A stretch of 41,230 nucleotides of DNA from Crocosphaera sp. Its GTDB lineage: Bacteria; Cyanobacteriota; Cyanobacteriia; Cyanobacteriales; Microcystaceae. The notes beneath the pieces were generated by a model. It had not been told where the DNA came from and made no database searches. It saw only the letters and a list, made by a program, of their open reading frames with translations. Each line of letters begins with the position of its first letter. Positions within the stretch are counted from its first letter, which is position 1. This document shows positions 1 through 41,230 of the stretch, piece by piece. The DNA lies in the NCBI GenBank assembly GCA_030065735.1, contig JASJDD010000009.1:1-41230 (forward strand), written 5' to 3'. Position numbers and translations under genes: made by a program.

Positions 1-725
1 AGTTCGGCCATGGTTAAAGATTGATGTTTTAGTAAGGTTTGTGCCGTCTCAGGGACGTTATTTTCTACCTTAACCCTTCCTTTGATAGTAATTTGAGGTT
101 TAGGGGTATTGGGGGGTAAAGTTTGATATTGTTGGCGAATTAAAGGAGTCCAACGACGGGAATTAAAAGCTAATTGTAATAAATTACCAGAAGTTTGAGG
201 ATTAGATTTAAAATTCATGGCAAAATTATCCACAATAATTAGATTGCCAGTGACTTCTTTGATCCCCAGTTCATTCAGTTTGTTACCCACTGCGATCGCT
301 TCTTCCCAAACAAATAGGGGATCACCACTACCTTTAACGATTAAATCCCCTTTCAACACTCCATTTTCTACGGTTCCAACGGTTAAAAATTCTGTCTCAA
401 AACGATGTTGGGTTCCCCAAGTTTCCAAAGCAGCTAAAGAAGTGGCAATTTTGGTTAAAGAGGCGGCGGATAAGGGAGTTTTTGCCTGATGATCCCCTAA
501 ATAAGCCCAATCTGATTGCAGCCAAATGCCTTGTTTATGGGGAGAAAACCCTAAAGAGGCTAAATTTTTCAAATAATCGGCAATAATGGCTTCTACGACG
601 GGATCGGATTGGGTAGGGACATCAAACACTTTTGCCTCCTGCCAAGCGACTACGGGAACTACTTCAATGGAAGGGGGGGTTTTTCCTAACAAGTTACCTA
701 ACGTTAAAGCTAACAAATCCAACAT
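1..725 (-). CDS. dacB: D-alanyl-D-alanine carboxypeptidase / endopeptidase (PBP4, peptidase S13), 5' part only
   Basis: The 5' part of a gene whose remainder lies beyond the window start; about 241 codons are visible. The start is the ATG complementary to 723-725, preceded by GAGGAG at good spacing. The protein carries the serine-lysine catalytic motif SLTK at residues 89-92 inside PLSAASLTKIATSLAALE. It continues with FLTVGTVENGVLKGDLIVKG and then GSGDPLF, the layout of S13-family penicillin-binding proteins that trim peptidoglycan peptides in the periplasm. The N-terminus is mildly hydrophobic but I see no textbook signal peptide. The downstream SxN and KTG motifs fall outside the window, so activity cannot be judged. 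It is divergent from panD across a 254-bp spacer. Family assignment is fairly secure; the dacB name is by family convention. Confidence 0.85.
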   Translation of the reverse strand, partial: MLDLLALTLGNLLGKTPPSIEVVPVVAWQEAKVFDVPTQSDPVVEAIIADYLKNLASLGFSPHKQGIWLQSDWAYLGDHQAKTPLSAASLTKIATSLAALETWGTQHRFETEFLTVGTVENGVLKGDLIVKGSGDPLFVWEEAIAVGNKLNELGIKEVTGNLIIVDNFAMNFKSNPQTSGNLLQLAFNSRRWTPLIRQQYQTLPPNTPKPQITIKGRVKVENNVPETAQTLLKHQSLTMAE

Positions 726-790
726 TTTTAAAACTCCTCACATCATACGTATTTTATACAGCAGTTTGGGAAACTTTGGGGACTAAAAAA

Positions 791-824
791 ACTGATCACT
801 GATAACTGATCGCTGATAACTGAC
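791..824. repeat. Short tandem repeat of TGATAAC-like units
   Basis: ACTGATCACTGATAACTGAT followed by CGCTGATAACTGAC forms degenerate copies of a 7-10-nt unit between dacB and panD. This resembles the short tandemly repeated repetitive sequences common in cyanobacterial spacers. A similar tract lies at 2497-2521. Confidence 0.7.
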
Positions 825-979
825 TTCATCAACTCATTTAGCCTTTTTTGACCAGAGTTTTCTTAAAATGCCCTAAAATAGTAATTATTATCGTTAAACC
901 TTATTTTTTGTATTCTAAGATTCTGTCGTCAGAGAGCAAAATATGTCAGGATGTAAGAAGAATTAGCTTAAAAAATGAT

Positions 980-1435
980 ATGGGAACCATTAAGTTAATG
1001 CACGCTAAGTTACATCGAGTGCAGGTTACTCAAGCCAATATTGATTATGTCGGTAGTATCACTGTTGATCCGGTTTTACTGGATAAAGTGGGGATTTTGC
1101 CCCTGGAAGAAGTGGATATTGTTAATCTGAATAATGGTAAGCGATTTTCTACTTATGTGATCCCAGGAGAAGTGGGAAAAGGGGAAATTTGCCCCAATGG
1201 TGGGGCTGCTTTATTATGTCAACCAGGGGATTTGTTGATTATTTATGCCTATGAAGAATGCGATCGCCAGGAGGTGCTACAAGGGGGTCACACGGCGCGA
1301 GTCATAGTAGCTGGTGAACACAACAATATCCAAGACTTTCTCATTCAAACCTTAGTTCCCTGTGAAGATGGCAAAACAGTAGAATTTCATAATACTTCTA
1401 TGATTGATACTATACTAGAAAGCACTCAGAAGTAA
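980..1435 (+). CDS. panD: Aspartate 1-decarboxylase (pyruvoyl enzyme precursor)
   Basis: Converts L-aspartate to beta-alanine for pantothenate and coenzyme A synthesis in the cytosol. The 151-residue reading from ATG 980 starts [20 protein letters not shown]. An in-frame ATG at 848 would add 44 residues with no family counterpart, so it is rejected. The self-cleavage site is Gly25-Ser26 (DYVGSITVD), which generates the pyruvoyl group. Substrate-site residues equivalent to E. coli Lys9, His11, Arg54 and Tyr58 are present as Lys10, His12, Arg55 and Tyr59. NGGAALL, the conserved turn after the active site, is also present. The C-terminus extends about 25 residues past the E. coli enzyme. It is followed after 23 bp by a HAD-family gene, probably co-transcribed. 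The ribosome-binding site is weak. Confidence 0.95.
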
Positions 1436-1458
1436 TTACAATCAATCAGAGCGATGAG

Positions 1459-2154
1459 ATGTTAAAAGCAGTTATTTTTGATTTTAATGGGGTGATTATT
1501 AATGATGAGGACATTCATCAAGAATTGATCAATGAAATTTTATTAGGAGAAAATTTACGTCCCGATCCATCAGAATATCAAGAATTGTGTTTAGGTAGAA
1601 GCGATCACGCTTGTTTATTTGATATTTTATCCCGTCGCGGTAGAATGGTATCTGATGATTATTTGGATAATTTAATTAAAGCCAAAACCATCGCTTATCG
1701 ACAACGAATTAACTCTCTAGAAGAACTACCCATTTATCCTGAATTAAAGGATTTTTTGACCCATTTAAAACAGCACAATTTAAAAATAGGATTAGTAAGC
1801 GGTGCGTTAGTTTCTGAGGTTCAATTTATTTTAGATAAAGCAGACATATTGAACTATTTTGAAGTCATTGTTGGTGGTGATGAAATTTCCAGAAGTAAGC
1901 CGGAACCAGACGGCTATTTATTAGCAGTTGAACGCTTTAATGAATTAGATAATACCCTAGAACTAACCTCCGAAGATTGTTTAGTCATTGAAGATAGTCC
2001 GGCTGGTATCGAAGCAGCGAAACAGGCTAAAATGCAGGTGGTGGGTATTGCTAACACATATCCTTATCATTTTATGCAGCGACTCTCTAATTGGGCGATC
2101 GATTATTTTTCTGATTTAGAATTAGAAAGAGTAGAAAAAGTTTTAACGTCATAA
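1459..2154 (+). CDS. HAD superfamily subfamily IA hydrolase-like protein (beta-phosphoglucomutase / phosphatase type)
   Basis: A 231-residue protein with the full HAD motif set: motif I DFNGV at residues 8-12, motif II SGA in KIGLVSGALVSEV, motif III Lys in SRSKPEPDGY, and motif IV ED in CLVIEDSPAGIEAAKQA. A helical cap lies between motif I and II, as in subfamily IA enzymes such as beta-phosphoglucomutase and phosphoglycolate phosphatase. The acid/base Asp two residues after the nucleophile Asp8 is Asn10 here. That exchange should weaken ordinary phosphatase turnover or alter the chemistry. The substrate is unknown. The gene sits 23 bp after panD on the same strand; the pairing does not by itself indicate a pantothenate role. 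Family is certain, function is not. Confidence 0.85.
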   Translation: MLKAVIFDFNGVIINDEDIHQELINEILLGENLRPDPSEYQELCLGRSDHACLFDILSRRGRMVSDDYLDNLIKAKTIAYRQRINSLEELPIYPELKDFLTHLKQHNLKIGLVSGALVSEVQFILDKADILNYFEVIVGGDEISRSKPEPDGYLLAVERFNELDNTLELTSEDCLVIEDSPAGIEAAKQAKMQVVGIANTYPYHFMQRLSNWAIDYFSDLELERVEKVLTS

Positions 2155-2170
2155 GACCCTCTCGTTGAAT

Positions 2171-2215
2171 GAAGTCAGAAGTTCCTCACTGCGTTCCGGC
2201 GCTATCGCACAGAAG
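2171..2215. repeat. Dispersed repeat copy, reverse orientation
   Basis: This stretch begins GAAGTCAGAAGTTCCTCACT and ends CGCACAGAAG. It is the reverse complement, with about one base different, of the 34-nt unit found twice in tandem at 38560-38627, including the flanking GAAGTCAGAAG junction. Confidence 0.8.
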
Positions 2216-2496
2216 TGTAATTTATAGTTGAGGATTCTAACCATCAACTAAAATTAAAAGGACTTTTGCCGACATTTTGTTAACGACGGGGTTTAAATAT
2301 TAAAGTTTGCATAGGTTACAAGTTTATTTGCTATAGTATATTATGTTAACCTTGATTTGAACGCACAGGAACACACTCAGATTTATTTAGATGACATTAG
2401 TGTACTCTAATTTGTTAAAAGTAATGAGGAAGAGTGGGCAATAACTCTAAATTATCCTGTTAATTGATTGATTTTCCCAGTTTGCCCACCCTAAAA

Positions 2497-2521
2497 ACTG
2501 ATAACTGATAACTGGTAACTG
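2497..2521. repeat. Short tandem repeat of AACTGAT-like units
   Basis: AACTGATAACTGATAACTGG followed by TAACTG lies directly downstream of the tldD stop codon. Same class as 791-824. Confidence 0.65.
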
Positions 2522-2522
2522 T

Positions 2523-3914
2523 TTAAGCTTCTCCCCCAACCACCACATCTTTAATACGTAAACTGGGTCCCCCACAACCCACTGCTAAACCACTTTGTCC
2601 ACCTTTACCACAACCTCCTGATTCATCCCAATAAAAATCATCTCCTATCCCTTCAATATTTGCCAAAGTTTTAAACACATTCCCCGATAAAGTAACATCC
2701 CTAACTGATTCACAAATCTGGCCATTTCTAATCATCCAAGCTTCTCCGGCACTAAAGGTAAACATCTCTCCATTAGTCATTCCGCCTAACCAATTTTTAG
2801 CATAAACCCCTTCTTTTATATCTGAAAATAAATCATTAACAGGGGTATTTCCTCGTTCAATCCAGGTGTTTGTCATGCGAACTAAAGGAGGATAATGGTA
2901 ATTCAAACAACGGGCGTTTCCTGTGGGGTTTTCTTGCAATTTTCCGGCGGTTTCACGGGAATGTAAACGGCCTATCATCACCCCATCTTTTATTAATTGG
3001 GTGGTGGTTGCTGGTACGCCTTCATCATCATAATAATAACTACCCCGATGGCCTTCTGGGGCAGCCCCGTCAAAAATTTGTAGGGTGTCTGGGCCAAATT
3101 TTCGCCCGAAACTCATCACCTCTAATAGATCCGGGTTTTCATATAACATATCTGCTTCTGAGAGGTGGCCAAACGCCTCATGGACGAACAATCCCGTTAA
3201 AATAGGGTCGATCACCACTGTGTAGCGATCGCCTTTGACGGGGGGCAAAACCAGGGCATTAACGGCACGTTTGGCCGCCCCTTCTACCTGTTCATCCAGT
3301 GCCAATAAATCATCATAACCTCGCCGTGATCCAGTGGTTTCTCGTCCCGTTTGTACCTTGTCCCCGTTTCTCGCTGTAGCTGAAAAACGCATTTCGAGAT
3401 CAGCCCAAGATTGTTCGATTAATGTGCCTTCAGAAGTGGCTAAAATGATGCTTTGATTGCTGTCTCCATAGCGCACTACGGTGGTGGTAATTTGGTCGCT
3501 TAAACCCCGTAGAATGTCGTTGTAGTGGTCACACAATGCCTTTTTTTCGTCGAGGGGAACTTGTCTGGGATCACGACTGGTTAAGGGTAGATGACAACTT
3601 GCTTGGATAGGTGAAATATCGGCTAAAATCGTCTCATCCTCTCCCACCAGTTTAGCCGAGGCGATCGCTTCTTCAATGCGTTGCGGTAAGGTGGATAATT
3701 GGTTAAACGTGGCAAACCCCCATCCCCCTTTATAACACGCTCTAACTTGTCCACCAGTTGATATTCCTTCGCTAAGGGTGTCTATTTTGTTTCCCCGTAA
3801 CATAATACTGGTTCCTTGGGAGGTTTCAAGACGAATGGCCAAATAGTCCACACGATCACGGTTTTTGCCGATTAAATCGGTCAAAATGTTTTTATACTCA
3901 GCAAGATTAGTCAT
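2523..3914 (-). CDS. tldD: TldD family metalloprotease
   Basis: A 463-residue member of the TldD/PmbA (TldE) family of zinc proteases. In the characterised bacterial system, TldD carries the metal site and pairs with TldE to degrade unfolded or leader peptides in the cytosol. The metal-binding motif HEAFGH lies around residue 245 in GLFVHEAFGHLSEADML. The conserved C-terminal Cys-containing segment GGCGKGGQSG with GGPSLRIKDVVVGG closes the protein, as in TldD. An N-terminal RGNKIDTLSEG segment matches the family. Length agrees with the usual 460-480 residues. No tldE partner is visible here, and there is no strong ribosome-binding site. It is most likely a housekeeping gene unrelated to the peptide cluster downstream. 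Confidence 0.9.
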   Translation of the reverse strand: MTNLAEYKNILTDLIGKNRDRVDYLAIRLETSQGTSIMLRGNKIDTLSEGISTGGQVRACYKGGWGFATFNQLSTLPQRIEEAIASAKLVGEDETILADISPIQASCHLPLTSRDPRQVPLDEKKALCDHYNDILRGLSDQITTTVVRYGDSNQSIILATSEGTLIEQSWADLEMRFSATARNGDKVQTGRETTGSRRGYDDLLALDEQVEGAAKRAVNALVLPPVKGDRYTVVIDPILTGLFVHEAFGHLSEADMLYENPDLLEVMSFGRKFGPDTLQIFDGAAPEGHRGSYYYDDEGVPATTTQLIKDGVMIGRLHSRETAGKLQENPTGNARCLNYHYPPLVRMTNTWIERGNTPVNDLFSDIKEGVYAKNWLGGMTNGEMFTFSAGEAWMIRNGQICESVRDVTLSGNVFKTLANIEGIGDDFYWDESGGCGKGGQSGLAVGCGGPSLRIKDVVVGGEA

Positions 3915-4024
3915 AAATTTGGGGTTAAAATTTACTCGTGGGATGATTAGAATATTAATTAATAATGACTCGAAAAGAAAAACTGATCAAACCTCATCCT
4001 AAGATTCTAGCACTGAATGATAGG

Positions 4025-4052
4025 TTAATGCAGACATAATCAGCTATTCTAA
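4025..4052. repeat. 28-bp direct repeat, copy 1 (upstream of the Uma2 gene)
   Basis: TTAATGCAGACATAATC is followed by AGCTATTCTAA. The same 28 bp, with A to C at one position, recurs at 4770-4797. The two copies bracket the Uma2-family gene. Confidence 0.85.
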
Positions 4053-4131
4053 ATGTTTTTATAGTTGGCCAGATAATTCATAAATTTGTAGTTACAATTG
4101 AGGTAATAAAAGGAGCTTATTGGTTATTATT

Positions 4132-4674
4132 ATGCTTCTAACGACACAAGATTTACAAGAAATGCAGTCAGCCTATCCTGATTATCGTCTAGAATTAGTG
4201 GATGGGGAAATTATTGTTATGAGTCCTTCTGGATATGCGTCTGACGAGGTAGCAACAGAGTTTGCTAGACAATTAGCTAATTGGGTTAAACCAAGAAAAT
4301 TAGGCCGTGTAACTGCTTCTAGTGCCGGGTTTAATTTACCTGATTCTAATACACGATCGCCCGATGTTTCTTTTGTAAAAGCAGAAAGATTAAAACAAAG
4401 TCCGCGATCGTTTGCTGATTTAGCTCCTGATTTAATGGTAGAAGTTAAGTCTCCTACAGATAGTTTAACGAAAACGAGGGAGAAGATTCAAAACTTTTTA
4501 AATGTTGGGACTCAAGTAGGTATTTTAGTTAATCCTGATGAGCGTATTGTTGAAGTTTATCGCGACAATTATCCTGTGCAAATTCTACAAGATGGAGATA
4601 GTTTAACACTTCCTGATTTATTGCCGGGTTGGACATTATTGGTATCGGAATTATGGCCAGTTGAGTTTGATTAG
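4132..4674 (+). CDS. Uma2 family (DUF820-type) putative restriction endonuclease-like protein
   Basis: A cyanobacteria-rich family with a PD-(D/E)XK nuclease fold, occurring in many copies per genome; the biological role is not settled. This 180-residue protein shows the family pattern: LVDGEIIVMSPSG near the N-terminus, TRSPDVSFVKAERL (the acidic active-site strand), and PDLMVEVKSPTDSLTKTREK, which contributes the E-x-K pair. It ends with the usual DGDSLTLPDLLPGWTLLVSELW. ATG 4132 is preferred by family start (MLLTTQDLQEM). A TTG at 4120 lies only 4 nt after AGGAG (4111-4115) and would add four residues. The gene lies between two copies of a 28-bp direct repeat, suggesting a late arrival upstream of serS. 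Confidence 0.85.
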   Translation: MLLTTQDLQEMQSAYPDYRLELVDGEIIVMSPSGYASDEVATEFARQLANWVKPRKLGRVTASSAGFNLPDSNTRSPDVSFVKAERLKQSPRSFADLAPDLMVEVKSPTDSLTKTREKIQNFLNVGTQVGILVNPDERIVEVYRDNYPVQILQDGDSLTLPDLLPGWTLLVSELWPVEFD

Positions 4675-4769
4675 CTGTATCCTTAACATAAGGCATTAAC
4701 ATATCACAAAATAAATGATATACGTTCTATTATAATTGACACTAATGAAGTTAGGTGAGAAGTTCTAGA

Positions 4770-4797
4770 TTAATGCAGACATAATCCGCTATTCTAA
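4770..4797. repeat. 28-bp direct repeat, copy 2 (serS leader)
   Basis: Second copy of the repeat at 4025-4052 (27 of 28 positions identical), ending 34 bp before the serS start. It is part of the serS leader as it now stands. Confidence 0.85.
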
Positions 4798-4813
4798 CAA
4801 AGGGAATGTATAG

Positions 4814-6115
<1,302 letters not shown>

Positions 6116-6120
6116 ATTTT

Positions 6121-6141
6121 AGGGTGGGTATTCCCCACCTT
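6121..6141. terminator. Hairpin between convergent serS and aminotransferase genes
   Basis: GGTGGG (6123-6128) pairs with CCCACC (6134-6139) around the loop TATTC, with weaker pairs outside. It lies 7 nt after the serS stop and about 55 nt past the stop of the minus-strand aminotransferase. There is no good T-run on either side, so it is at best a bidirectional or assisted terminator. Confidence 0.5.
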
Positions 6142-6194
6142 ATTCACCTGATTTGGTTTCCTATAGTCTTGCGATTGTCCTCAATTTATAGTTA

Positions 6195-7274
6195 TTAAGT
6201 ATTTTTGTTCTGATGCAAGAGGTGACTAAAAGCTTTTAGAAACGTATGATTTTCTTGAGAAGTTCCCATAGATACTCTAAAATAGTATTCATCTAAACCA
6301 GGTTGAAGACTACAATCTTGAACAAAAATTTTCTGATCTTGAAGCTTTTGAACCACTTGTTTTGAAAGAATATTTAGGGGTTTACTGTTCACCAGTAAAA
6401 AGTTAGTTGAAGATGGATAAACATCACACCCTAATTGTTCTAATTTCTGGGACATTATTGCTTTTTCTTGACAAATTTTTTGAACATTTGCTTGTACATA
6501 AGGCATATTTTCTAAGGCGACAATAGCAGCAGTGAGAGCTATTGTATTGACGCAAAAGGGTTTAGAAATGCGATAAAGATAGTCAATAATTGTTTCGTTA
6601 GCAATGCTATAACCTACCCTCAAACCTGCTAAACCAAAACTTTTTGAGAAGCTACGCAAAACGACTAAGTTAGGATATTGATCTACTAAATCTACGACAG
6701 TTTCTTGAGAAAATTCATAATAGCATTCATCCACAACCACAATACAATTCACATTCTCAAGGAGTTGGATAATAACCTCTTGTGGAATACAATTACCCGT
6801 GGGATTATTGGGATTAGCAATAAAAATAAGTTTGACCTGAGATGTCACTTTTTCTAGAAAACTAGGAACATCGAGGGAAAAGTCATCTAATCGATGGATA
6901 AAAATAGGATTACCACCAGCAATTTTTGTATAATATTGGTAAACAAAAAAAGTTGGAATGGGAATTAAAACCTGATCGTTGGGTTGAACAAAAAGCTTAA
7001 TTAATAGTTCAATAATAGCGTCTGAACCATTGCCAACAAAAATTTGTTCTTTTTTAGTATGTGTATAGTTAGCGATCGCAGAACGTAAAGAAGTTTGCCC
7101 CATTTCTGGATATCTATTCACCGTATTTGCTGCTTTGATCATAGCTTCGAGAACAAGGGGAGACGGTCCGTAAGGTAACTCACATTTGTCCAAAAAAATT
7201 CCGTTTTTTTCGTTGGAGAAGTTAAGGGTTTTGGCCTTAAAGGTTCTAAGATGTTCATTGATTAGATGCTGCAT
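6195..7274 (-). CDS. HisC-like class I/II PLP aminotransferase
   Basis: A 359-residue fold-type I aminotransferase of the histidinol-phosphate aminotransferase group. Visible motifs are NPNNPTGN (cofactor site), VVVDECYYEFS (the HisC DEAYxEF region), RSFSKSFGLAGLRVGY with the PLP-binding Lys, and FRVSMGTSQENHTF with the carboxylate-binding Arg. HisC-like enzymes transaminate histidinol phosphate and, in several bacteria, aromatic 2-oxo acids. Here it is the last minus-strand gene of the peptide cluster, 170 bp after apnE. Because the hph genes make 2-oxo-4-arylbutyrates, which need one transamination to become homotyrosine or homophenylalanine, I infer it may do that step. It could equally be the cell's ordinary HisC. 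The start is supported by AGGAAA about 11 nt upstream. Confidence 0.8.
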   Translation of the reverse strand: MQHLINEHLRTFKAKTLNFSNEKNGIFLDKCELPYGPSPLVLEAMIKAANTVNRYPEMGQTSLRSAIANYTHTKKEQIFVGNGSDAIIELLIKLFVQPNDQVLIPIPTFFVYQYYTKIAGGNPIFIHRLDDFSLDVPSFLEKVTSQVKLIFIANPNNPTGNCIPQEVIIQLLENVNCIVVVDECYYEFSQETVVDLVDQYPNLVVLRSFSKSFGLAGLRVGYSIANETIIDYLYRISKPFCVNTIALTAAIVALENMPYVQANVQKICQEKAIMSQKLEQLGCDVYPSSTNFLLVNSKPLNILSKQVVQKLQDQKIFVQDCSLQPGLDEYYFRVSMGTSQENHTFLKAFSHLLHQNKNT

Positions 7275-7390
7275 TTTTTAGTATTTCCTAAACGAAGGGT
7301 TAATCAGAATTTAGAATTTAGAATGGGCAAATTTAGAATTACCGACTCCTGAAATTGGAGATTTGAAACAAGGAAAATTTTTCTTTTTAT

Positions 7391-7404
7391 CCCCTTGAAA
7401 GGGG
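7391..7404. repeat. Small perfect inverted repeat downstream of apnE
   Basis: CCCCTT-GA-AAGGGG, about 40 bp past the apnE stop. It has no T-run on the apnE strand, so a terminator role is uncertain. The adjacent spacer (7305-7345) repeats the phrase AATTTAGAAT three times. No gene is seen in the spacer. Confidence 0.4.
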
Positions 7405-7444
7405 AGGTGTGAAACCCTTTTTTTCGGTCAATTCGATGAAACTA

Positions 7445-9196
7445 TTAGGAAGAAATTGGCGAAAGTTGCCAACTCGAATCCGATAAAAGTTCCAGAACAT
7501 TTTGATGATACTCGAATAAACTTTCTCGATGTCCAACACTAATAAAGGTTGTGTTTGTTTCCACTAATTGTTGATATAAATTCTGTTCATTGGTTAAATC
7601 TAAGGCACTGGTTGCTTCATCTAAAATGACAAAGTGGGGATGACTGACTAAAATGCGAGCAAAGGCCAAACGCTGTTGTTCCCCTAATGAGAGGATACTT
7701 TCCCAAGGAACCTCCTCATCAAATCCCCCCACCTTAGCAACCACATCACGAAGATTCACCTGTTCTAAGACTGTTTCGAGTTCTTGATCGCTGACTTCAC
7801 GATCAACATTGGGATAAAGCAACTGTTCCCGTAAGGTTCCGAGAATAATATAGGGACGTTGCGGTAGAAAGAGAATGTCTTCTCGTTCAGGTCGGATTAA
7901 ATGACCCTTTCCCGTATTCCATAATCCTGCGATCGCCCTTAACAAAGAACTCTTCCCGCGACCACTGGGACCCACAATAAGAAGTCCTTGGCCTGATTCA
8001 ACTTCAACGGTCAAATCTTCAACGATGACCTTTTCCTGCTTAGGGGTTTCTAGGGTAACTTCTTCAAACGCAAGACGGTTCTCTTGGGTTGTTTTAATGG
8101 TACTGATGTTTTCAGGTTGTTGGGTAACGGTTTCTAAAGCTTCTGAAAGGGTTGCTAAACGGTCAATATAATTGGAAAGTCGCCCTGAAGTAGCAAATTC
8201 GGCGATTAATGTTGCTAAAGCTGTAGCAAACATATTAGCAGCTAAACTAGCTTGATTAACTTCTCCAAAATCAATTTCATCTCTAATATATAAAGGGGCG
8301 ACAATTAAAAAGGGAAAAATTTGAATAATGGATTGGTATCCTCGATCAAAAAAATCTTTATTTTTTTCCCAATCAATTTTTTGCAAAGTATTTTTAATTA
8401 ACGCTCTAAATTTTTTTCTAATAATATTTAATTCTTGATTTTCTCCCTCAAAAAAGGCAATTGATTCTGCATGGTTACGAACATGGGTCACTGCATAAGT
8501 ATAGTTAGCTTCTAATTCTAGTTGCTCTCCATTAATTTCGCTTAATTCTTGACTTAAATAAAGAGCAATCAAATTCCCAATTATCGTATAAATAATTAAG
8601 ACAATACCAATCAACTGAGAAATCTGCCAGAGAATTATCAAAAAGACCGTCATTTCTAGAATTTTTTCCACACAAGTTGCCAAAAAACTGAGGGTTGTTC
8701 TGGCAATGGGTTCAATTTCCTGAGTTAAACGTTGATCTGGATTGTCAATTTCTGGGTCAAAGTTAATTTGATAATAAGCACGATTATTAAAATATTTCTG
8801 TAAAGTGTAATCATTGAGCCATTCATACCAATCAAGCGCAATTTTTTTTCTGATAAATTTAGAAAATCCCGTCAAAAGTGTGAGCAATAAAAAACTAACA
8901 GCCATAATGGCAAGATTGGTGACAAACCCAGATAAATCTTTCTCTTCAATAACATTGACTAACTCGCGTAAAATAAAGCTATTGAAAGCACTAACAGTAA
9001 CTAACCCAATAATTAACAGAAGTAAAAAAGCTAACATTCCCCAAGATTTTATGACTTCAGAAAAGACTCGACCATCGGATTCTATGGGATACCAATAGGG
9101 TTGAAGAATGGATTTCAGTTTTTTCCAAAATTCTTGATAATCATTTTTAGTTTCTGAATTATTGATGATTTTTTTGAGAACAATTTGAGATTGCAT
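7445..9196 (-). CDS. apnE: Peptide exporter: ABC transporter fusing permease and ATPase (SbmA/BacA-YddA type)
   Basis: A 583-residue half-transporter of the COG4178-type family, with an N-terminal membrane domain (about residues 40-340, six hydrophobic stretches) and a C-terminal ATPase. The N-terminal signature PYWYPIESDGRVFSEVIKSW is typical. The ATPase shows Walker A GPSGRGKSS near residue 407, Q-loop FLPQRPYI, signature LSLGEQQRLAFARIL near 502, Walker B FVILDEATSALD near 520, and the H-loop His556 in SVGHRES. All catalytic elements are intact. It lies 51 bp downstream of apnD on the same strand, the place of ApnE in described anabaenopeptin clusters, so I infer it exports or moves the finished peptide across a membrane. 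A divergent paralogue lies at 39339-41084. Confidence 0.88.
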   Translation of the reverse strand: MQSQIVLKKIINNSETKNDYQEFWKKLKSILQPYWYPIESDGRVFSEVIKSWGMLAFLLLLIIGLVTVSAFNSFILRELVNVIEEKDLSGFVTNLAIMAVSFLLLTLLTGFSKFIRKKIALDWYEWLNDYTLQKYFNNRAYYQINFDPEIDNPDQRLTQEIEPIARTTLSFLATCVEKILEMTVFLIILWQISQLIGIVLIIYTIIGNLIALYLSQELSEINGEQLELEANYTYAVTHVRNHAESIAFFEGENQELNIIRKKFRALIKNTLQKIDWEKNKDFFDRGYQSIIQIFPFLIVAPLYIRDEIDFGEVNQASLAANMFATALATLIAEFATSGRLSNYIDRLATLSEALETVTQQPENISTIKTTQENRLAFEEVTLETPKQEKVIVEDLTVEVESGQGLLIVGPSGRGKSSLLRAIAGLWNTGKGHLIRPEREDILFLPQRPYIILGTLREQLLYPNVDREVSDQELETVLEQVNLRDVVAKVGGFDEEVPWESILSLGEQQRLAFARILVSHPHFVILDEATSALDLTNEQNLYQQLVETNTTFISVGHRESLFEYHQNVLELLSDSSWQLSPISS

Positions 9197-9247
9197 AATC
9201 TTAGAAATGATGGCTTACTGATATCGTTAATTTTGTCCAAAAACGGG

Positions 9248-12200
9248 TCATTCTAATGGGACTAAACCGTCTTTTTGACTGAAATTCTCTTGTATGGATT
9301 GTTTGAGATAATCTGCCAAAATTTTGGCATTGGGTTCATACAGCATTCGACCATGATTTCCTGGTACCCAAATCACCTTAACGGGTTTTTGGCTGTAGGC
9401 TTGCCATCCCCAATCGGGTTGGTCATAATAGGACATGGCTTGATATTCTTGCACCACAATTTCTTTGGCTTCTTGGGCGCGAAATAGAACAATAGGAGCA
9501 GAAATCTGAAAATTCGGTTGATATAGTGCATAATTGAGGGTGGCTTGTTTCATAACCGTCAGATTCGTTTTGAGTAGGTCAAGGGTAGAATGTTCTGGTA
9601 GGACATTATGACGATATAACACCTCAGCGACGAAATTCCAACGGTTTTGATCATCAGGTTGATTGGCTAATTGTTGATAGTTAAGTCCTAAAGAAATTCC
9701 TTTGATGGCTTCAATTCGTTCAGTCATATTCCAAATCCAATCTAGGTCGCTTCTTTGGGTAATATGATTAGGATTATTGACCAATCCAGTATCAAATATT
9801 CCCAGGAAACTAATGGTTTCTCCTTGTTGTTCCAGTTGAAACGCCATTTCTAAAGCAACCGCACAACCAGACGAATATCCTATTAAAATATAAGGGCCTT
9901 TCTCTTGTTGTTGTTGTAAGGTTGCAATCAGAGAATTAGCATGATCTTCTACTGAGTTGGGTAAGGGATGAGAACCATCTCTTCCTGGGGTTTCCAGTCC
10001 ATAAACAGGACGTTTATCGGCAAAATTAATAGCTAAATCTCGAAAATAGAAGGCGTGTCCATTGGCACCAGCAACACAAAATAATGGGGTTTTCTCTCCC
10101 GAAGTTTGTAAGATTAATAGGTCAGATGTTGTTAGGTTTTCTCCAATTTGTGATAGTTGTTGTGCCAATTGAGCAATGGTCGGATTCTGAAACAAACTGG
10201 TTAGAGGAAGTTTCTGGTTGAAGTTGTTTTGAATTTGGTTGAGGAGTTTAATCCCAAGGATTGAATGACCTCCTAAGTCAAAAAAGTTATCATGAATGCT
10301 AATATTTTTAGAATCGAGTATTGAAGACCAAATTTCCATTAATTGTTGTTCAATGTGATTACGAGGAGCTTGATAAATACGCTGAGATTCAACTTTTAAA
10401 TTAGATAATGCTTGGCGATCAACTTTGCCATTAGGAGTTAAGGGAAATTGCTCTAACCTGATAATTTGGCTAGGGATCATATACTCAGGTAAATAAGCTT
10501 TGATATGGCGTTTTAATTGTTCAGAAAGGTTAGGGATTGCTTCTCCTGTTACATAACCTAATAACTGTTGATTTTTCTCAGTTATTAATAGATTAACAAC
10601 TGCTTCTTTAACAGCAGGATTCTTTAATAAAATAGCTTCAATTTCTCCTAATTCAATGCGAAAACCTCGTAATTTAATTTGATGATCAATGCGTCCTAAA
10701 AATTCCAGATTACCATCGTTTTTCCACTTTGCTAAATCTCCTGTTTTATAAATTCGTTCCGTTTTTCCCAGTAGATTAACTTCAATAAATTTCTCATTAG
10801 TTAAGTCAGGACGGTTTAAATATCCCCTCGCTAAACCAACTCCGGCAATACATAATTCTCCTGGTATTCCTGGGGGTAAAAGTTGATGATTGTCATCTAA
10901 AATATAGACCCGAATGTTATCTATCGGTTTGCCAATAGGGGGATTTTTACCATTCACCTGACACAAGGAAACTGTTGCGGTAACTGTTGTTTCTGTTGGT
11001 CCATAACAGTTGAATAAATGTCTTTTATTTGCCCATTTTTCTACCACCTCAGCAGAACAAGCTTCCCCTCCAACTGTTATATTTCTTAAATAGGATAAGG
11101 TAGCTTTGGGTAATACAGATAAGACTGAAGGGGATAAAAAACTATGAGTGATTTTGTTGCTTTCAAGAAATTCTACTAAGGTTTGAGTTGGTAACAATGT
11201 ATCTTTGTTAGCTAAGTATAAACAGGCCCCATGAATCAAATTTGTGGCGATTTCTCCAATAGATAAATCAAAACTAAAAGACCCAAATTGCAGTAAACAA
11301 CTTTGAGAATGAATATCAAACAATTTACCCCAATTTAAGCTAAGATTAACCAAGGATTGATGTTCAATCATTACCCCTTTCGGTTTTCCAGTTGAACCAG
11401 AAGTATAAATGATATAAGCTAAATTATTGGACTGAATTTTAAGGTTTAAATTATTGCTTGAGTATGATTCAAAGTCAAACTCATCTAAACTAATAACTTG
11501 CTCAAATTTTTCTAATTGAGAAAAATTTGATTTATCTTTAAGAAATTTTTGGGTTAATAATAGTAAAATACCACTGTCTTCTAGGAGAATTTTAATTCTA
11601 GCGTCTGGATAATTGGGATCAATGGGAACATAAGCAGCACCTGCTTTTAAAACCCCTAATAACCCAATAATCATCGCTAATGAGCGTTCGACACAAATAC
11701 CAATTAACGTATCAGGTTCAATAACATAATTTTGTTGTAAATAATGAGCTAATTGATTCGCTTTCTGATTAACTTCTTCATAGGTTAAACTTTGTTCTTC
11801 AAAGATAACTGCTATGTTATTAGGATTTTGTTTAACTTGTTTTTCAAATAACTCAACTAAGGTTTTATCTTGAGGATAATTCTTATTAGTTTGATTCCAG
11901 ATTTTTAATTGTTGTTTATCAGTTTTTGTTAGCCAAGGTATGGTAGCAATTTTTTGCTGTGGATTACTAATAATTTCCTGTAATAAAACTTGCCAACGTT
12001 CTGCCATTTGTTTAATGGTACTAAGTTCAAATAAATCTGTTGCATATTCCCAAGTACAGTTTAATTGACCATCCGATTCTATGGCTAAAAGAGATAAATC
12101 AAACTTAGAAAAGGGATAAGTTGCCTCTACCCATTCAATCTTTAATTTTGGTAAATTTAGCTCACCATTTTCATTATTTTCAACGGCAAACATCACTTGA

Positions 12201-13474
12201 AAAATAGGATTATAACTGAGACTACGAACCGGTTTTAATTGTTCAACAATCAACTCAAAAGGAATATCCTGATGCTGATAAGCGTCTAAACAAATTTGAC
12301 GAGTTTGCTGCAAAAATTCCAGAAATGTTTGCTCTGATTTGATGTAACTTCGCAACACTAAAGTATTAGCAAAAAATCCAATTAATTCTTCAGTTTGAGG
12401 ATGAGAACGATTGGCAATAGGGGAACCTATACAGAGATCATTTTGACGACTATAACGAGAAAGTAATAGATTAAAAATTGTCAATAACAGCATATATAAA
12501 CTGACCCCTTGTTGTTGAGCAAGGGTGTTTAATTGTGCTGTTAATTTAGGGTTTAAGCTGTGACTATAATGAGAACCTTTGTAACTTTGTATGGGGGGAC
12601 GAGAATGATCTGTAGGTAATTCTAATCTTGGTGGTGCATTTTTTAGCTGTTGTTTCCAATAGTTAATTTGAGTTTGTAATACCTCTCCTTGTAACCAATT
12701 TCGTTGCCAATTTGCAAAGTCACTATATTGAATAGATAAAGGTTCAAGGGTGGGTTTTTGTCCTTGAGAAAAAGCTAGATAAGCATGACGTAATTCACGC
12801 ATAAAAATGCCCATAGACCAGCCATCACTGGTAATATGGTGCATATTAATTAGTAAAATAAATTGCTCATCTTTTAACTGTAATAATTTTGTTTTAAATA
12901 AGGGGCCAGTATTAAGATTAAATGATTCTTGAACATAATCATCAATTAATTTTTGAACCGTTATTGACTGAGTATCTTGGTCAAGATTTCTTAAATCTTG
13001 TTGGGTTAAAATCTCAAAATCTTCTATCTTTTTAATGCGAATTTGTGGTTGTCCCTCAATGGTGGGAAAATACATTCTTAAACTTTCATGTCGGTTAAGA
13101 ATATAAGACAAACTCTTATGAAGCGCATCAATATTAAGTTCCCCTTCTAATTGTAAAGAAATGGGCATATTATAGGTAGCATTAGAGCCTTCCATTTGTC
13201 CTAAAAACCAAAGCCTTTGTTGAGCAAAAGAAAGCTGTTTAACCGCATTAGGGGGAAGTTTTGGTATATTTCCTGAAGACGTAACCACGTGATTTTGAGT
13301 TTCTTTGAGAAAGGACAAAATCTCTGTTTTATTAATTTTAACTTGTTGAATTAATTCAGTCGGAATAGTATTTTTTGTCTTGCGAATGCGTAACTTATCT
13401 CCATCAGCAGAAACTCGACATCCGAGTTCCCGCAACTGTCCCATCAAGTCAATAATTTGTTGATTATTACTCAT
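9248..13474 (-). CDS. apnD: Anabaenopeptin-type NRPS, module 6 with thioesterase (docking-C-A-T-TE)
   Basis: Adds the sixth residue and releases the peptide by cyclisation. Order in 1408 residues: a TubC-like N-terminal docking domain (about 1-60, LRELGCRVSADGDKLRIRK); condensation (about 75-500, HHITSDG near 210); adenylation (about 520-1030); carrier (DNFFDLGGHSILG near 1069); thioesterase (about 1115-1400, with the serine in GYSSG near 1198, the Asp in GIFDTG and the His in GNHGRML). The pocket residues read DLGFTGCVTK, identical to those of the first A domain of ApnC and matching the homotyrosine-type code. In anabaenopeptins the thioesterase joins residue 6 to the side-chain amine of Lys2. 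The start codon overlaps the apnC stop as ATGA, with GAGGAAA upstream. Its A domain is strikingly close to that of module 4. Confidence 0.93.
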   Translation of the reverse strand: MSNNQQIIDLMGQLRELGCRVSADGDKLRIRKTKNTIPTELIQQVKINKTEILSFLKETQNHVVTSSGNIPKLPPNAVKQLSFAQQRLWFLGQMEGSNATYNMPISLQLEGELNIDALHKSLSYILNRHESLRMYFPTIEGQPQIRIKKIEDFEILTQQDLRNLDQDTQSITVQKLIDDYVQESFNLNTGPLFKTKLLQLKDEQFILLINMHHITSDGWSMGIFMRELRHAYLAFSQGQKPTLEPLSIQYSDFANWQRNWLQGEVLQTQINYWKQQLKNAPPRLELPTDHSRPPIQSYKGSHYSHSLNPKLTAQLNTLAQQQGVSLYMLLLTIFNLLLSRYSRQNDLCIGSPIANRSHPQTEELIGFFANTLVLRSYIKSEQTFLEFLQQTRQICLDAYQHQDIPFELIVEQLKPVRSLSYNPIFQVMFAVENNENGELNLPKLKIEWVEATYPFSKFDLSLLAIESDGQLNCTWEYATDLFELSTIKQMAERWQVLLQEIISNPQQKIATIPWLTKTDKQQLKIWNQTNKNYPQDKTLVELFEKQVKQNPNNIAVIFEEQSLTYEEVNQKANQLAHYLQQNYVIEPDTLIGICVERSLAMIIGLLGVLKAGAAYVPIDPNYPDARIKILLEDSGILLLLTQKFLKDKSNFSQLEKFEQVISLDEFDFESYSSNNLNLKIQSNNLAYIIYTSGSTGKPKGVMIEHQSLVNLSLNWGKLFDIHSQSCLLQFGSFSFDLSIGEIATNLIHGACLYLANKDTLLPTQTLVEFLESNKITHSFLSPSVLSVLPKATLSYLRNITVGGEACSAEVVEKWANKRHLFNCYGPTETTVTATVSLCQVNGKNPPIGKPIDNIRVYILDDNHQLLPPGIPGELCIAGVGLARGYLNRPDLTNEKFIEVNLLGKTERIYKTGDLAKWKNDGNLEFLGRIDHQIKLRGFRIELGEIEAILLKNPAVKEAVVNLLITEKNQQLLGYVTGEAIPNLSEQLKRHIKAYLPEYMIPSQIIRLEQFPLTPNGKVDRQALSNLKVESQRIYQAPRNHIEQQLMEIWSSILDSKNISIHDNFFDLGGHSILGIKLLNQIQNNFNQKLPLTSLFQNPTIAQLAQQLSQIGENLTTSDLLILQTSGEKTPLFCVAGANGHAFYFRDLAINFADKRPVYGLETPGRDGSHPLPNSVEDHANSLIATLQQQQEKGPYILIGYSSGCAVALEMAFQLEQQGETISFLGIFDTGLVNNPNHITQRSDLDWIWNMTERIEAIKGISLGLNYQQLANQPDDQNRWNFVAEVLYRHNVLPEHSTLDLLKTNLTVMKQATLNYALYQPNFQISAPIVLFRAQEAKEIVVQEYQAMSYYDQPDWGWQAYSQKPVKVIWVPGNHGRMLYEPNAKILADYLKQSIQENFSQKDGLVPLE

Positions 13475-13488
13475 ATGTAAATTTCCTC
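13471..13488 (-). promoter_or_regulatory. apnC/apnD ATGA overlap with ribosome-binding site
   Basis: On the minus strand GAGGAAA (complement of 13482-13488) precedes an ATG (13474-13472) whose last two bases, with the next base, form the apnC stop TGA (13473-13471). This indicates translational coupling of the two synthetases. Confidence 0.75.
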
Positions 13489-16400
13489 TTCGTCTAAATT
13501 TAAAGGTTGAGAATCTTCTGGAGAATTAACCCATAAGCAGGTATCCACATAATTAGCTAATTCCTGTAAAATGGGATATTCAAATAGTTTACTTACGGAT
13601 AATTCGACTTTAAATTCATCCCGAATACGGCCAATTAATTTAGTTGCTAATAGGGAATGTCCTCCTAAGTTAAAGAAATGACTGTTGCGAGAAATTCCAT
13701 CATATTTAAGGAGTTTTGACCACATCGTTGCCAGTAACTGTTCTGTGGAAGTTTGAGGCAATTCAATATTAGTAGAAACGGTGAAAGTTTCAGGGGAAGG
13801 TAATGCTTTTCGGTCTATTTTTCCATTGGGAGTTAGGGGTAATTTCTCCAGTTGGATAAAGTGATGGGGAATCATGTAATCAGGAAGGGTTTTTCCTAAA
13901 AATTCTCGCCACTCTTCTATTAAAATTGGGTCAATAGCATGAGAATTAATGGTCAAAGGTTGGTTAGCATAATTTTGCCAAGACAGGGAAGATAAAGTCT
14001 TTTTCGGAGCAAAACGAGGACGGTTAAAAGGTTGAGTTGTATTCCGTTGAAAGATAACTTGATAAGTGGAAAATTCACTGTCACTATATTGAATAAATGG
14101 GGTATAAGGTAAGTTATCTGTTAAGATTCGTAATGCTTCAGGATTGATACCAGTTTTGACCTGGTTGACAAGGGCTTTTAATTGTTGAAAAGTTCCCTCA
14201 AATTCAGGAATATTTTCTAATAAAAACATCTCTGAAATAAGATGAGTATTGGGAATATTTTGAATTCCCAAACAATCAGGTTTTTGATGCTCTAAAATCC
14301 TCTCAAGCTCTTGTAAATTCAGTTCTTCTGCTTCCCAATCTAACCATTGCCATTCTTTGACAACTGTTTGCGGTTGATCTAGATACAAAATTACATCATA
14401 ACGAAAACGATTCATTTCTGTTTGATTATAACCACGCTTCAGTTCAATTTGCACTTGACTAATACGAGAATATTTGTGTTTAAGAGCAATAAAGAAATCT
14501 GTATCAATCAGTAGTTCTTCTTCTGTAGCAATACTATGTTTAATTCGTTGACGTAATTCTTGAATCGATACATTTTCATCCGCAGAATAGAATTCAACGG
14601 CGGTATGAAAAGCTTCTAATAATTTCAAGTTTCTCACATCTCCAATTAATATTTTTCCCCCTGTTTGTGTTGCATTAATTACCCCATCTAATACTTGTAA
14701 GAAGTAATCAACCGAAGGAAAATATTGAATCACAGAATTGAGAATGATTAAGTCATAACGTTGAGGTTCAATTCCTTCAAACTGATTAGCTGGACTTTGT
14801 TTTAAGGTAACTTTTTGCTCAAGATTTTGTGACGTTAAATGTTGTTGAACATACTGTAACGCTTTGCTAGAAAAATCTGTCCCTAAAAAGGTTTGACAAT
14901 GGGAGGCAATTTTAAACAATAACATCCCTGTTCCACAGCCAATTTCCCAAACTTGTTTAGGGTCTAATTCTAAAATTTGTTCAACAGTTTTATCCCGCCA
15001 TTCTTCCATCTCTGTCTGAGAATAAAGTTGTCCTGTATAGCTATTCTTCCAACCTGTAAAATTAAGTGTTGGGTCATCAAGTTCAGTATCTTGTTCATAG
15101 TAATTATCGTCAAAAATGTTCTGCCAGAGTTCAACTTGTTCCTCTTGTAATGCTTGGGTTTCTGAGGAGTTTTGTATGTCATTAGGAACAATATAAGCTA
15201 CTAAACTCTGATCAAATTCTGTATCTTCTCGTAAGATAACAACAGCTTCTTTAATACTATGATGTTCAGTTAATGACGTTTCAATTTCTCCTAATTCAAT
15301 GCGAAAGCCTCGTAATTTTATTTGATGATCTATCCGTCCTAAAAAGTCAAGATTTCCATCATTTCTCCACTTGGCTAAGTCTCCTGTTTTATAAATTCGT
15401 TCGGGTTTTCCCCATAGATTAACTTCAATAAATTTCTCATTAGTTAAGTTCGTACGATTCAAATATCCTCTAGCTAAACCAACTCCTGCAATACATAATT
15501 CTCCTGGTATTCCTGGGGGTAAAAGTTGCTTATTTTCATCTAAAATATAGACACGAATATTCTCTAAGGGTTTACCGATGAAGGGGTTTTTACCATTGGG
15601 ATGACATGGTGCGATTGTGGCAACAATTGTCGATTCTGTGGGACCATAACCATTGAATAAATTTCCTCCTTGTCCCCATTCTTTAACCAATTCAACCGAA
15701 ACTGCTTCACCCCCAACACCGATGTATTGTAAAGCTGGTAAAAGTCGATTAGGTACTACAGATAATAGAGAAGGCGATAAAATAATATGAGAAATCTGAT
15801 GCTCAGATAAAAAATCAACTAATGTGTGACCCGATAATAATATATCTTGGTTAATTAAATATAAACAAGCTCCTGTGACCAAAGTCGTAGCAATTTCAAT
15901 CACAGACATATCAAAACTAAAAGAAGCAATTTGTAGCCATCGACTTTGCTGATTAATTTTGGATTTTTTAGCCATTGCTAATGTAATATTAGTTAGCCCT
16001 CGATGCTCAATCATTACGCCTTTGGGTTGTCCTGTTGAACCAGAAGTATAAATTACATAAGCTAAATTATTTGGTTTGGTTTTGGTAGTTAAATTATTGC
16101 TTGATAACGTTTCAAAGTTAGATTGATCTAAACAAATGACCTCACAGGAATTTTTTAATTGACATAGGGGTAATTTTTCCTGAATAAAGCTTTGGGTTAA
16201 CAAGACCGATATCTCAGTATCTTCTAAAATAAAGCGAATCCGATCTTCGGGATAGTCAGGGTCAATGGGTACATAAGCAGCCCCTGCTTTGAGAACCCCT
16301 AATAACCCGATAATCATTTCCAAAGAGCGATCAATACAAATCCCAATTAAGGTATCAGGTTTTATTTGATAATGTTGCTGTAGATAATGAGCTAATTGGT

Positions 16401-19400
16401 TAGCTTTTTGGTTAAGTTCTTGATAAGTTAAGCTTTGCTGCTCAAAGACTAAGGCTATGTTATCAGGGCTGATTTTAACTTGTTCTTCAAATAAATCAAC
16501 AAAGGTTTTGTCCTGGGGATAATTGCTATCAGTTTGATTCCAGATTTGTAAGTGTTGGTGGTCAGCTTCTGTTAGCAAAGGTAGGCGATTAATTGCTTGG
16601 TGTGGATTATTGACAATGCCTTCAAGCAATACTTCAAAATGCCCCGCCATCCGTTGAATTGTTTCGGCTTCAAATAAATCGGTGGCATATTCCCACATAC
16701 AATGAAGTTGCTCGTCTCTTTCGGATAAATCCAAGGTCAAATCTAACTTCGCAAAAGGATAAGTTTGCTCTAAATCTTCAATCTCCAGTCCTGTCAGGCT
16801 AACTTTGGTTCCTGCTCTGGCAGTGTTTTGCAAAACGATGGCCACTTGGCATAAGGGGTTATAACTCAAACTGCGTTCTGGTTGTAACTTTTCGACCAAA
16901 TACTCAAAGGGAATATCTTGATGTGCATAAGCATCTAAGCAAGTTTGGCGACTTTGTTGCAGTAAGTCACTAAAGCTTTGTTCTGGTTTGACTTGGCTTC
17001 GCAAAACCAAGGTATTGACAAAAAAGCCGATTAACTTTTCTACATGACTATGGGTGCGGTTGGCAATACCAGTACCAATACATAAGTCTTCTTGGCGACT
17101 GTAACGGGAAAGTAAAATATTAAAAGCGGTAAACAGGGTCATAAACAAACTAACCCCCTGTTTTTGACTGAGGATTTTCAGTTTCTCAGTCAATTCTTGG
17201 CTCAAATCATATTCCTCGCGCTCTCCTTGGTAACTTTGTTTTGCGGGACGGGGATGGTCAGTGGGCAAATCAATTAATCTAGGAGCATCTTCGAGTTGTT
17301 GTTTCCAGTAATTTTCCTGCTGTTCTAAAATCTCCCCTTGTAACCAACTGCGCTGCCAAGCAGCATAATCACTATATTGAACGGGTAAGGGGGGTAAATT
17401 GGGTTGATTTCCCCCAGCCAAAGCACCATAAACCTGTTCCCATTCCTGCTTAAATACTCCCATTGACCAACCATCACTAATGATGTGGTGCATATTGAGA
17501 AGAAGTACATTTTTGTCTGAGTTTAATCGCAGCAATTTGGCTTTAAATAAGGGACCTGTGTTCAAGTCAAAAGGCGCTTGAGCATGGAGATCAACTAACC
17601 GTTGTACCGTTTCTGCTTGGGTCTGGGGATCAAGTTCCTGTAGGTCTTCAATCTCCAGCACATCCATTGAATTGTGGATGAGGATTTGAGCTTCTCCGGA
17701 TAATGCTGGGAAGGAGGTACGCAGAATGGCATGACGTTCTAGGAGATATGCGAAACTGGTACGCAACGCATCTATGTTTAAGTTGCCCTTGAGTTCTAGA
17801 GCATTGGGCATATTATAGGTGGCAGAGTTTTGGGCCCCTTCCAGTTGGGCCATAAACCAAAGTCTTGACTGAGCAAAGGATAACACTTTGGTCTCATGGG
17901 AGGGTTGTGGCAGCAGAGGTGGTAAGGCGATCGCTCTATTTCCTTGATCAATTTCTGTTGCTAATTCGCACAAAATACTCTGTTCAAATACTTTACGAAC
18001 GGCTAAGTCTACCCCAAAACTATTACGAATACGGGTAATTAATTGGGTTGCTAATAAGGAATGTCCCCCTAATTCAAAGAAGTTATCTCGACGACTTACA
18101 GACTTAACTTTTAAAATATCTTGCCATAAACTCGCTAATAATTCTTCTGTGGGAGTAACGGGACTTTCGCCAGCATTTAATGATTCTAGTTCAGGAATGG
18201 GTAAGGCTTTTTTGTCTAATTTTCCATTAGGGGTTAAGGGAAATTTCTCCAAGATCATAATCTGACTCGGAATCATATAATTTGGGAGTCTGCTTTTCAG
18301 TAAGCTTTTCAATTCCTCTCTAATATCATCTTCTGGTTTTTGAGTAGTGATATAAGCGATTAATTGCTGATTGTTTTCAGTTTCATATAAGTTAACAACC
18401 GCTTCTTTGACAGTAGGATGTTCCAATAATACTGTTTCAATTTCCCCTAATTCAATTCTAAAACCTCGCAATTTTATTTGCTGATCAATTCGCCCTAAAA
18501 ATTCAAGATTACCATCATATCCCCACTTAGCTAAATCACCTGTTGAATAAATTCGTTCCGTTTTTCCAAGTAGATTAACTTCGATAAATTTTTCATTAGT
18601 TAAGTCAGGACGATTCAAATATCCCCTAGCTAACCCCACACCTGCAATACATAATTCTCCAGGTATTCCTGGGGGTAACAGTTGCTGATTTTTGTCTAAA
18701 ATATAGACTCGAATATTATCTAAAGGTTTACCAATAGGGGGAATTTTGCCATTCTTTTGACAAGGGAAAGCTGTTGCTGTTACTGTCGTTTCTGTTGGTC
18801 CATAGCAGTTAAATAAACGTCTTTGATCTGACCATTTTTCGACCACTTCAGCAGAACAAGCTTCACCACCAATTGTTATATTTTCTAAATAAGATAAGGT
18901 GGCTTTTGGTAACACAGATAAAGCTGAAGGGGATAAAAAACTATGAGTAATTTTGTTGCTTTCCAGAAAGTCTACTAAGGTTTGAGTTGGTAACAATGTG
19001 TCTTTTTTAGCTAAATATAAACAAGCACCTTGAACAAGATTAGTGGCGATTTCTCCAATGGATAAATCAAAACTGAAAGACCCAAATTGAAGTAAATGAC
19101 TTTGGGGAGAAACCTCAAACATTTTACCCCAATTTAAGCTAAGATTAATAATCGATTGATGTTCAATCATTACCCCTTTTGGTCGTCCGGTGGAACCGGA
19201 AGTATAAATCACATAAGCTAAATGATTTGGCTTACTTTGAGAGTTTAAATTATGGTGAGAATATAACTCAAAATCAAACTTATCTAAATCAATTAAATTA
19301 TGAGACAATTTTAAGGAAGATAGAGATAATTTATCTTTAATAAAACTCTGAGTTAATAAGACTTTAATGCTACTATCTTCTAAAATAAAGTCAATTCGTT

Positions 19401-21183
19401 CTTCGGGATAATTAGGATCAATAGGAACATAAGCTGCACCTGCTTTTAGAACCCCTAATAATCCAATAATCATCTCTAGGGAACGTTCGGTACAAATACC
19501 AATTAAGGTGTCTGGTTCAACAGTATAAGTTTGTTGTAAATAATGAGCTAATTGATTCGCTTTTTGATTTAATTCTTGATAAGTTAAACTGGTTTCTTCA
19601 AACAGTAAAGCGATGTTATCAGGGTTTTGATTAACTTGTGCTTCAAATAAGTCAATTATGGTTTTATCTTGAGGATAATTACTAGCAGTTTGATTCCATA
19701 ATTTTAATTGTTCCTGATCAGCTTTTGTTAATAAGGGTAAGGTATTAATTGATTGTTTCGGATTATCAACAATTCCTTGTAATAAAATGTTTAAATGTTC
19801 AACCATTCCTTGAATGGTTTGTGCTTCAAATAAATCGGTTCGATATTCTAATTCTATAATTAATTCTTGAGACATTTCTCGACAAATTAACCCTAAATCA
19901 AATAAGGTTGTTTTGTTTTCCCATTCAAAGTTACTGATAGTTAAAGTAGGTAATTCTAATTTTTCTTCAGATTCATTTTGTAAGGTAAAAAAGACTTGAA
20001 ATAAAGGATGATGACTCAGCGATCGCTCAATTTTTAATTCATCAATTAGTTTCTCAAACGGTAAATCTTGATGATCATAAGACTCTAATGTTTTTTCTTT
20101 AACCTGTTGCAATAATTCTAGAAAAGTAACATTTTCTGATATTTGAGTTCGTAAGGCTAAAGTATTGACAAAAAAGCCCATTAATGATTCTAATTCTTGA
20201 CGATTTCGATTAGCGATCGCTGTTCCTACAATAATATCTTCCTGTCCACTATAGCGATAAAGTAACACCTTAAATGCAGTTAAAAGGGTCATAAACAGGG
20301 TTGTTCCTGATGTTTGACTTAATTGTTTTAACTGCTGTGTTAAGGTCTCATTGAGGCGTATAAATTGACTAGAACCCTCATAGGTTTGTACAGGGGGACG
20401 GGGTTTATCAGTGGGGAATTCTAAGATAGGAGGTGCATTTTTTAACTGTTGTTGCCAATAATTAAGTTGAGTTTCTAATCTTTCTCCTTGTAACCATTGT
20501 TTTTGCCAATAGGAAAAATCAGCATATTGAAGGGATAATTTTTCTAAAGAAGAAGGTTGATTGTTTAAAAAAGATTGATAAAGTGTCGATAATTCTTGAC
20601 GAAATATATTAACTGACCAACCATCAAAAATGATGTGATGAATTACCAATAATAGAATATGAAAGTTAGGGTTAATTTTTAGGATTTTTACTCGAAATAA
20701 AGGATAGTTTGATAAATCAAAAGGAGTCTCAAGTTCTTCTATTGCTAATTGTTGCGCTTTTTGTAATTTAATTTCTTCTGTTTCTCCCTCTAACCCTATT
20801 ACTGGTATCGTTAATAGACTAGGTGAATTAATTACTTGTACAGGAGACTCATCTACTACAGAAAAAGTGGTTCTTAAGACTTCATGACGGTTAATAATTT
20901 CTGCGATCGCTTGTTTTAAAACATTGATGTTAAGCTGTCCCTTAATTTGCCAAAAAATGGGAACATGATAAGGAGAATTTTCTTGATCAAATTCAGCTAG
21001 AAACCAGAGTCTTGTTTGAGCAAAAGATAGAGGAATTTTTTCTTTTCTTGATATAGGAATGAGTGATAGTTTTTGTTTCTCTTGATTATTGCCTAATTTA
21101 GATTGTTGCTGCTTCAATTTTTGCAGCACTAATTCTCGTTTTTCAGGAGAAAGATTTTCTAAACGTTTTAATAAGTCACTCAT
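13471..21183 (-). CDS. apnC: Anabaenopeptin-type NRPS, modules 4 and 5 (C-A-T-C-A-NMT-T)
   Basis: A two-module, 2570-residue synthetase. It opens with a helical linker (MSDLLKRLENLSPEKREL). Then come C4 (about 45-480, HHIIFDG), A4 (FDLSIGE near 703), T4 (DNFFELGGHSLLA near 1041), C5 (HHIISDG near 1234), A5 (FDMSVIE near 1756), an N-methyltransferase inserted in A5 (WEIGCGTGMLL near 2081, the SAM-binding loop), the resumed A5 tail (NGKIDRKAL near 2456), and T5 (GGHSLLATKL near 2508). Pocket codes: A4 DLGFTGCVTK (homotyrosine-type), A5 DMIIGGGIVK (unassigned; three glycines suggest room for a bulky side chain). The acidic tail LDEEEIYI could dock to the TubC-like start of ApnD. It begins 53 bp after apnB without a clear ribosome-binding site. 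Order and N-methylation at module 5 match described ApnC. Confidence 0.93.
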   Translation of the reverse strand: MSDLLKRLENLSPEKRELVLQKLKQQQSKLGNNQEKQKLSLIPISRKEKIPLSFAQTRLWFLAEFDQENSPYHVPIFWQIKGQLNINVLKQAIAEIINRHEVLRTTFSVVDESPVQVINSPSLLTIPVIGLEGETEEIKLQKAQQLAIEELETPFDLSNYPLFRVKILKINPNFHILLLVIHHIIFDGWSVNIFRQELSTLYQSFLNNQPSSLEKLSLQYADFSYWQKQWLQGERLETQLNYWQQQLKNAPPILEFPTDKPRPPVQTYEGSSQFIRLNETLTQQLKQLSQTSGTTLFMTLLTAFKVLLYRYSGQEDIIVGTAIANRNRQELESLMGFFVNTLALRTQISENVTFLELLQQVKEKTLESYDHQDLPFEKLIDELKIERSLSHHPLFQVFFTLQNESEEKLELPTLTISNFEWENKTTLFDLGLICREMSQELIIELEYRTDLFEAQTIQGMVEHLNILLQGIVDNPKQSINTLPLLTKADQEQLKLWNQTASNYPQDKTIIDLFEAQVNQNPDNIALLFEETSLTYQELNQKANQLAHYLQQTYTVEPDTLIGICTERSLEMIIGLLGVLKAGAAYVPIDPNYPEERIDFILEDSSIKVLLTQSFIKDKLSLSSLKLSHNLIDLDKFDFELYSHHNLNSQSKPNHLAYVIYTSGSTGRPKGVMIEHQSIINLSLNWGKMFEVSPQSHLLQFGSFSFDLSIGEIATNLVQGACLYLAKKDTLLPTQTLVDFLESNKITHSFLSPSALSVLPKATLSYLENITIGGEACSAEVVEKWSDQRRLFNCYGPTETTVTATAFPCQKNGKIPPIGKPLDNIRVYILDKNQQLLPPGIPGELCIAGVGLARGYLNRPDLTNEKFIEVNLLGKTERIYSTGDLAKWGYDGNLEFLGRIDQQIKLRGFRIELGEIETVLLEHPTVKEAVVNLYETENNQQLIAYITTQKPEDDIREELKSLLKSRLPNYMIPSQIMILEKFPLTPNGKLDKKALPIPELESLNAGESPVTPTEELLASLWQDILKVKSVSRRDNFFELGGHSLLATQLITRIRNSFGVDLAVRKVFEQSILCELATEIDQGNRAIALPPLLPQPSHETKVLSFAQSRLWFMAQLEGAQNSATYNMPNALELKGNLNIDALRTSFAYLLERHAILRTSFPALSGEAQILIHNSMDVLEIEDLQELDPQTQAETVQRLVDLHAQAPFDLNTGPLFKAKLLRLNSDKNVLLLNMHHIISDGWSMGVFKQEWEQVYGALAGGNQPNLPPLPVQYSDYAAWQRSWLQGEILEQQENYWKQQLEDAPRLIDLPTDHPRPAKQSYQGEREEYDLSQELTEKLKILSQKQGVSLFMTLFTAFNILLSRYSRQEDLCIGTGIANRTHSHVEKLIGFFVNTLVLRSQVKPEQSFSDLLQQSRQTCLDAYAHQDIPFEYLVEKLQPERSLSYNPLCQVAIVLQNTARAGTKVSLTGLEIEDLEQTYPFAKLDLTLDLSERDEQLHCMWEYATDLFEAETIQRMAGHFEVLLEGIVNNPHQAINRLPLLTEADHQHLQIWNQTDSNYPQDKTFVDLFEEQVKISPDNIALVFEQQSLTYQELNQKANQLAHYLQQHYQIKPDTLIGICIDRSLEMIIGLLGVLKAGAAYVPIDPDYPEDRIRFILEDTEISVLLTQSFIQEKLPLCQLKNSCEVICLDQSNFETLSSNNLTTKTKPNNLAYVIYTSGSTGQPKGVMIEHRGLTNITLAMAKKSKINQQSRWLQIASFSFDMSVIEIATTLVTGACLYLINQDILLSGHTLVDFLSEHQISHIILSPSLLSVVPNRLLPALQYIGVGGEAVSVELVKEWGQGGNLFNGYGPTESTIVATIAPCHPNGKNPFIGKPLENIRVYILDENKQLLPPGIPGELCIAGVGLARGYLNRTNLTNEKFIEVNLWGKPERIYKTGDLAKWRNDGNLDFLGRIDHQIKLRGFRIELGEIETSLTEHHSIKEAVVILREDTEFDQSLVAYIVPNDIQNSSETQALQEEQVELWQNIFDDNYYEQDTELDDPTLNFTGWKNSYTGQLYSQTEMEEWRDKTVEQILELDPKQVWEIGCGTGMLLFKIASHCQTFLGTDFSSKALQYVQQHLTSQNLEQKVTLKQSPANQFEGIEPQRYDLIILNSVIQYFPSVDYFLQVLDGVINATQTGGKILIGDVRNLKLLEAFHTAVEFYSADENVSIQELRQRIKHSIATEEELLIDTDFFIALKHKYSRISQVQIELKRGYNQTEMNRFRYDVILYLDQPQTVVKEWQWLDWEAEELNLQELERILEHQKPDCLGIQNIPNTHLISEMFLLENIPEFEGTFQQLKALVNQVKTGINPEALRILTDNLPYTPFIQYSDSEFSTYQVIFQRNTTQPFNRPRFAPKKTLSSLSWQNYANQPLTINSHAIDPILIEEWREFLGKTLPDYMIPHHFIQLEKLPLTPNGKIDRKALPSPETFTVSTNIELPQTSTEQLLATMWSKLLKYDGISRNSHFFNLGGHSLLATKLIGRIRDEFKVELSVSKLFEYPILQELANYVDTCLWVNSPEDSQPLNLDEEEIYI

Positions 21184-21236
21184 AAGATTATTGGTTCAAT
21201 TTTTAGGAACAAAAAGCAAAACAATCATTCACAGTA

Positions 21237-24200
21237 TTACAATAGTAATTGTTGGGTTGCTTCCTCCTCTGATAATTCATCAATTTCCTCTAAAATTTGA
21301 GATAATTCATCACCTTGTGCTTGTTCAAGTTGTTGAATAGTAACTTTTTCTCCCAGTTTAGCAATGGTAGGATTTTCAAATAAATAGCGGAAAGGAAACT
21401 CAATTTCAAAGATTTCTTTGAGTCGAGAAATCACTTGAGTGGCCAGCAAAGAATGACCTCCTAATTCAAAAAAATTATCGTAGATTCCCACTTTGTTTAA
21501 TCCTAAAACTTCCGTCCAAATTGTTGCTAATTCTTCTTCTGTAGAAGTTCGAGGAGGAACAAACTCTACCCTAAAATTACTCTGAGAATTATCAGGAATA
21601 GGTAAAGCGCGACGATTAATTTTTCCGTTGGGAGTTAAAGGAAATTGGTCTAAAAATACGAAAGCATTAGGAATCATATAATTAGGCAACTTTTCTGTTA
21701 GATAATTTCTCACATCATGGGAGGTTAATTGATGATTATGGGGAATACAATAAGCAACGATAGATTTGTTTCCAGGATTATCTTCTCGTATAATAACAGT
21801 CGCTTCTTTGATATCAGAATGATTCGTTAAAATGGTTTCAATTTCCCCTAATTCAATGCGAAATCCTCTGACTTTAACTTGATTATCAATTCGTCCTAAA
21901 AATTCTAGATTTCCATCGGTCAGACGACGGACTAAATCTCCTGTTTTATAAAGGGTATCTCCTGGAACAAAAGGGTTAGCAATAAACTTTTCACGGGTTA
22001 AAGTTGGTTGATTCAAATAACCTCTTGCTACACTGGAACCTCCGATATAAATTTCCCCCGAAACCCCTAGAGGAACTCGTTTGAAATTCCTATCTAATAA
22101 GTAAACTTTTCTATCTACAATGGGTTTACCAATGGGAATAGACGAAAGATTTTTATCAACTTGTTTAGGAATAGGATAACAACAGGAAAATACTGTACAT
22201 TCTGAAGGTCCATAACCATTAACAATTTGGGTTTTTGGTAACAATTCTACAGCACGACGAACATGATCAACTGATAAACTTTCTCCTCCTGTTATCAGTT
22301 GTTTCACTCCCAATAAAGCTTCTGGTATAGTATCAATAACTAAATTGAAAAATGCAGAGGTTAACCAAAGAATATTGATTCTTTTTTCTTTGATAATGTT
22401 ACTTAATTCTTCTGGGGTCGGAATATTCCCTGGATAAAGCACACAACACCCTCCATAAAGCAAAGGTGGCCATAATTCCAAGGTTAAAGCATCCCAAGAA
22501 ATTGATGAATGTTGTAGCCAAATATTGTTAGGATTAAGGTCAATATAATCAACCCCAAACATAAACCCTATAAAGCTACGATGAGGTACTTCTGTTCCTT
22601 TTGGTTTTCCTGTTGAACCGGATGTATAGATGATGTAAGCTAAGTGATCAACAGTAATATTAACTGCTAAATTCTCAGAAGAATATTGACTAATTTTTTC
22701 CCATTCTGACTCAATATCAATAACCTGTTTAATATTATCAACAGGTAGTTGCTCTAAAAGATGATTTTGGCTTAAAAGAAGAGAACATTCAACATCTTCG
22801 AGCATAAAAGCTAGTCTTTCAGAAGGATAAGCTGGATCTAAAGGAACATAAGTCCCTCCTGCTTTTAAAATGGCTAAAATAGCAATAACCATTAAAGGCG
22901 ATCGCTCAATACAAACCCCTATTTTCTCTTCTAATTTAATGCCTAACGATTGTAAATAATGGGCTAATTGATTCGCTTTTTGGTTTAATTCTTGATAAGT
23001 TAATTGTTCATTTTTATAAACAATAGCAACAGCTTCGGGTGTTTGATTAACCTGTTTTTCAAACAAGTGATGAACACATTGATAATTAATGGTTTTGATT
23101 TGAGCATCATTTTGATTTTCTTCTAAAATTAATGCTGCTTCTTCTGCTTTTGTTAATAATGAAAATTGAGAGAGACGCTGTTCTGGATCATTGGCCATTC
23201 CTTCTAATAGGGTTTGCAAATGTCCGATCATTCTTTCAATGGTTTCTGGTTGAAAACGCCGAATATCATAGACAATTCTTCCTGATAATTCTTCATTAGG
23301 AATGATGACAACTGTCAGAGGATAATTCGTTCTTTCTAAACAACGAATATTCGCAATTTCTAAGGTTTTTTTAGTGTCATTTTTATCTGATTTAACAGGA
23401 TAATTTTCAAACACTAAAATGCTTTCAAACAAAGGCATTTCAGGAGGAATATCACTATATTTTTGAATTTCAGCTAAAGAATAATAACTATAAGGTTCCT
23501 GCTCAAATTGTTGACCCTGTAATTCTTTTAACCAAGGAATTAATGCCTCTGTGTCAGACACTTTTAAACGTACAGGCAAGGTATTAATAAATAACCCAAC
23601 CATTTGCTCAACATTAGGAAAATTACTAGGACGGCCTGATACAGTTGCTCCAAAAATAATATCCGTTTCTCCACTGTAGCGAGAAAGCAGTAAACCCCAC
23701 GCCCCTTGAACTAAATTATTAAGGGTTAAATGGTGTTTTTGTGCCAATAATTGTAGTTTTTCTGTTGCCTCAATAGATAGCTTAAAAGGAATTTCTTGAT
23801 AAGCTTCCTTTTGAGTGTTATTCTTGATTAATTGATCAACAATTAAAGGGGTAGTAGCTTCAATTCCTTGTAATTTTTTTTGCCAAAATTCTTTAGCTTC
23901 AAAAGGATTTTGTTGCTGTAACCAACTAATATATTCCCGATAAAGAGGACAGGGTTTTAACTGTAAAGAGTCTCCTTGATTATAACTTTCATATAAGTCA
24001 AAAACCTCTTGCAGCACAATCTGCATTGACCAACCATCTAATAAGATATGATGATGACTCCAAATAAACTGATAATTGTCAACCCCTAACTGAATTAAAG
24101 TAAAGCGCATTAAAGGAGCTTGATCAATGTCAATTCCTAAACTGCGATCGCTTTTCAAAAACGTCTCTAACGCTTCTTTTTGTTGATTTTCAGGCCAATG

Positions 24201-24473
24201 TTGCCAGTCATGAATCATCCAAGATAATTCCACTTGTTGACTGACCATTTGTAAGGGTTTTTCGATTTCTTCCCAATGAAAAGAACTGCGTAAAACGGGA
24301 TGTCTCGCAACAATAGTTTGCCAAGCTTTCTGAAAAAGAGATATATTTAATTGCCCTTTCAACTGACAAACTAATTGCTCAAAATAAGCTTCAGATTCAG
24401 GAGAATAAAGGGTATGAAATAACATCCCTTCTTGCATAGGAGAAAGCGCATAAAGGTCTTCAATGTTGTTCAT
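21237..24473 (-). CDS. apnB: Anabaenopeptin-type NRPS, module 3 (C-A-T)
   Basis: A single module of 1078 residues adding the third residue. The C domain starts at once (LYALSPMQEGMLFHTLY) with HHILLDG near residue 141. SPMQEGMLFH at the start is typical of C domains that accept a D-configured donor, which fits the epimerisation domain ending the upstream protein. The A domain (core SWDALTLELWPPL near 658) gives the pocket code DALWIGGVFK, close to the Val code DAFWIGGTFK. Position 3 of anabaenopeptins is usually Val or Ile. The carrier serine is in GGHSLLATQ near 1006. The acidic C-terminus (EEIDELSEEEATQ) looks like a docking tail for the helical start of ApnC. The start is 4 nt after the apnA stop, with AGAGG inside the apnA end, so translation is probably coupled. 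Confidence 0.92.
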   Translation of the reverse strand: MNNIEDLYALSPMQEGMLFHTLYSPESEAYFEQLVCQLKGQLNISLFQKAWQTIVARHPVLRSSFHWEEIEKPLQMVSQQVELSWMIHDWQHWPENQQKEALETFLKSDRSLGIDIDQAPLMRFTLIQLGVDNYQFIWSHHHILLDGWSMQIVLQEVFDLYESYNQGDSLQLKPCPLYREYISWLQQQNPFEAKEFWQKKLQGIEATTPLIVDQLIKNNTQKEAYQEIPFKLSIEATEKLQLLAQKHHLTLNNLVQGAWGLLLSRYSGETDIIFGATVSGRPSNFPNVEQMVGLFINTLPVRLKVSDTEALIPWLKELQGQQFEQEPYSYYSLAEIQKYSDIPPEMPLFESILVFENYPVKSDKNDTKKTLEIANIRCLERTNYPLTVVIIPNEELSGRIVYDIRRFQPETIERMIGHLQTLLEGMANDPEQRLSQFSLLTKAEEAALILEENQNDAQIKTINYQCVHHLFEKQVNQTPEAVAIVYKNEQLTYQELNQKANQLAHYLQSLGIKLEEKIGVCIERSPLMVIAILAILKAGGTYVPLDPAYPSERLAFMLEDVECSLLLSQNHLLEQLPVDNIKQVIDIESEWEKISQYSSENLAVNITVDHLAYIIYTSGSTGKPKGTEVPHRSFIGFMFGVDYIDLNPNNIWLQHSSISWDALTLELWPPLLYGGCCVLYPGNIPTPEELSNIIKEKRINILWLTSAFFNLVIDTIPEALLGVKQLITGGESLSVDHVRRAVELLPKTQIVNGYGPSECTVFSCCYPIPKQVDKNLSSIPIGKPIVDRKVYLLDRNFKRVPLGVSGEIYIGGSSVARGYLNQPTLTREKFIANPFVPGDTLYKTGDLVRRLTDGNLEFLGRIDNQVKVRGFRIELGEIETILTNHSDIKEATVIIREDNPGNKSIVAYCIPHNHQLTSHDVRNYLTEKLPNYMIPNAFVFLDQFPLTPNGKINRRALPIPDNSQSNFRVEFVPPRTSTEEELATIWTEVLGLNKVGIYDNFFELGGHSLLATQVISRLKEIFEIEFPFRYLFENPTIAKLGEKVTIQQLEQAQGDELSQILEEIDELSEEEATQQLLL

Positions 24474-24477
24474 CTAA

Positions 24478-27400
24478 TTACCTCTTAATCTGTTTCTTTT
24501 TAGCTACTTTGGACATAAATTTATCAAGCTGTTCTTGACTCACTTGGGCCGCAGAAAAGTCAGAAGGAGTATAACCCTTATTCTCTGATGATTGACAATG
24601 TTCAATGAGGGTTTTTAAGCTGTCCATGAAATCATTAGCCAATTGTTCAATGGTGTCTTGCTGATGAATATCTTGACTATAAACAAACTGCATTTCTAGT
24701 TTTTCTGAGCGAATTAAGCCACTAATTTCTAATAAATGACTTCGGTTTCCTAATGCACTTCGGTCTGACTTCCATTGGAGAACTTTTCCTAAACCCCCTG
24801 ATGCAGATAAGACCTGATCAAATTGACCTAAATAATTAAAGCTAACTTCAGCTTTTCCTAAGTCTTGAAATGAGTTTTTAGCCTCCCCATCATTAGACAA
24901 ATATTTCAAGATACCATAACCAATACCATGATTTGGGAGACGACGTAATTGTTCTTTAACTGATTTTAAGGTTTCGGGTATTTGTCCTGTTTTACTCTTT
25001 TCTAATTTGACAGGAAATAGTGTGGTAAACCAACCAATAGTACGGGATAAATCTATTTCTTCAAATAAATCTTCTCGTCCATGACCTTCTAAGTCAACCA
25101 CTAACGTATTTTGCTGTGTCCATTGACTGAAACTTTCTACTAATGCAGTCAGTAAAATGTCGTTAATTTGGGTGTTATAAACCTTGGGAACATCTTGCAA
25201 TAATCCAGTGGTTTCTTCTACAGTCAGACATCGATGAATCGCTTTAGCTGAACTTAATTGATTACTTTTTGGTTGCAAGGGGTAATCAATCGGTAAACTA
25301 GCAATTTTGTCTTGTAATTGAGATAACCAATAGTCTTTTTCTTGCTTCAATTTATCCGATTGACTGTAGCTAATTAACTGGTTTGACCAATCTTGAAATG
25401 AGGTAGTTTTCAAGGGGAATTGAATGGCTTTTTCTTGATTAATTTGTTGGTAAGCTGTGACGAAATCTTCTAGTAAAATGCGCCAAGAGATTCCATCTAC
25501 TGCTAAGTGATGAATTACTATCAAAAGTTGATTGGGTTGGTCATTTCCTAAGTTAAATAAGACAAATTTAACTATCTCTCCCCTAGTTAGATTGAGACTA
25601 CTCTGAATCTCTTGATCTTTAGTATTAATTACTTTTTCCTGATCTTCGTCAGATAGGTTAGATAAATCAATAACTGTTACAGGAATTGTATCTTTTGTTC
25701 CATCATTTATCTGGGTAAACGTGCCATTTTCTTCAATATAATGGAACCGTAAAGCATCATGATGATTTAATAATGCTTGGATAACTTGTTGCAATAATTC
25801 TGCGTTTAATGAGGAAGGAACTTCAATTAAAGCTGATTGATTAAAGAAATTAACATCAGGTAAATTTTGCTCAAATAACCAATGTTGAATCGGGGTTAAA
25901 GGAACATTTCCCATTACTAATTCCTGGTTAGCTTTTATTTGTTTTCCTGTTCCCACAACTGTCGCTAATTCAGCAATACTTTGATACTGAAAGAGTTGTT
26001 TAGGAGTCAATTGTAACCCGATTTGATTTGCTCTCGAAATCATCTGAATACTAACAATCGAGTCCCCTCCTAGTTCAAAGAAATTATCATGAATACTGAC
26101 TTTTTCCAGTCTTAAAACTTCAGCCCAAATTTTTGCTAATTGTTCTTCTATTGGGTTTTGAGGTGGGGTAAAATCACTGCTTAATTGTTGGATGATTTGG
26201 GGAATCGGTAACGCACGATGATCGACTTTTCCATTAGGAGTTATGGGGATTTCTTCGACAAAAATGAAGGCGGACGGAACCATATAAGGCGGTAATTTTT
26301 GTTTCAAATAATGACGAATTTCCTCAAGTTCTACTTGATCTTGATTCCCGACTAAATAAGCGACTAATCGTTTATTTCCTGGACTATCTTCCCTAGCAAT
26401 GACAACTGATTGCTTAATCAATTGATGCTGATTTAAAATCGTTTCAATCTCTGTTAATTCAATGCGGAAACCTCGAATTTTTACTTGAGAATCAATCCGT
26501 CCTAAAAAGTCTAAATTGCCATCCCATTTATACCTGACTAAATCCCCTGTTTTGTAGAGTTTTTCTTCGGGTTTAAAGGGATTATTGATAAATTTCTCTT
26601 GGGTTAATTTGGGTTGGTTTAAGTAACCCCTTGCTATCCCTAAACCACCGATATGCAATTCTCCAGGAATCCCAATAGGAAGGGGTTGTAAATATTGATC
26701 TAAAATATAGACTTCAGTATTATTAATGGGTTTACCGATGGGAATTTCTGGTTGATTAATTAAGGTTTCTGGGAGAGAGTATAAAGTGGATACAACTGTT
26801 GCTTCTGTGGGACCATAACTATTAACTAATTGAGGATAATAACCCACATATTCTTGCCACATTCTTACCCGTTCCGGTAAAATTCTTTCTCCTCCTAAAA
26901 TAACCAGTCTTAATGATTCAGGTAACTTCAAATTATCTTGGATTATTTCACTGACTAATAAATGCCAATAAGCGGTGGGTAAATCCCAAATGGTTACTTC
27001 TTTTTGACGAGATTCTTCTATAAATGCTGAGACAGATTTCATCATTTCTTCTGTTCTCAGCACTAAGGTTCCGCCACAACTTAAACAGGGATAAATTTCC
27101 TCTGCTGCTGCATCAAAATTAATGGAAGCAAACTGTAAAACCCTATCTTGTTGGGTTATCTGATAATTTTCAATCGCACTTTGGGTAAAGTTAATTAAGG
27201 ATTGATGTTCGATCAATACTCCTTTCGGTTGTCCAGTTGATCCCGATGTATAAATAACATAACAAAGATTATTTTTCTTAATTAAACTCTCAATATTTTG
27301 CTTACGTTGCTGACTAATAATTTCTTGTTGACTATCTAAACAAACCCAATTTATTTCCTGATTATCTTTACCATTGCTCCATTTTTCTAAGGTCACAACA

Positions 27401-30400
27401 AGAGAAACTTGAGCATCGTTAACCATATAGCTTAATCTCTCTTCTGGATAAGCAGGATCTAAGGGTAAATAAGCACCTCCTGCTTTAAGAATTGCTAATA
27501 ATCCGATGAGCATCTCTAGGGAACGTTCAAGATAAATTCCCACTAAATCATCGGGTTTAACCCCTAATTGTTGGAGATAATGTGCCAGTTGATTCGCCTT
27601 TTCATTTAACTGTTGATACGTCAGTTGTTGCCCTTCAAAAATAACGGCGATCGCTGCTGGTGTCTTGTTAACTTGTTCTTCAAATAGTTGATGAATCGCT
27701 GTTATATCTTCATACTCAGTTTGTGTCTGATTCCAGTCAACTAATAACTGCTGTTTTTGGGGTTCTGTTAACAAAGAATATTGAGAAAGCTTTTGATTAG
27801 GATTGGCTAAAATACCTTTTAACAACGTTTGATAATCCTCGACCATTCTTTCCATCGTAGACTCATCAAACAGGTCAGTATTATACTCCCAAACCATCGT
27901 AATTCCTTCTGTTTCTATCCCCTTACTCTCCCCAGTAGAATCTCGTCCCACTCGTTGTTCAGAACGAGGAATGACCACGATATCAAGATCAAATTTAGCA
28001 GATTCATTAGTCAAAGCATCATTAGGTTTAATGGTCAATTCAGGTAAGATTAAATTGGGTAATTGAGCATCATGAAAACTAAACATTACCTGGAATAAAG
28101 GGTTATAACTTAAGTGACGAATGGGTTTTAAAACTTCCACCACTTTATCAAAGGGTAAATCTTCGTTGGCAAATCCTTCTAACGTTACTTGACGTACTTG
28201 TTTTAATAAGTCTGTAAAGGTGGGATTTCCTGACACATCGGTACGAAGAACAATATTATTAACAATCATCCCGATCAGTCCCTCTGTCTCCTTTAACCGT
28301 CGGTTAGCGACCCCTGAACCAATGCAGATATCTTCTTGTCCTGTATAGCGGTAAACTTGCGTTACAAAGGCCGCAAACATACTCATAAACAATGTCACCC
28401 CTTGTTGACGACCCAACTTTCTCAGGGGTTTGCAGATATCCAAAGGCAGATCCACTCGTAACCTTCCCCCTCCGTAGGTTTGTTCTGTGGGACGAGGGCG
28501 ATCGTAGGGTAATTCTAGTAGGGGCGGAATTCCGGTTAATTGTTGATGCCAATAGTTCAACTGTTCTTGGGCTGCTGCGGTTTTTGTCCATTCTCGCTGC
28601 CAATGGGCAAAGTCCACAAACTGTAAACTGGGTTCACTCAAAGGGGAAGGTTTACCTTGAGAAAAAGCTTGATAAAGGGTTATTAATTCTTTTAAAAAGA
28701 TATTAAATGACCAACCATCATGAACCATATGATGTTCGACATGAATTAAAACCCATTCTTGTTCATTGAGTTTTAATAATGTCCAACGAACTAAAGGTAA
28801 CTGACTAATATCAAAGGGTTTTTTAACCGTACTATCCGTTAGTTTTTCTACTTCTATTTCTTGTTGATCTTGAGGAAGATGTTGTAAATCAATAATGGGT
28901 AATTTAACCGGTTTTGGGGGATGAATTACCTGTATTAGTTTTCCTTCTACAGCAGGAAATGTGGTGCGGAAAATTTCGTGACGGCGCAGAATTTCACTGA
29001 GAGTTTTTTCGAGTACAGGAATATCTAAAAAGCCATTGATGCGTAAACGTTCTTGGAACTGATACGCCGTCATTGAAGGGGCTAGTTTTTCTAGAAAATA
29101 CACCCTTTCCTGTGCAAAAGATACGGGTAATTCTCCTTCTCTAGAAATAGGCTTGATTTTTTGTGAAAAAGAGAAATTTTTATCTAATTTATCTTGCTGA
29201 TTAATAACTAGACTTAATCCCTGAATGGTCGGATTTGTAAAGAGTTCTTGAAAGGAAATTTCAACTTGAAAAATATCTCGAATTCGGGATAAAATTTTAG
29301 TGGCAATTAAAGAATGTCCCCCAAGTTCAAAAAAGTCATCATCAATTCCCACTGTGTCTAAGCCAAATACCTGTTTCCAAATGTTAGCTAATTTTTCTTC
29401 TTGCTCATTTCTAGGGGCAATAAAGCTTGTGTTTAGGTTTGCTCTTATATAGTTTGCTTTGGGTAGAGCCTGACGATCTACTTTTCCATTGGCATTTATG
29501 GGTAACTTGTCTAAGATAACCAAAGCTTTAGGAATCATATAGCTAGGTAGCTTATCATGGAGAAATGTTTGTAGATTTTTGGTTAAATTTTCTTGAGGTA
29601 AATGGGGAACAATATAAGCAACTAAAGTTTTATTGCCCAGGGTATCTTCTTGAGCAATAACAATAGTTTGAGCAACTTTCTCATGTTGGAGTAAAGTGTT
29701 TTCAATTTCTCCTAATTCTACTCGAAAACCATTGATTTTAACTTGGTGATCAATGCGCCCTAAATATTCCAAATTACCATCTTCTAAATATCGTCCCCAA
29801 TCTCCAGTTTTATATAATCTTTGCCCAGGGTTAAACGGATCTTGAATAAACTTTTCAGCAGTTAATTCAGGACGGTTTAAATAACCCCTAGCAACCGTAT
29901 CTCCTCCAATATATATTTCTCCTTCTGTCTTAGTGGGAACGTTTTTTAAGTGTTTATCTAAAACGTAAACTTGAATTTTGTCCCCTAAAGTTTTTCCAAT
30001 GGGAATTTCTGTTTGTTTTGGTTGATTTTCTGTTAGTTGAGACAGAGAAAGTAATGTTACTATAACTGTTGTTTCTGTTGGTCCATAACTATTAATCAGC
30101 TTGGGAAAATGTCCCACATAGTCCAACCACATTCTTACCAGTTCCGGTTGAACTCTTTCTCCTCCAATAATGATTAATCGTAACGTTTGAGGTAAAGCAA
30201 GTTGACTATTAACTAACTCATTAACCAATAAATGCCAATAGGCAGTGGGAAGACTCCACCAGGTTATTTGCCACTCTTGACATTTTCTGAGAAAGACAGG
30301 GATAGAACTGATCATTTCCTCTGTCCTTAATACCATAGCCCCTCCACAACAAAGGGTAGGATAGATGTCTTCTACAGCCATATCAAAACTGATAGAGGAA

Positions 30401-30981
30401 AATTGCAGGGTGCGATCGCTGGCAGACATCTTATATTGTTCTATAGCCAATTGAGTAAAATTGACCAAGGAATGATGTTCAATCATCACCCCTTTGGGTT
30501 TTCCCGTTGATCCTGAGGTGTAGATGACGTAGGCTAAGTTATGGGGTTCTACGGTATTGACCAAGTTATCGGATGAATAATGGTTGATGGCTTCCCCTTG
30601 ACTATCTAAACAGATAATTTTGCCTTGATAATCGGAAATAACACTCTTAAAATCTTCTTTACTGACTAAGAGGTCAATTTGAGCATCTTGCACCATATAG
30701 CTCAATCTTTCACTGGGATAGGTCGGATCAAGGGGAACATAAGCCCCTCCTGCTTTGAGAATACCCAGTAACCCAATGATCATTTCTAAGGAACGATCGA
30801 GACACAACCCCACTAACGTCTCTGACTTAACTCCTAATGTTTGTAAATAGTGAGCCAGTTGATTTGCTTTGCTATTTAATTCTTTATAGGTCAATTGCCC
30901 TTTTTCAGATATGACTGCAACCGCATTAGGATTCTGTTTGACCTGGGTTTCAAATAACTGGTGAATACAAGCATTTAACAT
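24478..30981 (-). CDS. apnA: Anabaenopeptin-type NRPS, starter module and module 2 with epimerase (A-T-C-A-T-E)
   Basis: A 2167-residue initiating synthetase. Domains: A1 from the first residues (FDMAVED near 197); T1 (DDFFELGGHSLIA near 554); C2 (HVEHHMVHDGWS near 752); A2 (FDAAAEE near 1289); T2 with the pre-epimerase form GGDSIVSIQ near 1639; epimerisation domain with HHLAVDG near 1824 and EGHGRED near 1965. Pocket codes: A1 DMESIGSVIK, A2 DAEDIGSVVK. Both keep Glu at position 239 and resemble the Lys code DAESIGSVCK. Lys2 is invariant and D-configured in anabaenopeptins, which fits A2 plus E. Residue 1 is joined to Lys2 through a ureido bridge in that family, so C2 is the candidate ureido-forming domain (inference). 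There is one starter A domain only. Start ATG with AAGGAT upstream; the 191-bp leader carries a GAAGTCAGAAG repeat fragment. Confidence 0.93.
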   Translation of the reverse strand: MLNACIHQLFETQVKQNPNAVAVISEKGQLTYKELNSKANQLAHYLQTLGVKSETLVGLCLDRSLEMIIGLLGILKAGGAYVPLDPTYPSERLSYMVQDAQIDLLVSKEDFKSVISDYQGKIICLDSQGEAINHYSSDNLVNTVEPHNLAYVIYTSGSTGKPKGVMIEHHSLVNFTQLAIEQYKMSASDRTLQFSSISFDMAVEDIYPTLCCGGAMVLRTEEMISSIPVFLRKCQEWQITWWSLPTAYWHLLVNELVNSQLALPQTLRLIIIGGERVQPELVRMWLDYVGHFPKLINSYGPTETTVIVTLLSLSQLTENQPKQTEIPIGKTLGDKIQVYVLDKHLKNVPTKTEGEIYIGGDTVARGYLNRPELTAEKFIQDPFNPGQRLYKTGDWGRYLEDGNLEYLGRIDHQVKINGFRVELGEIENTLLQHEKVAQTIVIAQEDTLGNKTLVAYIVPHLPQENLTKNLQTFLHDKLPSYMIPKALVILDKLPINANGKVDRQALPKANYIRANLNTSFIAPRNEQEEKLANIWKQVFGLDTVGIDDDFFELGGHSLIATKILSRIRDIFQVEISFQELFTNPTIQGLSLVINQQDKLDKNFSFSQKIKPISREGELPVSFAQERVYFLEKLAPSMTAYQFQERLRINGFLDIPVLEKTLSEILRRHEIFRTTFPAVEGKLIQVIHPPKPVKLPIIDLQHLPQDQQEIEVEKLTDSTVKKPFDISQLPLVRWTLLKLNEQEWVLIHVEHHMVHDGWSFNIFLKELITLYQAFSQGKPSPLSEPSLQFVDFAHWQREWTKTAAAQEQLNYWHQQLTGIPPLLELPYDRPRPTEQTYGGGRLRVDLPLDICKPLRKLGRQQGVTLFMSMFAAFVTQVYRYTGQEDICIGSGVANRRLKETEGLIGMIVNNIVLRTDVSGNPTFTDLLKQVRQVTLEGFANEDLPFDKVVEVLKPIRHLSYNPLFQVMFSFHDAQLPNLILPELTIKPNDALTNESAKFDLDIVVIPRSEQRVGRDSTGESKGIETEGITMVWEYNTDLFDESTMERMVEDYQTLLKGILANPNQKLSQYSLLTEPQKQQLLVDWNQTQTEYEDITAIHQLFEEQVNKTPAAIAVIFEGQQLTYQQLNEKANQLAHYLQQLGVKPDDLVGIYLERSLEMLIGLLAILKAGGAYLPLDPAYPEERLSYMVNDAQVSLVVTLEKWSNGKDNQEINWVCLDSQQEIISQQRKQNIESLIKKNNLCYVIYTSGSTGQPKGVLIEHQSLINFTQSAIENYQITQQDRVLQFASINFDAAAEEIYPCLSCGGTLVLRTEEMMKSVSAFIEESRQKEVTIWDLPTAYWHLLVSEIIQDNLKLPESLRLVILGGERILPERVRMWQEYVGYYPQLVNSYGPTEATVVSTLYSLPETLINQPEIPIGKPINNTEVYILDQYLQPLPIGIPGELHIGGLGIARGYLNQPKLTQEKFINNPFKPEEKLYKTGDLVRYKWDGNLDFLGRIDSQVKIRGFRIELTEIETILNQHQLIKQSVVIAREDSPGNKRLVAYLVGNQDQVELEEIRHYLKQKLPPYMVPSAFIFVEEIPITPNGKVDHRALPIPQIIQQLSSDFTPPQNPIEEQLAKIWAEVLRLEKVSIHDNFFELGGDSIVSIQMISRANQIGLQLTPKQLFQYQSIAELATVVGTGKQIKANQELVMGNVPLTPIQHWLFEQNLPDVNFFNQSALIEVPSSLNAELLQQVIQALLNHHDALRFHYIEENGTFTQINDGTKDTIPVTVIDLSNLSDEDQEKVINTKDQEIQSSLNLTRGEIVKFVLFNLGNDQPNQLLIVIHHLAVDGISWRILLEDFVTAYQQINQEKAIQFPLKTTSFQDWSNQLISYSQSDKLKQEKDYWLSQLQDKIASLPIDYPLQPKSNQLSSAKAIHRCLTVEETTGLLQDVPKVYNTQINDILLTALVESFSQWTQQNTLVVDLEGHGREDLFEEIDLSRTIGWFTTLFPVKLEKSKTGQIPETLKSVKEQLRRLPNHGIGYGILKYLSNDGEAKNSFQDLGKAEVSFNYLGQFDQVLSASGGLGKVLQWKSDRSALGNRSHLLEISGLIRSEKLEMQFVYSQDIHQQDTIEQLANDFMDSLKTLIEHCQSSENKGYTPSDFSAAQVSQEQLDKFMSKVAKKKQIKR

Positions 30982-31172
30982 TGAAGGTATCCTTTAATGA
31001 AGTCAGAAGTTAGTGGTTCGACACGCTTATCAACCAATCAGAAGTTAAATTTATGGTTAGGAATTATCATCACTAATTCAAAATTAATCTGATAAAAGTT
31101 GTGGCGCAATTATGTTTTTAGGTTGCAAATTCACAGATAAACTTAGCCGAAATTAGCTTTAATTTAAGGGGA

Positions 31173-31571
31173 TTATTCTTCGATAATTTCTACCTGTCTC
31201 GGTTCCTTTCTTTCTTGTGCTTCCGCTTGATGATCAGGATCAAGTAAGGTCTTAAGTTTGAGTTTGAGATTATCCGAAATTGGCAGGTCTTTTAGTTCTT
31301 TAATGAGCTTGGTTAAGGATTCTGATTTAGTTCGTTCTTTATACACTGTCACTAACAGGGATTCGATGCCATAACCCGATAAAACATCCCCAACCGCAGT
31401 CATTAAACCGAGGATAGCTAATCCTCCCATCAGTCCAAACGGACCGCCTAAAGCAACAATAGAAGTGATTAACCCATAGGTTCCTCCCATGCCACCTGAA
31501 GTGGCCATCATAAGAGCAAGTAGAACCCCAGGTAATCCTAAAGAAGCCAGTTTTTTTGCTACTTCATCCAT
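31173..31571 (-). CDS. Small Gly-rich two-helix membrane protein, copy 1
   Basis: A 132-residue protein of unknown function. It begins MDEVAKKLASLGLPGV, then has two hydrophobic, glycine-rich stretches (about residues 12-42 with SGGMGG and VALGGPFG, and about 45-66 with GGLAILGLM). A charged helical tail follows (KERTKSESLTKLIKELKDLP, then SDNLKLKLKTLLD) and an acidic end. No signal peptide or enzymatic motif is seen. A paralogue of about 60 percent identity over 110 residues is encoded at 38668-39024. It lies between hphCD and apnA on the same strand, with GAGAGGA upstream of the ATG. The glycine packing suggests a small helical hairpin that could oligomerise in a membrane; that is inference. 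I recall similar short cyanobacterial proteins of unknown role but assign none. Confidence 0.75.
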   Translation of the reverse strand: MDEVAKKLASLGLPGVLLALMMATSGGMGGTYGLITSIVALGGPFGLMGGLAILGLMTAVGDVLSGYGIESLLVTVYKERTKSESLTKLIKELKDLPISDNLKLKLKTLLDPDHQAEAQERKEPRQVEIIEE

Positions 31572-31632
31572 GATTTTTTCCTCTCATTTTAATAATTTTT
31601 TCTGTAAACCTAGCCTGTTCTAAGTCTACTTC

Positions 31633-31675
31633 ATAGGAGAATTTTTAGATATTAATTAATTATTAATTCTCCTAT
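31633..31675. repeat. Perfect 11-bp inverted repeat after hphCD
   Basis: ATAGGAGAATT (31633-31643) is matched by AATTCTCCTAT (31665-31675) around an AT-only loop that can pair further. It lies 25 nt past the hphCD stop. The T-run (31675-31680) is on the plus-strand side, so as an intrinsic terminator it would act on antisense transcripts. For the sense transcript it is a strong hairpin without U-tract. Confidence 0.65.
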
Positions 31676-31699
31676 TTTTTGACAGAATAATTGAAGGGA

Positions 31700-33412
31700 T
31701 TATCTATCGAGATCGCTAGAAATTTTCCCTTTAATGGCAGAAATAGCCACTGTTCTGGGGGAAGCTAAATAGTTTTTTCCAGTGGGATCGCCACTACGGC
31801 CTTTAAAATTACGGTTGGTGGCATAGATGCCGGTTTCTTCTTGATCTAACACCCCTTTTCCAGCATTAATACAAGCCCCACAGCCTGATTTCAACAGTTG
31901 CGCCCCGGCTTGGTTAAAAATGTCCAAATAACCCAATTCTTGCGCTTTTTGCGCCACTTCCACCGAAGCTGGCACCACAAATAAATTGACTCCTGGGGCA
32001 ACTTTGTGATCCTTTAACACTTGGGCCACTTGAGCAAGATCGTGGAGTTTTCCCCCCGTACAAGAACCCACAAACGCTTTCGTAATGGGAACTTCCTCCA
32101 GTTGACTGACAGACACCACCTGATCTGGTTTGGGGGGACGGGCCACTTGGGGTTCTAACTGACTGAGATCAAAGCGATAAATGGCTTCATATTCCGCATC
32201 AGGATCGGCGATCGCATCTTCAAACCCTTGGGAAGACCTTTGACTGACATAGTTGCGTGTCACCTCATCAGCCGCAATTAAACCACACATGGCCCCGCAT
32301 TCAATGGCCATATTGGCTAAAGTCATCCGTTCATCCAGGGGTAACTGGTCAATGATCGACCCCCGAAACTCCATCACCTTACTGGTTGCGCCTCCACAGC
32401 CCAATTGTCCTAAGATAAAGAGAATAATATCCTTGGCACTAATATGGGGGGGTAAGGTTCCCGATAACTCAAATAACAGGGTTTGAGGCACTCTGATCCA
32501 CATATCTCCCATAGCAAAAATATTGGCCATGTCCGTCGTTCCCACCCCCGTGGAAAACGCCCCTAACGCCCCATAGGTGCAAGTATGGGAGTCGGTGCCA
32601 GCAATAATCATCCCAGGGCGTACTAAGCCCTTTTCTGGGAGTAACACATGACAGATGCCGGCTGCTTCCCCAGGAGAAACCACATCGAAGAGATGACACC
32701 CTTGCTTGTGGGCAAATTGAATCATCTGTTCATACATCCCCTGGGCTTTGTTATCGTTGCGAATCTCGTTAATTTGGATAAAATGATCCGCTACTAGGAC
32801 TACCCGTTCTCGGTCCCATAATCGGGCGTTGTCTCCATAATATTCATAAAACACCTTAGCCACCGATCCCGCCACGGCATCGTGGGACAGGGCCAGATCC
32901 ACCTTAGCAAAAACTCCTTCTCCTGGCTTAACATAAGCATTTCCCGAAGCTTTGGCCAACATTTTTTCTACCCGCGTCATGGGACGGGGAGGGGTTACAC
33001 TGGGAGGGATCGTCACTTCTCCCTGACGACGCTTTTGGTTAAAGGCCATTAAGCCCCCTGCTTCGGCGATCGCTTCTACCACGGGGTTCGCTTCTGTTTC
33101 CCCCATAATTTCTAGGGGCAAGCCAATATTAATACTGTTGCGATAGAATATCTCTGCGAAGGAACGGGCTTTAATTTTTTGGATACCTGCGGCTTTGAGG
33201 GCGATGGGTGCAATTTCTCGACTGGAACCACAGCCAAAATTTTCCCCCGCTTCGATCGCTTGATAGTCTAGGAGTTTTCCCACGCCGATAATATGTTCCA
33301 GGGCGTACTGTTTCAGGTGATCGGGGTCGTCATTGGTTCCCCGTTTAGCAGGGATAATATCATCGGTGTTAATATCATCTCCGAGGTGTAAGATGTTGGT
33401 TGCTTCAGTCAT
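31700..33412 (-). CDS. hphCD: Fused isopropylmalate-isomerase-like enzyme (small + large subunit), homo-amino-acid pathway
   Basis: A 570-residue aconitase-family isomerase with the LeuD-like swivel domain first (residues 1-160, NTDDIIPAKRG and FGCGSSREIAP) and the LeuC-like 4Fe-4S domain after it (about 165-570). Cluster cysteines are in GSCTGG near residue 450 and SGCGACINAGKG near 508-511. TDSHTCTYGALG and NFKGRSGDP are further family motifs. This fused order is that of HphCD in the Nostoc punctiforme homophenylalanine pathway, where it moves the hydroxyl group of the arylmalate. Ordinary bacterial LeuC and LeuD are separate. It lies 3 nt after hphB, in an operon hphA-hphB-hphCD. The role in making homotyrosine for modules 4 and 6 is inferred from context. 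GC content is clearly higher than in the synthetase genes. Confidence 0.88.
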   Translation of the reverse strand: MTEATNILHLGDDINTDDIIPAKRGTNDDPDHLKQYALEHIIGVGKLLDYQAIEAGENFGCGSSREIAPIALKAAGIQKIKARSFAEIFYRNSINIGLPLEIMGETEANPVVEAIAEAGGLMAFNQKRRQGEVTIPPSVTPPRPMTRVEKMLAKASGNAYVKPGEGVFAKVDLALSHDAVAGSVAKVFYEYYGDNARLWDRERVVLVADHFIQINEIRNDNKAQGMYEQMIQFAHKQGCHLFDVVSPGEAAGICHVLLPEKGLVRPGMIIAGTDSHTCTYGALGAFSTGVGTTDMANIFAMGDMWIRVPQTLLFELSGTLPPHISAKDIILFILGQLGCGGATSKVMEFRGSIIDQLPLDERMTLANMAIECGAMCGLIAADEVTRNYVSQRSSQGFEDAIADPDAEYEAIYRFDLSQLEPQVARPPKPDQVVSVSQLEEVPITKAFVGSCTGGKLHDLAQVAQVLKDHKVAPGVNLFVVPASVEVAQKAQELGYLDIFNQAGAQLLKSGCGACINAGKGVLDQEETGIYATNRNFKGRSGDPTGKNYLASPRTVAISAIKGKISSDLDR

Positions 33413-33415
33413 TTA

Positions 33416-34492
33416 TTACACTCCTAATAATTTTGCCGGTTGTTCGAGGGATAATTCTTCTAACAAGAGATCGACAAAGGTGGCCGTATTAACCTTAATT
33501 TCCTCTTGTTTCCGATGGAGATCGGGGGTACGGTATCCTTTTTCTAACAATCGTTGTTGAGCCTTTAAAATTCGTTGTGCCGCTTTGTTTTCCCCCCATT
33601 GCTGCAACATTAACACACAAGCATTGAGGGTTCCCAGGGGGTTAGCAATACCTTTTCCGGCAATATCTGGGGCGGTGCCATGAATGGCTTCATACAAACC
33701 AAACCCCTGTTCATTAAGACTAGCTGATCCTAATAAACCAAGGGAACCCACCAACGCACCCCCAATGTCACTGAGGATATCCCCAAACATATTCCCAGCT
33801 AAGATGACATCAAATTGTTGGGGGTTCAGTACCAACTGCATAGCCAGATTATCCACTAACATGGGAGAAACGGTCACATTGTCGTAGTTAACTGCTTCTT
33901 CTTGAACCAACTTCGTCCAAGGAATGTGGGGTAAGGCGTTTTCTTTGTGGGCGACGGTGAGTAAACCGCGACGATGTTGGGCTTTTTCGAGGGCTACTCG
34001 TGCAATGCGACGAATTTCTCTGTCATAGTAGTGCTTGGTGTGATAGCCATACTCTCCCTTTTCATCCGTTCCGCGACCGGCAGCCCCAAAATAAAGGCCA
34101 CTGACCAATTCTCGCACGATCAACAGATCGAGATCCTGCACCTTTTCGGGGCGCAGACTAGAGGTATGTAGTAAGCTTTGATCGGTGCGAATGGGTCGTA
34201 AATTAATAAAAAAGTCGAAATGCTGTCGTAGTTCTAGGAGTCCCCCTTGATTCACCGCCCCAAAGACGATCCCATCCGCATTTTGGCACAAGTTAATGGT
34301 TTCGGGGGGAAAAGCAGTGCCTAACTGTTCTAAGGCTACCCCACCCAATAAACCATAGTCTACGGTTAGGGCAAATCCTTCCAGGTTCGCCACTTGCTGC
34401 AAAATGGTTAAGGACGCTTCTACGACTTCTGGGCCAATCCCTTCTCCGGGAATGGCGACGATGCCATAGGATGATTTATTTGAAGATACCAT
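33416..34492 (-). CDS. hphB: 3-isopropylmalate-dehydrogenase-like enzyme, homo-amino-acid pathway
   Basis: A 358-residue NAD-dependent beta-decarboxylating dehydrogenase of the LeuB/Icd family. It shows GEGIGPEVVEA at the start, NLRPIRTD (substrate arginine region), VRELVSGLYFG, the metal-site segment GNMFGDILSDIGGAL, and the NAD-binding HGTAPDIAGKGIANP. In the hph pathway it oxidises and decarboxylates the 3-substituted malate to 2-oxo-4-arylbutyrate. Its reading frame begins 17 nt before the hphA stop and it ends 3 nt before hphCD, which implies translational coupling. A true leucine-pathway LeuB is the alternative. The fused hphCD beside it and two homotyrosine-type A domains in the same locus favour hphB. 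Confidence 0.87.
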   Translation of the reverse strand: MVSSNKSSYGIVAIPGEGIGPEVVEASLTILQQVANLEGFALTVDYGLLGGVALEQLGTAFPPETINLCQNADGIVFGAVNQGGLLELRQHFDFFINLRPIRTDQSLLHTSSLRPEKVQDLDLLIVRELVSGLYFGAAGRGTDEKGEYGYHTKHYYDREIRRIARVALEKAQHRRGLLTVAHKENALPHIPWTKLVQEEAVNYDNVTVSPMLVDNLAMQLVLNPQQFDVILAGNMFGDILSDIGGALVGSLGLLGSASLNEQGFGLYEAIHGTAPDIAGKGIANPLGTLNACVLMLQQWGENKAAQRILKAQQRLLEKGYRTPDLHRKQEEIKVNTATFVDLLLEELSLEQPAKLLGV

Positions 34493-35648
34493 TTTCCCAC
34501 AACTCCACTACTTCGTTGGCTGTAAAATACCGTTGTTGTTCAATGGCTAAAGATTTGATGACGGTTCGCATTTTGTCGTATTGTTCGGGGGGTTGGGGAT
34601 GCTGTAGTTGTTTTTCAAATAAATAGCGGAAGTTACTGGCACCACTCCATTTGCCAAAGAGAATGTCAACAGTATTGTGGGGTAAGACTGCGTAACTTTT
34701 GGGGTCGGCTAAGAGGGCGTTGACATGGATGCCCGATTCATGGTACTGGGCTTTTGGGGAGTAAGGGGCTTCTGGACGAATGCCTCTTTCGTTCATATAA
34801 TTGAGAACTGGAGCGATCGCCTCATAGTTAAACCCTGCAACTTCAATGCCAAAGCGCAGTTTTAAGCCGTTTAACACCTGTTCTAAGGCCACATTGCCAG
34901 AACGTTCCCCAATGCCGTTAAAGGTGCCAGAGATTAAGGTTGCCCCTGCCATTACCGATTGTAGGGTATTTTCCAGGGCTAAGCCTAAATCGTTGTGGTA
35001 ATGAACCCCTAATTTTACCCCTGGGGTACTGTTCAAGAGTTTGTGGACCCAGGTATAACTTTTTTGGGGGGTTAACACGCCAACGGTATCACAGAGGATA
35101 CAGTATTCAATGTAAGGACTAATAGCTTGCAAACATTCAACTAGGAAGTCAAAATCAGCCCTGGAGGCATCTTCAATGGCAAAAAATACCTCTAGTTGGG
35201 TTTCTTCGACAGCGTAGCGCAAATGTTCAACAATCTGATTTAAGGCCCTTTGACGTATTTCCTCAATCACTGTCTGGGGAATGCCATCATCGATGGTTTT
35301 TCCTTGAAATTCGGGCAGCTGACGGATTTGGGGGTCTCTTAAAAAGAGCAGTCGGTCAGACAGCCCTTTAAACATAACAATATTTTTCAGGCCGCAGTCT
35401 TGGGCGAGATCAATATAGGATTTCCCCATTAACGTGGCCGCCGACATCATCAGTTTTTCTGAGGTTAAGGTTTTGGCTAGTTGGGCTTCTTCCTGACAAA
35501 CACAGGGCATAATATCAATGTATTTAACCCCTGTTTTCCAAATTAAATGAGCCAGTTCGTATTTGGTGGCAGTAGAGAAAAACAGTCCGGCTTGTTGTTC
35601 TCCATCCCGCAGGGTATTATCTAAGACTGTAATTGGAAGCGTTTGCAT
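34476..35648 (-). CDS. hphA: 2-isopropylmalate-synthase-like condensing enzyme (2-benzylmalate synthase type)
   Basis: Condenses acetyl-CoA with an aryl-pyruvate in the first step of homophenylalanine/homotyrosine chain elongation. About 390 residues from the ATG at 35648, preceded by GAGAGGGAA; an upstream in-frame ATG at 35681 is less likely. TIM-barrel motifs: LDNTLRDGEQQAG at residues 9-21 (catalytic Arg and metal-binding Asp), GVHYHNDLGLALEN near 218 (metal-binding HxH), NGIGERSGNVALE, and FGKWSGASN. The C-terminal LeuA regulatory domain is absent, so leucine feedback is not expected, as in homocitrate-synthase-like relatives. It follows the LamG-patatin gene by 44 bp and overlaps hphB. 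Substrate (phenylpyruvate or 4-hydroxyphenylpyruvate) is inferred from the neighbouring synthetase codes. Confidence 0.88.
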   Translation of the reverse strand: MQTLPITVLDNTLRDGEQQAGLFFSTATKYELAHLIWKTGVKYIDIMPCVCQEEAQLAKTLTSEKLMMSAATLMGKSYIDLAQDCGLKNIVMFKGLSDRLLFLRDPQIRQLPEFQGKTIDDGIPQTVIEEIRQRALNQIVEHLRYAVEETQLEVFFAIEDASRADFDFLVECLQAISPYIEYCILCDTVGVLTPQKSYTWVHKLLNSTPGVKLGVHYHNDLGLALENTLQSVMAGATLISGTFNGIGERSGNVALEQVLNGLKLRFGIEVAGFNYEAIAPVLNYMNERGIRPEAPYSPKAQYHESGIHVNALLADPKSYAVLPHNTVDILFGKWSGASNFRYLFEKQLQHPQPPEQYDKMRTVIKSLAIEQQRYFTANEVVELWENGIFK

Positions 35649-35650
35649 TT

Positions 35651-35659
35651 TTCCCTCTC
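35651..35659 (-). promoter_or_regulatory. hphA ribosome-binding site
   Basis: GAGAGGGAA on the minus strand ends 2 nt before the ATG at 35648, with the GAGAGG core at normal spacing. It decides for this start over the in-frame ATG 33 bases upstream. Confidence 0.7.
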
Positions 35660-35692
35660 GTTGCTCAGCTTGAATTATCAATAAAAGCAGTC

Positions 35693-38440
35693 CTATGTGG
35701 ACAACCCACTGGTTAAAATCTCACAGAGTTGATCGATTTCTGCGTCTTTTTCTTCAATGAGTCGATGGGCTAATTCTTTTAAGGCTTCGAGATTTTTCGG
35801 TTTAGCATTATCCATCGCTTCAACTTCTTCACTTAAGAAGGTTTGATAACGATAATATAACCCTGCGTGATCCATATCTTTGGGTTCGAGGATTCGTTCT
35901 AATTCCCCGGCTACTAATTCGCTACCCCCATCTAAGATAATATTCAATAGAGGTCTTGCCCAGTTGATCAGTCCCCACTTTTTCACGTCTTCATATTTGT
36001 AAATACTGGTTAAAGATCCGGTTCCCAAGGAGACAACCAGAATATCATTCATGGACAGGTCTACCCCTTTTTTGCGTTCCGTTAATTCTGCCTCCATAAT
36101 GGCTAAATGGGCAGGATTATTGGCCACCATGCCTCCATCCACTAAGGTATAGTAACCGGTGGTATTCTGACAGGTGGGAAGGTGATAAGGCTCAAAATAG
36201 GTAGGCGCTGCACTGGTGGCCATGGCCGCATCTTTGAGGGTAAACCCTAAACATAGTTTGCGGAATTGTCTTGATTGTGTTCGTTCTTTTTCGACTTGAC
36301 TGGTGAAAAAGACAGGGATGCGTTGTTCAATATCGTAACTGGTAACAAACACTTCTTTGAGGCAACTTTGTAGGGGGGTTTCCCCAAAGAATTTGCTGAC
36401 TACTTCGTCCCTTCCTTCTGAGGAAAATTTGGGACCGGCTATAATATCCTCGAACGGACCCAACATTTGTTCAAAGAAGGATTCATAAAAGATGACTGCG
36501 CCATAATCAACATACATATTGATTAAGTCTTCGGCACTGTATTGGGGGGTGGGTTCTGAGCTATCGGGGTTGGGTTTAGTCAACCCTAGGGCTAATAATC
36601 CCCCAGTTGAGGTTCCTGCAATGATATCGAATAACTTATAAATCGGTTCTCCGGTGCGTTTTTCGATTTCTGCAAGAATGATGGCGGGAATGATCCCACG
36701 AATCCCACCTCCATCGATGGAGAGAATTTTGTATTTGGGGGTAACAACTTCATTCATAGGGGTTTGCGGTTTCTCCTGAGTAGGGGTTAATGATACTTGT
36801 TCGGTTGTGGTTGTGGGTGATACTGGTTGTTGAGGGGTATCTGTTGTGGCTGAAGGTTCAGTTTCAGTCTCTATCCCTTGAGAAGTCTCTCCTGATGTTT
36901 CTTGGCCAGTGGTGGTTGATGATGCTGGTTGAGGGATGGCTGTTGTGGCTGAAGTCTCAGTCTCTATCGCTTGAGAAGTCTCTCCTGATGTCTCTTGGCC
37001 AGTGGCGGTTGATGAGGGTTCTTGTGGTGAGGTTTCTGTCTCAGCTTGTTTGGATTGAGCAGTGTCTACAGATGATGTTTCTGTCTTAAGAGCAATCTCT
37101 TCAAGGGGAAGGTCTACTTTTTCCCACCCAACTCCAAACAGTTGCCCGTCATTGTTATTAATCGTCTTATCTTTGAGGGTTGTACCACTGCCTTCATCAC
37201 CAGGCCAGTAAGCGATTAATCCTTCTTCTGTCCCAGTTAATCGGGTGTTCATTGAGCCATTAATGGCTTCTGGGGTACGCACTTGGTTCCAAAGACGAAT
37301 ATCGGCCATGTAACCTTTAAAGTACCGTTCGTCTGTGCCATCTAAGTCACGACCAATATAAAGGGGCGTTTGATCAACGATTAACTTGCCCTCGGTGGAA
37401 CCTTCGGCCACCAGTTTGCCGTTAATATAAGTTTTTGCGGTTTGACCATCGTTGGTAATGGCCACATGACTCCATTGATCCCAGGGGAGGGACTGGTTAG
37501 GGGTATTGGGTGCGCCTGCATTCCAACCGGCATTGGTATGAAAACGATGGTGGATAAATCCATCGTTATGTAACCAGATGTTGAAATTTCGGCCGGGTTT
37601 GCCTACTATCCCTTTCCAGGTTTCATTGGGTTGACCACTGGGTTTAAGCCACAGTTCGACGGTGTACTCGGCAATGCGTAAACTGGGATTATCCGCAACA
37701 CAAATATAATCAGTGGTTCCGTTGAACATCAGTGCAGAGGAAGGGGTGAGCTTGGTTTCCTCCTCTTGAGAAGCGATCGCTTTTTCTTCTAGGGGAAGGT
37801 CGACTTGTTTCCAGGTTGCCCCTAAAATCCGCCCCTCTTGACCGTTTCCTGTGGCATCTTGGATGGTACGACCGGCACCTTCATTCAGGGGCCAATATCC
37901 CACTAACCCCTGTTCTTCTCCGGTCAGTCGCTGATTCATGGCGGTGGCGATCTCTTTTGGCGATCGCACTTGCTCCCACAAGCGAACTTCGGCAACTTGT
38001 CCCTGGAAGAAATAGGTGGGTTTGCGTTCAGTGGCCCCTGCACCAATGCGTAAGGGAAATTTTCGATTCAGATTCAGGGTTACGTTAATGGGGGTGCCGA
38101 CGGGTTCTCCATTGATATAGAGCCTCATTTTTGTCCCATCATAGGTGGCTGCTATATGGGTCCAGGCCCTTAAAACCACATTACTTCCCTTCAAAGGGAC
38201 CCATTGCTGGCCATTTCCTATCCAAAATTGCCATTTATTATCCGTCCCTGCGTACAGGATATATCCTCCTTGAGGACCACCAGTTCGACAGGTAACAGGC
38301 GATCGCCATTGTTTCTGTTTTCCGGTAACTTTGGCCCAACAGGATAGGGTGAATTTTTTGAGGTTGAGTCGAGACTGGTAAGGGATTTCTACGTAGTCGT
38401 CTTTGCCATCAAAGCTCAACACTGATTGTAAGCTACTCAT
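35693..38440 (-). CDS. LamG-LamG-patatin protein (lectin-like repeats fused to a phospholipase domain)
   Basis: A 915-residue fusion. Residues about 8-170 and 235-395 are two LamG/concanavalin-A-like domains (LSFDGKDDYVEIPYQS; LMFNGTTDYICVADNP). Each is followed by a matching linker (GLVGYWPLNEGAGRTIQDAT; GLIAYWPGDEGSGTTLKDKT) ending in VDLPLEE. Residues about 440-565 are a Thr/Ser/Glu-rich linker with an internal repeat. From about 568 comes a patatin-like lipase: DGGGIRGI (oxyanion hole), GTSTGG with the nucleophile Ser near 606, and LVDGGMVANNP with the catalytic Asp near 766. All catalytic residues are present. There is no signal peptide, so a cytosolic or membrane-surface site is likely. 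Patatins release fatty acids from membrane lipids, and some are effectors in bacterial conflict systems. The gene is 44 bp upstream of hphA and probably co-transcribed; a link to the peptide is unknown. Confidence 0.87.
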   Translation of the reverse strand: MSSLQSVLSFDGKDDYVEIPYQSRLNLKKFTLSCWAKVTGKQKQWRSPVTCRTGGPQGGYILYAGTDNKWQFWIGNGQQWVPLKGSNVVLRAWTHIAATYDGTKMRLYINGEPVGTPINVTLNLNRKFPLRIGAGATERKPTYFFQGQVAEVRLWEQVRSPKEIATAMNQRLTGEEQGLVGYWPLNEGAGRTIQDATGNGQEGRILGATWKQVDLPLEEKAIASQEEETKLTPSSALMFNGTTDYICVADNPSLRIAEYTVELWLKPSGQPNETWKGIVGKPGRNFNIWLHNDGFIHHRFHTNAGWNAGAPNTPNQSLPWDQWSHVAITNDGQTAKTYINGKLVAEGSTEGKLIVDQTPLYIGRDLDGTDERYFKGYMADIRLWNQVRTPEAINGSMNTRLTGTEEGLIAYWPGDEGSGTTLKDKTINNNDGQLFGVGWEKVDLPLEEIALKTETSSVDTAQSKQAETETSPQEPSSTATGQETSGETSQAIETETSATTAIPQPASSTTTGQETSGETSQGIETETEPSATTDTPQQPVSPTTTTEQVSLTPTQEKPQTPMNEVVTPKYKILSIDGGGIRGIIPAIILAEIEKRTGEPIYKLFDIIAGTSTGGLLALGLTKPNPDSSEPTPQYSAEDLINMYVDYGAVIFYESFFEQMLGPFEDIIAGPKFSSEGRDEVVSKFFGETPLQSCLKEVFVTSYDIEQRIPVFFTSQVEKERTQSRQFRKLCLGFTLKDAAMATSAAPTYFEPYHLPTCQNTTGYYTLVDGGMVANNPAHLAIMEAELTERKKGVDLSMNDILVVSLGTGSLTSIYKYEDVKKWGLINWARPLLNIILDGGSELVAGELERILEPKDMDHAGLYYRYQTFLSEEVEAMDNAKPKNLEALKELAHRLIEEKDAEIDQLCEILTSGLST
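36842..37030. repeat. In-frame tandem repeat, period about 99 bp, in the LamG-patatin linker
   Basis: Two near-copies start with TGTTGTGGCTGAAG at 36842 and 36941 and encode the Thr/Ser/Glu-rich unit containing TTGQETSGETSQ and IETET. The first copy carries a small in-frame insertion. Such repeats are prone to length change. Confidence 0.75.
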
Positions 38441-38559
38441 TGCTGAATCTTGTTCTTACTTGCTCTGATTGAGATTTACCAAAATAATTGGGTCTAAAGC
38501 CTCGCTTTTTAAGGCGGAAAGTTTTTGGGGCAGAGCATAAATCTCGGTTCCAAAAACAA

Positions 38560-38662
38560 CTTCTGTGCGATAGCGCCGGAACGGAGTGAGGAACTTCTGT
38601 GCGATAGCGCCGGAACGGAGTGAGGAACTTCTGACTTCTGACTTCTGACTTCTGACTTCTGA
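38560..38662. repeat. Tandem repeats: two 34-nt units, then five 7-nt units
   Basis: Two identical 34-nt units (38560-38593 and 38594-38627), each starting CTTCTGTGCGATAGCGCCGG. They are followed by five perfect copies of CTTCTGA (38628-38662), ending 6 bp before the stop codon of the small membrane protein gene. A reverse-oriented relative is at 2171-2215, and a fragment (AATGAAGTCAGAAGTT) lies in the apnA leader near 31000. Confidence 0.88.
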
Positions 38663-38667
38663 CTTCA

Positions 38668-39024
38668 TTAAGGTTGGGAAGATTGGGCTGATTTAAGAAC
38701 ATGGCTTAATTTCAGTTTTAAATCGTCACTAATGGGTAAATCTTTAATTTCTTTTAACAAGGCTTGGACCGACTCAGTTTTGCTCCGTTCTGTATAAACA
38801 TTGGCTAAGATGGCCTCAATCCCAAATTCCGCTAGGACTTCTCCTATAATGGTCATTAGACCTAAAACTGTTAATCCCCCGACTAAGCCAAATGGACCTC
38901 CCAAGGTGGCGATCGCTGCGACTAAGGCATAGGACCCCCCGATTCCCCCTGATGCTGCCATGGTAATGACGAGGATAATTCCAGGCAATCCTAATGATGA
39001 TAATTTCTTAACAACTTCATCCAT
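38668..39024 (-). CDS. Small Gly-rich two-helix membrane protein, copy 2
   Basis: A 118-residue paralogue of the protein at 31173-31571, aligning without gaps for 110 residues at about 60 percent identity. It begins MDEVVKKLSSLGLPGI. Shared features are SGG(I/M)GG, the invariant LGGPFGL followed by GGL and LGLMT, the GIE turn, and the tail motif KDLPISD with LKLKL. Two hydrophobic stretches (about residues 12-42 and 45-66) precede a charged C-terminal helix. No catalytic motif is seen. GAGGG lies upstream of the ATG. It is the first gene of the minus-strand run, upstream of the LamG-patatin gene and separated from it by a repeat-filled 227-bp spacer. Function is unknown. Conservation of the two hydrophobic helices and of the charged tail between copies suggests both parts matter. 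Confidence 0.75.
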   Translation of the reverse strand: MDEVVKKLSSLGLPGIILVITMAASGGIGGSYALVAAIATLGGPFGLVGGLTVLGLMTIIGEVLAEFGIEAILANVYTERSKTESVQALLKEIKDLPISDDLKLKLSHVLKSAQSSQP

Positions 39025-39338
39025 CTTTTACCCTCTTTTGTTACTGATTTCTTCCTCTAGCATTCTACTTGACAATGGCTCATCATAGATACTTTTTTTG
39101 TAAATTATTATGTCTTTTTTTGGGCTGAAAGCTTAATAATTTTTATTGATTTTTAGTGATAATTTAGATGCTGCTGGATTTTAACATCTTCTTAATCTAA
39201 ATTGTGGTTGAGAGCAGACATTGCTTAAGTTTTAATTAACTTCTGATCAGCTTTATGATTTTTCTTATATGCTGAGTAAAATAAAGGGGATTTTCTTTGT
39301 TGTCTTGAGAAGACGACTGGTTATCAAATAACAGAAAA
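39025..39338. promoter_or_regulatory. Divergent promoter region between the small membrane protein and the second exporter
   Basis: A 314-bp AT-rich spacer with no open frame of note, from which the minus-strand cluster and the plus-strand exporter diverge. It must hold both promoters, but I cannot fix -35/-10 boxes with confidence; TATGCT and TAAAAT (about 39269-39283) are weak candidates for the plus strand. The exporter leader has a small perfect inverted repeat GTCTT-GAG-AAGAC at 39302-39314, which could be a hairpin or operator. Confidence 0.5.
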
Positions 39339-41084
39339 ATGTCTGAAAGACTTATCAATAATCTTCAAGAAAACGTAATTGAATTAGGTTTATTTGGATC
39401 TCAAACTTGGGAAAATTTCCGCATTTTAAGTCAATCTTATTGGTATCCAACGGAAAAAGGAGAAAGAGCTTTCGCGGAGGTCATTCGCAGTTGGGGGATG
39501 CTGAGTTTTTTAGTGGGACTGATTATTCTTTTAGTGGGAATTAATGGTTGTGCTAACTTTTGGACAGGTTATATTGTTAACATTGTTATCGAAGAAAAAA
39601 ACCTAACTTTATATGTTCATACCCTTGGGATTTCCAGCCTTTTAATGATCATGATTGCTGTTTTAGGATGGTTATCTGAATGGGTTAGAAAAGAAATTTC
39701 CTTCAATTGGTATCAATGGTTAAGTCATAACTTTTTAAAACAATATTTAAGTCGGGGGGCTTTTTATCAACTAAATTTTCAAACTGGTTTTTATAATCCC
39801 CATCGATTTCTCGAATCAGATATTGAAATATTTACCAAAGATTGTCTGATATTTTTGAAAAATTTCCTAGAAAAAGTCCTACAAATGGCCACTTTTATTA
39901 TTATTCTTTGGACGATTTCCCAGCAAATTGCAATTTATCTTTTGATTTACACTATTTTTAGTCAAATCTTAGATATCTATTTAACTCGAAAATTAAAACA
40001 GATTAAAAAGAAAGAAGCAGAATTAAAAACTGATTATGATCAAGCTTTAACTCAAGTTTGCAACCAGGGTGAATCCGTTGCTTTTTTGCCAAAAGAAGCA
40101 ACAATTTCCAAGCTCATTGAGAAGAAATTAAATCAGGTGATAGAAAAAGCAGAACATAGAGTAAAATGGGAAAAATATCAAGATATTTTTTATCATGTCT
40201 ATCAATCTGTTATTAGCTTATTTTCCCTGTTTGTGGTTACTCCTTTGTTGATTCAAGAACAAATTAGCTATGGAGAAATCACTCAAGTTAGTCTAGCTTG
40301 TTTAATCTTTTCTAATGCAGTAGCAAGCTTAATCAATGAATGGAGAACTTCAAAAACATTGTTGAATACCATTGAAGGGTTAGCGACTTTTTCAAAAACA
40401 TTAAAATCCCTTATGCAACAGAAGGAAATTGCAGGGAATATTAATATAATAGAAGAGAATTATTTAGCCTTTGAAAAGGTTACATTAAAGACACCTGACC
40501 ACAAAAAAGTAATTGTAGAAAATTTATCCTTCTGTCTACAACCAGGGGAGAGTCTGTTAATTACTGGACCCAGTGGACGAGGAAAAACCGCTATTTTGCG
40601 AGCTATAATTGGCTTATGGACCGATGGTAGCGGTCGCATCTTCTCTCCTTCTCCAAAAGACACCCTTTTCTTATCTCAATCCCCTTATCTCACGGTAGGA
40701 ACACTTCGACAACAATTACTCTTGCCTGATAGTAATCATCAAATCAACGAAGTACAAATTGCAGAAATATTGCAACAAGTCAATCTTCAATCTACTATAG
40801 GGGATCTTGAGCAACTTGATCAAGAAATCCCCTGGGAAAACAGATTATCCCTTGGAGAAAAACAACGTCTTGCTTTTGCACGAATCTTAGTTCATCGTCC
40901 AAAGCTTGCTATATTAGATGAGGGAACCAGTTCTTTAGATATTGCCAACGAAGCAAAATTATATCAACAATTACAGCAAAGTAACATCACTTTTATTACA
41001 GTTGGTTATCGAGACAGTTTAGTTAACTACCATACCTGGGTTTTAAAACTGTTAGAAAATTCTAGATGGCAAATTTTATCCTAA
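39339..41084 (+). CDS. Second SbmA/BacA-YddA type ABC transporter, paralogue of ApnE
   Basis: A 581-residue half-transporter with the same design and N-terminal signature as ApnE (SYWYPTEKGERAFAEVIRSW): a membrane domain to about residue 340, then an ATPase. Walker A GPSGRGKTA near 410, Q-loop FLSQSPYLTVG, signature LSLGEKQRLAFARIL near 504 and Walker B LAILDEGTSSLD near 525 are intact. The H-loop histidine is replaced by Tyr557 (TVGYRDS), where ApnE has His556. In many ABC ATPases that histidine is needed for normal hydrolysis, so this subunit may be slow, act with a partner (for example as a heterodimer with ApnE), or be drifting. It is divergent from the cluster and starts 314 bp from the small membrane protein gene. 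The ribosome-binding site is poor. Substrate unknown; the cluster peptide is a candidate. Confidence 0.85.
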   Translation: MSERLINNLQENVIELGLFGSQTWENFRILSQSYWYPTEKGERAFAEVIRSWGMLSFLVGLIILLVGINGCANFWTGYIVNIVIEEKNLTLYVHTLGISSLLMIMIAVLGWLSEWVRKEISFNWYQWLSHNFLKQYLSRGAFYQLNFQTGFYNPHRFLESDIEIFTKDCLIFLKNFLEKVLQMATFIIILWTISQQIAIYLLIYTIFSQILDIYLTRKLKQIKKKEAELKTDYDQALTQVCNQGESVAFLPKEATISKLIEKKLNQVIEKAEHRVKWEKYQDIFYHVYQSVISLFSLFVVTPLLIQEQISYGEITQVSLACLIFSNAVASLINEWRTSKTLLNTIEGLATFSKTLKSLMQQKEIAGNINIIEENYLAFEKVTLKTPDHKKVIVENLSFCLQPGESLLITGPSGRGKTAILRAIIGLWTDGSGRIFSPSPKDTLFLSQSPYLTVGTLRQQLLLPDSNHQINEVQIAEILQQVNLQSTIGDLEQLDQEIPWENRLSLGEKQRLAFARILVHRPKLAILDEGTSSLDIANEAKLYQQLQQSNITFITVGYRDSLVNYHTWVLKLLENSRWQILS

Positions 41085-41097
41085 TGTCGCCAGAATA

Positions 41098-41120
41098 CCC
41101 TAAAGTTCCACAACTTAGGG
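41098..41120 (+). terminator. Hairpin downstream of the second exporter gene
   Basis: CCCTAAAGTT / AACTTAGGG with loop CCAC and one bulged A, 14 nt past the exporter stop. There is no T-run after it, so it may be a processed 3' end rather than a classical terminator. Confidence 0.4.
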
Positions 41121-41134
41121 ATGAATGCCCGACC

Positions 41135-41166
41135 AAGAAATAAACCGCGAAGCGTCCTTATTTCTT
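41135..41166. terminator. Second hairpin, AAGAAATAA / TTATTTCTT
   Basis: A perfect 9-bp inverted repeat (41135-41143 and 41158-41166) around a GC-rich loop that contains CGCGAAGCG. It overlaps the stop of a short minus-strand frame that enters from the window end. It could terminate transcripts from both sides. Confidence 0.45.
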
Positions 41167-41230
41167 AGTCTCTAAGCCTCCTGATTGATTTTTGATATAT
41201 TCTTTGGACATGGTCAGTTTCTAATTGTTG

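What the first reader, a model, noticed from the sequence alone, without database searches (positions are those of the whole stretch)
9248..30981. Complete anabaenopeptin-type assembly line with a readable product
Domain order over four proteins (A-T-C-A-T-E, C-A-T, C-A-T-C-A-NMT-T, C-A-T-TE) is the ApnA-ApnD order known from Planktothrix and relatives. Pocket residues read by eye predict X1-CO-[D-Lys2-Val3-Hty4-NMeX5-Hty6]. The combination of homotyrosine at both 4 and 6 with an unusual position 5 would make a specific, testable congener.
Basis: partly seen in the sequence, partly recalled or inferred. Interest (0 to 1): 0.65.

Follow-up and report, generated by a model that had tools for sequence, protein, structure and literature searches.

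The report
Anabaenopeptin cluster with unusual fifth residue
A cyanobacterium carries a complete, ordinary-looking gene cluster for an anabaenopeptin (a small ring-shaped enzyme inhibitor), but its fifth building block is probably an unusually long aromatic amino acid, which can be checked by mass spectrometry.

Summary
In detail: 9248-30981 (minus strand) encodes four intact NRPSs in the ApnA-ApnD domain order. Aligned codes support Lys2, Val/Ile3, Hty4 and Hty6; A1 stays open within the Arg/Tyr/Lys type. Two things change. Hty at both 4 and 6 is already published (AP SA12, Nostoc CENA352, NZ857). And the fifth pocket, DMIIGGGIV, occurs at position 5 in none of 21 other apn clusters. Its residues T208+I278, found together in 9 of 77 aromatic-type domains, mark a pocket class otherwise seen mainly at position 4 in Nostoc calcicola and relatives; N. 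calcicola is reported to make anabaenopeptins with 5-phenylnorvaline/6-phenylnorleucine there. Best guess: X1-CO-[D-Lys-Val/Ile-Hty-NMe-X5-Hty] with a chain-extended homo-aromatic X5 (about 50%), a pompanopeptin-B-like ring. The system also includes hphA-hphB-hphCD (31700-35681), a HisC-like aminotransferase and a small conserved membrane-type protein. All is sequence inference; no peptide was measured. A new variant of a known kind.

The parts
24478..30981 (-). apnA: A1-T-C(ureido)-A2-T-E; A1 code DMESIGSVI (Arg/Tyr/Lys type), A2 DAEDIGSVV (Lys)
   Evidence: A1 best solved relative 4d4g ApnA A1
27742..29139 (-). ureido-type condensation domain of module 2
   Evidence: place; 55-84% to the apn-type group, then 49% and less for the next listed C domains
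24544..25911 (-). epimerization domain (D-Lys2)
   Evidence: (place)
21237..24473 (-). apnB: C-A-T; A3 code DALWIGGVF (Val/Ile)
   Evidence: same code in Planktothrix (G278) and M. aeruginosa LEGE 91341 (G023)
13471..21183 (-). apnC: C-A-T-C-A-MT-T; A4 DLGFTGCVT (Hty), A5 DMIIGGGIV
15460..16491 (-). A5 adenylation core (P0003 residues 1565-1908): unusual pocket with T208 and I278
14614..14958 (-). methyltransferase domain of module 5 (taken as N-methyltransferase)
9248..13474 (-). apnD: TubC docking-C-A-T-TE; A6 DLGFTGCVT (Hty)
7445..9196 (-). apnE: ABC exporter (PF06472 + ABC_tran)
   Evidence: 75-76% to the ABC gene after apnD in G023/G013
6195..7274 (-). HisC-like aminotransferase, proposed aromatic transaminase for homotyrosine
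31173..31571 (-). small conserved hydrophobic (membrane-type) protein between hphCD and apnA
31700..33412 (-). hphCD (fused aconitase-type dehydratase)
33416..34492 (-). hphB (isopropylmalate dehydrogenase-like)
34476..35681 (-). hphA (benzylmalate synthase-like); F and I at the positions taken by motif as N. punctiforme 157 and 186
35693..38440 (-). LamG-LamG-patatin protein, near hph in several apt clusters; role unknown

Best explanation
A complete anabaenopeptin assembly line with its own homo-amino-acid supply. HphA-HphCD-HphB lengthen the side chain of the 2-oxo acid of Tyr/Phe, and an aminotransferase (probably the HisC-like gene at 6195-7274) makes the amino acid. ApnA loads X1 (Arg/Tyr/Lys type) and Lys, links them N-to-N by a ureido bond and epimerises Lys. 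ApnB adds Val/Ile. ApnC adds Hty, then an N-methylated residue X5. ApnD adds Hty, and its TE closes the ring on the Lys side chain. X5 is most likely a chain-extended homo-aromatic amino acid (5-phenylnorvaline, 6-phenylnorleucine or their para-hydroxy forms dihomotyrosine/Ahpha), which gives a pompanopeptin-B-like ring X1-CO-[D-Lys-Val/Ile-Hty-NMe-X5-Hty]. Shown by sequence: gene content, domain order, codes, kinship. Inferred from the known families: every chemical step and every substrate.
For: Domains and codes. Nostoc calcicola FACHB-3891 (a contig of 411,093 bases, as G643:C23) has AptA1 A1 DVEDIGAIA, AptA2 A1 DAFFLGVTF, A3 DGLWLGGVF, A4 DIAISGGVV, A5 DATKVGEVG (Asn), A6 DAWTVAGVC (Phe). 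That is the layout of AP SA1/SA7/SA8 (Arg or Ile; Ile; PNV or PNL; Asn; Phe), which PMC5015106 reports from N. calcicola CBT158, leaving DIAISGGVV for PNV/PNL. A5 core: the two best hits, 64-65%, are this class. T208 and I278 occur together in 9 of 77 aromatic-type domains; of the other 68 none has T208 and one has I278. Core-only tree of 38 chosen rows: A5, the Phormidium A6 and seven Nostoc-type A4 form one clade, 96/92. 7 of 9 code positions changed against 127 of 422 positions elsewhere, p=0.005. HphA: the position taken as 186 is V/I/F in the 6 HphAs that go with this pocket class, I in the window, L/M/Y in 27 others. Gene order patatin-hphA-hphB-hphCD-small protein-aptA is shared with three of the seven position-4 carriers, L148, L150, L156.
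Against: In the 77-row core-only tree A5 is unresolved, and in the whole-domain tree it is sister to the MeHty-type A5 of G013/G023 (100/100); grouping its core with the resident Hty cores is not rejected (p-AU 0.19). The hit ranking is not clean: an ordinary Hty-type A6 (Nostoc JL34, 61%) and Phe-type A6 domains (61%) rank among the class members, which range from 59 to 65%. Several shared residues (206G, 207L, 211T, 230A, loss of W214) also occur in Phe/Trp-type domains. By code letters A5 shares 4 of 9 with DIAIVGGVG but also 4 of 9 with the Phe-type DAWTIGGIC. Ile at 239 is larger than the Ala/Gly of the class. The PNV/PNL link rests on another strain of N. calcicola. Published HphA mutants D157N and M186F did not gain activity on the extended substrate (PMC12961565). 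The six HphAs form one clade, the window HphA is outside it, and of the 14 best-separating columns only one (195) puts it with that clade alone; it is not faster-evolving than expected. The Phormidium carrier (G502) has an ordinary L there. The other four carriers at position 4 (L157, L159, L160, L171) do not show the shared gene order in the DNA held.
Confidence: 0.5

Rival explanations
1. Same anabaenopeptin cluster, but A5 still loads homotyrosine (or another common aromatic residue such as Phe): the pocket has drifted or been exchanged without reaching an extended substrate, giving for example X1-CO-[D-Lys-Val-Hty-NMeHty-Hty].
For: Whole-domain tree: A5 is sister to the DLGFTGCVT A5 domains of G013 and G023 (100/100). 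AP 908/915 carry HTyr5. Joining the A5 core to the resident Hty cores is not rejected. HphA of the window is nearest to G013, G023 and Planktothrix.
Against: 7 of 9 code positions differ from those sisters; the 34 Hty-type domains all have L236, C322 and G230, which A5 has lost.
Confidence: 0.2
2. Same cluster, but A5 loads a different bulky residue such as Trp, or an aliphatic one (Leu/Ile/Met), N-methylated.
For: Gly at 299 and 301 and several non-code residues are shared with the Brasilonema position-4 domains DASFGGCVN; other Brasilonema strains are reported with Trp4 (PMC4483662), and N-methyl-Trp-type residues are known at position 5 of sponge peptides (PMC8402340). Ile at 239 narrows the pocket floor.
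Against: The two Trp-type domains have F278, C322 and V208; A5 shares 3 of 9 code letters with them and 5 of 9 with DIAIGGGVS and DIAISGGVV.
Confidence: 0.25
3. The cluster is not expressed, or the contig is a misassembled mosaic, and the predicted peptide is never made.
For: The genome is a 318-contig draft of 79.7% completeness; apt products were nearly undetectable in N. edaphicum (PMC9564503).
Against: The four NRPS ORFs are intact; repeats between modules are only 69-84% alike; module order equals that of clusters in complete genomes.
Confidence: 0.05

Closest known systems
apn cluster of Planktothrix (P. rubescens PCC7821)
   Same: Four-protein domain order; A2, A3 and A4 codes alike (DAEDIGSVV, DALWIGGVF, DLGFTGCVT); ureido C domain 84% identical; ABC exporter
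   Different: A5 is Ala (DLFNNALTY), A6 Phe (DAWTIAGVC); hph genes divergent from apnA; no aminotransferase, patatin or small membrane gene found in the 46 kb fetched
apn cluster of Microcystis aeruginosa LEGE 91341 (G023) and of unnamed G013
   Same: ABC exporter followed by the same HisC-like aminotransferase (68%); same family
   Different: A4 DLGCAGCVV, A5 DLGFTGCVT, A6 DAFFLGVTF (by inference the Hty-MeHty-Ile layout of AP 908/915); window A5 and A6 differ
apt cluster of Nostoc calcicola FACHB-3891 (species of AP SA1/SA7/SA8, PNV/PNL)
   Same: The T208/I278/G301/G322 pocket class; gene order patatin-hphA-hphB-hphCD-small protein-aptA; HphA with Ile at the position taken as 186
   Different: There the pocket sits in module 4, not 5; A5 Asn, A6 Phe; two aptA genes
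Pompanopeptin B (Lyngbya confervoides)
   Same: N-Me-Ahpha at position 5 (PMC8402340); Hty where AP I/J have Leu/Phe (PMC2901827), which I read as position 6 (AP I/J structures recalled)
   Different: No gene cluster for it turned up in the listings; exocyclic residue may differ
Anabaenopeptin SA12 / Phe-CO[Lys-Val-Hty-MeAla-Hty] / NZ857
   Same: Hty at both 4 and 6
   Different: Position 5 is Gly (SA12) or Ala (CENA352), position 1 Phe in both; for NZ857 these were not given in what was read

Membership tests
anabaenopeptin synthetase (apn/apt) | Six modules on four proteins in the order A-T-C-A-T-E / C-A-T / C-A-T-C-A-MT-T / C-A-T-TE | tested here: met
anabaenopeptin synthetase (apn/apt) | Module-2 condensation domain of the ureido group | tested here: met
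   55-84% to the group, the next listed C domains 49% and less
anabaenopeptin synthetase (apn/apt) | Lys-type A2 with epimerization domain | tested here: met
   DAEDIGSVV, identical to Planktothrix A2
anabaenopeptin synthetase (apn/apt) | hph genes near the cluster | tested here: met
anabaenopeptin synthetase (apn/apt) | Product with ureido-linked D-Lys | not testable with these tools
   needs LC-MS/MS or NMR
chain-extended (PNV/PNL) A-domain class, proposed here | T208 and I278 with G301/G322 | tested here: met
   9 of 77 domains, the window A5 among them
chain-extended (PNV/PNL) A-domain class, proposed here | Pocket core in one clade with the Nostoc calcicola A4 | tested here: inconclusive
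   96/92 in 38 chosen rows; unresolved in 77 rows
chain-extended (PNV/PNL) A-domain class, proposed here | Activates PNV/PNL or p-hydroxy analogues | not testable with these tools
   no enzyme assay
HphABCD homologation pathway | HphA, HphB and fused HphCD adjacent | tested here: met
   (hphB 82.5%, hphCD 85.4%, hphA 72.1% to M. aeruginosa LEGE 91341)
extended-chain HphA clade of Nostoc | HphA sequence groups with that clade | tested here: not met
   Window HphA is nearest to G013/G023/Planktothrix. Of the 14 best-separating columns it has that clade's residue at 195, 56, 69, 366 and 324 (only 195 exclusively) and not at 22, 80, 86, 89, 98, 105, 316, 318, 336

The most novel reading that the evidence does not exclude
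Cyanobacterial adenylation domains carry a readable pocket class (T208, I278, G301, G322, mostly a bulky 236) for chain-extended homo-aromatic amino acids. It can sit in module 4, 5 or 6, spread by exchange of the A-core, and it goes together with changes in the substrate pocket of the partner HphA. The window would then be a first genetic candidate for a pompanopeptin-B-type ring (Hty4, N-Me-extended-5, Hty6), as far as the listings show.
Probability: 0.4. Interest if true: 0.6.

Novelty: new variant of a known kind. Interest (0 to 1): 0.42.

Why it matters
Anabaenopeptins inhibit carboxypeptidases, TAFIa and phosphatases and are common in freshwater. What decides how long a homologated side chain becomes is open: HphA mutants showed at most slight activity on the extended substrate (PMC12961565, passages), and extended residues are isobaric with methylated ones in MS (PMC10381486, passages). 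A pocket class that predicts chain-extended residues would let genomes be read for them and would give A-domain and HphA pairs to test.

Tried and rejected
The claim that Hty at both 4 and 6 is new: rejected, published. The idea that the extended pocket arose three separate times: the whole-domain tree asks for three changes, but the core-only trees are compatible with one pocket-bearing core spread by A-core exchange (such swaps are the main finding of PMC8097286, passages), so I do not claim convergence. Counting all residues shared with the Nostoc class as evidence: a first count was not significant (p=0.11), a fuller pocket list gave p=0.035, and 8 of 56 changes inside residues 205-335 against 0 of 81 outside gave p=0.0006; but A5 matches only 12 of the 57 class-diagnostic columns, fewer than several Phe- and Trp-type domains do, and most of the shared residues occur in those too, so only T208 and I278 are used. 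The 34-position pocket list is recalled. Accelerated evolution of the window HphA: not seen. Naming the genus of the window: not achieved; only the family is known to be that of Microcystis, by matching contig length. Promoter and terminator scans equalled shuffles; no Rfam hit, no tRNA. The first genome-contig scan with ApnC confirmed no relative. Structure prediction was not used, since its stated output holds no coordinates for a pocket measurement.
Full report
WHAT IS THERE. Four intact ORFs on the minus strand fill 9248-30981 exactly. Pfam gives the domains of A-T-C-A-T-E, C-A-T, C-A-T-C-A-MT-T and docking-C-A-T-TE. The module-2 C domain belongs to the ureido group: in 386 genomes of the phylum the listed matches fall into a group at 55-84% identity and then drop to 49% and less. 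Upstream lie hphCD, hphB and hphA (31700-35681), a 132-aa hydrophobic protein (31173-31571) and a LamG-patatin protein (35693-38440); downstream an ABC exporter and a HisC-like aminotransferase.

CODES. Numbering was checked against PDB 1amu and codes read from alignments: A1 DMESIGSVI, A2 DAEDIGSVV, A3 DALWIGGVF, A4 and A6 DLGFTGCVT, A5 DMIIGGGIV. A2, A3 and A4 equal those of Planktothrix rubescens PCC7821 (G278; chromosome record of 5,464,396 bases in both). A1 is close to the solved ApnA A1 4d4g, but its code is not among the 21 Planktothrix genotypes of PMC5311044 (section read); genotypes with E239 load Arg, alone or with Tyr, Lys and others, so X1 is left open within that set.

POSITION 6. 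A Hty-type code at 6 is not rare: of 20 other clusters with a readable ApnD A domain, five have a DLG/DLA-F type code there (G399, G076, G254, G654, G663). Peptides with Hty at 4 and 6 are published (PMC5015106 table; PMC4483662 table; PMC8402340 section).

POSITION 5. In 21 other apn clusters annotated the fifth code is DLFNNALTY (10), DATKVGEVG (3), DILQLGLIW or DILQCGLIW (3), DLGFTGCVT (2), DAWTVAAVC (2), DLGFSGCVT (1); never DMIIGGGIV. With the A5 core as query, the best hits are 59% (the cluster's own A4) and 58% in 50 family genomes, and 62% in 388 order genomes drawn from a larger group. In 24 genomes reached through named records the two best are 64 and 65%, position-4 domains with codes DIAIGGGVS and DIAIVGGVG; the other class members score 59-62%, mixed with Hty- and Phe-type A6 domains at 60-61%. 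The class was seen at position 4 in Nostoc calcicola FACHB-3891, Desmonostoc geniculatum HA4340-LM1, Nostoc foliaceum FACHB-393, Nostoc sp. FACHB-973, WHI and CHAB 5824, and Dendronalium CENA369 (seven), and as DMAIIGGIC at position 6 in Phormidium sp. LEGE 05292.

WHAT THE CLASS LOADS. PMC5015106 (passages and table 1) reports from Nostoc calcicola CBT158 the anabaenopeptins SA1, SA7 and SA8: Arg or Ile at 1, Ile at 3, 5-phenylnorvaline or 6-phenylnorleucine at 4, Asn at 5, Phe at 6. The sequenced N. calcicola has A domains that fit this: a basic and an Ile-type starter, a Val/Ile-type A3, an Asn-type A5 and a Phe-type A6, leaving DIAISGGVV for PNV/PNL. It is another strain of the species, so this is a strong inference and not a proof. 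PMC4483662 (passages) lists a Desmonostoc with Hph and +14 and +28 forms at 4 beside NMeAsn and Phe, assigned there as methyl- and ethyl-Hph; these are isobaric with PNV and PNL (my reading; PMC10381486, passages, makes the same point for MeHty and dihomotyrosine).

HOW FIRMLY A5 BELONGS TO IT. Thr208 and Ile278 occur together in 9 of 77 aromatic-type A domains, the eight listed above and the window A5; of the other 68, none has Thr208 and one has Ile278. Among 140 A domains the pair occurs in 4. Most other shared residues occur in Phe- or Trp-type domains too and carry no weight. The whole-domain tree puts A5 beside the MeHty-type A5 of G013/G023 (100/100). Its pocket core lies outside the clade of eight resident-type Hty cores (100/100) and is unresolved in 77 rows. 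In 38 chosen rows the core joins the Nostoc class and the Phormidium domain (96/92), although joining the resident cores is not rejected (p-AU 0.19). The simplest reading is an exchanged A-core in an otherwise orthologous module, as described in general by PMC8097286 (passages). Seven of 9 code positions changed against 127 of 422 positions elsewhere.

THE PARTNER ENZYME. In HphA the residue two before CDTVG, which I take by motif for the published position 186 (the N. punctiforme sequence itself was not aligned), is V, I or F in the six HphAs accompanying the class (one of the seven position-4 carriers, WHI, gave no HphA), I in the window, and L, M or Y in 27 others; the window's kin have Y, and K where the window has F at the position taken for 157. 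N. foliaceum and CHAB 5824 carry a second, ordinary HphA as well. Against this: the six form one clade and the window is outside it; the Phormidium carrier has L; published D157N and M186F mutants gained nothing on the extended substrate (PMC12961565, passages); the window HphA is not accelerated. The window and the clusters L148, L150 and L156 share the order patatin-hphA-hphB-hphCD-small protein-aptA; the other four position-4 carriers do not show it in the DNA held, most Nostocales clusters have hphA after aptD, and Planktothrix/Microcystis have hph divergent from apnA.

THE AMINOTRANSFERASE. The homologation pathway begins and ends with an aromatic aminotransferase (PMC12961565, passages). 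The gene at 6195-7274 is 29.7% identical to the genome's other HisC. In 50 genomes of the family it has relatives at 68% only in G023 and G013, which are also the only others of the 50 with apn-type A domains at 55% or more to A5; three further genomes have 47-53% matches. No paper in the library holds both 'anabaenopeptin' and 'histidinol-phosphate aminotransferase'. I infer that it makes Hty; this is untested.

DISTRIBUTION. Eight other genomes of the same genus show no HphA orthologue (best matches 32-34%; two of the eight are below 90% complete), so the cluster is patchy in the genus, by gain or by loss. The family is that of Microcystis (G023:C246 and a M. aeruginosa LEGE 91341 contig are both 34,363 bases).

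VERDICT. A complete anabaenopeptin cluster, known in kind. The new and testable part is the fifth residue: most likely a chain-extended homo-aromatic amino acid between two homotyrosines, the ring type of pompanopeptin B (PMC8402340 section; PMC2901827 passages; position 6 is my reading of its comparison with anabaenopeptins I and J).

Noticed in passing
window 6195-7274: HisC-like aminotransferase directly after the exporter; at 68% identity it is found only in the two other apn carriers among 50 genomes of the family.
   Followed up: partly
window 31173-31571 and 38668-39024: Two copies of a small Gly-rich hydrophobic protein without Pfam or NCBIfam match; relatives sit between hphCD and aptA in many Nostocales clusters, several times in pairs, and copies exist in two genomes of the genus that lack hphA.
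   Followed up: partly
window 35693-38440: LamG-LamG-patatin protein next to hphA; patatin relatives stand beside hphB/hphA in several Nostoc-type apt clusters. NCBIfam CBASS phospholipase scores 180.6, below its cut-off of 200.
   Followed up: partly
L271 (G679) and L272 (G680): A second hphA between aptC and aptD in Nostoc foliaceum FACHB-393 and Nostoc sp. CHAB 5824, beside the ordinary one; both clusters have the T208/I278-type A4 pocket.
   Followed up: partly
L155: An aptA-like gene with ureido C domain (63%) on a contig of a Candidatus Methylumidiphilus MAG: transfer or binning error.
   Followed up: no
L172: Cyanobacteria bacterium SBLK: the first A domain of the aptC-like gene reads DAESIGSIV, a basic-type pocket at position 4.
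   Followed up: no
L179, L180: Ureido-type C domains at 51-52% in Ktedonosporobacter and Dictyobacter, between A domains without the Lys-type code.
   Followed up: no
L116 (G502): Phormidium sp. LEGE 05292 aptC has a Gly-type A5 code and no methyltransferase was detected in its 2208-residue frame.
   Followed up: no
window 39339-41084: A second ABC transporter (PF06472) on the plus strand beyond the patatin gene; similar ABC genes lie near several other apn clusters.
   Followed up: no
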